DNA of 64,000 nt, from contig JBAMJV010003289.1 of the NCBI GenBank assembly GCA_037951105.1, positions 100,382 through 164,381 of the forward strand, read 5' to 3'. Source of the DNA: Echinarachnius parma (lineage: Eukaryota > Echinodermata > Echinoidea > Clypeasteroida > Echinarachniidae). This document shows, piece after piece, positions 1 through 64,000 of the stretch. Position 1 is the stretch's first letter; the number at the start of each line of letters is the position of its first letter. The position numbers and the translations under genes are program-made. The notes beneath the pieces are model-generated. The model saw nothing but the letters and a program-made list of their open reading frames with translations, was not told the origin of the DNA and did no database searches.

Positions 1-1328
1 ATGTTCGAGTATTTTTAAGTGACTGTTCAAGTAAGGTCGTTCTACGTACTTCGTTTTAAACAATATGTATTCGTTGACCTTTTCCGGTGGAGCGAGATAT
101 TATTGTGTTCAGACCAGTTGCAAATTTAATACATTTTGCATACACTTGCTATTTGCTTCGTCGTAGCTATCTATCTATAGAACATGTTGAACAGAAGATG
201 GTGCTAAACAAACAGTTACGTAAAAAGACAATCACGTAAACCACGAGATAATGACTATACGTTGGTTGTCCGTTATTAAAGGGAGTGGCTACGTTGTACC
301 AGGAAAATGGGAACCCTCATTTCAATGGTTGTACGGAACTCTAAAAATGGTCTGTATTAAGTAGACTACTACAAATGTATGAAAAAAAAACAAGGTCAGG
401 TACACTTGCATTCAATTTGAATCAAAGTAGAGACGTATTATCATACTTCATAGAAAACATCTAAATATGTATGTATAAGAGTTGTACTTTGCCACCTATA
501 ATATTGTTACATGAGGGTTGACATCATATTTTATTTAATGTCCATGACCTCCTGTTTTCCAGCTTCTCGCTCTTATATAGTAAAAACAAAAACACTAAAT
601 TTGTTATCAAACATTATGCAGGTACAGTAATAATTACCTTTACTTCCTATAGAATGTATACTATTTTCTTAGTTTGTAAAATGATATGTCTACAAAGTTA
701 TACACGCACTATAAAGGTATATTGGTGAATGTGGACTATTAAAACATCCGTGGTGTATATTCAGAGATTTCATATACATATAGCAGAGTAGTTTGTGTGA
801 TTGTCAATATACATTTATAACACACAAATTAATCTACTATTTAAAAAGGACGTTCTAAAGCCTCTTCTTTCAATTTCAGAACAGTCCTTTGGGTAGAGTA
901 TTGTCGCAGTGTCTCGAGTCCAACCTATAGTTCCCTAATGGGCTCGTATAAAATTGTATTTATCTTTTTGTATATAGACCAAATTACTTTTGCCCTAATT
1001 CCATGCAGATTGTTGAATGCACTAATTACCAAGTTATGTAGTTTACAATAATATGTCAGCGTACCATTTTCCATAATGACATATACGCAACTTTGCCTCC
1101 TACAGGTGCATAATCGAATTTTTATACCGTGGTTTCATTACAAAATATAATGATAATTTTATACCGAAATGCATTTGTTAAATGCTTTATAAGCCATTTG
1201 GGTGAAATATACAATTCAACACTAATTTCGTTAATGTATAATTATGTAAATTCGTTTTTATTTTGTATTCAATAGATTATGTCAATATGCAGGTACTTTT
1301 CTTTCGAAATTGTTTATATCAATATGTT
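1..1328. other. AT-rich noncoding DNA, presumed intron of caveolin-like gene
   Basis: I see no exon with good splice borders and no recognisable protein on either strand. If the exon at 1617-1733 belongs to a caveolin-like gene on the minus strand, this stretch is the start of the following intron and the large caveolin exon lies beyond the left edge. Confidence 0.4.
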
Positions 1329-1655
1329 ATTGAAAATGTGCAAATAAATTAAATCAAATCAATCTGAAATCTTAACTTAACAGCCCTTGACTTGTCTGTT
1401 AATGTTATCTGGATGTCGGTGTAACATTCCTTTTGTTAAATTATATGAAAATGTGCAAATAAATAAAATCAGTGTGAAATCATCAATAAACGCACCTTAA
1501 CGTGGCTGTTAATGTCATCTGGATCTCACTGGAAAATACAATGAACATTCCTTTTGTTAAATTATATGAAAATGTGGAAATAAATCAAATCAACATGAAA
1601 TCATAACTAAACACACCTTGACGTGGCTGTTAATGTCATCTGGATCTCGATCTTC
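1329..1655 (-). repeat. Three tandem units of about 120 bp, each carrying an exon end
   Basis: Units begin near 1329, 1441 and 1561 and share a body resembling ttaaattatatgaaaatgtg followed by the last about 30 bases of the caveolin-like exon. On the minus strand each ends with DPDDINSHVK-type coding text and a splice donor. The unit at 1561 holds the real donor (AAG then GTGTGT). The middle unit also keeps a GT donor (AAG then GTGCGT). The leftmost has lost it and carries several substitutions. The units look like decayed copies of an exon-intron junction. Confidence 0.75.
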
Positions 1656-1733
1656 CATCTCCAGGCCATCGGGGACCTTCAGCACCACATCCTGCCCCTT
1701 CCTCGGTTCGTTGGCTGGCTCGTTGGATGCCAT
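1617..1733 (-). CDS. Caveolin-like protein, first coding exon (partial gene)
   Basis: On the minus strand an ATG at 1733 opens 39 codons (MASNEPANEPRKG... ending DRDPDDINSHVK) and runs into a donor AAG|GTGTGT at 1617. The tail matches the caveolin pattern just before the scaffolding domain (human CAV1 has VNRDPKHLNDDVVK). The CAV1 exon border falls directly after that lysine in phase 0, as it does here. Caveolins are hairpin membrane proteins that coat caveolae; this exon would be the short cytosolic N terminus. The membrane hairpin exon is not in the window, so the identity rests on about 14 residues plus the matching intron position and phase. The 5' UTR would lie to the right of 1733. Confidence 0.6.
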
Positions 1734-3204
1734 TCTTCAAGGGTAATGGTTTAGACAGAGATTTGTAGTTAGACCGTCGAATCAATTCAGGGTTCTCCTC
1801 TCGAAACGAAATAGTGGGTCCTTTCTCGCTGTTGCATACGTTGCCTGTATGTGAGTATGTATACAGCACCCTACAGTTATACAAGAAGCCTTGTGACGTG
1901 TGGCGTCGTCTATGTGACTATACAATAATTACAATGGTTAACAAGCATCTCCTCAAGTTACAGCGCGTCATATCCCTGGATAAATATTGCATAGCTTATA
2001 TACCAAATGCCAATACCCATTTTTGCTGGGCCCTGGTAAATAAATACTCCACCATCTGCCGACGCCGCCTGCAAACGCTATAGGCTTCCATGTACAAGGT
2101 GCGCTTCAAGTATTGGTATCAGCGAAGGAAGATGGAAATCGGTCTCTTGTTTGAACACGGCATGCGCCAATGCATACAAGTCAACAAATGGAAGACTCAC
2201 TATGCCATGCATTATCAACTGATTGCGGTTGACTAGAGAAAATGAGCAAAATTTGCAGACTATTCAGTAATGAAGGTATCCTGCTGTGCGTTTGAAGGAC
2301 ATTCATGTATAGCTCTCGGTAGCAACATGAATATAATATCATATACAAATCAATTCTATATCGTTCACTTGTGTGCGACTGTAGATAAATATGCATAGTG
2401 TGCATGTGTAAACGCGTGTGTACGTATGTTATACATGGGATTGAGTTAGTTTGTTACTTATTATCTACGTTTACCCTTATTACGTTTACCCATATAATTT
2501 ACTTTTAATTGATTCAGAGGGAAAATTACATCATGATAGCTTTTTATATGAATTCATGTGTAACAAAGAAATATCCAATTATCAATGTTTGTTTAAACCA
2601 TGAGTGAAGATAAAGTTGTTTATTATACTTGCATTATGAAAATATTGTATCAAATATCAATTTCAATCGTATTTCCCAATTTTAACATAAACAATGACAT
2701 AGGCCTACATTTCTTAAAGCCAATATTAAATGGAAGATGCATTAAACTGATTATATTTTCAAAAGAAATGCACTTTGGGCACTCGAATATAATTCGTGAA
2801 AATTATCTACTAGTTTACATATACGGTACCTCATGATTATGGGTTAAAGTTTAAACTATCTAATAAGAATGCTATTGCTGTCCATATGAACATCTTATAC
2901 AGTGCAGTCATTAAAATTCGCAGCACGTAACATCTGTCTTAGTGGCCACCTGCCTATAACAGCCAATCTGCCAATAACTAATTATAACGGTTAATATTAA
3001 ACATAGCGCTATTCACGTGATTATCACTTTGCATCATTACTACAACACCGATCAACGGATACACAACGACGCGCACTTTGTCAACTTCCTTGGGAATATT
3101 CCAGCCAGCGTGATGCTAAGGAACCACCTTTCCCGGTACCCATTTATACACCTTGATCGAGAGCCGCAAATGTGGATACATTTCTTGCTGAAAGAAAAAC
3201 ACAA
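1734..3204. other. Intergenic DNA, no gene seen
   Basis: The short open frames here (for example a 49-codon plus-strand frame from about 2090) have no recognisable domain and no splice or family support. The caveolin-like 5' UTR and promoter should begin in the first few hundred bases. Confidence 0.4.
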
Positions 3205-3416
3205 ATTCTGGTTTCAAACTCGGGACATCACGATTGGAAGGCACACGCTCTACCAACCTTGTCACACCACGTCCACCAAACGAGATCATCTAAAGAGAGA
3301 AAACATAATGATTCTGGTTTCAAACTCGGGACCTCACGATTGGAAGGCACACGCTCTACCAACCTTGTCACACCACGTCCACCAAACAAGATCATCTAAA
3401 GAGAGAACACATAATG
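3205..3416 (-). repeat. 106-bp tandem duplication containing tRNA-like sequence
   Basis: Two units (3205-3310 and 3311-3416) are almost identical. Read on the minus strand, each contains ggttggtagagcg, then ccttccaatcgtgaggtc, then cgagtttgaaacc. These resemble the D-arm, anticodon region and T-arm (B box) of a tRNA. The D-stem partner and the B box are degenerate, so I read this as a decayed tRNA-derived SINE head and not a working tRNA gene. No CCA end or terminator was found. Confidence 0.4.
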
Positions 3417-5424
3417 ATGAACACGTCTATATAATTATGTAGAGGTCACTGTCTATAACTATGGCGCCCTTTTAAAAAATTATACGATGGCCACTTTAAT
3501 ATACACAGATTCGAACAATTCAATTACAACTACAAAGTCCATGTCTGTATTATAATGCCATTTAATTGTATGGTAACAGAGATACATTTAAGCAATTACG
3601 TTGTAAGATGAAAAATGTACTTTAGGTTAGTTGTCCGTTTGCTCCCTTTGCCCCTCTCCCCATAGCTACAGTTGTACGGTGGATAGCAGGTGGCGGTGCC
3701 TTTCAAACCATCCTCTATTATTGTTATTTGACTAAAAAGTCATTTGAAGAAAAAAACAATCTCCACTGCAAGTGATATGGTTAAAATAATATTGCTATGT
3801 ATGAATGAATCGTGTAACCACGTTCCAAGTTTCCACCACCAATTAAATTGTACAGGTATTCGATGTTTAATAGGTTATTAAAAACGTATCTGAAGTTAAA
3901 CATCACGTGTTTACCACCGCCGTTCTACATTATGAGCCCATTATACAGACCATCAGTCATTTAAATTTTGCTTTGATTGTTGTTTTCCTTAAATTTTGCT
4001 CAACATGTATCAATGGCATGGTGCTGTGCTTGAGACAAATCATTAAAGCCAAATAACGGTATTGCATGGGAAAGTAAAAAAACAAAAACAAAACACATCT
4101 ATATTGGCCAAACTAATTTATCAATATTGTTGAACAAGTATAAATAGGGCTTGTGTGGTAAAATCCGAACCTTATATCGTTAAATACAGAAATATCGGAG
4201 GAAATCCAATGCACGCCAATGAAATTTGGCCTAAATTCACCGCCCGTTCGCACATGTCCGCGCCACTAGCGCTGGCTTGGAGATATCGACAACTGGGCCA
4301 GCGTACCGCGCGCGAGCATAATCGTTTGCACGTATAGCGTTATTTTGGAACCTATTAATGTTCAATTAGTAAATTCAAAGCAGTGTTTGTCCAAATATTG
4401 CATTAAAATATCAAGTTGGATATATTCTTTCACGTAGGTGAGTAGGTGAGGAAAGCATATTTTTCATGTTTGTACACATGTGTGGAGCGTTTCCCAGTAC
4501 TGCTTGGCTTTAATAATATTCAGATTTGAAGCAAGACTTGCACAGCAACAAAAGACAACGCAAACAAAATGTTGGTATACACGGTGGCAATATACATCAA
4601 ATAAATAAAGACACAATACTATTTCACACTAACAAAAAAAAAAAACTAAAAACTAAAAACGCCGGCAAAACTGTATTAGTTTCAGCTAAAAATATGTGCA
4701 TGTGTTAGATGTGGGTAAATATAATACTCTACTGTCTGAGACTTTAACAAAATAAATACAATAAATAGTTTATTTGTAAAAGACAATCACCCACCACTAT
4801 TGTGTTTCGGCTTCTGAGGAGGGGCGGGGTGTAGTTCCCCACTCCACGAATGTAGTAGCATCTCCCCCCACCCAGACTATAGCCCCGCACTAGCATCTCC
4901 CAACCCGACTATTTCCCGCACAACCAAGACCTGTCCTCTGTGTCAACAAATGAGTGATGTATGATGTTGCATATAATGTAGAAGAGTAGCCCAATTTCGA
5001 ATAGACCAAAATACCGACCGTCTCTTGATGTGGAACGTTTTTAGATATAAGCCTCATAATATGTTCATACATATTTTGGTGTAAGAAAAAAGTCGTATTA
5101 TGTTTTGTTTTTTGCTACAGTCTCTTTCTTCAATTGCCTTCGTGCTTAATAAGTGCATGGGTTCCCTTACTTTTTTTTGTGGAATACAACAATATAAATC
5201 AATTCTGTATATTAAAAGATACTGTTTTTTTTATTTGAAAGAAGTTGCATTGTGGTAAAAAGATTCTATTAACATTGTCAAAATCCACAAAACTTACTTA
5301 GAATTATATCGGTTCTCATATACATCGTCGTATTCTTATTACCAATGCATGGAACAGGTTTCGGATTTCGGATTTTCTTTTTCGTTATAATCGTATTGAT
5401 GATGAAGCACTTTCGTACTGGTGT
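3417..5424. other. Intergenic DNA, no gene seen
   Basis: AT-rich sequence with a short GC-richer patch near 4220-4335 and a G/C-skewed patch near 4800-4920. No splice-bounded coding signal or recognised repeat was found. Confidence 0.35.

Positions 5425-5475
<51 letters not shown>
5425..5475 (+). repeat. Uninterrupted poly(G) tract of 51 bases
   Basis: Fifty-one consecutive G residues follow gtactggtgt. Such runs can fold as G-quadruplexes and are prone to length error in assembly, so the exact length should be treated as approximate. Confidence 0.9.
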
Positions 5476-5589
5476 CTTGTAAATAAAATTAAATCATGGC
5501 TTAGGCCTATTCTAATTCGATACCAGTGATTTAAAAAACGGTTGTTTCTTGAAACATGATGAGTTAGATTCTACTTCATGTCAAGTCCA

Positions 5590-6140
5590 ATTTCCCTCCT
5601 AGGTATGCACCAGATTGCATAATTTCAAGTATGAAATTGCAAAAGCTCCCTAATACCGTGCATGGACAGACACACACCTCCGTCAAACCCTCCCTATATC
5701 TATGCCCTTTCGGTCGCTTCGCTCCCTCGGGGATCGGCCTTGTCTACGTCTGGTATACCTTGTTCATGCTGTTGTATCATAAATATTATGGCATTTGGTG
5801 CAATGTTTGAACTATTGGTCACTTTGCGAATATATTTTTTGGTGCATATTTTTTCATAGTGTTATATAACTATTTCCCCCCCCCCCCCAGTCGGTAGAAT
5901 TCATGACGCACTTACCTACATAGTACATGGTGTCAAGTCCGAATTTATTTCCTAAGAATGCACCAGATTGCACAGTTTCAAGTCTAAAAAATGCAAAAGC
6001 TCCCTTATACCTTGGGAGGAGGACCCCCCCCCCCCCCCCCACCCCTCGGTCAGTCGCTTCGCTCCTTCGGGCTTGGTCGCTTCGCTCCCTCGCAAAGTCC
6101 CAGACTCACCGCTTGCTCAAAGTTGGCAACCTTTTTGTTC
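5590..6140 (+). repeat. Two diverged copies of a dispersed repeat with ggtcgcttcgctccctcg
   Basis: The block near 5606-5740 (gcaccagattgcataatttc, aaaagctccctaatacc, then ggtcgcttcgctccctcg) recurs at about 5958-6095 as gcaccagattgcacagtttc and aaaagctcccttatacc, followed by the same cgcttcgctcc motif twice. C runs sit inside (5877-5889 and 6027-6040). The open frames here are low-complexity by-products. Confidence 0.6.
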
Positions 6141-6339
6141 ATTACGCCACTGCATGATTGAAGTGTTCGGATTTGAAAGTCTCCCTGGGAGATTTTCTTC
6201 TGTGTACAAAGTTAATGCAATGAGTTTGCAAATAATATTATCACTTTGCAGTTTCGCTTATTATACTCGGTCCATTATGACAATAATCTACCTTAAAACA
6301 TATCACTCAGTCAGTGCTTGGCGTATATCATGGTCGGAC

Positions 6340-6482
6340 TGATTGGGGGACACGCAAACTTATTGGGAGGGGGGGGGGGGCACACCTTTATGTACTTCTT
6401 TGTTGTTTTAAAACAAATGTCCCCTTATGTTATCTATTGTTTTTTCCCTCCAAATTATTGGGGGGGGGGGGGGGGGGGGGGC
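6340..6482 (+). repeat. Low-complexity stretch with two long G runs
   Basis: G runs at about 6369-6380 and 6463-6481 sit in a short AT-rich frame. Together with the runs at 5425, 20757, 21881, 50092, 52988 and 60967 they show that long G tracts recur across the window, often inside repeats. Confidence 0.6.
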
Positions 6483-6607
6483 ACGTGCCGGCCCCATGCC
6501 CTCTTCCCGTCGCTACGCCATTTCAGATAACACAACATTTTATCAACCCTTCGTCAGTTTTTGCATCAATAAAGTTATTATGATCCCACTCATATTGTTT
6601 TCATTAC

Positions 6608-7167
6608 TTAAAGGGATAGTTGAGTTCTGGTAAGAGTACAGTTTTGGTGAAACTGAATTTTAGTAACCAAAACCTGCATCATTACATTACAAACTAATAG
6701 TTATAACTAGAAAGGAACACAAAGTTACAAATGACGTAGTAAAGATCATGTTATCATTAAAAAAGAGCCGTTAAAACGTAAGAGGGCGCTCTCTAAACAC
6801 TCATCGGTTTCAACCATTTTGAATAAAATATTGTGCATGTGATGCTTTGTTGAAATAGTGATTAGATAGAGAAATAACCAACAACTATTTAAATACCTAT
6901 TTTGTAACTTTTTGAAAAGAGGAAGCATTTTTAAAACAATTTTAACGGCTGGTTCAAAATTCTCTAATAAACCTGGGGCCCCAGGTTTATTACAACTTGT
7001 TATATTTATGGATATTTCAGCCGTCTCTGAACCGATTTTGATCAAACAAAGATGATTTTATTATTTAAATATTATGCTCTTTCAAATTTTACACTCGGTT
7101 TTTCATTACCTCACAAACAAAAAAGTAGTCTAGCGCACTCTCTACCAAAACTCAACTATCCCTTTAA
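6608..7167 (+). mobile_element. MITE family A, full copy (560 bp, TTAAAGGG ends)
   Basis: The left end ttaaagggatagttgagt mirrors the right end actcaactatccctttaa. There is no transposase. The interior matches the copy at 62636-63164 across most of its length, including the shared block gatatttcagccgt and an internal gggcccc near the centre. TTAA at both ends fits a 4-bp TTAA target duplication. Confidence 0.8.
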
Positions 7168-8343
7168 GTTCGCTTAATTAGTTATTGTAATTATATTTAA
7201 TACTATGAAACTCAATGATTATATATATATTTGTAATTTTTTATGAAATTATTATTGCATTCACAGGTCAGTTTTTGTTACAACATGCTGTCTAGCTATT
7301 ATTTGCAAATATTGGCTAGCCTATATAGCTCATGATCATGCATCATTAGTTGACATTTAAATAAATCCATACAATCACATTAAATTACAATTACATTGTA
7401 TTTTGTTAAATCGGTAAATAATGAATTATTATAAATTTGCTTTTTATATATTAGAATTTCACTCAATTTTATATTTTACATTGTATTTGTATGCATGCGG
7501 ATAGCTAGCGTACGTAACACTTTTTTTTTTCATTTGTGTTTTTCACATTATAAATTAATAACTTAGGCAAAAGATAAAATGTCTTTGTGATGTAACTGAT
7601 CAAAATACGCTCTACACAGTCATATTTTAGCAAAATTACGTGCCTAGCTATAATGAATTTTCATTTTTGTTGATGATATATCATGAAGAGACACAAACTG
7701 TTGATTTTTGTGTAAGCTTACTTTTTCAGAATTTGACATACTGTGGAGTGATTTGAGAAAGTACATTTACTTTTTCATTATAAGCAAAAAAAAGATAAGA
7801 CCGGAAAGTCTACAGGAGTCATCCTTCTTTTCCGTACCCTGATGTGATGTGTTGCTGACAACACTGGGCTCAAACAGGAATGCCCCACCCCCACATTATT
7901 ATAGTATACCCATAATAATACCTGTGGCCGAGAGCACGATCATGACCCAGGACCAGACCTAGTTCCACTGATCTCTAGATATGCTTTACGGTTGAATGAG
8001 TAAGGGCGGTATGTGTGCTCTGCTACGTTCTGTTGATTTGTATGTAATTCTAGCATATTGACATCGATGAGTTAGAGCCAATGATGCTAATTACCATGTC
8101 GCCATGTCGCTGGTCCGTAATCGGGCCCCTGCCCCCTCTACACCCACATCGAATAAACTAAATTGCTGAAGCTAGCATACAAATTATTCGTTCATTGAAG
8201 TTTACGCTGCTTGCAGAGTTGTGGCGAGCGCTGAGCTGTGCATATGGTTGCGTATTGGTCGATCATTTCAATTCTCTACTTCACCTGACTTGGCTTGTTT
8301 TTGTTGTTGTTGATGACGAACAAATGCGAAAGACAAACGAGGG
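7168..8343 (+). promoter_or_regulatory. Upstream region and presumed promoter/5' UTR of the UBA-UBX-LRR gene
   Basis: The first half is AT-rich. From about 8200 to 8340 the sequence becomes richer in CG and leads into the candidate start at 8344. No TATA box at a convincing distance was seen, as is common for broadly expressed animal genes. The promoter call is inferred from position only. Confidence 0.3.
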
Positions 8344-8361
8344 ATGAGTTCTTCTAGCGAT
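8344..8361 (+). CDS. UBA-UBX-LRR gene, exon 1 (candidate start)
   Basis: ATG AGT TCT TCT AGC GAT then GTAAGT gives MSSSSD and a strong donor in phase 0, matching the phase-0 start of exon 2. The upstream 140 bases look like a CG-richer 5' end. It is only six codons, so another first exon within the 11 kb intron cannot be excluded. Confidence 0.5.
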
Positions 8362-11300
8362 GTAAGTCCTCGTTTTTACAATATATTTACCTTCAATATA
8401 ACATGAACCACATTTGTTGATGTGATATTTAGCATCTATATACTACTAAAGTAGAAAATGATGACTAAAGGCACGAGCCTTGTGAATCAAAGATTTGCTT
8501 GGTCATGTTGGTCCGACGTGATGATTTTGGTGTGGTACCGTAGGTGCTGGAGAACCCGGACGGGGGGAGAACCCGGACACAAAATGGACAGGGCTACCTT
8601 TGAAATTAGATTTGCCGATAATGCACTGAACATGCGACTCGAAACTTATATCAAACGATTTATCTGCATATTGCTCATAAAATACATGTATATTGCTGTT
8701 CTGTAGTCCTCCTGGTTATCCAGAAAATCGCTTGAAAGTCAGTCTTTAAACTCCAACATTTGTTATTTTTTATTTTATTCACGATAATTTGAGATTACAA
8801 TTTTTATAATCTTTATTCTCGCTTTTGTAAATCTACGCTCAGTAGTTCATTTCGGTAGAAACTTACACCAATTGGACCGTAATATCGCGGTGCCTTCGCT
8901 GATAAAAAATTATCGCTCAACGGCAAAGCGGGTTTCCGCACGGCGCGATTTCATGCACGAAGGTTCAATTTATCGCAGTGCAGGAGAACCCGGACACCGC
9001 GCACGGTGTGTGTACAAAGTCAATGACGCACTGTGCTATCTGTGTTGTGTGTGACTGTCCGGGTTCTCCAGCAACTACGGTAATTGAGTCAGAGAGTCGA
9101 ACCATAAATACATAATTCAAAATTTCTTGTGCGATGTTGGCATTATTTCACAAATTTCACAAAAATATTCGTAGCGGACGATAAACGCATTATTTCTCCT
9201 CGAAATTTCGACCAGTGCAGTTTCTAAGGGTAGCGCGCATCATCACATGCGCGATTTTTCACAACGCGCGCAAAAACAAATATTACGCGGGGTGCCGATA
9301 ATAAAAACAGTGCCGATGTTTACTACACATAGAATTATGAATAAACAAACCAACCCATTTATAACTAGAAGGCCAACTTATCGCGCGCAAGTCACGTGTC
9401 CAATAGACTTTCTACATGGGCAAGATGATTTACCAATCATCATGCTATGAAGTGCGTAGACTATCACGCCTATTTTCCTGCGCACTGTCCTAGATTTTAT
9501 CACGCTTATGAGTTATGAGAACAATGGGATCCATGGTGACGTATGCATATGAACTTGTTTTATTGACCTCGATCCGGTGACGAGAAATGTTGTCCGATTT
9601 ATAAAAGTTAATTTGTATTGTTTTCCATTATGATTACCCCCACCCCCATCTTGCGAATGGAGCATCCCATTTCATTGTGAATTGAAACTGACTCAATCGG
9701 AGACAGCGAGCGGTGTATAATTTTCAAAGGCCATCAGTATAATGTAAACATGGACACGTAATGCTCACCTGAATGGCTGCAACACCGTTGCCCATGGTAG
9801 CTAGCAAGTCGCCAACCAACGCAACAGCGTCATGATCCGGCTGGTAGTTACAGGCCGGGCACAGGCTGGGCTGGTGGGGTGAGCGCCAAGACTGCCAGGA
9901 GGGCAACAGGTACAACCATCCAGGCTGGAGTCCACATTAACACTGGTCTTGCCTTGGTCATCCTGTACTCTCCACCACCAGCTTAGATACATACTACAAG
10001 TACAAGGGCATGGTCTAGTGGCCATACCCAATACATCAGCTATTGTGTCTATGCATTCACCCATACTGGGTGCACTAGCTGTCATGCCTGTATGCACAGG
10101 CATATATACAGTATATAATATATATCCAGGCCACTCCTAGGAAGAGAACAGTGTAATGCTATCCAACATTACAACATTCCTCCCCATCCTAAAAAGGAGT
10201 GTCCTGGTCTAAAGAAAGTTTCTTACTTTTAAACTAACATTACACAGTCACATAAAATCATATATTTCAAGTAATCAATTACAAGTGATAGTGTATCACG
10301 TTTTAAATCCATCATAATCAAAGAATATCATATTCCAAATCTATACAATAATCCCAAAATAAATAATACCACGATTACCACAAGAAAATACAAATAATTG
10401 CCTTCTAGCAACTGCCCCAATAAGGAGCTTCAAAAGGTGCCGGCCCGCGCGAGCCCCCATTGCGTGTGATCACCATGAGCTGGGCTCTGAGTCTAATGGA
10501 CTCTAGCCATATACTCTAGCCCCTCCTGGGATCCACAGGTGGGCATCAGCGCAAGGGCGACCCTCCATGAATGACTCTGATATTGAGAGCCCATCGAAAT
10601 AATAGAGTTTGTGCACCCTGGCGATAAAACTAATTAATCATAACCCACAACATAAATTCCAGGCTAATGTAACACCCCAAAGGTCCAAATAAACATTGGC
10701 AACAGTATATTACAGCCTAAACATAAACTAACAAAGTAACATATTGCACAAATGCTAACAAATTACATTTTAAGGACCCCTCAAATCCACTTACATATCT
10801 TATTGGACTCAATTCTCATCAACCAAAATTCTATTACTCGGACATTAAATAATAGAACCATGTGCGTCAAATAGACACATTAGTTACTTACAGTGCACAC
10901 ACTGCAAAATCACAGTACATAATTTCCACAGTATAATTATTCTACAAACGTCATTCAAGTTTTAAACTTATAATAGACATTCAAATCCATGGCCTGCTTG
11001 GCCACCTCTAAGTGTGCTAGCTTGCACTAAAAAAAACAAGTATGAATCTTTCATTAATTTTCCTTCAAGTAAATCAACTAAACATAAACTAAACTATAAC
11101 ACTCTGAGTGCAACTCGCACAAATACTAAGTTTTACTAGTCTACACATCAAACTTACTTACAATTTACTCAAATTATTCAAACATCATACTCTTGTGCCA
11201 CATGTCTATTCAAATCCAAATACTTTATCCCACATGTCTATTCAAATCCAATAATAATTTGACTTCCTTTTCTTTCTCTTCTTTCCTCCCCAGGAGATTT

Positions 11301-14300
11301 CTTCCCTCCTTTTCCATTTCTCTTTTCGAGGACTTTCCACCCTTGGACATTCTTTTCCTCTTTCTTTCAACTTTTTGGGCTTCTCCTCCCACTGCCCCTT
11401 TCTTTTGGGCTTTTTCCTCCTCCTCTTTTTCTTGGGCGACTCACTCCTTCCCTCGCCCAGCCCATCATCCTTGGCTGTAACAGGTTCAGCCATAACACTA
11501 GGCTCTCTTTCACAGAGTGTGCCTTGAGTTAGGTACTCCAGTGATTGGTTGGTTTCAATCACAATTTCTACTACTTCTAAATCTACCTCATCTACATGTA
11601 TATTGACCTCTTTATCGAAGTTATTTACAATTACTACTTCCTTATCTATACTATTACATACTTCTCTATCTTCATCTACATTAATCATATCAACTAACTT
11701 ACTGGTACCTACACAACGACTACCACCACCAACAATCATGTTAACAGGGTTGCCATGGAGTTGGCCATTACCTGACCGGGCCGAAGGAGGGCCAGGCTCC
11801 TCGACCCGCTTAAGTTTGACCCCTCCCTAAGTGCTTTGGTGGGGTGGTCTCTGCCCAAACTCTCAAATGGACCATGGCTCCCACAATACTCTACCAAACT
11901 CTCACAGCCCATATTGTACGATGGGCATGGGGATTCGCCCCAAGAGCTACATGTATCTACTGGGCATGGGCTATCACACCCAACATCATTTGGTAGGGAT
12001 GAATGGCCAACATCAACATTGTATGATGGGCTATTGGCCTTCATCTTACCAGAAAGGCCATTTACACCATAGCTCTCTTTGATAGGGGTTTGAGGGACAC
12101 TCTTTGATGAAGAGGCAAACCTAGTAAATACTGAAGTGAGAGTGCACATGGCATCTGCCATCTTTGCCACAGATGATGTTAATTCATCAACACGAGCTTC
12201 GAGTTTATTGACACACTCTACAAGTGAAAACATATTTTCCACCCGGGCTGCCATCCTCACCAAGTGCCCCTCCAGCACCTTCATTCTAGCTTCACAACCA
12301 CAATGGGAGACACACGGGGGTTCAAAAGGTGGAAGCCCGGCCCTTGGCTTGGGCTCCATAAAAGCTTGCCTTTCACCATAGTGATTTCCTGGGTTTTCAA
12401 ATGGGAAGTGCTGGTGTGAAGTATTGCAACTAGAGATTGGTGTTTGAGGCCCGTCTGAAAGGTTCGGTTGTACAAAACAGTCACTCATCTGCGCAACAAG
12501 GTCATAAAACTCTATGTCTGGGTTATGCTTAATGAGAGTATCATACACTGCACGAGCCTCCCCTTTCAGACACCACCATATATTCCTCTTACTCTCTTCA
12601 GGTGTCCAGCTGCGCCCTTGTGCATCGTGTAAAAATGCAGAAAAAAAGGTATCCCAACTACCTGTTCCATTAAAAACCATATATTTTTGCAATTTATTGG
12701 CAAGACTAGTATGGACCCCAAGAACATAAGGAGCAGAGTATATGGGCGACGACATGACTATATAACCTTAACAAACTAATCAGTCACGAATGTGTATAAA
12801 AAAATAACTAATTAATCAAATATCATACCCCATATCTAGTAGGACTTTATCAGTATCAAACAACCTGGATCTCTGCATCGCACAAGTGCTTCCCCTAAAA
12901 TACATCCAATAAACAAAATTAAACCGAGAGAGTCTATACACAAATAATGAGTCTATAAGTATAACCGACAGCAAACATTCAACAAAATTTAATGAAAGCC
13001 AAAAAAAATGCTAGTATGTGGAGAAATAAACGTATATGGTATACAAAATAACATCGCAAATTATGCATGCGCTATATCACTAACAAGTGATACCTTCTCC
13101 CTTCCCCAAATAGGAAGATGTGCAAAAGCTGAGCAGATTATAACCAATAAGCAAATGCCACAATCAACAGAAACAAATAAAAATCAATCAATCATAAACA
13201 GCCACAAAAATTCATAACATAGACAAATACGAGTTATAATCCAGAAACAAAATCAAATTGCAAAACCACAAGTGTCAGTGCCAAATGGCATATCCCCCAA
13301 AATTGCGCCAAAATGCACATGTGTCAAAAAGAGCGGGAAAATTAAACAATAGAAGTACTGTTCAAAATTCAATGAAATCAAATGGAGTATTCCCAAAATT
13401 AAATACGCAAAATTAATGTTCGGTTAGTCGCGGCGCCATTAATGTAAACATGGACACGTAATGCTCACCTGAATGGCTGCAACACCGTTGCCCATGGTAG
13501 CTAGCAAGTCGCCAACCAACGCAACAGCGTCATGATCCGGCTGGTAGTTACAGGCCGGGCACAGGCTGGGCTGGTGGGGTGAGCGCCAAGACTGCCAGGA
13601 GGGCAACAGGTACAACCATCCAGGCTGGAGTCCACATTAACACTGGTCTTGCCTTGGTCATCCTGTACTCTCCACCACCAGCTTAGATACATACTACAAG
13701 TACAAGGGCATGGTCTAGTGGCCATACCCAATACATCAGTTATTGTGTCTATGCATTCACCCATACTGGGTGCACTAGCTGTCATGCCTGTATGCACAGG
13801 CATATATACAGTATATAATATATATCCAGGCCACTCCTAGGAAGAGAACAGTGTAATGCTATCCAACATTACAACAAGTATTTGTTTTGACAAGAATAAA
13901 ACTCCACAATTTGAAAATATTTCATTTTATGAGGTTTTCAAACAGTAATCTACAAAAACAGTAAGGTCAACTGTCTGAAATGTGAGAGTATATTTCCAAA
14001 TTATGAAATTTGTTCATGCAGTGCAGTACAGTAGCCGTAAATTGATTGATTGACTGTGCATGTGACTCTGTCGGTGAGTGTGAGTTGTGAAGCCGATGTT
14101 GTGACTTGCAGGTAATATTGTTTACGAAGAATCTGATGTTTGTTTGATCAATAAAACACCACAATTTTAAAATATGGCATTTGACTAAGGTTTTCAGACA
14201 ACATTGCACAGAATTTTGAGGTCAAATAACGGTGAATATTCCTCTTCTACCATTTTTGTTTTGTCACAGAACCTATGCCGAGGCTATGCCTGTGTCTCTT

Positions 14301-17300
14301 TTAGAAGTGAAAATGTCAATCATGTGTATTCGATCGCTGTGATGTTTTGATGAAGATAATGAATAAAAAGACCTGACACACACACTAATTCATGTTTATT
14401 TAATTCATCTTGCAAAAAAACAAAGGGAAATTAAAAGAAAAAGTAATATCTAGCCTAGTACCCAGGAACTATGTTATTGTAGTAATTCAATTTTGTTTTT
14501 CTTTATTTTTTTGGGGCCAGCACACAACACTACATTGTAATGCTGCGCTATACGGGAACAATGTGGGACAGTACAAAAAAAGTTTGTCAAAATTTCACAC
14601 AAAATTCTTATCTTAAATTCAACAAAATCAATCATGACTGGCCCTAAAAATGATACAAGTGTTATATGAACTTACCAAAATGGTCCAAATTATTCTTCAA
14701 ATGTCGAAAAAAATGGAAAATCTGCAGTTTTGGAAAATAAAAAGACTGAGAAAACCTCAGTCGTGATCCCTCTCGAAAGTGTTGCTGCTATCTGGATGAC
14801 TGTCATGTATTTCCCGCAAGCTTCCCACACCACACGTGTTACCGTATCCGAATTCTGACACGGCGTATCCGAATTCTGATACGGCGTATCCGAAATCGGA
14901 TACGGCGGGCATGCTTGCAGATCGCGAGTTGGCTTGTTTTGGACAATAATAAGCGGCCTCCGCATGTTGCGGGCGGGCTTTCTTTGTTTACGATGGGACA
15001 TCGAGCAGGAAGAGAAAGAAATGGAACTTATATGACGATTTTTGTAAGTATGACTTATCATTTTGAAAATGAAATTTTGTACAATAAATCATAAAATCAG
15101 CTTCAATCTAGGTATGCAATTTTTTACTTTAGATATGCTGTTCTTTTCTCTCTGTTTGTAGTTCAAATTGTGTCCCGTAGATTTTTACCACTGTGAGCAG
15201 TAAATGGTCCTATCAGGACCATTTACAATACATTGTAGATGTGGGGGCCAGTAGATTTTGGTTTCGGGCCACCAAAATTGAAAAAATACTAATTTTACTA
15301 CCAGCAAAAAAAGTTAATTTCGAGCATTGCAATTATAAGCATTTGCTTCCTTTGGGAAGCATGTGCTTGTGATTTGAGGCCCCAACACAGTAAATTATAC
15401 AATTACAAATGACAATTAAATGACAAAACAAATAGATAAATAGTTATTTAAACAACAACAACAAAGTTACTTAAATGCATGAAGCAGTTGTCTACAAGAT
15501 ACATCACACTCGTTACTGCAGTATATGCAGTTAACCCCTTGACTTGTAGGGGTGCATCACACTCATACACACATTCACACAGGATAGGAAAGATGAGAGA
15601 GAAAAAGGGATCTAGTCAGCCGTGGATGACATTAAATGTATAGCGTTTGTACAGAACTTTAAATCGAGTAAGGGTGGAGTTTGATTTAATATCGTTGCTA
15701 CTGGAATTCTATTCATGGACACCAGTAAAACAAATAGAATGGGCTCTGATTGTTAAAGGGTACCACCACCCAAAAATAATATTCTTATTAAAGAAAGGTA
15801 ACATCTTTAGTAATCCATTCCATCAACAAGTTCACAAAAATATGTTTCCAGAAAGAAAAAAATATAATTGGAAACGCATCACCATTCTAAAGCATGCGTT
15901 CATGCGGTCTGAATTACGCAGACTGCTATGTGTGCGGTGAATTGCAATGCGTGCAGAGCGAACGAATCGCCCGGGAATCTATTGTTTACAAACGTGCGCG
16001 TGAATAGCTGCATTGGCGCACTCGCAAATGGTTGGCCCGTATGGAACCAGTAAATAGCAGTGGTTCCGTAGGTGGTGGAAATGAATTGCTTTGTTCATGA
16101 ATTACACAACCCTTTGCAAAATGTTGGGTATCTATTTGATATCACAAAACGGTACCAAAACATATAATAATGTGTTGTTCTTTGCCTGGTGGTCCCCTTT
16201 AAATGCACAATCATGACAACAGGTTTGTGGAGGTTATGACTGCTACAAGTAGGATAAGTATGAAACAAATCATTAGTCTTTTTAAAGGGAGGATGCCTAC
16301 ATGTATAGAGCTATGAAATTTAAACATTAGTATATGTGACCGGCTCTGTCACTTTGGGTAATTCATCGGGAATATCAAAATTGAGATTTTTAGTGTTTTG
16401 AATTCTCTAGGATTTCAGCTTTAAAATGATATACAACTTGATAAGTATGAGTTTCTTGAAGGCTAGAAAAACGCAAATTAATAACATGGACCAGAGCCCC
16501 GTGATTTGTCAAACAACGGAGAAAATCGCTTCTAAAGTTTTGCATCCATTCAGAAAAGCATTCTCAGACACCGAGCGAGAAGTTGAACGGTTCGCTTTCA
16601 CCTTTCCGCTTTTCGTTATCGATCAGCAAACGAAATAATGCATGCGCAGTTATACTGTTATTCATCGGCCAATCAGCAACGCTTTCGCCGGTATTACGTA
16701 ATTGTACAAAGCCTCAGCCCTAAGTCTCAGTTGATCGACAAACTAGCCCATGTGCTGCCCTTTGATGTGCATGTATTACAACCGCGGTGTATTATGTATG
16801 TACGTACCGCCATGAACCACCGCATCATATTCACCATACCGCCGCGGCTGTTATACCACCGGTAGACAAAAGAAAAGCGCAGTTTGATACCGTATGATAT
16901 GGTACGCTGCACACGCACACTGCACACTTGCGGCATGCCCAGCGCGATTCAATGCGGTACCCATAGAATTATAAACAATCCAACTACTCGTTTACTATAC
17001 AGTAAGTTAAATGCCGCGAACGCTTCCTGGAAATGTACAACACATGGACAATACAACTCTATTCAGGTTAGTCTGACCAATCACTGTACAGCTACAGTGC
17101 TTTCTTCTTGCAGCTCGCCGCAGCGGTACGGTCGAATCACACACACATATCTGGCGCGTTCGTTTCACAATCGATCATGATCAGCCAGCGCGGATTTACT
17201 GAGTTTCTGGTCGAAACCGAAATGAAGGTTGCTTAGAAAAATCATTATTTGCAGCATAAAAAATTTGATTAAGGACCTGAAATTTTCAGAGAATGTAGAT

Positions 17301-20300
17301 GAAACATGTAAGTATCAAATCCCATAAAGTTAAAAATTTCAGCCAAAGACAATATTTTATGATTTTGAGGCTCTAAGTACTAAAGACCCATCCCGACTTT
17401 ACACCCATTCTCTGGGAGCCGGTCTCATATTAAGTCTTACAAGATGAAACAATGGAAGAGTTTTCAACTTTACAAAAAGAGGAATTGAGTGGGTATCAAA
17501 TTTACTGTTTGTTAATATACGTATGGCACGTTTCTGGAGCAAAAATAACTAATTAGTATGCACTTTGTATTGTACAGACTGTCCCAGAAAAAACGAAACC
17601 GGGTTTCATGGCAGAAATTTTCTGTCATAATGAATAATTTCTTTGATGATATATATATGTCTGAAAAGCTCTGTGTCTCTTCTTTCATTTGATGTACAAC
17701 TTATGGCACATAATTCACGCAAGACTGAATTAGAACAATGGAAAGAGGTGTTACCAAAATTCGATTTGCGCGCAGAAATTGCAAGTTTGGGTGAGGTTTT
17801 GGGGTGAGTTTTAACGGTAGTAAACGTACTTATTTTGAGAAAAGACAAACACCTCATAAAAATACATAATTTTATCTTTTATATGACACCTCATGATTAA
17901 AAAATAAATGATTTATGCCAGAGAACGAGTACAATGAAATCATGCTTGATTCCAGCCCAAATGGGTAATATTCCTGATCTAGCCTGTTTCCCATGGTTTC
18001 CCTGATCCCCATGTTTGTGTAAATTCACTCATGCATCAAAGTCCATTGTCAGGAAAGGTGAGCGACTTCTTACTCAACTTTCACTCATTTGGGCAGAAAT
18101 CAGGCATGGTTTCATTGTACTCGTTCTCTGGCATAAATCATTAATTTTTTTAGCATGAGGTGTCATGTAAAAGATACAAATATGAACTTTCATGTGGTGT
18201 TTGTCCTTTTTAAAAATAGGTACGTTTACAACCCTTAAAACTCACCCAAACTTAAAATTTATGCGTGCAAATGGAATATTGGTAACACCACTTCCCATTG
18301 TTCTAATTCAGTCATGCTTGAATTATGTGCCATAAGTTGTACATCAAATGAAAGAAGAGACACAGAGCTTTTCAGACATATATATATCATCAATGAAATT
18401 ATTCATTATGACAGAAAATTTCTGCCATGAAACCCGGTTTCGTTTTATCTGAGACACGGTGTATTTCCCCATATTTCATTACAATAATTCAAATGAGGTA
18501 ATATAACCACATTATAAATATAAAACAATATCTTGGGAGGTAGAAAGGCTTTTAGTTCATACAACACACCTATACTTCTTGATAGTTTAGAGGAAATATT
18601 AAAGGGGACCACCAGGCAAAGAACAACACATATAATTCTATGTTTGGGTACCGTTTTGTGATATCAAATAAACCGAACACAAAAAGTAAGTACCCCCCTA
18701 AACAATTGACCATAATTTCATAACCAAGAATCGTTTCAAGATTTCGTCTTGCCAATATATCCGTATGGTAGTTAAGAAAACAATGTGTAAAAATAAGAGG
18801 TAACCATTAATTCATGGTTGAGTGAGCACATATTACAGAGAAAATAGTCATATTTCAAAATTCGCAAAAGTATTATCATCATTACAAATGATTGAGAATT
18901 GGAAAATTTAAAAATGCACTGTTTTACAATTGCAATTAATGCATTTTACCACATGTGCCATAACAAAATCAAAATGAATGGAATATCAAACAGCATTGTT
19001 TCATAAACCATAATCAATGCATTCAGCCACATGTGCTGTTTCACAACAATGTATATAGGCACGCGCAATGCCTTGTGACTTTTGAATTGGGCCATTTTGT
19101 CTTTAATCTGTGCTCATTCAGCCATAAAGTGATGAATATCTCTGATTTTCACACATATCGAACATAACAATTGTGCCAATATTGTGATTAGATGAAATTC
19201 TGAAACAATTATCGGTTATGAAATTATGAGCAGTTGTTTAAGGGAGTAGTTACTTTTTGTGTTCGGTAAATATACCCAACATTTTGAAAAGGGTTGTGTA
19301 ATTCATAAATAATGCAATTAGTTACCAACACTTACGGAACCATTATTATTTCATGGTTCCGTATGCGATTTGCGACTTTTTAACTCTTGATTCATAATAG
19401 ACATTTATATAAGTAAATTTACGTTTTTTATGGGAATACAATACAACAGTGTCATTGGCAAAAAGTAAAAACTTTAACAATTTTGAGGTATTAATCATAT
19501 ATATCATTTACATACATCAAAAACAAAAGTGGACCTAGAACAGAACCTTTTGGCACATCAATGCCTACATTTAAATGTAAATACTATATTCTTCAAAAGT
19601 TTTCTTGTTTAGATGTAATCCAAATTGTTTCACTCCACAGACGATAGACCAATTGTTGGTCACCCTTGCCAGCATGGGTTTTGACCTGGACAGAGGACAA
19701 GCAGCCGTCCAGGCAGGAAAGCTGACCGTCCATCAAGCCGTTGAGTGGTGAGTTTCACCAATGGTCTAGTACGTGATTATGTCACAAGTAGGCTCTGTCC
19801 TCACATTCACAGGTTAATTTCGAGTTCACAGGTCGTGTGTGCCAAATTGGTCAATCGGGTCAAATCCACCAAATCGGTGGCATTGTGCTCAACTGAGACA
19901 GTTATGAATGTGGGGGTGGGGCCTGACCGTGATGTCATCATGTTGGTCTAGTCCTACAAGAAATAGATACAGTGGGGTCAAATTAACCTGGTGCCAAGGT
20001 TAACAACTTGCTCAGGTTAGAAAATTACTCTTATTCCCCGGTAGCCCATTTAGGCAAAATTAAAGAAAAATCTTCTAATTTTGGAAAACGTAAACAGAAA
20101 TTGGGCTGCCCTCGTACAAAGAATTTTTGTTTGAATAGTCATTGATATTTGGTGTTAATTTTGAAAAAATATACATCATTGTGATTTATGAAATGTTTTG
20201 AGACTTGCCTCAAATTAGTTTTGCATCGAGCTTAGGGGGCTCATGATTTGTATTATTATTATTGTTTAAAAAAAAATATAAATGGCTCTTTTTCTTGGCC

Positions 20301-20741
20301 TTTAAATCACTCTTTTATTACATTTGGGCACTTTCAGTCTCAGTCTTTCAGGCCCCGATTCACAAAGGAGGTTTGTAAAAACCATGGTTTACATCTATGG
20401 AGTGCCATTTGTAAACTGAGGGAGAAAGAATGTAAACTCCTTACTTGTTGATGCTACACATTTACTTAATGCACCAAATTAATGTTGTCTTCTCAGATGG
20501 TGAAATTTGCTGGTTAGCAAGCACTAACAGTCATATCGTTATAAATTATAAATTGTTTTACTTGTCTACGAGCAGCACTCCATAGATGTAGACCATGGTT
20601 TAAACCATGGTTTGTACAAACCTCCTTTGTGAATCCGGGCCTCAGTCTTTTTGATAGAAAAAATGTTCCATATCCTAAAATGTTGATAATTACACGCCTA
20701 TTTTCATTTTGAAATTGCGTTTGTCAAATTATTGATGGTGT

Positions 20742-20772
<31 letters not shown>

Positions 20773-23700
20773 GGGGGGGGACGACGAGCTATGAATCTCA
20801 ACAATCAATTGAACAAGTAAGTGGAAGTATGGTGCCAAAACTGAAGGTAAAATGCTTTATACTGTATATTATTTCTACAATTTTACACATTGAAAGTTTC
20901 ATTTTCTGTTTATATATTTGTCAGGCTATTACAAGGTGGCGATAGCAGAGAGACAATACCATCAAGATCCACTCCTACACTCTCACTAAGACCTTCATCT
21001 CAGGTATGCTTCTATCATAGTTGTAATATAAATCAACATCTGCAAAATCTTGACACATGTAAAGTCAAGCTTTTTGAACTTGAAGCAGAATAACTCTAGA
21101 CAACATCAATAAGCTTGCATTTATTTAATATCTTCTGTTAGTTCAATAAGTTTTAAAGATTATTAACTCACCAGGAATTAATTTCAGTCGTTAACTACCC
21201 ACCTACGTAACACAGAAAACCTAAACAGCAGTATAATTTTGAATCGATCTTTCTGAGCATGTAGCCATGTATACAAAATAGACAATAAGATTTTATAACC
21301 ATTTTGAAAAAGTGCCTTATTTTTGCAGTACAGTTTATCACCATGTCTCCGCTTGTGTCAATTTCTTCTCCCTCTATGTTTAACCTTTCCCATGAAAGGT
21401 TATTCAAGAGGAATATTACTGATCTTTTAAAGAGGCAATTTTTATTGAAGCTGTACCTAGATGATTCTATTGCCAGTGATATAATGTTTTTCTCGCTAAT
21501 TTGTTTTCTATTTTAATTGGTCTTGATTTGATAGACCCCATCACCACGACCAGCGGCTGAGGAGCAGAACTACCTTCCTTACAGCCTTCCCCCCGTCTCC
21601 ATCCCGTCAGAATCCCCCTCTCAGACCCCTGCACCCGATCTTCCCCCTTCCGACCAACTGCCCCCTGGAAGTAGTGAGGATGCCAAGGTGTCCAGCAGGT
21701 TTTCCCTGTCCGAAAAGAAGAGGCAGGATAAGGCACGGTGGGAGCGAGAGCAGCGTGAGGAACTGGCTGCCAAGTTCAAAGAGGAGAGGATGCGAAAGAA
21801 GAAGGTACAGCCTTTCACCTTTTCTTCACTGACTTAAACAATTCATAGTCCTTTATCTTGCAATTGGGGTGGGGGAGGGGGGTGGGGGGGGGGGGGGGGG
21901 TGGGAACATTGTTTCAATTTTATAATAATTATTCCACATTAAAGCAATCAATTAGTTGAGTGAACAATAAATGCATGTATAAATAGTGAAAACGCACATT
22001 GGCCCAGGGCAATTAAATAATAATGTTTTGATTGTTATAGCTCACCAAATAAGAATCATCTCCCAGCACTTTACAATTATTACCCTGGTCACAAAATGCC
22101 TTCCGGCTACATAATTTCTCATCCAGTTCACTGTAAAACAAATTTTCATGTTGCTTTTTCTATTGGGGTGAGCTTGATATACCAGAGACAGAACATTATC
22201 TTCCCTGTGTACAAAACATTGCCCCTCTCCAACAGGCCCACACCAAGGTGCTGCAGGATATTGAAGATGATCGCAAAGGCAAGCATCCCACTGAGAGTAC
22301 AGCTGCACTCTCTGAGGCTACATCTGGGTCATCTTCAGATAAAAGTGAGCCGAGCGGCGGCACACCCTCTGTAGACTCAACGAGCACAGAACCCTCCGTA
22401 CCGTCACCTGCTGCAGCGGTACACACAGATGTTGCACCTGTAATCGTTGCAGCTGGTGCATCTACTGCTCCCTCTGGGCCTGTGCCACAAGTCGATGCAA
22501 TGCCAACAGGGCAGGAAAAGAAGAAGGAAGAAGAAGTTGAGAAGCCAAAACCCCCCACAATTTGCACTCTTCAGGTAAGATTACATGTACATGGATTTAT
22601 CGACTGTTAACCGGTTGCTTACGGGAATCGGATTGGCTATGTACAAAGTCTGTGGGGATTTCAGAATCTTGAGGTGAAGGGGGTTTATTCCAAATTGGTG
22701 AAAAGGTTTAAGTAACTTGACCCTGATATAATCGTGCACATCTAAAGAAATTCATTTGAGTGGTGGTGTAATGTTTTTTGTTGTTGCAAGACAGCTATAC
22801 AATTTGACAAAGATTTTATTTTACTTTTGAGTGACAGTATGTCATGATGACATGGTGGACCTTTTACGAGGAAATTAATATTTTTTGCAGTTGCATTATA
22901 AATTTGATGAAATAATCGTGCACAATTAGGAATACATTTTTTTTAAATGTCTGCATTTCTTTTAAATTCTTTAGGTTTGAATATATTTTTTCCAAATTAA
23001 CAAAATTGCAATTTAATAATTTTGAAGAAAAATTACTGTATAAAAGAACAAAACATTTTTGGAAACAAGAATTTAATCATGATTCTAAACATATGTTAAC
23101 CGTGTACTGCAATTTGATATAAGCACTGGACTAGAATTCTGTGTATTTCTAAAAATAGTGACATGTCACCATAAAAAGAGGTTATTGGTTGACCTGTTTT
23201 CATAATTCTTTTATTTTTTCTCAAACAAATGGCATTACTCCATGGGAGTGCTTTAATTACATTTCTAGCTTGTGTTTCAGCTTGTATATAGAACAAACTA
23301 GTAATGTTTTTCTTTGATTATCAACAATGGTTGGCTGAAACCTAATGTCAGAGCCAATTTTATTGATGGGTTAAATATATATAGTTAACCTTTTCACTAT
23401 GTACTGCACTATTTAATACATCCATTTAAAGGCTTTTGTCTTATATATAGTGTCTAGATGGACAAATGCGCTCACAGTATAGATGAACAATTACTGTTCT
23501 AATTTTTATTCTAACGTTCTAATATGACTGGCAGATTCGGCTTCCCTCTGGCCAGCACTTGAGGGAGAAGTTCTCCTCTGATGCCAGGTTGGATGAAGTT
23601 GTTGCCAAGATACGACAGCAGCAGCCTGGCCTTGGTGATGGTGTAGAGCTATTGCAGGTGATTATTATGTTCAAAAGCTTTATCTGATTGGGATAGCACA

Positions 23701-26700
23701 TGATCTTGAATAATTCCTTCTATAGATACAATCAGTAAAAAGATATTGCTAATTGGTTACCATTTGCTAGTTTATAATAAAGATTGTCCAGGAATCATCC
23801 CTTTCTAAACAATTGATAGAGAGATATTGAGAATAACTTTGTTGTAAGGCTTTCCTTTCTTAGTTTCTGCAAATCTGTCCCAAAGAATTTTCTGCTTATG
23901 CAGTCAATACTTTTTTGTATTTAAGGCTTTCATTTGGCAAAAATCGTTCCCCTTTATGAAGTGAATAATAATGCAATGAAAATAACCTTGTAGAATGGCT
24001 TTTGTTTTCTAGTTTGTGCACACTTGTGTGGAACAGTCTTTATTATTTTACAATGAAAATGCAAATTGATGCAGCAGAAATTCTACCCATTATGAATGTT
24101 GACAGCCTTTTCCAAGGAGGGTGTTTTCTGCGGAGGAGTTATCTCAGACACTGCAGGATCTTGGCCTCACTCCGAGTGGTACACTGGTTGTCAGGGCAAC
24201 CAGCACTTCACAAGGTACATTGACAATTTTATATGACATAACATTTTTATGAAATATATGTTCAATTTTATATTTGTTTCACATTGGACAGACTGTTGCT
24301 TATCAAACACATATCCAGGTGACTATCATTCCCTGTTGAAACAAAAATGTTCATTAGACTACATGTACATATTCTTCTGCCTCATATTTACTTGCTTTTA
24401 ACACAAATTTACTATGTAATTGCACACTGCTTTAAAACTAATACATTAAATCATAAAGCATTCATAGAGATATTGCCAGATATTTCTTGGGAAAAGTTCC
24501 ATTTAGCTAAAATTACTATTTACATATCATTGGCTTGGTAAACAAGGGTAGGCTCTATTTATTGGTGGTAAATCAGCAAAACATTGCATTTCTATAATGC
24601 CCACATATATCAAGGCTCGACACTCACGCGGTGGCCCGATGGCCCGGGGCCAGTAAAAACAGCTGCCGGGCCAGCATATTCTAAAAATAAGTAATCTGGC
24701 TGGCCCGATCGGGCCGCTAAATATTCTGTTCAGCTACGAGTGAAAATGTCATTCATGTTTTGTATTACATCGCACGTGTTTTTACTGCATTCGCACTACC
24801 AAAATCGGGGAAACAATTAATACAAAAAGTCGGGAGCGCATATCAAAACACTCTCTTCAATTATCTACTTCAAAAACAAAATGCTGTTAGTTTTAGCAAA
24901 CACACACCTTCCCTGGGAGTCTTTGCAACACGTAGAATAGAGGGAGGGTGTGCGTATCAGCGAAGCCCCTTCAACACATGCCCAGCTACCTGCTTTGCCC
25001 GCAATGGCTTTGAAAAAGGGATCAAGGAAAGGATCGAAAAATCACATTTGGGAGAAATGAATGGACACCAAAATGATATATATCCATACCAAATATATCA
25101 AGCTTATATTTCATAGGTATGTTTGCATTTCATAATGTCTTTTTGTGACATTTCACATCGTGATTCTGAGAATTTTCGGCAAATTAAATCCACAGAACGA
25201 GGCTCCCGCTGGCAAGGTACTATGCCAGGAGTTGTGGCCGGCGAATGGGCTAGCTGTGGTGTCATCCATGGTGATTGAATTTGAGTTTGAACTTCGATTG
25301 AAATCACTTATCCAGTTTTTATTTCAACATCCATAACTTATTTCTATCACACCTTTCTTTGCAATAAGTACATCCTTGTATTTCCCTCTATTTGTTTAGC
25401 TTTGTTTATCCTGTGAATTTATTTTTATTATCAAGATTTCAATCCATATTCATGATAATTGTCTTGTTCTTTTTCTCAGCGTAGATTTCATCAACTTCTA
25501 ACAATTTGTTTGTTTCTGGTTATTGTTGTCTTTGTCGCTGTGTATTGCTTGCTGTCTTTAATCTCATTATGATGCTAATTCCTCTGAGATATTTACTTTC
25601 CATCATCATTATCATCATGATCATATCATTCAAGCGAATTTGTTATTTTTGTTCTCATCGTAGATTTGGGAGTAGCTCAAGATAGAATTTATCATAAACT
25701 AGTTCTAAAGACCTTTTCTGGCTATTGTAGTATTGTCTTTCTCTAATCCAATCTTTGCTTGCTTTTCCTTTTTGCCTCTTTCTTTTCTTATAATGATGTT
25801 GATTCCTTTTAGATTATGACTTCTATTTAATCTTCCTTCATACTTGTCTTCTTGTCAAAATATCAAACTTTCAAATGTAAAATAAACTAAAAATGGTAAA
25901 AAGTAAACAGGAAAAATATGAAAACAGGCAGTTCGCATTTATGTAACAGACTTGAATTAAGTTGTAAAGAAGTGCCTTCGTGAATGCTTGGACGTGTAGA
26001 TTGTAGGACTCTTTGGGAAAGGGAATTATAATTTTCCTTGTATATTTCTTTAAATTCTTATATGAAGAAATAAACAGACATAGACACAAGTCATAGATCA
26101 TAGTATTTGTTTAATTTTATTTCAAGTATATTTCATTTACCTCACAAAGAAGTAAATTTAGATAACTGTTGTGAGTTCATGACTTACATAAATCAACATA
26201 CACGAAACTGTAAACATAAAGGAAGAGAGAAAGAAAAGTAGGCTTCCACAATAAGTTCATTACTACACAGATGTACTAAAACAAATGACAAACTTTACAA
26301 AGACTTTGCAAGTGGTTAAATTAGAATAAAATATTTAACAACTTCATATTTGCAGGAAAACATAATATCGACCCCCTTTTTAAGAAAGTAAATGTTTTAA
26401 TGTTTTTCTTTGTTTTTTCGGGCCAGTAAAATTATTTTCGGGCCAGTAAAATTTGAAAATTGAAGAATCTACTGGCCCGATAGGGCCAGTAAAAAAAAAT
26501 GTGAGTGTGGAGCCCTGCATATATGCATATCTGCAATTTCCTTTGGGTGCGTTTACAGCTTATATTGAAGATTGGACTAAAATGATGGTAGTTATTTCTT
26601 TGCTCATAGTTTTGTCTTACAGTAGGTTTTATGTGTAGTCTTTACAAATTCTTAAAGGGTACCACTACCCCAAAATAATAATCTAATTATAGAAAGGTAA

Positions 26701-29700
26701 CATCTTTAGTATTCCATTCCTTCAATAAGTTCACAAAAATATGTTTTCAGAAAAAATATATAATTGGAAAACGCATCACCATTCTCAGCCATGCGGCCAT
26801 GCGGTCTGAATGCGCAGACTAGCGGCCAGCGGCGCTCTGTGCAGACCGAACGAATCATCCGGGATTCTATTGACGTACGCGTGTATTGCATTGGCGCACT
26901 CGCAAATGCCTGGCCCGTGTGGAACCAAAATATAGCCGTGGTTCCGTAAGTGGTGGAAATTAATTGCTATGTTTATGAATTACACAACCCTTTGCAAAAT
27001 GTTGGGTATATATTTGATATCACAAAACGGTACCAAAACATATAATAATGTGTTGTCCTTTGCCTGGTGGTCCCCTTTAAACACGTGTATGTTCTTCTTG
27101 TACACTAATCTAGGATTGTCAAAATGTACTCAGGAAACTGACAATTAATTTGAATAATATGTTCAACTCTTCACATGCACAATTTGTATTTCATGTAGCT
27201 CAAGCGCCAACCATGCCCCAGGAACTAAACATTGGCCAGCCCTCTCCAGGCCGAGTGCCTGGCATCAGTGCTGGTGGGAGGATCGAACCCATGCCCCCTC
27301 CTCCTCAGCGCCCAGAGCGCCAACCACAAGTGCACCGGTGGGGGCAGGGGCGTGCAGTGGGGGATCAGGCTGCAGATGGGGATGAGAGAAGAGATGAAGA
27401 GATGATTGCAGAAGCAAGGATTGGAGGAGGATCTGATGAAGGAAGGGCAGGAGAAGTAGGTGTAGGAGGAGGAGTGATTGGAGGGGGTGGTAGAGGCGGA
27501 GGAGGTGGTGTAGGAGGTGGAGGATGGAGAGGAGAAGATGAAGGTGGAGGAAGAGGTCAAGGAGCAGGATTTGGAAGAGGAGGATTAAGAATCGGACCAG
27601 CAGAGGAAGATGGTGAGGAAGGCATGGATGTGGATGAGGCGGGGCTTGGCATGGAGCAAGGGGAGCTACCAATGGAAGATGATGAAGAGGCTGGTGATGA
27701 TGACCCTCTGGGCCTGGGGATGTGGGGACGTGCAATGCCTCCCGGTCTTCAAGAAGTCGTTGCAGGTGGTGGAGCCGGTTTTGGGTGGCCCCCAGGAAGA
27801 GGTGAGGATGCTGCTTACTCCACACACTATCTCATTGTCGTATATGGAGAGTAATCATATTTGTAATGTCATTCCCATGGAGGTAATAAATGGTTCACCA
27901 AGTACTTGTAGGCAATGGGTCTAAACTTCCAAACAATTCAACATTCTCATGCAGCTTCAAATTGGCAAAGTACTCTGCATGAATCTCTCAAAAGTGTACC
28001 ATCATGTGTTGTTCAGGTGAAAGAGATTTAAGTACACGTGATATGGTTAAATATCTTTTCAAAGGTCCAGAGATGAATGTTGGCATTTTGACTTCCATAT
28101 ATTTAATATTTTTGTTCAAAAACTAATCAAGACAAATTATTCTCGAAAATGAACTTGTTTAACTAGCCGCAGTGATACAAGACTATTTCAGCATGAGTTA
28201 TCAACATTTTCAAAGTCATGACGAAGAGGAAAGGTCTATTTTGGAGGTCATGATCACCATGTCTTGGGTGAAGGTTCCGGTCTATAGCCGAGGATCAAAG
28301 GCTTTTCCAGTAAGATGGCTTTGGCCTTGCAAGAAGGATGTCTGTAATCTCCTTACCATTATCTATTTCAGTTGTCCAAAAGTGGATCGCACAGCCACAG
28401 TAGTTCAAGTTCTTTTCCCCTTTTTAGTTTGAAATAGAAATTAAAGATTGTTTCCATTATGCAGGACGTGGACACCATGTTTGGGGCGAGGGCCGTAGAA
28501 TGAATCAAGCCGAAGCAGGAAGGTTTGCGTATGGCTTTGTCGGGGCAAGAAGAGAGGCAGAGGCTGAGGAGAGAGATGAGCAAGTGGATGCTCCAAGTGC
28601 AGCTCGCATCGGTAAGAAATTATTTCCTTTCAGATCTTTTTAAAAACTGTTTTAATATTTTTTTAAATTTAAATTGTTTTACTTAAATGACTAGTGCATC
28701 ACTTTTGCAGGCATAATTTCAGTATAATTTTCCATGTATCAGAATGATAGTATGTCACATCTAGTTGGTGAAATTTGAAATATAAACGTGATTCAAGTGA
28801 TACAAGAAAATCTGTTCTTCATTGGCATTTCTTTCAAAAAAAATATTGCTCTGTAGTCTTACTCTAAATGCTCATTTCCTTTAAAAATCTATTTTAAAAC
28901 TTTGTATTGTGGAGTATTATTATCTCTTTACCAAGTTACAATAAAAATTATCCTGTTACGTCAACAATCTGATTGAGTCACTTTCGAGCTTAATCAGAAA
29001 TATCTGGTTTGTGAACATCAAGTACAAACATGAAGTACAATTAAAGGTCTGCATTTGTTAGACTAATTTCAGTGGAATAAACGATCTCACTGGCCTTTTA
29101 TAATTTCTAATCTAAATGTCAATACAATTTTCAAAAGGCTTTTTTCAGTCTTCTCAGCCTAGCTAGCTCATAAATGATATTTCTTTCATCGATGACAATC
29201 ATCTAAAATTGTATCTTACAAAAGCAGAACGGTATCTTTAAGAAATAAATTGGCTACTCTTGTTTTCTATCAGCTGCGGCAGCTCTGCAAAGGCTTAGCA
29301 ACGTCCCAACAGAATCCACAAGCAGCCAAACGTCTCCACACGCAGACCGCCACATCCCGACGCTGCTTGACCTGTGTGTAAAATGCACATCCAAACGCAT
29401 GGAATCACCCCAGACTGGTGTGAGCCGGCTGGAGGCAGTGCCCCCAAGTCTGGCAGGGAAAATGCTCATTGAGCTCAAGAAGTCAGGCCACCTCAGGCCA
29501 AAGACTCTTATGCAATTCATACCATGGTGAGTGTCTTCAGGTATAAATGTTTACTTTCCCCACATAATTATTCAATGTCTGGAGAACTTCATTAGAATCT
29601 GTATCATAGTAATGGGTATGGATGGTATGACTATTTCATAATGGTTCTCCTTCAGTAATTTGCAGCGCGTGTTGCTTGACTGCTGCAAGTACGCGACCAA

Positions 29701-32700
29701 TAAGCTGCTACAGACAGTCCATCCCCACATAACACCAATAATCTGAGCAGAGAAATTGATTAATTTGGGAGAATTAATGTCTTTGTTTTGGTTAATATAT
29801 AAATTGATATGTTATTATTAATTTAATTGTCCTTCAGTCATTTGCATCACCAATGAGCTACTACAGACGGTGCATCCCCACATCCCCCAATAATCTGTGC
29901 ACTCAAATAGATTACCTTATAAGAATTGCTGTCATAACTAAACCCCATTTTTATATTAACCCATTAAGGAATGATTGATTTTGCTATAACATGTATTCTC
30001 CATAAACCCCTAGCCAAGTATTTTTTGGACCAGTCCTGAAAGGGTTAATATTTTGTTATGAATTGAATTGCCCTTCAGTCACCTGCAGCACCTGTCACTT
30101 GACTGCTACAAGTACACCACCAATGAGCTACTCCAGACGGTGCGCCCCCACATCCACCTCTGCACCCTCAACCTGGCCTCTTGCCCCCTTATCACTGACC
30201 AGGGCCTCCTGCCACTCACTAGTAAGTGTGATAACATTCAATTCCTCAGTTTACCTCCAGGCATTTTGAATTAACCTGGGGGTGTTTCACAAAGATTCTA
30301 AGTTGAACTTAACTCTAAGTTGGACCTAACAATTATGGAAAGCCATTTGAAAGCTCCTTGATAATAACATTATATTACTGATTTGCAATAAAAATGTATT
30401 CCTTTTAAAAGAACTGTTTCAACAATTTTACAGATAAACCATCAGCTTTCCAATAGTGAAACACCCCCAGAAGTGATTGATTTTGCTATAACATGTATTC
30501 GCCATAGACCCCAGCCAGAGTATTTTCGGGACCAGTCCTGAATGGGTCAACTCTCCCCCACTCATTGCACTCCAGGCTGTTTTTTTTGTTATCATCTTAT
30601 TGCACAGGCATTACCTATCTATAGACAGGTTTATTTTCATGTAAAGTGCTTCCCAGTGCGATTGGGGTCATACTCTAATTTACAATTAGGTGGGAGATAA
30701 GTATTCAGAAGATAACTGCTCAAACTGTTTTCTAAAGAAATAGGATAAAAAAATAATTCTGACATCAAACCGGGTTTTGTTAGCTTAAGCTTTCCATACT
30801 AGTTGTGCCCTCTGATGGTGTAGGTCACATACTTGTATCTTTAAATCAAAGCAAAGTTATTTGTTTTTTTTTGTTTTGATTCACAGGCCTTAAGAAGTTG
30901 CAGCAGCTCAACCTAAGCAACAATAAAAGTCTTACAGATAGAGTCTTCCAAGTTGTCAAAGGTATGTCTATTTAGCCTATCCTAAAGTACTCCCAAAGCT
31001 GGGAACTTACAATCTTGTATTCTTTCTTGCCCATGTTGGGCAAGTCAAATCTAGACTTATTGCATTTTACCAGAATTGGGTTGCGCCCAACAATAACAAA
31101 ACATTTGAAAGTCTTTTATACATGATAGACCAGTTAGGCGAGTAAGATTTGCCCAAATTGGTGAGTTTTACTCAGTTTTAGAGGCTAAAAGTTAATTTTT
31201 ACTTGCCTTAGGAATTGTGTCAGTGCTAACTTCATATTCCCTTTATCCTTTTTAATTGGTGGTGTAGAAATAATTTTACTCTTGTTGAGTAACATTAGAT
31301 CACCATATGAGGTCATCTGAGTTCAACTACTTGCAGGCTTTTTTTATTGCTAAAAAAGATGCATCGTAGGACCTTCATACTATAGTATGGTTGATGGACA
31401 CTAGCACTGGTCAAACTACATCAGAGGTCCACTGAAATCAGGGTTTAATATGAAGCAAAAACAGAAATGCTATATTTGGGCAAAACATAATCTGGCGAAC
31501 GCCTTGTTTATTGTTGAATATGCAAAAATTAGTCTTTGATTTCTCTTATATTGTTTTCTTTTTATTTCTTTATTTCCCTGATTACTCTCCTATAGAATTG
31601 CCAAACCTTGCCACATTGCTTTTGGAGGGGACGTCAGTGACAGATGCAGGAATAGAGGTTCTTGTAGCTACACCGCCAGCCAGCCTGTCCAGTCTGAGTC
31701 TGAACAGAACGGGTGTCAGTGACTTATCTGTGCTATACCTAGCAAGTATGTCAACATAATAGTAAATATATAATCCATTGCGGATATAGTATCGGAAATA
31801 ATATCGCTAGTGATATTCGTTTGTCTCGCAATGTATGGTCAAACTAGGAATCTAAAAGATCATGACGTTTCGAGTGCCGCTGCAACACTTTGTCAAATGA
31901 TATAATCTAATGTAGACAATCGGTTTTTATGCTCTACCGTGGCTCCAAACTCACAATCTCGCATAAGCGAGTGCGTTCCTGATAGGTCAACAACGGACCG
32001 CGTCGATTGGCCGGTACACACGGGCACTCAACCAATCAACGGGACACTGGTGCGGCCCGCCTGCCGAACCAGCGTACGATACGTCGCCATGACACTACCC
32101 CGACCAACCGGCCCCCAATGGCTGATTCCAACCCACGGTAGAACAGAGCCACCTTCTTACTACAACGCTTATATCTACGTATCAATTTCAGGGCAAGGCG
32201 CCCGTATGTCAACATAACTCATTTTGACTTTTTTAATATCTTTTTGCTTGTTTTGCATACCTGTTGCTAAGATCAATGTTGCAATGTATGTCAACATGAT
32301 TCATTTAACTCCTTGAGTACAAGGGATTTTTGTTTAATTCCCATTTTTTGTTTGAAACCTGCTGCTAATGTCGATGTTGTAATTTTGTCTGAACTGTAAT
32401 TTTGTCTGAACTGTAACTTTATTTAAATGCTTTGGTTAACAACAGGTTGAATGCTTCTAAGTACATGTAGTTGATTTTTTCTGTCTTGTATCATTCCAAT
32501 TTCTTTGTTGTTTTTTTCCCCCTACAGGATTACCAAAATTGAAGAATTTGGGCCTTGAGCAAACTCAGGTGAGTTTCCATAAAATGTTAACGTAAACCCT
32601 CACTAGTTGATTGCACTGTAAAGTTTCTTACAAATTAGACTGAATTGAACTTAGGCTGGTGCTGGGCTAAACTACATTAAACCTCTGTTAAAACAAGCTT

Positions 32701-34887
32701 GATTATTTCCTTGGTTAAATGTTGTTTATAGGTACCCGTATCCATGATGTTGTAAATACACAGTAGGTTTGCTGTAGCACCATGTAAGGAGGGAGGGAGT
32801 AGATACATGTAGTTCTGCAAAGGAATGCTAGTATTCTTTCTTTAGCATATAAGATCTGAAAAGAACTACAGCACAGGTATGAGTTATTGTAAGGAGTAGG
32901 AGGGTGGTAGGAGTGGCTCGACGTTTCAAACATGTTGACTGTCTGTCATCAGGAGTGCAGGACAGTCGGACAGTCAACCTGTTCAAAATGTCGAGCCCCT
33001 CCCACATCTGCTGCCCGCACTAACAATGATATAATCTTGTTTTGTATTTTAATATGCAAACTTCACCTTTATAGATCTGCAAGTGGTTATAAGTGATTGT
33101 ATATTGTATGTAAGAACCCAGGAGAGTGTAGGGCACCTAAGCCAGCTAGTGTTCCTGAACGTGGCCCATAATAGTCTGGAACAAGGAGGCCTTCCTTTGT
33201 CTACATCTGGTGCCCACTCTAAGAATGTTATACCCTTGTTTTGTCTTTTAATATGCAAACTTCACCTTTATAGATGCAAGAGTGTAGGGCACCTATTAAC
33301 CATAGATGTGGGTTGTAATATTCTGGAAGGACTGGGGAAGGGATGCCCTGCTTTGCCAGGTGCCCACATCACACTAAGTGTTTTTAAATATATGTTGGTT
33401 TTTGGAATATGCAAACTCATTTGTGTGTTTCATCTTGTAGGTAACCACTCTTGAGAGTGTAGGGCACCTAAGCCAGCTTGTTTCTCTGAATGTGGGCCGT
33501 AACAGTCTGGACAGGGATGCCCTGCCTCACCTACACCAGGTGCCCACACTGAGGTCACTCAACATATCTCATCTGGGAGGATTCCCCGGCGATGAGGCCC
33601 TTGCGTGTCTTCAAGGTAGCCCTACATTTCATTTTGATTTCATGTATTTTAACTCAATATTAGTGAAGAATCATATCTTACAATGGAAATATTGCTTACA
33701 ATTTAAACCCTAGGTCAACGATAGGAAAAAAACGTTTCATATTTGGAGTGTGAATTAAGTGCCCTCCCAAAATATATTGTAAATACATGTCTGGAAATCA
33801 CATACCGTAGAACACCATCGTCAAGCACCCCCAAGCACCAATATGCATCTTGCTTTTAAAGAGCGCCCGCTCTCTGTCCAAACGGGAAACTTTAATCAAG
33901 TATGCAAATAATGGTGAGGAATATTCATGAGGATAATAATGGAGGTGAATCTCATGGAAACGTCTTTAAAAGCAAGATGCGTATAGGTGCTTGGGGGTGC
34001 TTGACGATGGTGTTCTACGGTAGGAGAACAGGTACATGGACATATTGAAGCTAATCCATTGCCTGCATGAACATGGTGGGTCCTATATTAACTCTAAATT
34101 GCAAACTCTAGTAGGGAACAGGTTAAGAATAAAGACAGCAAGAAAGAAAGTGAGAGAGAGAGAGGGCGAGGAAAAGATAACACTCACTGAATGTCCAGTT
34201 GTCCCTGGATTGCTTGTTCACTAACACGTGCTATAATTGATTCCAACATACATGTATGATCAATATCTAAAATGAATTATTCAGATATTTTCTTGTAAAC
34301 AAGATGAAGTATTTCTTTGCACATTTAGTAGTATAACGAATCTGTAACTTCTTTTCTACTTCTTTTTTACAACCATAGGTCTGCAATTGGTTCAGCTCAC
34401 AATGCCAGATAGACACACAACGACAGACAAGGGTCTTAAGTGTATTGCAGGTAAATTCAATGTGGTCGGGAAGAAGGGTGCAAATGATTTCTACACTGAC
34501 AGTCCATCCTCCCCCTCTTTCATTTAAAGGAGAAGTTTCCCCAAGCATTTATTTTTAAAAGCAAATTGGATGATTGTAAAACAATTTTAGAAACCCAACA
34601 GTTTGAGAATGAAAAATTTGTATGCTGCCCTCTCGGGTGGTTCTCTGCTAAATATGTGATGTCACAACAGAACAACTCTAGTAAAATTGTATGCACAACT
34701 TTAAAAAAGACCATTACTTCTCATGAAAATGTATCTTCCCTCTACTCTTATACTTATGTAATTTAAAGCAAAGTTCATTGTGCATACATTTACGATTTAA
34801 CTTGCTCAACTTATCTTATTTATTAATTATTAGTATTATTATTATTATCAGTATTATTTATCGTTATTATAATTATTATTATCATTA

Positions 34888-34930
<43 letters not shown>

Positions 34931-34949
34931 CATTATCATTATCATTATC

Positions 34950-34990
<41 letters not shown>

Positions 34991-37900
34991 GATTATAAAG
35001 ATTATTATTATTAGTAGTATTTAATTAGTATTACTAGTACTAATATTATTATAATTATTATTATTATCATTACTACTACTCACTACTGTACTTTTATGAA
35101 AGCAAATCCAAAAACATATTTCCAAACTGTTCACTTCGCAGGCATGCCTCTCTGTTCTCTGGACCTGACGGATTACATTCACATATTGGATGTAGGCCTC
35201 CACCACCTCGCAGACATGACAAGGTGGGTAAAGAAAGATTTGATTCTTCTACATTCGCTGGCGAAGTTCCACTTTTCTACATTCCTAAATTATTCCATCT
35301 ACATATATCAATCGTCACTGCTCGTTTCCCTTCTTATTTTTATGCCTCCGCAACGAAGTAGCCGGAGGCATTATGTTTTCGGGTTGTCCGTCCGTCCGTA
35401 CGTACGTACGTCCGTACGTCCCGTTCTCGTGATCGCGTTATCTCAAGAACCGATGGACGGATTTTCACCAAACTTGGGTCATATATGTATCTTGGGGGGC
35501 CGATGATCTGATTAGATTTTGGGGTCATGAGGTCAAAGGTCACAGAGCTATAAACCAGGTAGCAAGCCAACGTTGGACCAACGTCGGAAACTTGCAAACT
35601 CGTTGGAACCCGTTGGACGTTGGACAATCTCGTTGGATCAACGTTGGACCAACATCGGTAACTCGCAGTGAAAAAGAAGTTGGACAATCTCGTTGGACCA
35701 ACGTTGGACCAACATCGGTAACTCGCAGTGAAATGTACGTTGGACAATCTCGTTGGACCAACGTTGGATCAACATCGTTAACTCGCAGTGAAATAGACGT
35801 TGGACAATTTCGTTGGACTAACGTTGGATCAACATCGGTAACTCGCAGTGAAAAAGACGTTGGACAATCTCGTTGGACCAACGTTGGACCAACATCGGTA
35901 ACTCGCAGTGAAAAAGACGTTGGACAATCTTGTTGGACCAACATTGGACCAACATCGGTAACTCGCAGTGAAATGGACGTTGGACAATCTTGTTGGACCA
36001 ACGTTGGATCAACATCGGTAACTCGCAGTGAAAAAGACATTGGACAATCTCGTTGGACCAACGTTGGACCAACATCGGTAACTCGCAGTGAAAAAGACGT
36101 TGGACAATCTCGTTGGACCAACATTGGACCAACATCTGTAACTCGCAGTGAAATGGACGTTGGACAATCTTGTTGGACCAACGTTGGACCAACATCGGTA
36201 ACTCGCAGTGAAAAAGACGTCGGACAATCTCGTTGGACCAACGTTGGACCAACATCGGTAACTCGCAGTGAAATGGACGTTGGACAATCTTGTTGGACCA
36301 ACGTTGGACCAACATCGGTAACTCGCAGTGAAAAAGACGTCGGACAATCTTGTTGGACCAACGTTGGACCAACGTTGGACCAACATCGGTAACTCGCAGT
36401 GAAATGGACGTTGGACAATCTCGTTGGACCAACGTTGCACCAACATCGGTAACTTGCAGTGAAATAGTCGTTGGACAATCTCGTTGGACCAACGTTGGAC
36501 CAACATCAGTAACTCGCAGTGAAAAAGACGTTGGACAATCTCGTTAGCCCAACGTTGGACCAACATCGGTAATTCGCAGTGAAATGGACGTTGTACAATC
36601 TTGTTGGACCAACGTTGGACCAACATCGGTAACTCGCAGTGAAGAAGACGTTGGACAATCTCGTTGGACCAACGTTGGACCAACATCGGTAACTCGCAGT
36701 GAAATGGACGTTGGACAAACTCGTTGGACCAACGGTGGACCAACATCGGTAACTCGCAGTGAAATTGACGTTGGACAATCTCGTTGGAGCAACGCTGGAC
36801 CAACATCGGTAACTCGCAGTGAAAAAGACGTTGGACAATCTTGTTGGACCAACGTTGGATCAACATCGGTACCTCGCAGTGAAAAAGACGTTGGACAATC
36901 TCGTTGGACCAACGTTGGATCAACATCGGTAATTCGCAGTGAAAAAGACGTTGGACAATCTCGTTAGACCAACAGTAATGAGCGGACTCAAGTAGAATTA
37001 CAATCATAAATAGAAGTGCGCCATCCCCGGTGAATTACCATATAGGATCGATATGTATATTATCGGGTGTCAAGAGACCATGTATGAGTTGGGCCATCGA
37101 TCTACAAGCAGTTAATAAAGTAAGCTTTCAACTATACTCGTGTGCCTACTTGTATTATATTACAACATGGTGTCTGAAGTGAAAGTGACTGTATGTCTGA
37201 TTCGATTCGCCATGACCTGTGTTGTAGAAATGCTAATTTGAATCCATTTTGGGAGGCGAGCTTCACGGTTGATGTGTGACCGGATATACCATCCAGAAAA
37301 CGCTTTATTGAGAACTGTACTGTTCGTTATCAACGGTGCATAGCTAGTAGGAAGAAAGAGCTCCAGAAGAGGCAGAAGCGATACTATGATCAGGGTGCCA
37401 AGTCGCTGCTGGTGTTGAAGTCTGGAGAACGTGTGTACTACCAAGTGGGAAAAGAATGGAAACCTGGCGTAGTGACAACTCAAGATTCAACGCCCCGCTC
37501 GTACCACATCCAGAGTGAGAAAGGTGGGCGGTATCGCCGGAACAGACATCATCTAAAGAAGCGTCGCGCACCTGAAGGTAACATCCATGTTCCAGTAAAC
37601 GAGGAAACGGAGTTCCCAGAAGCGTGCTGGAGTGAGGTGAAGCCGCCCTCGCAAGAACGTGACAGGCGCTACCCACTTCGACGTCTACTCTCAGACCCCC
37701 GGATAGATTAGATTTGTGATAGAGATGAATACCATTTAGGGCAGAATAATCCCTTGGTATCATCTAGGCGTTGGGTAGTCCACCCTGGCACTAGCACGTT
37801 AAACCATTTTGCATAAGGTAAATGTCGGTCTTACATAGGGGATGACAACCGTACGAAAGGGGCAGAATAATCCCCTGGTTCCATCTTCTGGGTGTCGGGT

Positions 37901-40900
37901 AGTCTACCCTGACACTCAAGTTTGTAATTTACCAGTATTTATTATTGTTATGCCAGAGTTACACATGGCATTTCGCCTACTTGTATTATATTACAACACC
38001 AACGATGGATCAACATCGGTAACTCAAAGTGAAATGGAGGTTGGACAATCTCGTTAGAGCAACGTTGGATCGACATCGGTAACCCACAGTGAAACGTTCG
38101 TTAATCCAACGAGAATCCAACATTTCACATCTGTTGTTCACTACATGTAGCTGTTATGTTAGAAAAGGTAATTTTTTTTACTCGTAGCACAGGTGGTCAA
38201 AACCCCCTTGCATAATAAAAGGATTTAAAATTAGCTGCTGAAAGCAGGATGTATGCCATCGTTGGATCAACGTTGGTTCAACGTTGGATGAACGTTGGTT
38301 ATTATTCATGAATATTCATGAGTGGTTATCATTGACTGCAAAAAGCATTAATAATCATGTTATTTGATTGTTCAGAATGAATCCAATGTTATTATTTACT
38401 CATTATTTGAAATATATGTAAGTTATTTATCTACAAAAACATTCTAAAGGTTTGTTTCCATGATGTATTTGTGTAAATTCTTAAAAATTTATCCAAACAT
38501 TCAACTTTATCGAAATACCAACCATCAAACAAATATTAACACAGAAGCTAGGTTATATAAAGCTGAGTGGATGATGTAGATGTAGTGAGTGTAGGAATAG
38601 GAATAGGACTATATAGATAGGAATAGGACTAGGAATAGGGTTAGGGTTAGTCTTAGGTAAAGGGAAAGCTAGGATAGGATGTTCTAGATATCACCAATAG
38701 GCGTGTCATATGAATATTAATTTAATTTTTTTAGTACGGTGAGACGTTGGTCCAACGTTGGACCAACGTTGGATCAACGTTGGACCAACGTTGGAGAAAT
38801 GTTGGTGAATTACGCTGGACCAACGTTGGATGCTTGTTGGAGACATGTTGGATGCTTGTTGGAGACATGTTGGATGCTTGTTGGATGAGTGTTGGAGACA
38901 TGTTGGATGCTTGTTGGAAATATGGTGGATGCTTGTTGGACACATGTTGCTTTGACGTTGGATCAACGTTTGCGTACGCCCAACCAACGCTGCTCCAACG
39001 TTGGCGAATACAAAATACCAACCTTGGATCAACGTTGGAAAAGCGTTGGTCCAACGTTGACAAATGACAACTTTCCAACGATGGACCAACGTTGATCCAA
39101 CGTTGGTATTTTGTTTTCGCCAACGTTGGAGCAGCGTTGTTTGGGCGTACGCAAGCAACGTTGGTCCAACGTTGCCGGACAACGTTGGACCAACGTTGCC
39201 GAAAAAATTGGACAACGTTGGTCCAACGTTGGACCAACGTTGGCTTGCTACCTGGTATATATGCAAAAATAGCTCGTGATCGCGTTATCTCAAGAACGGA
39301 TTGACGGATTCTGACCAAACTTGGTACATGTATGTATCTTGGGGGGCCGATGATCTGATTAGATTTTGGGGTCATGAGGTCAAAGGTCAAAGGTCACAAA
39401 GCTCATTATATATGCAAAAATAGCTCGTGATCGCGTTATCTCAAGAACGGATTGACGGATTCTGACCAAACTTGGTACATGTATGTATCTTGGGGGGGCC
39501 GATGATCTGATTAGATTTTGGGGTCATGAGGTCAAAGGTCAAAGGTCACAGAGCTCATTATATATGCAAAAATAGCTCATGATCGCGTTATCTCAAGAAC
39601 GGATTGATGGATTCTGACCAAACTTGGTACATGTATGTTCATTGGAGAGCCAATGAACTGATTAGATTTTGGGGGTCATGAGGTCAAAGGTCAAGGTCAC
39701 TTATAGCTCATAATTGTGATATGTCAAGATCTAAAAGAGAGAGTACCATCAAAATTGAGTTGACAGAATTAATTCAGTGTACATGTTGATTTGGGCTTGA
39801 TATAAATCGCGTAATGGCGGAGGCATCATTTTCGACTGCGCGCAGTCGAAGATCCATCTAGTCTTTGAATTACTGACTGGAATCTGATCCCTTTGGCAGT
39901 CAGGCAAGTTCTTATGCAGCATAGTGCGAATATCACCAAAAACAGATTGATAGATATATTGTATTCCAAAACGACTCTTACAATATCAAATAAAACAAAT
40001 TAAAACAAATTTGATGACAAATTATACAAGTGATTTATTGATATAATGACATACAAAAGGTAACATTACCTGTAATAGTTTTGGTGTTGATGTTTTCATC
40101 AGATATAAATTTACTCATTATGTCCAAGACAATGTGGTTTTGATGTATCATGCATTCTCCATAGACCCCAGCCAGAGTATTTTTGGGGCAAGTCCTTAAT
40201 GATCTGAATTTGGTTTGCTGCCAATTCCATGAGCACCAACTTTTAGACGTAAGAAAACCATCGTGTGATCCTGTTCTGATATCTTAAAGATAAACTTGAG
40301 TATTGATTCTTTCTGAAAATGTTGTGACGATTTTGTTTGGTTTGTAATCCATGTGGAAGCACATTTATTTAAGACTTTGTTATATGAATGATTCCACTCC
40401 AATTCCTCGCATACTTGCGAAATTCGATTTCAAAACGATTTCTTCCTTCCGTCGCCAGGATAGCCGACGACCCTACTCCGGGCTCTGATATACAGAGTGC
40501 AATGCATTTCTATTGAATAACACTCGGTAAAGTGTAACATACTCTTAAAAGCAGCTATCATTACGCATGATCAGTCAGTCAGGAATGTGCCTGAAAATCA
40601 TCCGGGGTAGAAGGCGGCTAAACACAGTGTATTTTCACTGCCAAATAATGTTCATTTGATTGAGAATTTGTCTTTTATTTTCATTTTTGACAAATATTTA
40701 GATTGAATCATGTAACTATAATGCTTTCATTTGATATTCCAACAATATTACTTCATCTTTAAGGCTGTACAGCTTTTTTTCTTTCTTGCAAATTAACAAA
40801 CCTTTACCAGTACTCGAGTATATCTTTAAGAACTTTCTCACCAGTTATAATCCTTGTGATAAACTTATTTCATGGAGAAGGTCGACATATTTTCTTCCTC

Positions 40901-43900
40901 CCTCCTTTTTCTTCCTACACCAGCCTCCAAAAGCTGTCGATATCAAACACAAATGTGACAAGCGCAGGAATGGCATACCTAAGTGGTAAGAATGATATGT
41001 GTATTTTTTCTTGGAAAATGCTAGTTTAAACAGTAAGCACTGTTTATGTATTCATACTGTTCTGATTTAAAACGTTTTTAACGTAAAATGCTGCATAAGC
41101 CAAATTTTTTCCATTTGTATTTCCTTTTTTTCTTCAACTTATGTATTTATGGTTATTTCTGATGAATTAAGTTATTGATCATTGTCCAACTAGGACTAGG
41201 CTAACATACATTATTAGTTGCAGTGATTAATAATAATGCACAATAATTAAGTTTTAATGAAAAATAAAATTTCCATAGGAATTGTACACAAGCAATTTCT
41301 GAGATGACATCTACTTACAAAAGTCATGTGACCTCGTAAAGTATATACCTGTTCGTTGACAATTTGGATCAAAAGGTATGTGAGACTTGAAGGAAAAACC
41401 CATGAAGTGGCACATTGATACTTTACGCTTTGCAGAGATTGTGTTAAGCATTAATGGGGGTGGATTCTACCCCCTCGCCCCCACCCACACCCCTAACCCT
41501 AGGGTTAAATCATTATGAAGGTTTTGGGGCAGTTTCATGTAGTACAGGCAGCTCCAGGGTATGAAAATATGCTAGGTTTCTCAACAACTACAGTCATACC
41601 AAGAAAATCAAGAAAAGTGGCCAATACAGGGTGGCCCAGAAATAGCGGAACGGGGCACTTCTCAAAATAAAGCAACAAAATGAACATGTCCATCGGATAG
41701 GGTGTCATTTCCAATGAACAATGATACCAAGAAAAGTAATTTTGGACGTGTAGTTTTTGTTGTAGGGCGCTTTTTTGAGTGGGACCATGTCGGGTTCCTA
41801 TTTTTGTCAATTTTTACCAAGTCAGTGCCTGATAAATGAGACTTATTGCCCTACATACCATTGAACACGCGAGTATTCCGCGCACCATTGTTAGTGTGCA
41901 TTCAGCTGTGTGCCGAGCGGTGCCGAGAGAGTTGGCATAATTGGTGAATAGTATGACGGGCAGTAAGTCTCATTTATCAGACACTGACTTGGTACAAATT
42001 GACAAAAATAGGAACCTGACATGGTCTCACTCAAAGCGCCCTAAAACAAAAACTACACGTCCAAAATTACTTTTCTTGGTATCGTTGTTCATTGGAAAGG
42101 ACACCCTATCCGATGGACATGTTCATTTTGTTACTTTATTTTGGGAAGTCCCCCGTTCAGTTATTTCTGGGCCACCCTGTATAGACAAGTGAGCTCCACA
42201 GACAGGTTCAATAATACTGCTTTTCTTTGCGAGGGACACATTGTGGTGACCACTATAGACAGGTTGGCTGCTGTAGACAGGTAAAACTCAGACAGGTTTG
42301 ATTGTATTGTTCTTGTTTCCATTTCTCTAGGGCTGACAGAGCTTTATGAGCTGCATCTGGATAAGGCAGCTGTAGATGATACCGGGGCACAGGTCATTGG
42401 GCAGTTCACCAAGCTACAGGTGCTCAGTATGGCAGCCACAAAGTGAGACTTCTTCCTTCTTTCTGCTGTAATAATAATTATAATAATATTATTGCTTACC
42501 CATAGCGCATAATATTCACTAGGATTCTCTATGCATAATTAACTATGAAATCCATGAATTCATGTATCGTGAGTCTGTCATCTGATATGGGAGAAAACCG
42601 ATGTGAGCTGATAACTGTACTTGTAGATTAGCGTTAATGATTTTATTACCATGTCTATAATATAATTAGAACTACAAACTGAAGAAAGAATACATCCAGT
42701 CCTTTCCAGGACTAGCACAATCCTTTTAAGGACTGCTCAAGAAATACTACCAACAGTCCTTCTCAAGACTCGCCAGTCCTGTATATCTACACCACCATGG
42801 AAGCCAATACAAGTAGCATCATGTCTATTATTTTATGATTTTACATTTTATACTGACATTTACTGACATTTCTGACATTTACTCTTCTTTTTGCGACAGA
42901 ATCACAGACAAGTTCCTCCTCTCTGGTGCTCTGAACCGCTGCTCCAACTTGTCTCGGCTCAACCTCAGCAGAGCAGACGTCACAGACCAAGGTAAGACAA
43001 GTCTACATCTTTGGATTTCTAGTTCAAGTTCTTTTTATTCATTTCAATCATAAACAAAGACAACAACAAAGTAATAATAATAATAATAATATTCTCGATT
43101 TATATGTGACTGGCTATAGCAAAACCCTGCACAACAAAATATATATATAGTAATAATAATAATAATAATATTCTCGATTTATATGTGACTGGCTATAGCA
43201 AAACCCTGCACTTGTCGGTGAAACTCAAAATTTTGATATTAATACCACAAGAAAGGCCACATCACAAGCTTTCATTTCATGCTTTGTTCTATCAAATTGG
43301 TCAATAATTGGCGAAGATATGATTGTTTCAATTTTACAATCAGTCTTTTCCACACATTATATGAACTTACAGGGGACGTTTCCTCACCTTCAATTTACTT
43401 TTGATTATCTTCTCTACACATTAAAAAATAATTTCATGTAAATATTTCCAACGTTTGCATCATTCAAAGTCACTCGCTGTATGGGCTTATCTCATTCATC
43501 GCGCACAGGGTGGAGGCTGTCATATTTTTTGAAACCCGGATTTTTAATTGTTCGTGCTATTAAAATGTTACGTCAAACCCGAACAAACAAGCTCGGACTC
43601 TTTTTGTTAGCTCTCGCAGCTCGCATGGTTTGTGCACAACAAAAGGCAAAACGTGAGCTAACAAAAAGAGTTGTTCGGGTTTGACGTCACATTCTAGAGC
43701 AAACAGTTCCAAATCCAAGTTTCATAAACATCAATGGCAGCCTCCATGCTGTACGCGATGAATATGATTAGCCTGTACAGCGAGTGACTTTGAACGATGC
43801 TCCTTCCTTGCCAAGAGGGCCAATGTTAGACAAATGTTGTTTTAATGTGTAGAGTACTTAATCAAAAGTAAAGAGATGGTGGGGAAACTGTCCCTTTAAA

Positions 43901-46900
43901 ATTAAAATGTCAATTTCTTAAAAACATTCATTACCGACAAGTGCAGGGTTTTGCTATAGCCGGTCACATATAGTGCCTGATATGATTGAGAATCATCTCC
44001 AAGCGCTTTATAATGATATACAAGTCGTGTAAGACATGTAAGTCAAAATAGCCCAGCTTTCAGACCTAGGCGATCGTTCCTTATATACCCTGGTTAAAAA
44101 AATGCGGAAAAAATATTGACAAAATAGGGGGAAAATATCCCTTCAAAAATATATCTTTTGATTTCAGTAAAATCATTTCTATGTGAGGATAAATCATTTC
44201 ATTTCGACTGCATGACATATCCAGTTATCGCCCCACCTGGGTACCCAAACAACTTGTGCGGTGCATTACGTTATCGAATCTAGGGTCTGTGCACTTGTGA
44301 AGTCAACTTGAAAATGCATGAAACAGCATTCCATATGTGTAGTTGACTGTGTTGTTGAAATGTAATAAAGATTTAACCATTTGATAAGATTGAATGGGCA
44401 TTTGGTTTATACTTGCTGCCAATCGTGTCGTCATTTGCGAGCCCCGCTGGCATGACTGTACAGCAATGTTTTTTTATTGGACATTTTTTATGCCTCTGCA
44501 TGTTTTCGGGTTGTCCGTACGTACGTCCCGTTCTCGTGATCAAGAACCGATTGATGGATTCTCACCAAACTTGGTTCATGTATGTATCTTGGGGTGCCAA
44601 TGAACTGATTAGATTTTGGGGTCATGAGGTCAAATGTCAAAGGGCTCATTATATATGCAAAAATAGCTATTGAACGCGTTTTCTCAAGAAGTGATTTATG
44701 GATTTGCACCATACTTTATACATGTGTGTATCCTGAGGAGCCGAATAAATGATGAGATTTCGGTGTAATGAAGTCAAAGGTCAAAGGTCGCAGGGCTAAA
44801 AATATATGCTAAAATAGCTTGTAATTGCAATATCTCAAGAACCAGTAGACAAATAACCATCAAACTTCGTACCTTTTTGTATCTTGGGGAGCTTAGATTT
44901 GGGGGGTCATTATGTCAAAGCTCAAGGTCACAGCTCATATATATGCAAAAATAACTCATAATTGTGATATCAGATCTGGTAGACAGATGACTATCAAAAT
45001 TGAGTTGACAAATTAATTCAGTGCCAGTTAATTTGGGCTTGATATATAAATCGCGCAATGGCGGAGGTATCATTTTCGACTGCGCGCAGTTGAAGATCCA
45101 TCTAGTTTTTAATTGAATAATTTTTATTACATGGGGCCCAGATCTACTTTAATTTTCCAGAAAATGGGCCAGAAAACTTGTTGTTGACATATTCTATCAG
45201 GATTGAGATTTTTGAGATGATACAAATTATATGAACAAAGTAAAGATGATCATGGCATATCATGCGATTGTGGAATCACCCGTTGAGCAATAACAATAGG
45301 TGATACGCTATACGTATCACCTAAATAGTTTCACTTTTTGAGTGTGCGTAAAAGATAGAACAAAATAGTTTGCTCACTACATCAAAGTTCAGAAAATATA
45401 TACAAACTACTTTCAATTTTTGAGTGTGCGCAAAAAATAGCAATTTTTAAAAGATTTTCTACAGAAAATATTTTTGAAATAGTCCTTTTTTACAAAAAAA
45501 TATATACAAAAAAATATATATATTTCTCTCAGATGACTAGTGTAGCACCCTCTTTGACCGTGAGGACACGAAAATCTCCATTTATCTGCTTGTGACAAAA
45601 AGCAAAACGATGCACTTTGTAACATGTATGTCATTTTCACCCCCATAAATTCAGCGGTGTATACACACCAAACTCATATAATTATTTAAAATGGGGAATT
45701 ATTTTCAAGAAAAATTAACACTCTTTGAATTTAATGATGATTATGTTAAGCAAAGGACTAAGATATCTCTGCAAAAAAGCAATTTTGGATGAATTTCATT
45801 GTGCGCACTGTCAAATAAAAAATGTTCTCCTAAAATAATGATAATGTTTTTTTTTCAAGTTTGTTTTGTTCAATTTTGTTATATTAATTTATTACCATGC
45901 ACTTTTTATTTATTGCTATTGCTATTTATTTGTATATATATAGAGTTAAAGACGTTGGTCTGCTTTGGTGTAATTGAATATAGTGGTACAAACAGTTAAA
46001 TAAAACACTGCATAATCAAAGTTTTCTGTCCAAATTTTGGCCCATAAGGCTTCTTCAGGGATTTGTATGCCTCTGCAACGAAGTAGCCGGAGGCATTTTG
46101 TTTTGAGGTTGTCCGTCCATACGTCCATCTGTCCGTACGTCCAGTTCTTGTGATCTCAAGAACCAATTGACGGATTCTCACCAAACTTGGTTCATGTATG
46201 TATCTTGGGGTGCCAATGAACCGATTACATTTCGGGGTCATTTCAGGGTCAAAGGTCAAGGTCACAGGGCTCATTATTTATGCAAAAATAGCTATTGATA
46301 AGAAGTGATTAATGAATTTGCACCATACTTGGTACATGTATGTATCTTGAGTAGCTGAATATTTGATAAGATTTTGGGGTCATAAGGTCAAAGGTCACAG
46401 GGCTCAATATATGCTAAATTAGCTTGTAATAGCAAAATCTCAAGAACTTAATGTCAGATTTCTATCAAACTTGGTACCTGAATGTATCTCAGGATGCCAT
46501 TGTAGCCATCATATTTTGGGGTCATGAGGTCAAAGGTCAAGGTCACATGACTCGATATGCCAAAATAGCTTGTAATTGCAATATCTCAAGAACCAGTTCA
46601 CAAGAAACCATCAACTTGGTACCTACATGTATTTGTATCTTGGGGAGCTAATAAACTTATAAGATATTGGGGTCATTAGGTCAAAGGTCAAGGGCACAGC
46701 TCATATATAATATTTATGCAAAAATAGCTCATACTAGTGATATACATTATCAGATCTGGTGAGCAGATACTATGAAAGTTGAGTTGGGCTTGATATATAA
46801 ATCGCGCAATGGCTGAGGCATCATTTTCGACTGCGCGTAGTCGAAGATCCATCTAGTTTATCTTGACATTCAAACCAATTTTTGTTTCCATTCAGCAAAT

Positions 46901-49620
46901 AAATCCCTGAAATAGCCTCATGGGCGAAAGTTTTTAACAGAAAACTATGTTTTCGTACAGTGTCTTATTTTATTTTTTCTACCACTTTACATATATGAGC
47001 ACTTTTTGTTTGAGGGATGTCAACAAATGTTTGTGTATTGGCCTTATGAGAATGATGGAAAGATTATATGTGAGAACGTTAGTAAACAAAACAACACTGC
47101 AAGAATGAAACTTCCCAATATACAATAAACAGCTACAAAATAATAATGATTCTAAAAGATGATATAGAAACATGGTGAAGCACAGTTCTGCTTTAATTCC
47201 CCTAAGTAAATGTTCCCAATAAACAGTTAAAAATGATATACCGTAGAACACCGTCGTCAAGCACCCCTTTCGATGTCGCTTTTAAATAGCATCACCTGAG
47301 TTCACAATGCATGTAAGGGGGACATTAAATCGAGAACCAAGACTTGACAAGATGCGATGGTAATGAATATGCATGAGGAGTGATGAAGAAAATGTCAGTT
47401 TGTATTTAAAGAAAAGAACTGATTGCTGGATTATGAAGCGAATGTGTCAGAGTTTGAATGGCGCAGCGCGCATGCAGTGGAGGGATGTCCGATCCCGGTC
47501 CCACCACCCCTCCATATAGAATACTATGTTACACGTCCCCTTTCGTCCTTGCAAATACATTTTGTATTAATTGGTGTTATAACTAACAATTTAGAAAGTA
47601 CATTACATAAGACCAATTGTTACAAAGATAGATCTAAAATGCGAAACCGCCATTCCACTATCACTTGCCATCTCCCCTCCTCCTTCTGCTTCAACACCCC
47701 TCTGACAAACCGTGGGATTGTGTCTACCACTGACTATGTGAATTCTTCTGAGCTATTGTTACCATCGTTGTGTTTCCTAGGTTTATAATTATAGTCTCCA
47801 AATAAAATTAAACAAAATTAAATAGTTCGCCTTCGCAGTCATGATTTATTCTTTGTTTGCATGCAATTGGATGCAAATCTTGAGATTTGTCACAAGCAAC
47901 ATTTTAGTTTCCCTTCAAATAAGGGTTCCATGTATCATAACAAATCTTGTAAACGTAGCCAATTGACTACAATCCTTAAACAATAATTAGAAAGTGGTGG
48001 TCTATTTTGTGGTATGTTCAATGAATGTTTTCATTTGGCAGGTACATTATCATCACAGAAATGGAGAAATATTAAGTCTGGATTCTCTTTTCTTCATCCT
48101 ATAGATTTTTCCGTTGTTTTAATATTTGTTCGGGATGTTCATCAATTATCAACAAAACGAACATTGATCATCTATTGGGGTAGAAATGAGAAGTAATAGG
48201 GTTGATGTGTTAAGGGCAATGCGGAAAAACAACAATCTTAACGCTAACTAAACTCCTACCCTTGCTATACTTTGTTGGACTAAACGCAGTTTTAGTCAAG
48301 TATTGTAAGAGATACAAATGCCGGAAATCATACCATTCACATGCAAATTATATTTTTTTCAAGTCTAAAATATTTCTTTATTAACTGAAACCTTTTGTTC
48401 AACATTGACCTGTACACAAAAGCTAGCTGCTCGGGCAGGTTGACTGTGAGCCCTTTTACACCAGTGATTGCAATTGTGATTGGAATCATGTGATCACGGT
48501 GATTCTGTTGCCTTGCTTTTACACGACAAAAAAGACTTTGCGCAAACTGTGTTTACAATCGCCTTTCTGGAGACGTACCTGTCAATCAAACAAGGAGAAC
48601 ACTAGTACTACACTGCATGACTGCATTCGAAGCAAAGAGCGCCCAGTTTATCGGCGGAAGTGCATGTAAGGTCACGTAAGCTCCGCCTCCCAAATCATGT
48701 TTTGGAGGTCAAGCCCTTTACACTTCCAATTCGCAAGTTGTGATTTGAGTGAATCATGATTAGAAAACACCTCTGGACCACGGTTCGAGTTGCGCGATTC
48801 GTGATTCTAGTTTGTGTTTACACGGTCAAAAATACTGTGATTGGAGTGAAAATGACTACAATCGTGATTGCAATCACCAAAAAAGAGACGACCAAAAGCA
48901 CACTGTTATCTTTCTTGAGAATGTTGACTTAAAAGAATAAAATGTACCGTAAAACTCCGTGTATAAGGCGCACTCGTGTATAAGGCGCACCCCAAACTTT
49001 CTAAAAAAAAAAAAAAAAAAAAAAAATTTTTTTTTTTTTTTAAGAATTTTTTTTTAGAAATTTGTTTAGAAATTTTTTTTAGAAAATTTGTTGGGACACC
49101 CTGTAGTCATGTTGGAACACTTACATCGCTGGTCTAGGGCATATCAAGGGCTTAATGTCAATTGTAGCTTTCATCATATACTTTTTTCACATACAAAATA
49201 GTGGTTAGCACAAAAATTGCACACATTGAGCAATAACACTGGTGCTCATGAATATTCATATTCATATATTCATGAATATTCATAAGCACTTATAGTCATT
49301 AAATATAGTGCAATTTTCTAACTTAAATAACTTTAACTATTTAACTATTTTCAATTGTGAGCAAAATTTATAACCACTGGTTAGATAATGGCATATAATG
49401 AGTACTGCTGCTCACGAATGTATGAATATTCATTAACAGCAGTAATTTGCTCAATAAACTTGCAATTTTTACATCTGTAACCAACATTTTTATTGTGAGA
49501 AAAAAGGTATATCTTGCTGAATGCTACAACAGATAGCAAGCTCTTGTCATGCACTAGACCAGTGTTATATGCATTGAACATGACTAGAGGGTGTCCCCAA
49601 ACAAAAATTCAAACAAAAAT

Positions 49621-49666
<46 letters not shown>

Positions 49667-52600
49667 ACCTGTGTATAAGGCGCACCCCCGACTTTGAAAT
49701 TTTTTCCGACGGAAAAAAGTGCGCCTTATACACGGAGTTTTACGTAATCAAAAGATATATCCAGCAGAGGAGTTGACGACAATACACCCTTTCAGAGGTT
49801 ATGTAAAGGTAGCAAATGTATTCACACATGATCATTGTATTCAAACAAAAGGCTCAGGGCTGTTCGCTAAACTTATTCTGAATCATGTATGATCGTTGCC
49901 TGACGAACCGAATACAATGTTTATTTATACACCTGTTTTTAGTGAAAAATAATCACTACTTGGAATTCACCTCGTACGTTTGCCGTTGTTATTTCCGGTA
50001 AAGGGCATAATAGCATACATAGTGAAATGTCTTCAATAAGGTGCATTAGACATGTACATGGGCGTAGGAGTACATTTTTCTCAGGGGGGACGGGGGGGGG
50101 GGGGGGGGAGGTCTCTTACTCGAATAATTACCTTCCCATTTTCACCTGACAAGCAAAACAAAAATGGTCTTCGCCTATTTGATGCCAGTTGTTTTTGTTG
50201 AATCTGAAATCTTACCCTAAAATTACATTAATGTGCCCGAATGTATATTAGTGACTCTGCCCGAAAATGACATGAGTTTGCCCAAATATGACAAGGGCAC
50301 CATAGTTTTGCCCATTTATGACATGGATTTGCTGAAATATGACATGGTTTTGCCCAAATGTAACACGTTTTGCCAAAATGTGGGGCTTTTTGGCCGAATA
50401 TGGTCGTTTTTTAAACTCCAGGGGGGCTGCAGCCCTTTCCGCCCCCCTCCCGCCTCCTACGCCTATATGGACGGAAGGGGAACATCTCTTTATTGCCGCT
50501 ATTAAACGCAGCCACGCGTTCATAATCCTTTATCTGTTTATAGACACTACATAATCTACACAGTGATCGTCTATTTCAAATGAATGTTTTTTTCTGTGTA
50601 ACAATTAACATTGTAACACATCATTCCTTGTGCATATTCATTACCTTCGCATCTTGTCAATTCTGGGTTCTCGATTTAACGTCCCCCTTACACGCATTGT
50701 GAACTCGGGTGACGCTATTTCAAACATTGAATTGAAAGGGGTGCTTAACGACCACTGGCGTAGCGAGTTACGTAATACCTATTCAACTGGGGGGATGTAA
50801 TCCGATGAATGAATAGCTCATCCCCCCCTCCCACTTGAATGGGTATCAATGTCATGTCTACGCCCGTGTTAACGACGGTGTTCTACGTACATTCTAAATA
50901 CCCTGTATGAGTGCATCTCTTGCATTATTTCGCTGCATGTTTTTAAATTGTAATTGGGGTGACAATTTTAGAGTTCATGTTTCCTTGAAGGCTTCTAGAA
51001 ATGCCTGTTATTATGAGTTGCTGAGGCATGCTGTAATATAATCAGGTTTCGTACTTCCTTTCATCTATTACATATTTCTCTCAATTTTCTAACCACACTT
51101 CCTCATTCCATTGTGTTCCAAATGTTAAGGGGGACCACCACACAAAGAACAGCACAGTGCTATATCTTCCTGGTACCATTGTTTGATATTAAATAGATTT
51201 TCATCACTTTGCAAAGGGGTTGATTTATTCATAAACAATATAATTAATCACCGAAACGTTTAAGAGTGCTCCAATTCTAATAACCGCATACGTTTTGAGA
51301 CAATAGAAGCACGGTAGGCGTGTACGTTCTAGACAATTGACTAGTCCTCGTCTGCAGACCCATGAACAATACTAAAACTATAACATATCATTTATAAGAT
51401 ATTATTTTTGGGTTGTAGTTCCCTTTAAATCTTAGGATGTATCCCCTAATAGTCAGAATAAATATTTCAAACATCGCATATGTTTGTTGTGGAAACCTAT
51501 GCCTAAAAATGTATGGATATGTATCTATTATTACCCAGGGCTCAAAACTAGCAAGTGCCCGATGGCCCAGGGCCAGAATACTTCATATTGGGCCAGTGAA
51601 ATTTGATGAAAGTAACATTTTAGCTGTCAATCAGGCAACTGATCATGACAGAATGAGAAAATCTTGTATGCCTCCATCACTCCATGTCAACTTGTCAAGC
51701 CTCATCCTTCATTGCAGTTTTGTCCAATTGAGACAAGGAATTTTTGGAGAAAAGACAATATTTAGATATAGATTTGGATCCAGTGAATGTTTGTTTCAGG
51801 CAACCTAAACTAAAGTGAGGCAGGCAACCAGAAAAACGAAACAGTTAGTGTGGAGCCCTGTAATACCAGAAGAAGGAGAAATGGCTGCATTCAATATAAA
51901 GTTGATCCTCTACAGGTAGAGATGATTTTTTTTATTGAAGTACATTAACCCCTTTGTAACCTGGGAATAAACACTTAATTCATCTTTTTTTTGTGGCGAG
52001 TTTCAGGTGTTAGTTTGGAAGCAAACCATATTTGATTGAAGTTGTACTTTTTTTTTAAATGCAAAGGTAAACAATAGCCCGCAGCAGCTCCGGAAATCAA
52101 TAAAACGTTTCACTGCAGCTCAAGTAACAGAAACTATCACTAACCCCTTGCCTTCGGAAACCGGGTGGTCTATATATACATGTACAATGTCTATTGGGAT
52201 TTCAGAATCTCGAAGTGAACGGGTTAAGCTGTTGTACAAAGGTGTTGATATCCTCAACCCCACATAAAAGCATTCTACCTGTGGGTGCACATGCATGGTT
52301 GACTGCACATGTCTGTATCATACTTTGTATTGATGCATACTTGGTGGGAGGTTGAATAGATTGTGTATAAAAAAAAACGCTCAACAATGTGTTGGATATT
52401 ATATTGATGTCGTATCAGATACCAGTTTCATATTGCATTCATATCAATGCATCTTTCTTGTACATACTATGTATGGAAAATATGTAAGCATACTTCCTCA
52501 AACTGCAAATTCAAACTTGCACAAGTCTTGCACACCTCAACTCCATGGGGAACATACTTGCTACAAATATTGGGCTAATTTACACCCCACTGGGAACCTA

Positions 52601-54579
52601 TTTTGTACTCTTGAGAAGAAAGCAACAATGGCCCTGGCCCGGGCATCATCCATTAGTTTAGAAACAAAGGCCCAAATGCATGAAATACTGCAACCTTTGA
52701 CTGAGGGGCAATGTATATGGCTAGGCTAGGGCTGAGAAGCCTGCAATATACACAAATTGACATTAGGTATACTGGTATTTGACAGTATAACTTAAGATCT
52801 ACAAAGATTTTAACAAAGTGCAGGGCAATGTCATGACATCACAATTACCAAATGTCCATATATTGCCAGCCCTGTAACCATTCACTTGTGACATCACAAT
52901 TAGCTTTTCAAGATAAAACAGGCATTAAGATAAATGTTAATAATCATTTATTTCAAGCTATTTTGTTTATGACAAGCCCTTTCACCCCGGGGGGGGGGGG
53001 GGGGGGCACTCATGTATAATGTTAGACGGGTATGTGCCGCTTAAAAGAACCCCCTTTTCACACCCGATCGCAGCTCTAAAGATACCCAATTTTCAAAAAT
53101 TGCCGCTCCATAGACCCCAGGAATGACTTGGCTAGGTAGTTGAGTAGCCCCAAGTCCATTATTCTTCTTCTAGTTCGGCTCCATAGACCCCCGGAAAGAC
53201 TTGGCTATTTTTGTGTAGCGGCAAGTCCCGATATTCTTCTTCTAGTTCAGCTCATTGGACCACCATTTGAGCCTTTTTGAGGGTTTCCGTAGGTCTTTGG
53301 TAGCTCCAAGTCTATGTATTTTGCAGTTTTAATATGTTCCTTAGACCCCTTAACTCCCATTTCAGGGTTTTTGTAGCTCCAAAGACCCTATATTTTGTGC
53401 TTGTAGTCAGCTCTTCAGACCCCCATTTCAGAGTTCCGTGCGGCACACCCCCGTCAAAAAACCCAAACTAATGGCAGTATTTCTTTTTTTCACAGAGGCA
53501 TAACAATACAAAGTATCTGAGTAAAATGAGGGATATTAAAATGGATCTTCTTCTTTTTAAATTTAAAAAAAAAACATAAAGAGGAGTTGATCATTGGCAG
53601 TAGCCAGGGTCAACCAGATGAATACAACAAAGTGCCTTTAAGAAGGTATAACAGGTCTAATCCAGCTAATCATTCTTGGTCACTATGTATGCTACTAAGC
53701 TTTGTATACTTAGCTCTATCAACCAATATAGTCTCAGTACGAATTAAAGGGATCTAGTAACTTTGTTGCCATGTGCAAAAAGTGATGAATGGTTGATTCA
53801 ATGTGTATTGTTATGAACTGATATGTCCACTAAGTAATGTGTTAACATTTCACGTTTAATGTTTGTTATATGGCCAAGTAATGAGCAGAAAATGCAAAGT
53901 GATAATCACTAACTCATTGCACTGATTTTGTACAGGGTTATGACTATCCAGTGAATAGTGAAGCATTTTGAACACTTCAATCATACCAACAATTTTAAAG
54001 TGATTCAGGTAAAGTGTCAGATATTGCACAAAATGACATTTGAGACTTCAATCCTAACATGTATATCAATATCATTGTAAAATACAATTGAAAGATTTGT
54101 GAAAGTTTGAAAGAAAACGAACACTGTTAACCTAGTGAAAAAAACGAATATTGAGTTCATATATCATAACTAAATGAAAATTCAAAAAACTGAAACCTTT
54201 CTAATGCTTCTATTGTTAATAAGAATACAACAAGGTGTGAAAGAACTGCTAGATTTCCAAGTATGCTTGGAGGATTTGGACAATGTTACTTGATCCCTTA
54301 AAGTTTGCATACAAGTAAGTGGGTACCACATTTTACCTTTATTACTAAGCCTAAATATATATTTTTTTTACCAGTATATTATTACATTTCACTTGACTTC
54401 AATCTCTGTGTTTATCCTTTACAGGCATCTCAGCTCTGGCGCTACCGTACCTTACTCTACTCAACTTGGACTATACATGCGTCTCAGATACCTGTGCCCA
54501 AAGCCTGGTCAAGTGCCCAAGCCTCAAAGTAATAAGGACCAACAACCTGAGAAACCCACGTTTACTGGACCAAGACTAA
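8344..54579 (+). CDS. UBA-UBX-LRR protein, whole gene (21 coding exons, 1068 aa)
   Basis: Joining the 21 exons listed below gives 3207 coding bases with every intron GT/AG and every phase matching. Domains in order: UBA about residues 7-44 (MGF loop at 18-20); a charged helix about 130-190 like that of UBXN1/SAKS1; UBX about 264-347 with the p97-binding FPR at 314-316; a Gly/Glu/Asp-rich linker about 350-590; a segment about 620-685 resembling the ZYG11 N-terminal VHL-box region (TLLDLCV at 627); then LRRs to the stop. UBA domains bind ubiquitin and UBX domains bind p97/VCP, so a cytosolic adaptor bringing ubiquitinated clients to p97 is the likely role. The LRRs may select the client. Human UBXN proteins have no LRR tail. 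Gene structure is firm from exon 2 on; exon 1 is less sure. Confidence 0.8.
8536..9082 (+). mobile_element. TA-bounded MITE (547 bp) in intron 1
   Basis: The left end taccgtaggtgctggagaac and the right end gttctccagcaactacggta are inverted repeats of about 26 bp with one main mismatch. The inside is CG-rich and noncoding. An extra partial copy of the terminal motif follows the left end (gagaacccggac at about 8567). Confidence 0.75.
9083..9735 (+). other. Intron 1 sequence, no feature seen
   Basis: No exon or repeat structure recognised. The short open frame at 9247-9450 has no family resemblance. Confidence 0.4.
9741..10176 (-). repeat. 3' LTR of the gag-only element
   Basis: 436 bp, matching 13441-13876. 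On the minus strand it begins TGTTGTAATGTTGG. The open frames called inside it on both strands are duplicated identically in the other LTR and are not genes. Confidence 0.9.
10177..10189 (-). other. Candidate polypurine tract
   Basis: On the minus strand GGATGGGGAGGAA lies directly before the 3' LTR, the usual position for the plus-strand primer of an LTR element. Confidence 0.65.
10190..11241 (-). other. Noncoding 3' interior of the gag-only element
   Basis: Where pol would normally lie there is about 1 kb of AT-rich sequence with a GC-richer patch at 10430-10620. No reverse transcriptase, RNase H or integrase motif could be read in any frame. Confidence 0.6.
11242..11739 (-). CDS. Second ORF of the LTR element, acidic then strongly basic protein (165 aa)
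   Basis: Its ATG overlaps the stop of the Gag ORF as ATGA (11739-11736), so it lies in the -1 frame and could be reached by reinitiation or frameshift. Residues 1-75 are rich in Asp, Glu and Val. Residues 100-165 carry Lys/Arg clusters (KKKRRRKKPKRK at about 103-114 and KKRKKRK at 153-159) that could act as a nuclear signal or bind nucleic acid. It has no recognised family. One inference is that the basic tail replaces the zinc-knuckle nucleocapsid absent from the Gag ORF. Confidence 0.6.
   Translation of the reverse strand: MIVGGGSRCVGTSKLVDMINVDEDREVCNSIDKEVVIVNNFDKEVNIHVDEVDLEVVEIVIETNQSLEYLTQGTLCEREPSVMAEPVTAKDDGLGEGRSESPKKKRRRKKPKRKGQWEEKPKKLKERGKECPRVESPRKEKWKRREEISWGGKKRKKRKSNYYWI
11736..12755 (-). 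CDS. Gag-like protein of the LTR element (339 aa)
   Basis: Residues 25-95 fit the retrotransposon Gag pattern: W34 and F37 in WDTFFSAF, W50, then a Leu-Lys-Gly-Ala-Arg stretch (CLKGEARAVYDTL) and a final Phe before VQP. Residues about 158-212 form a heptad-rich, likely coiled-coil segment (MKVLEGHLVRM to MCTLTSVF). A Cys/His cluster (CVSHCGC) lies at about 148-154, but I see no CCHC zinc knuckle. The rest is Ser/Pro/Gly-rich. Gag would form the virus-like particle. The frame is intact, in keeping with a young insertion. Confidence 0.7.
   Translation of the reverse strand: MSSPIYSAPYVLGVHTSLANKLQKYMVFNGTGSWDTFFSAFLHDAQGRSWTPEESKRNIWWCLKGEARAVYDTLIKHNPDIEFYDLVAQMSDCFVQPNLSDGPQTPISSCNTSHQHFPFENPGNHYGERQAFMEPKPRAGLPPFEPPCVSHCGCEARMKVLEGHLVRMAARVENMFSLVECVNKLEARVDELTSSVAKMADAMCTLTSVFTRFASSSKSVPQTPIKESYGVNGLSGKMKANSPSYNVDVGHSSLPNDVGCDSPCPVDTCSSWGESPCPSYNMGCESLVEYCGSHGPFESLGRDHPTKALREGSNLSGSRSLALLRPGQVMANSMATLLT
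12756..13440 (-). other. Leader of the LTR element
   Basis: AT-rich region between the primer site and the Gag start, with no other coding signal. Confidence 0.6.
13426..13438 (-). other. Candidate tRNA primer-binding site
   Basis: On the minus strand, two bases after the LTR, TGGCGCCGCGACT starts with the TGG that pairs with a tRNA CCA end. Its complement agtcgcggcgcca looks like a tRNA 3' end. The tRNA species was not determined. Confidence 0.6.
13441..13876 (-). repeat. 5' LTR of the gag-only element
   Basis: 436 bp. It is the transcription start side of the minus-oriented element and near-identical to 9741-10176. Confidence 0.9.
13882..15752 (+). other. Intron 1 sequence, little structure
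   Basis: Mostly AT-rich. A short tandem run of ccgaattctgatacggcgtat-like units lies at about 14845-14900. No coding exon was seen. Confidence 0.4.
15753..16202 (+). mobile_element. MITE family B, full copy (450 bp)
   Basis: Ends ttaaagggtaccacca and tggtggtccccttta(a) are imperfect inverted repeats. The interior matches 26652-27080 nearly end to end, including cattggcgcactcgcaaatg and ttgatatcacaaaacggtac. Shorter or interrupted copies lie at 18599-19385 and 51125-51428. Confidence 0.8.
16331..17432 (+). mobile_element. Candidate inverted-repeat element with CG-rich core (1.1 kb)
   Basis: The left end tatatgtgaccggctctgtc is partly mirrored by gggagccggtctcatatta at the right. The first bases resemble the terminal repeat of the element at 43180-43972. 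The core (16640-17200) is CG-rich with small open frames but no transposase motif. Confidence 0.5.
17573..18463 (+). mobile_element. Foldback element with about 400-bp inverted arms (TA ends)
   Basis: The left arm (17573 to about 17990) is repeated in reverse complement in the right arm (about 18040-18463): for example cgaaaccgggtttcatggca against tgccatgaaacccggtttcg, and gagaacgagtacaatgaaat against atttcattgtactcgttctc by pairing. Only a few dozen bases separate the arms. The outer TACA/TGTA ends suit TA target duplication as in the Tc1/mariner group. There is no transposase. Confidence 0.8.
18599..19385 (-). mobile_element. MITE family B copy, interrupted by a family C element
   Basis: The left part ttaaaggggaccaccaggca to gatatcaaata matches the right end of family B in reverse. 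After the insertion at 18673-19266 the match resumes with atacccaacattttg and continues through the ggttccgta block to about 19385, where the element is truncated. Confidence 0.75.
18673..19266 (+). mobile_element. MITE family C, nested copy (594 bp)
   Basis: Ends ccgaacacaaaaagtaagta and tactttttgtgttcgg are inverted, with arms of about 60 bp. TAAA flanks both sides (18669-18672 and 19267-19270), a possible 4-bp target duplication. A second copy lies at 57406-57907. The nesting shows that family C moved after family B. Confidence 0.8.
19641..19747 (+). CDS. UBA-UBX-LRR gene, exon 2: UBA domain
   Basis: Acceptor cactccacag and donor gtgagt. It encodes TIDQLLVTLASMGF followed by a three-helix UBA pattern ending QAVEW. 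The MGF loop and the hydrophobic spacing are typical of ubiquitin-binding UBA domains near the N terminus of UBXN proteins. Confidence 0.85.
20349..20642 (+). mobile_element. hAT-like MITE (294 bp) with 8-bp target duplication
   Basis: Inverted ends gattcacaaaggaggtttgt and acaaacctcctttgtgaatc lie between direct repeats CAGTCTTT (20341-20348 and 20643-20650). An 8-bp duplication and CAGG-type ends are usual for hAT elements. It sits in the intron between the UBA exon and exon 3. Confidence 0.85.
20739..20780 (+). repeat. (TG)n followed by poly(G)
   Basis: A TG dinucleotide run passes into about 24 consecutive G residues, inside an intron. Confidence 0.9.
20925..21003 (+). CDS. UBA-UBX-LRR gene, exon 3
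   Basis: Acceptor tatatatttgtcag and donor gtatgc. It completes the UBA tail (W)LLQGG and continues into a Ser/Thr/Pro-rich spacer. Phase 2 in, phase 0 out. Confidence 0.8.
21535..21804 (+). CDS. UBA-UBX-LRR gene, exon 4: Pro-rich spacer and charged helix
   Basis: 90 codons, acceptor ttgatttgatag, donor gtacag. A Pro/Ser-rich part is followed by a Lys/Arg/Glu helix (RWEREQREELAAKFKEER), like the coiled coil before the UBX domain in UBXN1-type proteins. Confidence 0.85.
21805..22235 (+). other. Intron with G-rich run
   Basis: Contains ggggtggggg followed by a G run at about 21868-21900. No exon was seen. Confidence 0.6.
22236..22574 (+). CDS. UBA-UBX-LRR gene, exon 5: linker and start of UBX
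   Basis: 113 codons in phase 0. It begins AHTKVLQDIEDDRKGK, matching the helix that ends with VLxQIxxDR in UBXN1 relatives, then a Ser/Thr/Ala-rich linker, and ends PTICTLQ, the first UBX strand. Confidence 0.85.
22575..23534 (+). other. Intron, no feature beyond a short shared repeat
   Basis: A short block near 22605-22690 (tgtggggatttcagaatctt) resembles sequence near 52135-52225, so it is a fragment of a dispersed repeat. Nothing else was seen. Confidence 0.4.
23535..23657 (+). CDS. UBA-UBX-LRR gene, exon 6: UBX core
   Basis: 41 codons, acceptor gactggcag, donor gtgatt. It encodes IRLPSGQHLREKFSSDARLD and the following helix of a UBX (ubiquitin-like) fold. Confidence 0.9.
24106..24214 (+). 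CDS. UBA-UBX-LRR gene, exon 7: UBX end with FPR
   Basis: It starts PFPRRVF, the cis-proline FPR loop that inserts into p97/VCP in known UBX domains, and ends with LGLTPSGTLVVRAT, the typical last strand. Phase 0 in, phase 1 out. Confidence 0.9.
24611..26517 (+). mobile_element. hAT-like inverted-repeat element (1.9 kb, noncoding)
   Basis: Left caaggctcgacactcacg pairs with right gtgagtgtggagccctg. Just inside, repeated gggccagtaaaa motifs occur on both sides in opposite orientation. CATATAT flanks both ends, consistent with a 7-8 bp duplication. A 325-bp relative lies at 51536-51860. The interior (24760-26100) is AT-rich with no transposase. Confidence 0.7.
26652..27080 (+). mobile_element. 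MITE family B, second full copy (429 bp)
   Basis: Ends ttaaagggtaccact and tggtggtccccttta(a). It is colinear with 15753-16202 and lies just before exon 8. Confidence 0.8.
27199..27801 (+). CDS. UBA-UBX-LRR gene, exon 8: Gly- and acid-rich linker
   Basis: Acceptor tttcatgtag and donor gtgagg, phase 1 in and out. After a Pro/Arg/Gln-rich start, about residues 420-490 are runs of Gly with Arg and Glu, followed by an acidic stretch (MDVDEAGLGMEQGELPMEDD). Likely disordered. The long opposite-strand open frames are by-products of this composition. Confidence 0.8.
28230..28330 (+). pseudogene. Probable decayed copy of exon 9 start
   Basis: ggtcatgatcaccatgtctt and gggtgaagg align with exon 9 (ggacaccatgtttggggcgaggg), giving GGHDHHVLGEG against GRGHHVWGEG, and then hit a stop in that frame. 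The acceptor (ttttggag) is weak. Confidence 0.4.
28465..28611 (+). CDS. UBA-UBX-LRR gene, exon 9: linker
   Basis: Acceptor ttccattatgcag, donor gtaaga, phase 1 both sides. It begins GRGHHVWGEGRRMN, loosely like the SHP-type Gly motifs that also bind p97, and continues as a Glu/Ala/Arg-rich helix. Confidence 0.8.
28612..29273 (+). other. Intron, no feature seen
   Basis: AT-rich, no repeat structure recognised. Confidence 0.4.
29274..29526 (+). CDS. UBA-UBX-LRR gene, exon 10: ZYG11/VHL-box-like segment
   Basis: Acceptor gttttctatcag, donor gtgagt. The string IPTLLDLCVKCT ... VPPSLAGKMLIELKKSGHL resembles the start of ZYG11/ZER1 proteins (SLLDICL, then LP...LADRLL), which dock elongin C and CUL2. 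The BC-box core TLxxxC fits; the final hydrophobic position does not. Confidence 0.8.
29646..29905 (+). pseudogene. Two decayed tandem copies of exon 11
   Basis: Copy one (about 29656-29745) reads NLQRVLLDCCKYATNKLLQT and then meets a stop with no donor. Copy two (about 29838-29895) keeps only ATNELLQT-type sequence. Both keep the upstream ctTcag acceptor motif and flanking intron seen before exon 11. Confidence 0.75.
30079..30221 (+). CDS. UBA-UBX-LRR gene, exon 11: LRR
   Basis: Acceptor ttgcccttcag, donor gtaagt. HLQHLSLDCYKYTTNELLQT and CTLNLASCPLITDQGLLPL fit cysteine-containing-type LRRs (LxxLxLxxCxxITDxGL) as in FBXL/AMN1 proteins. Confidence 0.85.
30276..30470 (+). mobile_element. Short MITE (195 bp)
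   Basis: Inverted ends ctgggggtgtttcac and gtgaaacacccccag are a perfect 15-bp pair. Noncoding. Confidence 0.8.
30887..30961 (+). CDS. UBA-UBX-LRR gene, exon 12: LRR
   Basis: Acceptor tttgattcacag, donor gtatgt. LKKLQQLNLSNNKSLTDRVF is one LRR unit. Confidence 0.85.
30962..31595 (+). other. Intron, no feature seen
   Basis: AT-rich, no clear repeat or exon. Confidence 0.4.
31596..31745 (+). CDS. UBA-UBX-LRR gene, exon 13: two LRRs
   Basis: Acceptor actctcctatag, donor gtatgt. LPNLATLLLEGTSVTDAGIE and LSSLSLNRTGVSDLSVLYL are two consecutive repeats. Phase 1 in and out. Confidence 0.85.
31930..32150 (+). mobile_element. Candidate small inverted-repeat element, CG-rich
   Basis: gctctaccgtgg near 31930 is mirrored by ccacggtagaacagagc near 32133-32149. 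The block is markedly richer in CG than the surrounding intron. The boundaries are rough. Confidence 0.4.
32528..32568 (+). CDS. UBA-UBX-LRR gene, exon 14: LRR
   Basis: A 41-base exon between ttttttcccccctacag and gtgagt giving LPKLKNLGLEQTQ. Phase 1 in, phase 0 out. Confidence 0.8.
32902..33003 (+). repeat. Imperfect hairpin in intron
   Basis: gtggctcgacgtttcaaaca and gttgactgtc are mirrored by gacagtcaac and tgttcaaaatgtcgagcccc. It is a short inverted repeat without coding potential, possibly a MITE remnant. Confidence 0.55.
33030..33380 (+). pseudogene. Two upstream tandem copies of exon 15, one still open
   Basis: Units at about 33030-33225 and 33226-33380 repeat exon 15 plus its upstream intron (aatatgcaaacttcaccttt). 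The first reads ESVGHLSQLVFLNVAHNSLE without stop from a possible acceptor (gtaagaacccag) in the right phase. The second reads SVGHLLTIDVG with a damaged acceptor. They are decayed copies or possibly alternative LRR exons. Confidence 0.6.
33441..33615 (+). CDS. UBA-UBX-LRR gene, exon 15: LRRs
   Basis: Acceptor catcttgtag, donor gtagcc. VGHLSQLVSLNVGRNSLD and VPTLRSLNISHLGGFPGD are two repeats. Phase 0 in, phase 1 out. Confidence 0.85.
33803..34022 (+). mobile_element. MITE family D (220 bp)
   Basis: taccgtagaacaccatcgtc is mirrored by gacgatggtgttctacggta, with arms of about 59 bp including gcttttaaag. It shares its ends with the 3.6 kb long-TIR element at 47239-50889. Confidence 0.85.
34379..34450 (+). 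CDS. UBA-UBX-LRR gene, exon 16: LRR
   Basis: Acceptor ttttacaaccatag, donor gtaaat. LQLVQLTMPDRHTTTDKGLK, one repeat; phase 1 in and out. Confidence 0.8.
34810..35085 (+). repeat. TTA/TTATCA microsatellite
   Basis: Long runs of att/tta with an inner stretch of tatcat repeats (about 34905-34960). The Tyr/His-rich open frame across it is not a gene. Confidence 0.9.
35142..35223 (+). CDS. UBA-UBX-LRR gene, exon 17: LRR
   Basis: Acceptor ctgttcacttcgcag, donor gtgggt. MPLCSLDLTDYIHILDVGLH, one repeat; phase 1 in, phase 2 out. It is followed by a 5.7 kb intron of nested mobile elements. Confidence 0.85.
35590..36968 (+). repeat. 60-bp tandem satellite, about 23 units
   Basis: The unit is roughly cgttggaccaacgttggacc, aacatcggtaactcgcagtg, aaaaagacgttggacaatct. 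Because 60 is a multiple of three and stops are rare in it, long open frames appear on both strands. These are artefacts of the period. Units vary mainly at c/t and aaa/atg positions. The array continues for about 120 bp after the gypsy-like insertion (to about 38125). Confidence 0.95.
36974..37998 (+). mobile_element. Deleted Ty3/gypsy-like LTR retrotransposon inside the satellite
   Basis: CCAAC flanks both sides (36969-36973 and 37999-38003). The 3' ends of both LTR remnants share gcctacttgtattatattac. Right after the first (37168) comes TGGTGTCTGAAGTGAAAG, a typical gypsy primer site. Only an integrase tail remains; gag, protease and RT are gone. A ggcagaataatccc block is repeated at about 37740 and 37861. 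Confidence 0.75.
37280..37711 (+). pseudogene. Integrase C-terminal remnant of a gypsy-like element
   Basis: The frame reads through RYYDQGAKSLLVLKSGERVY, then WKPGVV, TPRSYHI and YRRNRHHLKK before a stop at 37711. This spacing (YYD.GAK, L..G..V, W.PG.V, .PRSY.V, .YRRNR.HL) is characteristic of the C-terminal domain of Ty3/gypsy integrases. The zinc-binding and catalytic parts are absent, so it is nonfunctional. Confidence 0.8.
38740..39250 (+). repeat. ccaacgttgg-type repeats with a large hairpin
   Basis: Two parts: ttggatgcttgttggagaca units (38820-38945), and a hairpin whose left arm (about 38973-39060, gtacgcccaaccaacg to ggaaaagc) is mirrored by about 39070-39152 (cgttgtttgggcgtac at the end). 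Confidence 0.8.
39862..40923 (+). other. Intron remainder, mostly unstructured
   Basis: A block at about 40150-40200 (ccatagaccccagccagagt) also occurs near 30507 and, less exactly, at about 29995, so it is part of a dispersed repeat. No exon before 40924. Confidence 0.4.
40924..40985 (+). CDS. UBA-UBX-LRR gene, exon 18: LRR
   Basis: Acceptor cttcctacaccag, donor gtaaga. LQKLSISNTNVTSAGMAYLS, one repeat; phase 2 in, phase 1 out. Confidence 0.85.
41625..42181 (+). mobile_element. TA-bounded foldback element with about 220-bp arms (557 bp)
   Basis: tacagggtggcccagaaata pairs with ttatttctgggccaccctgt. The arms run to about 41850 and from about 41960 (for example ccaaaattacttttcttggt against accaagaaaagtaattttgg). 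The TA-ended TIR is typical of the Tc1/mariner group. Noncoding. Confidence 0.85.
42331..42442 (+). CDS. UBA-UBX-LRR gene, exon 19: LRR
   Basis: Acceptor gtttccatttctctag, donor gtgaga. LTELYELHLDKAAVDDTGAQ and FTKLQVLSMAATK; phase 1 in, phase 2 out. Confidence 0.85.
42900..42991 (+). CDS. UBA-UBX-LRR gene, exon 20: LRR
   Basis: Acceptor ttctttttgcgacag, donor gtaaga. ITDKFLLSGALNRCSNLSRL then NLSRADVTDQG; phase 2 in, phase 1 out. An 11.4 kb intron follows. Confidence 0.85.
43071..43137 (+). repeat. Solo terminal fragment and (TAA)n duplicated beside the next element
   Basis: taataat run plus attctcgatttatatgtgac and ggctatagcaaaaccctgca occur here and again from 43152, so the left flank and TIR of the next element were duplicated in place. 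Confidence 0.75.
43180..43972 (+). mobile_element. Inverted-repeat element with nested hairpins (793 bp)
   Basis: tatatgtgactggctatagc pairs with gctatagccggtcacatata, with TIRs of about 40 bp (aaaccctgcacttgtcggt). Inside, a second pair (caaagtcactcgctgta / tacagcgagtgactttg) and a third (gtcaaacccgaacaa / ttgttcgggtttgac) form concentric hairpins. No transposase. Confidence 0.8.
44490..45105 (+). mobile_element. Helentron/HINE-like element, copy 2 (616 bp)
   Basis: Starts atgcctctgcatgttttcgg, ends with cgactgcgcgcagttg hairpin, aagatccat and ctag before T. Its inner units carry tctcaagaa and gaggtcaaa motifs like copy 1. The 5' stem-loop is shortened by a deletion. Confidence 0.75.
45106..45985 (+). 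other. Intron stretch with a short palindrome
   Basis: 45299-45325 is taggtgatacg-ctata-cgtatcaccta, a near-perfect hairpin. Two gagtgtgcg blocks (45338 and 45421) are a short direct repeat. No coding exon. Confidence 0.5.
45986..46980 (+). mobile_element. Inverted-repeat element hosting Helentron copy 3
   Basis: The left arm (cataatcaaagttttctgtc to cttcagggattt, about 46010-46065) is mirrored by aaatccctgaaatagcc to acagaaaac at about 46902-46950. Copy 3 of the Helentron-like family fills most of the space between. Confidence 0.6.
46067..46856 (+). mobile_element. Helentron/HINE-like element, copy 3 (790 bp)
   Basis: Starts atgcctctgcaacgaagtag after T, with the ccggaggcat partner arm of the 5' hairpin. 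Ends cgactgcgcgtagtcg, aagatccat, ctag before T. Several diverged units of about 110-140 bp with ctcaagaac and ggtcaaaggtca fill the centre. Confidence 0.8.
48440..48900 (+). mobile_element. Candidate MITE (about 0.45 kb)
   Basis: cagtgattgcaattgtgatt near the left is mirrored by cgtgattgcaatcacc near the right, with further inverse matches inside. The exact ends were not resolved. Confidence 0.45.
48945..49746 (+). mobile_element. MITE with gtgtataaggcgcac ends (802 bp)
   Basis: taccgtaaaactccgtgtat and atacacggagttttacgta are inverted, and gtgtataaggcgcac occurs at both ends. A/T runs at about 49003-49042 and 49626-49661 and repeated gaatattcat motifs lie inside. Noncoding. Confidence 0.85.
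50057..50466 (+). mobile_element. MITE family E (gggcgtaggag ends), copy 1
   Basis: gggcgtaggag and ctcctacgcc are inverted ends. It holds a G run (50087-50108) and degenerate units of about 24 bp (ttttgcccaaatatgacatg). A related copy lies at 60947-61350. Confidence 0.7.
50752..50868 (+). mobile_element. Small MITE (117 bp) nested in the right end of the long-TIR element
   Basis: cactggcgtag and ctacgcccgtg are inverted. TTAACGA occurs on both sides (50745-50751 and 50869-50875), and removing the insert rebuilds the host TIR. Confidence 0.75.
51125..51428 (-). mobile_element. MITE family B, diverged short copy (304 bp)
   Basis: ttaagggggaccaccacaca at the left and gttgtagttccctttaa at the right. 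The interior keeps the gcaaaggggtt and attcataaa blocks of family B. Confidence 0.65.
51536..51860 (+). mobile_element. hAT-like MITE related to 24611-26517 (325 bp)
   Basis: cagggctcaaaact at the left pairs with agtgtggagccctg at the right. It carries gatggcccagggccag near the left end, like the larger element. Flanks ttattacc and taatacca are only loosely similar. Confidence 0.6.
51900..52985 (+). other. Intron 20 sequence, no exon seen
   Basis: The 125-codon open frame at 52352-52729 has no family match that I recognise and no flanking splice logic. Confidence 0.35.
52988..53450 (+). repeat. G run followed by degenerate units of about 75 bp
   Basis: A G run (about 52988-53006) precedes repeated text such as ggctccatagaccccaggaa, gacttggct and attcttcttctagttc, seen about five times in decaying form to about 53440. 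Confidence 0.65.
54001..54155 (+). mobile_element. MITE family F, partial copy
   Basis: caggtaaagtgtcagatatt and the following text match the left part of 59945-60293; the right end is missing. Confidence 0.55.
54425..54579 (+). CDS. UBA-UBX-LRR gene, exon 21: last LRR and stop
   Basis: Acceptor tgtttatcctttacag. It reads ISALALPYLTLLNLDYTCVS through LVKCPSLKVI to ...LLDQD and a TAA at 54577. Phase 1 in. The last repeat and the short tail close the solenoid. Confidence 0.85.
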
Positions 54580-54975
54580 ACCAGAGCCCTTGCTTTGGTC
54601 CTGGTCTTCTGTCTAGCCCTCCTGAACATAAGACTCTGCACATGTCTCAGACACCTGTGCCAAAAGATTAGTCCAATGCCCAAGACTAACAACCTAAGGA
54701 ACCCACGTTTACTGGACCAGGACTAAACCAGAGCCCTTGCTTTGGTCCTGGTTGTCTCAGACTATGCACCTGTCTCAGACACCTGTGCCAAAAGATTAGT
54801 CCAATGCCCAAGACCAACAACCTGAGGAACCCACGTTTACTGGACCAAGACTAAACCAGAGTCCTTGCTTTTGTCCTGGTTGTCTGTTTAACCCTAAGAC
54901 TATGCATATGTCTCAGACACCTGTGCCCAAAGATTAGTCCAATGCCCAAGCCTCAAAGTTACCACACTCACTTGA
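54475..54975 (+). repeat. Tandem copies of the terminal exon's 3' half
   Basis: gtctcag anchors at 54481 (real exon), 54644, 54772 and 54910 each begin a unit of about 130-160 bp with cacctgtgcc(c)aaag, gcccaag and cacgtttactggacca. Units two to four lie after the stop in the 3' UTR and lack acceptors. The first is the coding copy. Confidence 0.85.
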
Positions 54976-56755
54976 TAAACAGACCTTAATATGTCAGTTT
55001 GCCCCAGTATTATTTTGTATTTTTAGGCCTGGAATTCTTACGTGTCCATAGATTATTGTATAAGCCATATGTTTCGCGAGGGTTTTATTTTCGCGAATTT
55101 CGCGAATCACTTGTGAATCGCAAAATTAACAGCACACTAAAATATTTACACCAAATGCAAAGCAATACAGGTATGCGCATTGCATGCATTACTGCACTAG
55201 CATTTCTCTCAAGACAGTCATGAATGCATGTTGGTAACAGCCGAACGCAAATTTAACCACTTGCAAAATTGTTGTAAAGTCCTGATTCGCAAGAATCTAT
55301 GTATGCGAAATATATGGCATATACAGTATTTAGATTCATATGAACTAGGGTTTATTATACTCCAAGGTGCAGAATTACAACTTACCACTAGCAATCAAAT
55401 ATGGTGATGAAGCTAATTTGATTGTGGCTTTTGCCATTGATTGTTTCAGTTGATGTTTAACCCATTTTTATGACCAAGCCAGGCTTGGAAGACAATTGTA
55501 TTACTATTAACTTCTGCAAGTGACATATGTATGCAAATTGTGTAAGAATCTGGTGAAAAGCTTGGTCCCAAGATTGAACACATTCGATGCTGGTCCCCAA
55601 AATACTTGGCTGGTGTATGTAGAGAATGCTAGAAAATTTTGAGCAAGCTCAATAATTTTTATGAAATAATACTAGATATTGTATTTTAAAATCATTTACT
55701 GAGTTCTAATTTGGAAAGTTTACAAGAAAATATATTTTCAAAGTAATCTATATAAGTTACTGCTTTGGAGCAAAATGTTAGAAATTCTAACTGACAAACT
55801 TGAAAGTTGAAACTTATGTTTGTTTTATGAATAACATTGCCAAATGTCATGAAATATGTCAGCCGGCCAAAAAATTGTATATTTGTGGACAAGTTTGAGA
55901 TTGAATATTGAATATTCAATATTTTATTGTTCCAACTCAATGGAAAATTGTCTTGGGTTCACAATATTACAATTCATAAACAATTAACATAATTATAATA
56001 GAATATCAACATTTAAAAGCATTTACATAATTGTCAAACACCATTATATACATGAACAATGAAGGTAGGGCAAGTGAGTGGAGAGCGAGATATGGAAAAA
56101 TAGGGAGAGGGAGAAAGGCAAAAGGAGAGACGATGAGAAAGACAATAGAAGGGAATAGGAGAAAGTTCATTATGAGAGATCAAAGTAATTGTTCATTGCC
56201 TATTAAAACCTGCAAATTATAATGATAATAAGTGAAGAAATAATACAACAATTTGTTTGTTTTCTTATCCCTTAGACCTCTCATTATCTAAAATAATACA
56301 GATATTATTCCTTGTTTTTTTATCATATAGCTATAGTATTAGCATGGCATAAATAAACTATTGATATTCAAGGAAATTTTTTTTCTTGTTTATTACACAA
56401 CCTTATAGGAAATAGATGATAACTCCTGTTTTTTGCCATTTGGCATAATTGTTGAAAATGTAGCAACATTTTATATCTTAAAATGTTTTTTGAAAATATT
56501 ATCAACAAATACTGTACATTTCACTTTGAGAGGACTGCATTATATATATTATTGACCCCTCAATCTTATTAACAGAGTTAAAAATCACATTTGAGATAAT
56601 ACATTTGTTACAACCTTTTATGATGGTTTGTAGGATAATGATATTACTTACATTTTTGTATAGATTATTTCACTATTTATGAAAACTGTAAACATTCTGA
56701 AATTAACTTGTAAAATGTGTTTTTCAAATCTACAAAATAAAGAATAAGTCTTGTT
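54976..56755 (+). other. 3' UTR and intergenic DNA, no gene seen
   Basis: AT-rich. A polyadenylation site for the large gene could not be fixed; aataaa appears only at about 56738. Confidence 0.35.
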
Positions 56756-56942
56756 AATAGACCGCTTCTGTAATGTATGCAAATAATATGTGTATGACGT
56801 CAGACTCTCGGTCATCAAGCTTAACAAAAGTAACTAGGTCCGGCAAGCTAGCTTGCCGGACATGGTTACTTTTGTTAAGCTTGACGACGGAGAGTCTGAC
56901 GTCATACGCATATTATTTGCATACATTACAGAACGGTCTATT
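56756..56942 (+). mobile_element. Near-perfect 187-bp hairpin MITE
   Basis: aatagaccgcttctgtaatg pairs with cattacagaacggtctatt, and the pairing continues to the centre cggcaagctagcttgccg (about 56841-56858) with few mismatches. The arms carry cgtcagactct and taacaaaagtaac. Confidence 0.85.
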
Positions 56943-57405
56943 GTATCAAATATAATATGAAGTTTATAAGCATTTTTTTAATGAGACTGTTTGACATGTT
57001 CATTTAGAAGTTGAAACCAGTACCATAACATTTTTGAAAGTGTTTAATCCTGTCTCTCAAAATAAATCAAGCATGATCTCCAAGTGAAGTGAATTGCTTT
57101 GTAGTTAACTGGTCTGACTCTCTCAAAACTGTTGTTTTTACAGTGAAGATGCTTAATAAGTTCTTGCATTTCTGTTACACATGTAGGGGAAATAAAGAGA
57201 ACATATTTCAAGTGCAAAGAATGTTCATTATCACAAGAAAATGAGTCCAATATTGTTTACATTCAGTTGTGGTAACTAGATAATTGTACAAGAGTATCAA
57301 CATTATTGTGTTCGAGGAAAAAAAAACAAAAAACATAATTGTATGACATTACATTTGAAATGATAATATCATTGATTGTATGATGTTCACACAGGTCTTT
57401 ACAAA

Positions 57406-57907
57406 CCGAGCACAAAAAGTGAATACCCCCCCTAAACAACTGCTCATAATTTCATAACCAAGAATCGTTTTAAGATTTCGTCTCACCCAAATATTTCTAT
57501 GCTAGTTAGGAAAACAATGTGCAAAAAAAAAAGAGGTAACCATTAATTCATGGTTGAGTAATCACACATTAAAGAGAAAATATTTCAAAATTCCCCAAAG
57601 TAATAATATTATGGGAGTTTATTGAGTATTGAGAAATTTCAAATTGCAATTAATGCATTTAACCACATGTGCCATTAACAAATCGAAATGGATGGAATAT
57701 CAAATGCATTGAGTCACATGTGTTGTTTCACAACAATGTACTTGCATGCTCAAATTCTTGTGACTTTTGAAGTTGGGGATTTTGTCTTTAATCTGTGCTC
57801 ATTCAGCCATGAAGTGATGAATATTTGTGGTAAGATGACATCTTGAAACAATTACCGGTTATGGAATTATTAGCAGTTGCTTAGGGGGTAGTTACTTTTT
57901 GTGTTCG
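57406..57907 (+). mobile_element. MITE family C, second copy (502 bp)
   Basis: ccgagcacaaaaagtgaata and tactttttgtgttcga ends. Colinear with 18673-19266 (gaggtaaccattaattcatg shared). Confidence 0.8.
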
Positions 57908-57976
57908 ATTTATATGGAATGTTATTTTGTATAGTATGTTTACATATGAAGTACATGTCGATTAGTAGTGCAATTT

Positions 57977-59236
57977 TTAAAGAGTGTCCGCCTTTTGCAA
58001 GCCAAATTTCAAAAGTTGCGAGGTTATTGTCTTATATGAAAGAAAATGTCATTTAAAGGGACAGGTCCACTTTTACAAAACGTCTGAACAGCTTTCAGTT
58101 GACGGATGGGGATCAATGTAACACGCAAAAAAAAAATCAGAGCGAACAGCCCTCTAATTTGGATTCTACGAATGAAAAACGAATGCGTCCCTCCCTTTAA
58201 ACTATATATCGGTCAATAAAGGAGTTCAACTGATTTAGCATAATTACAACAATATAGTACTAATTCTCGTAAAGGTATTGTGAAGCCGACATTTGTTAAC
58301 GTATGTCACGGAAAAAGATCTCAAAAAGAAAGAATATATAATTACATGTAGTCAGTTTAAGCGATGTTTGGGTATTTTGCTTGGTAAACGCTCACACATT
58401 AGTACTTATGCGCGAGTCATGTAGCTAGCACGGGTCACGTAGGGGTCATGCATACCGATCTGGCACTCCGTGAAATCTATGTACAAACTTACTCACCGGC
58501 CGAAAATACGTATGTACCTAATTAACCGACGTCCCTCAGTTTATTCAGTTTTAGGTCTATAACTCCACGAAAAAGAGATTTCAAGCCCTAATTTTTCAGG
58601 CTTGCTAGTAAATGACATTTCCTTTCATATAAGAGAATAACCTCGCAACTTTTGAATTTTGGCTTGCAAAAGTGGATCTCTCCCTTTAACAGCTTGCCTG
58701 AAAAATTTAGAGCTTGAAATCTCCTTTTCATGGAGTTATAAACCTAAAAATAAATTATACGTCGCGACGACGTTTAATATGCATTGCGAGTCTTCAACCG
58801 TGCAAAATTCGTCACACGATAGCTGCCGGCGCTTCCCGGGGTGTGTGTGACCCCTCCGTGATCCGCGCACAGATTGTGATCGAACAACGGCGTAAGCGAA
58901 TACTAAACAAAATAATTAAAGACTTGCTAAAACGGACTACATGTAATTGTTTATTCTTCATTTTTGAGACCTTTTTCGTGTCATACCTTCACAAATGTCG
59001 GCTTCACAATACTTTTACAAGAATAAGTACAATATTTTTGTAATATTCAGTTAAACGCCGATATTGGCCGATATATAGTTCGATGAAGGGATGATTTATA
59101 CACATTCGTTTTTCATTAGTAGAATGCAAATTACAGGGTTGTTCGATCTGAATTTGTTTTGTGTATGTTACATTCGTCCTCATCCGTCTACTGGAAACTG
59201 TTCAGACGATTTGTAAAAGGCGGACACTCCCTTTAA
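57977..59236 (+). mobile_element. Compound inverted-repeat element (1.26 kb)
   Basis: ttaaagagtgtccgcc pairs with ggcggacactccctttaa. Inside, gcttgcaaaa/gcgaggttat blocks at 58000-58045 are mirrored at 58620-58680, and tgtgaagccgacatttgt at 58279 is mirrored at 58990-59010. This looks like one element inserted in or recombined with a sister copy. Confidence 0.65.
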
Positions 59237-59705
59237 AGGAGAGCTAAATGCTGGCCTTTTAGCTTACCGGTACCAATAATATTAAATAATTCTGATAAAA
59301 TTTAAATAAATATTATTAATACTGAGTACATGCACAAGACAAAGTAGAATACACGTCCCATCTGTTGTATGCCCTTGGATGTTTTGTGTTGATGTACATT
59401 TGTTTATGTGCTGTGTGTTAATAAAAGGGATCTAGTAACTTGTCTGAATTAACCAAACTCTCTACAAATCTAATGGTTCTTTCATGCCTTGTTTTTTTTC
59501 TTCTTGAACCACAACGGGTCTTCTTTATTTCTAAATGCTTTCACAAAATAGTACAATTACAAAAAGAAACAAGAATGATATGTTATTCACAAATTATTAA
59601 TAAACCAAGTCCATTCATGCAAATCTACAATTAATCATTGTTTTTGTTAATTTTTTTTCTTCAAATTGATATCTTTTATAATGAATAAAATCATTCTTCT
59701 CAACA

Positions 59706-59893
59706 TCAAAGAGTTTGGTAGGCAGCATGCGCACAGTGCCCAAGCAAAATCAATCTTGCTTGACTGTGCCTGAATGACTCTGTGACTGCAGGTTTCTTCT
59801 CATAGGTGCTGCCTTCCAGCATGGCTTGAATTCCTGCTGGAGTGTCTAGTGTGCGTCGTTTTCTTGAGTAAGTGCGTACGTCTTCCTCTGGTT
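59706..59893 (-). CDS. Terminal coding exon of an unrecognised gene
   Basis: On the minus strand, after an acceptor ending TTTCTATAG, a frame of 61 codons reads PEEDVRTYSRKRRTLDTPAG and on through FRHSQARLILLG to ...AAYQTL and TGA. The composition (mixed hydrophobic and charged, no low complexity) and codon usage look like real protein, unlike the neighbouring repeats. An AATAAA on the minus strand lies about 180 bases past the stop (59524-59529). I do not recognise the family, and the upstream exons, expected at higher coordinates, were not found. Confidence 0.55.
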
Positions 59894-59944
59894 CTATAGA
59901 AATACTTCAGTCGGTTAAGAATAAGCCTAGCCTACAGATAATGG

Positions 59945-60293
59945 TTAAAGGTGCTCCTGTAAAGTGTCAGATATTGCCCCCAAAATCATTGTAAGATATG
60001 TCGGAATGATGTGTGAAAGTTTATTGAAAAGAACACTGCTTTTCTGGTTTAAAAAAACGGAAATATGCGTCAGCTTTTACAACGAATTACTGTATGACGT
60101 TTATGCGGTTTATGACCGTTCATTAACACTCTTGAGCTGAATAATAGATATCGTCATACTAAAGGGGCAATTGAACACAATCTAACCCTATTTTAGTCTT
60201 CTCTTACCATAAGCTAAACAACACAGTAGAAGAGAAACGAGGAAGCTCCAAGTAATTTTCGTAGAGTAAGACACTTTACAGGTATCCCTTTAA
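59945..60293 (+). mobile_element. MITE family F, full copy (349 bp)
   Basis: ttaaaggtgctcctgtaaag pairs with ctttacaggtatcccttta(a). The reverse-complement copy is at 63165-63526. Confidence 0.8.
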
Positions 60294-60326
60294 TGGTTAT
60301 TCATGGCTGGTATGCTCAATGAGGAG

Positions 60327-60578
60327 TTAAAGGTACACTTGAGAGTTGGTACTTCCCGAAATGCCCATGGACACTTAATTGGTTGGTTTAAATTCTATTT
60401 GAAAGTTCATTGAATAAAACATGTGAAATGAGAACCATTCTCTTTCGAATGTTCTAATAATTGGACAATTTGATTCCAAAATATTTTAACTATAGTTATA
60501 ACTATTATTCATATGTACTGTAATGGTGCATGGTTTGGGTACTAACATTCAGTTTGATCAAAAGTCAACTATCCCTTG
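60327..60578 (+). mobile_element. Diverged MITE related to family A (252 bp)
   Basis: ttaaaggtacacttgagagt and tcaactatccctt(ga) ends. It shares ggtacttcccgaaatgccc with 63664 onward. Confidence 0.5.
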
Positions 60579-60946
60579 AGTGATAATAATGGTAGTGTTT
60601 GTGATTTGTGTTTTTGCGCCAACGGTTCCTTCTGACGTAATGTGCGTGTTGTATAGATTAATCACTATTATTTTGCGCGTATTAAATATTTTAATACATA
60701 AGATAATGTATTAACCTAGGTTCAGATATATCCATGACTGATTTGTTTGCAATATTACCTGCCTATGATAGTTTCATTTCAGAACTACATTAACCCAAAT
60801 ATTTTCATATTTACATTGTCAAATAACAAAGGACAAAGAAAATTCTTTCTTGGGGATCCTCTTTGGTTGATGCGCTTATGAATGGACCCGAAAACCGCAA
60901 TATTCAATACATTATACAAACTTTCGGGAATGCAAATGGGCATGTG

Positions 60947-61350
60947 CGTAGGGGAACGTTTTCTCAGGGGGGGGGGGGTGGGGGGGGGGGGGTGGGGCTG
61001 ATGTATTTTGCCCGATTAATTTTCCTTCCCGACTTTTCACCTGACAAGAATGAAACAAAAAAAAGGGTCCTCGCCTTTTCGATGCTCGCAAAAATTATCT
61101 GTTTTTGATGGCATGCATAGTCCGAAAATAACACGATTTTGCCAGAATACGACACGGTTTTGCCCCGAAAAATAAGATGTTTTGCTCGAATGTAGCAAGA
61201 GTTTGCCCGGGTATGACATGGTTTTCCGTATGTGATATAGTTTTGACCTAATATGGCACGGTTTTGCCCAAATTTAGGTGCTTTTTGCACGAAAGGCCGT
61301 TTTCAAAACTCCAGGGGAAAATGGCTGCATCCTCCCGACCCCGCCCCCTA
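60947..61350 (+). mobile_element. MITE family E, copy 2
   Basis: gtgcgtaggggaacg, cttcccgacttttcacctga and repeated gttttgcccaaat-type units follow the order of 50057-50466, ending ccgccccctac. A G run occupies 60967-60992. Confidence 0.7.
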
Positions 61351-61360
61351 CATTCATCCG

Positions 61361-61985
61361 AATGGAAATGCAAATGAATTCAATTGAATTGAAAACGGAT
61401 TTTCATCAAGTGAGGAACAGTCACTACAATGGAATGTGAATTATGTACGTGATTAGTTGAAATCCAACATGTAAACTTGTATTTATTGCCTGAAATAGCA
61501 TTATGATTGATCTACTATCTTAAAAAATATCGTTGCAGAAAGTCCGATTGTATTTTTATGGCGGATCCTAACTTCAATATTTATTCAATGAAATTGAAAA
61601 GATTTATCTTTGTGTAAACTGGAATTCAATCAATACATACATACAATAACGGTTTTGAAATATTGATATCCCGCAGGCTTTCAATGTGTCCTAAGTTCAC
61701 CCCGTAAATATTTCTTCAACAATGATCCACATTTTTTTTTATTTCCTCATGCTATTCAGATTTCTAACAAAAATGATTGAACCATACAGATCAATTTCGT
61801 GCAGAGTTAAAAATCATTACTGGAGCTGTGCGCTTCATACACATGTCAGTCGTAACACACACGTGTATCAATATTTACTCTCGATCTACCGACTGAGGAA
61901 AGGTGAAATTTGGTTGGCTCTTGAATTGCACGATGATATACATTTTACCAGACTTCGGTAAGTTTCCATTTCATTTGAATTTTAA
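61361..61985. other. Intergenic DNA, no gene seen
   Basis: The 79-codon frame at 61722-61961 is not recognisable; no repeat was found. Confidence 0.35.
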
Positions 61986-62130
61986 GTCAAAATATATATG
62001 ATTCGATTGGCGAAACCATTTATACCAAAAATGTATACAATAGGTGATACGATTATCACCTATCTGCCTATTGTATACATTTTTGGTATAAATGGTTTCG
62101 CCAATCGAATCATATCTATATATTTGACTT
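61986..62130 (+). mobile_element. 145-bp hairpin MITE
   Basis: gattcgattggcgaaaccat and atggtttcgccaatcgaatc pair and extend through ataccaaaaatgtatacaat. The loop contains taggtgatacgattatcacc. Confidence 0.85.
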
Positions 62131-62323
62131 TTGTTATACTGCTACCACTACTGATACTTTATTGGGTTTTCCCAGTCAAATTCGTCATAAGTCAAGAACA
62201 GCAGTCAAACTGACGATTTGATAATTCTATTTAATTGACCGACGATTTGGATCATCAGTTACACTGTTAAAAACGCTGTGTAAAAAAATCAACAACTTGT
62301 TGACAATTTTCAACAACCACTGT

Positions 62324-62516
62324 TTAAAGGGGTAGTTCAGTTTTGGTAGAGAGGGCGCTGCACAACACAGGTAATGAAAACTGAGTGTCGAATTTGAAAG
62401 AACGTGCAATTTAAACGGCAGAATAAACTTTATTTGATCAAAAATGGTTCAGAAATGGCTGAAATATCATAAAATATAACCGATTGTAATAACTTTGGGC
62501 CCCAAATTCATTCGAT
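62324..62516 (-). mobile_element. MITE family A, half copy (reverse)
   Basis: ttaaaggggtagttcagttt followed by taatgaaaactgagtgtcga matches the right half of family A in reverse, up to the central gggcccc. Confidence 0.7.
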
Positions 62517-62635
62517 GATTAAAAAAAAGAAAAGATTACAATATAATTATCTAGTGGCACTCAACATCCATCAATAGGCATGTGAAATTCCACAAGGGAG
62601 AAAAGGATAAACCGGATACTGGTAAGTTCTCACTT

Positions 62636-63164
62636 TTAAAGGGGTAGTACAGTTTTGGTAAGGCTTGACTTTAGTAACCAAACCTGGACAGTATACATTA
62701 TAAACTAATAGTTATAACTCCACATGCTCGAAAGGTATACAAAATTACAAACGACTAAGTAACAAGCCCGTTATCATTCAAAAAGAGCCATTAAAACACA
62801 AGAGGGCGCTTTCTAAAAAGGCATTGGTTTCAACCATTTTTCATACAAAATTATGCATGTGATGTTTTATTGAAATAATGATTAAATAGAGAGATCATCA
62901 ACAACTATTTAAAAAACACTTTTTAAAATTTTTGAAAAAGTGCAAGCATTTTAAAAAAATTTTGAAAAAATCAGCTAATTATTTGGGCCCCAAATAATTA
63001 TAAGATCATATATATTTATTGATATTTCAGCCGTTTCTGGGTCGATTTTGACCAAATAAAGTTTATTCTGCCATTAAAATTGCATGTTCTCTCAAATTCG
63101 ACACTCAGTTTTTCATTACCTCACAAAAAACTAAACTAAAAAAAAAACTAAACTACCCCTTTAA
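62636..63164 (+). mobile_element. MITE family A, second full copy (529 bp)
   Basis: ttaaaggggtagtacagttt to aaactacccctttaa. Colinear with 6608-7167 (ataaactaatagttataact shared). An extra ctaaactaaaaaaaaa near the right end is a small internal duplication. Confidence 0.8.
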
Positions 63165-63526
63165 ATTGAAACCAGTAAAGTGTCTAACTCCACGAAAATT
63201 ACTTGGAGCTTCCACCGTGTTGTTTGGCTTATGGTAAGAGAAGAATAAAATATTGTTAGATTTGTTTAACTGCCCCTTTAGTATGACGATATCTATCATT
63301 GATAATCATTCAGCTCAAGAGCATTAATGAACGGTCATAAACATCATGCACGTTACACAGTAATTCGTTGTCAAAACAGACGGAAATTTCGCTTTTTTAA
63401 CCAGGAAAGCTTTTTCAATGAAACTTTCACTCATCATTCGGACATATCTTACAATGATTTTGGTACAGGATTGAAGTCTCAAATGTAATTTTGGGCAATA
63501 TCTGACACTACACAGGTGCTCCTTTA
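63165..63526 (-). mobile_element. MITE family F, reverse copy
   Basis: ccagtaaagtgtctaactcc at the left and cacaggtgctcctttaa at the right. It mirrors 59945-60293. Confidence 0.75.
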
Positions 63527-63663
63527 AGCCCAGACTGAAGGTGTGCCACTGACATGACTGATACGATTTATGGCTTAGCCTATATGCATGGTGCTATGTA
63601 TGTAGCAAAACTGCAAACAACTTGACTTCCAAACTTGGAGTAAACATATTATGTTAACAACCT

Positions 63664-64000
63664 TAAAGGTAGTGTTGAGTATTGGTATTTCCCGAAGTGC
63701 CCCCCGATATTTTTTTGTGAGATAATGAAAAACTGACTGTCAAATTCGAAAGAACATACAATTTTAATCACAGAATAAACTTTATTTGATCAAAATCGGT
63801 TCAGAAATGGCTGAAATATCCATAAATATATTTGTATTCAAAATGTTTTTCACCGGCAATCACGCGGCGATATTTAGACTTTGTAGACAAATTTTAAAAA
63901 ATGCTCGAAGACTACTTTTGAATCATTAGTTTAAAGGGGTAGTTTAGTTTTGGTAGAGAGGGCGCTGCACATCACAATTTTTTGTGAGGTAATGAAAAAC
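63664..64000 (-). mobile_element. Two partial family A copies at the right edge
   Basis: 63664-63845 begins ttaaaggtagtgttgagtat and continues with the right half of family A in reverse. 63931-64000 begins ttaaaggggtagtttagttt and is cut by the window end. Confidence 0.65.

What the first reader, a model, noticed from the sequence alone, without database searches (positions are those of the whole stretch)
8344..54579. UBA-UBX domains fused to a long LRR solenoid
The sequence shows 20 to 21 phase-matched exons joining a UBA domain, a UBX domain with FPR, and an LRR region of nearly 400 residues. UBX proteins recruit p97/VCP and UBA binds ubiquitin. The human UBXN proteins known to me carry thioredoxin-like, UAS, PUB or SEP additions but no LRRs. 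A combined ubiquitin reader, p97 adaptor and LRR receptor is inferred.
Basis: partly seen in the sequence, partly recalled or inferred. Interest (0 to 1): 0.75.

Follow-up and report, generated by a model that had tools for sequence, protein, structure and literature searches.

The report
Ubiquitin-ligase receptor fused to p97 adaptor
A sea-urchin-type gene makes one protein that looks able to pick a target, have it tagged for destruction, and call in the p97 machine that pulls tagged proteins apart; close relatives of this apparently unstudied protein turn up from sponges to turtles.

Summary
A 21-exon, 1,068-aa model with consistent phases runs from ATG 8344 to the stop at 54577-54579. The fusion is real and old: 108 of 110 family rows carry UBX with LRRs. 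Named family rows reach from sponge, coral, molluscs and echinoderms to fish, amphibians, turtles and squamates, mostly annotated "uncharacterized" or si:ch73-173p19.1. My searches found no paper on it.

Two parts were missed. (1) The UBX-LRR linker holds two conserved SHP-like motifs (HxWGxGxxL, Derlin-1 type), a second kind of p97 contact: 196 of 212 linkers have at least one, shuffles about 2. (2) The LRR is capped by a VHL-box-like unit (TLLDLCVKC, VPPSLAGKM). A profile of it with the first LRR hits only ZYG11B and Rad7 in the PDB at E<=10, both elongin-C partners; an F-box control fails.

Best reading: a CUL2/elongin-BC substrate receptor carrying its own UBA-UBX-SHP p97 adaptor. p97 binding is strongly implied; elongin/CUL2 binding is inferred. 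Vertebrate orthologues have drifted at two box residues, and fold comparison ranks an F-box LRR protein first.

The parts
8344..54579 (+). whole gene model, start codon to stop codon, 21 exons, 1,068 aa
   Evidence: comparison with Lytechinus P0001
8344..8361 (+). exon 1 (MSSSSD); the least certain exon
   Evidence: donor GATgtaagt; conserved on haplotig; 3 of 6 residues match P0001
19641..21003 (+). exons 2-3 (19641-19747, 20925-21003): UBA-like domain with MGF loop
   Evidence: M/G/F in 200/204/203 of 221 rows; UBA_7 14.5 bits, below its cut-off of 27
21535..22574 (+). exons 4-5 (21535-21804, 22236-22574): long helix (coiled coil by inference) and a disordered stretch
   Evidence: helix 127-176 in the model of orthologue P0001
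22554..24195 (+). UBX domain (aa 265-342; end of exon 5, exons 6-7), strand-1 Arg (aa 273) and FPRR loop (aa 314-317)
   Evidence: Pfam UBX 70.2 bits; Arg273 in 217, Pro315 in 216 of 221 rows
27199..27801 (+). exon 8: Gly/acid-rich linker
   Evidence: residues 323-520 of orthologue P0001 have pLDDT <50
27333..27359 (+). SHP-like box 1, HRWGQGRAV (aa 394-402)
   Evidence: H in 208, W in 208, the two G in 198 each, of 221 rows
28476..28502 (+). SHP-like box 2, HVWGEGRRM (aa 554-562), exon 9
   Evidence: W in 203, second G in 212, R in 205, L or M in 212 of 221 rows
29360..29389 (+). BC-box-like helix, TLLDLCVKCT (aa 628-637), exon 10
   Evidence: Leu629 in 206 of 212 rows
29438..29464 (+). Cul2-box-like element, VPPSLAGKM (aa 654-662), exon 10
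   Evidence: fits PhiPxxPhixxxPhi (consensus); aligns with ZYG11B Pro51
30079..54576 (+). LRR solenoid, exons 11-21 (30079-30221, 30887-30961, 31596-31745, 32528-32568, 33441-33615, 34379-34450, 35142-35223, 40924-40985, 42331-42442, 42900-42991, 54425-54576)
   Evidence: Pfam LRR models; models of orthologues P0001 and P0124

Best explanation
The gene encodes a conserved animal protein, UBA - long helix - UBX - two SHP-like boxes - VHL-like box - LRR. It most likely works as a substrate receptor of a CUL2-elongin BC ubiquitin ligase that carries its own p97/VCP adaptor. Proposed steps: the LRR horseshoe binds a target (target unknown; inferred); the VHL-like box docks on elongin C and CUL2-RBX1, which ubiquitylate the target (inferred from sequence); the UBA holds the growing chain (inferred from family); UBX plus SHP-like boxes on a long flexible tether bring p97 (strongly implied by family), so tagging and extraction of the target are coupled in one molecule. 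Shown here: gene structure, conserved domain order, motif conservation, resemblance of the box to ZYG11B and Rad7. Not shown: any binding or activity.
For: Gene model and purifying selection. Domain order found from sponge to turtle; tree of 33 chosen rows with the window in a 100/100 echinoid clade. UBX 70.2 bits; strand-1 Arg in 217, loop Phe/Pro in 209/216 of 221 rows. SHP-like motif in 196 of 212 UBX-to-box linkers; shuffled mean 2.05, maximum 7. Derlin-1 contacts p97 through H240, W242, F246 and R247 of its SHP box (PMC10575581, passages), the same spacing. Box plus first LRR as a profile: at E<=10 only 3 of 177,635 PDB sequences, ZYG11B twice (0.0014, 0.0031) and Rad7 of the Rad7-Elc1 complex (0.0056). 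Box alone: Rad7 0.0082, next unrelated 0.44. hhalign with ZYG11B 29.0, 0 of 200 shuffles as high. ZYG11B Leu18 (elongin C) and Pro51 (CUL2) (PMC13379236, passages) fall on window Leu629 and Pro655. Confident helices before the LRR in the P0124 model.
Confidence: 0.58

Rival explanations
1. A p97 adaptor with an LRR substrate arm only. The helices before the LRR are an N-terminal cap that descends from, or merely resembles, a VHL box and does not bind elongin C; ubiquitylation is done by other ligases, as for UBXN1-type adaptors.
Against: PDB profile hits limited to elongin-C partners at E<=10 for box plus first LRR; near-canonical box in 16 chosen non-vertebrate rows (by eye: Cys in 13, Cul2 Pro in 15).
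Confidence: 0.28
2. An elongin-BC receptor that uses CUL5 rather than CUL2, or elongin C without a cullin, as a Rad7-like complex.
For: Rad7 is the only related match of the box alone; Pro at the Cul2-box site in only 25 of 212 rows.
Against: PhiPxxPhixxxPhi fits the window, and its Pro is present in 15 of 16 chosen non-vertebrate rows; ZYG11B, a CUL2 receptor, is the other match.
Confidence: 0.09
3. An SCF-type F-box LRR receptor fused to a UBA-UBX adaptor.
For: VIA-align ranks FBXL2 first, with an alignment that begins at chain residue 12 or 9, near its F-box (position recalled); some database names say F-box/LRR-like.
Against: No F-box domain model among 20 members at E<=5 (HMMER filters drop many weak matches); hhalign with the FBXL2 N-terminus 13.1, and 15 of 200 shuffles as high.
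Confidence: 0.04
4. Two neighbouring genes (a UBXN1-like gene and an LRR gene) wrongly joined.
For: No RNA-seq here; long introns; three snake/turtle records have LRRs without a UBX call (P0124, P0131, P0217).
Against: Phases fit throughout; 108 of 110 family rows have UBX with LRR; short contigs with the full open frame and a transcript-style record.
Confidence: 0.01

Closest known systems
UBXN1 / SAKS1 (human UBA-UBX p97 adaptor)
   Different: UBXN1 ends after UBX; here about 720 more residues follow with SHP-like boxes, VHL-like box and LRR.
UBXN7 (UBXD7)
   Same: UBA-UBX adaptor joined to CUL2 ligases; it docks on neddylated cullins through a UIM (PMC3349548, abstract) and is needed to recruit p97-Ufd1-Npl4 to the CMG helicase during replication termination (PMC9633789, abstract and section titles).
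   Different: UBXN7 joins the ligase as a separate molecule; here adaptor and putative receptor are one chain, and no UIM was among the Pfam hits at E<=1.
ZYG11B (CRL2 receptor)
   Same: VHL box directly followed by an LRR horseshoe (PMC13379236, passages); its box aligns with this one.
   Different: ZYG11B has armadillo repeats after the LRR (same passages); UBA, UBX and SHP are not mentioned in the passages seen.
Lrr1 (CRL2 receptor)
   Same: LRR plus VHL box; BC box with Leu322 and a semiconserved Ala326 (PMC8682755, passages).
   Different: In Lrr1 the VHL box follows the LRR, and a PH domain precedes the LRR.
Yeast Rad7 (with Elc1, yeast elongin C)
   Same: Elongin-C partner with LRR; its N-terminus matches the box profile (E 0.0082).
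   Different: No UBX half (recalled); structural alignment covers the LRR only.
Derlin-1 and Ufd1 SHP boxes
   Same: Derlin-1 SHP contacts H240, W242, F246, R247 (PMC10575581, passages) fit the HxWGxGxRL spacing; two Gly and a final Leu as in Ufd1 FRAFSGSGNRL (PMC5042407, passages).
   Different: Here two copies lie in a linker between UBX and the LRR half.
si:ch73-173p19.1 of fishes (orthologue)
   Same: Same family and domain order.
   Different: No paper found; fish copies have a drifted box.

Membership tests
UBA-UBX p97 adaptors | UBX domain | tested here: met
   Pfam UBX 70.2 bits, cut-off 21
UBA-UBX p97 adaptors | p97-contact residues of UBX (strand-1 Arg, FPR loop; recalled) | tested here: met
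   Arg273 217 of 221; Phe314 209, Pro315 216; position 316 Arg 157, Lys 36
UBA-UBX p97 adaptors | N-terminal UBA | tested here: inconclusive
   UBA_7 14.5 bits, below cut-off 27; MGF loop conserved; three helices in the P0001 model; some orthologues carry UBA Pfam calls
UBA-UBX p97 adaptors | binds p97 and ubiquitin | not testable with these tools
   no binding data
SHP-box proteins | strict consensus F-x-G-x-G-x-x-h (PMC8181520, passages) | tested here: not met
   the window motifs have W directly before the first G; hence 'SHP-like'
SHP-box proteins | Derlin-1-type variant H-x-W-G-x-G-x-R-L (residue numbers; the letters between recalled) | tested here: met
   two copies in the window, HRWGQGRAV (ends AV, not RL) and HVWGEGRRM; W.?G.G..[LMIVF] in 196 of 212 linkers, shuffles mean 2.05, 205 of 221 on the wider set; position 557 in box 2 is Pro in 185 of 221 rows, so box 2 departs from this form in most rows
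VHL-box (CRL2) substrate receptors | BC box | tested here: met
   TLLDLCVKC; Leu in 206 of 212; Ala 156, Cys 19, Ser 19, Thr 12 at the next key site; Lrr1 uses Leu322 and a semiconserved Ala326 (PMC8682755, passages)
VHL-box (CRL2) substrate receptors | Cul2 box PhiPxxPhixxxPhi (PMC5216831, passages) | tested here: inconclusive
   present in the window; Pro at that site in only 25 of 212 rows, Thr in 181
VHL-box (CRL2) substrate receptors | sequence kinship with a proven member | tested here: met
   ZYG11B E 0.0014 and 0.0031 (box plus first LRR), not listed with the box alone; hhalign E 3.7e-5; 0 of 200 shuffles
VHL-box (CRL2) substrate receptors | fold match to a proven member including the box | tested here: inconclusive
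   only 50 rows shown per search, filled by LRR solenoids
VHL-box (CRL2) substrate receptors | binds elongin BC and CUL2 | not testable with these tools
   none
F-box LRR (FBXL) receptors | F-box by sequence | tested here: not met
   no F-box domain model in 20 members at E<=5; FBXL2 N-terminus no better than shuffles, 15 of 200 as high
F-box LRR (FBXL) receptors | F-box by fold | tested here: inconclusive
   FBXL2 is the first VIA row, aligned from residue 12 and 9

The most novel reading that the evidence does not exclude
An undescribed class of animal ubiquitin ligase in which substrate receptor and p97 segregase adaptor are one polypeptide: a single subunit tags a target through CUL2-elongin BC and hands it to p97 through three tethered contacts (UBX and two SHP-like boxes). 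It is old (sponge to turtle) and was not seen in named bird or mammal rows, so it may have been lost from the best-studied models.
Probability: 0.5. Interest if true: 0.87.

Novelty: new variant of a known kind. Interest (0 to 1): 0.72.

Why it matters
CRL2 ligases and p97 already work in sequence: CRL2-Lrr1 ubiquitylates the replicative helicase, p97 takes it apart (start of abstract of PMC8682755), and UBXN7 recruits p97 (abstract of PMC9633789). Here the two steps would be covalently joined. That gives a natural test of whether p97 recruitment can be hard-wired to one ligase, a natural blueprint for induced extraction, and a substrate to look for in urchin or fish. It also suggests an animal degradation route that I did not see in named mammalian rows.

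Tried and rejected
First gene model (20 exons, 1,044 aa) was incomplete; replaced. Searches used the 1,044-aa model; residue numbers up to aa 877 are the same in both.

Box as an F-box: considered because FBXL2 tops VIA-align; set aside on sequence. Fold searches are dominated by LRR solenoids and do not decide; ZYG11B is not in the rows shown, which is no evidence against. Pfam on 20 members gave no model for the box.

Separate genes: rejected. Exon 20 on the haplotig not found (called E19). Paralogues in the same genome and a separate UBXN1 gene: not tested (searches unanswered). Absence from birds and mammals: only that no species-named row of that kind is among the 120 of 142, 120 of 216 and 13 of 13 rows listed; candidate caps apply, and 'lgn' and some other rows bear no species.

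SHP counts are over related sequences, not independent events, and the motif was noticed by eye before it was counted. Box profiles were cut by me after seeing the alignment: A3 took 20 of the 26 slices printed, A5 21 of the 25 (aligned, not searched), A6 16 non-vertebrate slices chosen because the vertebrate box has drifted. A paper search for the motif letters returned 0 papers.

Full report
What was checked. The window lies in a 1.2-Gb assembly of 14,790 contigs, by its genes an animal. I rebuilt the gene by eye and script from splice sites, frames and domain patterns, and added one LRR exon after comparing with the Lytechinus protein. The result has 21 exons with matching phases and GT-AG introns, 1,068 aa, from 8344 to the stop codon ending at 54579.

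Is it a real coding gene? A second contig, C3506, looks like the other haplotype: aligned pieces over 250 bases are 80-99% identical, most of them above 90%. Of 21 exons 20 were found there, 3,112 nt with 51 mismatches, no indel and no stop; synonymous differences 37 in 757 sites, non-synonymous 14 in 2,315 sites, ratio 0.124.

Is the fusion conserved? The homologue search (query residues 240-1044 of the 1,044-aa model) listed 120 of 142 hits. P0001-P0110 are family members: urchins (59-60%), starfish, sea cucumbers, crinoids, acorn worms, snails, a bivalve, an octopod, a sponge, many bony fish, frogs and a snake; 108 of these 110 carry a precomputed UBX call with LRRs (P0013 and P0103 lack it). 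P0111-P0120 match by LRRs only and were left out of family counts. A snake query added lizards, turtles, salamanders, caecilians, coelacanth, sharks, rays and chimaera; three snake and turtle records of 539-554 aa have LRRs without a UBX call. A sponge query (13 hits) added corals, more molluscs and a transcript-style record; its last three hits (P0231-P0233) were left out. A tree of 33 chosen rows puts the window with three urchins (100/100), inside echinoderms and next to acorn worms; sponge and coral rows fall beside molluscs with 89/83 support, vertebrates apart; the root is a midpoint. No bird or mammal is among the species-named rows listed.

The p97 half. UBX scores 70.2 bits; Arg273 is kept in 217 and Pro315 in 216 of 221 rows. 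UBA is weak by Pfam (14.5 bits, cut-off 27) but has the MGF loop. In the linker, predicted disordered in P0001, two motifs stand out: HRWGQGRAV and HVWGEGRRM. The published SHP consensus is F-x-G-x-G-x-x-h (PMC8181520, passages); the window motifs do not meet it strictly, having W directly before the first G. They do fit Derlin-1, whose H240, W242, F246 and R247 contact the p97 N domain and where mutations at H240, Q244 and F246 disrupt binding (PMC10575581, passages; the intervening letters recalled). Ufd1 uses FRAFSGSGNRL with two strictly conserved Gly (PMC5042407, passages). In 212 sequences (the window and 211 of 221 proteins then held; P0111-P0120 left out) 196 linkers hold W.?G.G..[LMIVF] at least once and 38 at least twice; 200 shuffles give a mean of 2.05 and a maximum of 7 sequences. 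With the members added it is 205 of 221. Eight of the ten best-conserved linker columns lie in the two motifs. At box 2 the first G is Pro in 185 of 221 rows.

The ligase half. Just before the LRR lies TLLDLCVKC...VPPSLAGKML. A VHL box is a BC box plus a Cul2 box of the form PhiPxxPhixxxPhi (PMC5216831, passages). A profile of this region and the first LRR (20 rows) matched, at E<=10, only three of 177,635 PDB sequences: ZYG11B twice (0.0014, 0.0031) and Rad7 from the Rad7-Elc1 structure (0.0056). The ZYG11B match is the sum of two weak pieces, one on its VHL box and one on a later LRR. The box alone (16 non-vertebrate rows) found Rad7 (0.0082; best stretch alone 0.062), then unrelated proteins from 0.44; ZYG11B was not listed. 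hhalign put the box on the ZYG11B VHL box (E 3.7e-5, probability 71%) with a score no shuffle reached (29.0; 0 of 200), while the FBXL2 N-terminus scored within its shuffles (13.1; 15 of 200 as high). ZYG11B Leu18 contacts elongin C and Pro51 contacts CUL2 (PMC13379236, passages); by the alignments these sit on Leu629 and Pro655. ZYG11B itself is a VHL box followed by an LRR horseshoe (same passages). Lrr1 uses Leu322 and a semiconserved Ala326 in its BC box (PMC8682755, passages), so Ala at that place is known in a working box. Still, over all 212 rows the BC-box Cys is Ala in 156 and the Cul2-box Pro is Thr in 181, and by eye these are mainly the vertebrates, so function there is uncertain.

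Known or new. Searches for the zebrafish-style name and its stem, one urchin locus name and UBX-LRR terms found no paper. Broader searches listed 9 and 4 papers, none of whose titles or abstract starts describes such a protein; of these I opened only PMC8682755. Known links between UBA-UBX proteins and CUL2 are in trans (UBXN7, abstracts). The combination in one chain appears undescribed in the library searched.

How it most likely works: the LRR picks the target, the VHL-like box recruits the CUL2-elongin ligase, UBA and the UBX-SHP-SHP tether recruit ubiquitin and p97. The last step is strongly implied; the middle step rests on sequence kinship; the target is unknown.

Noticed in passing
window 35616-36973: 60-bp minisatellite, 22.5 copies, in intron 17; it creates long spurious open frames on both strands.
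   Followed up: partly
window 29649-29730, about 29804-29885, 33101-33217: Decayed duplicates of LRR exons 11 and 15 (79-90% identity) lying in introns beside the real exons.
   Followed up: partly
window 54630-54950: 128-bp tandem duplication (2.4 copies) resembling the 3' part of the last exon, just after the stop codon.
   Followed up: no
window 11242-12755 (- strand) and 37280-37708 (+ strand): By eye, retrotransposon-like pieces (gag-like open frames; an integrase-tail-like frame) inside introns. Not searched.
   Followed up: no
P0124, P0131, P0217: Snake and turtle records of 539-554 aa with LRRs but no UBX call, two of them named F-box/LRR-like: shorter isoforms or partial gene models.
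   Followed up: no
family alignment, vertebrate rows: BC-box Cys to Ala and Cul2-box Pro to Thr, by eye mainly in vertebrates, a drift little seen in 16 chosen non-vertebrate rows.
   Followed up: partly
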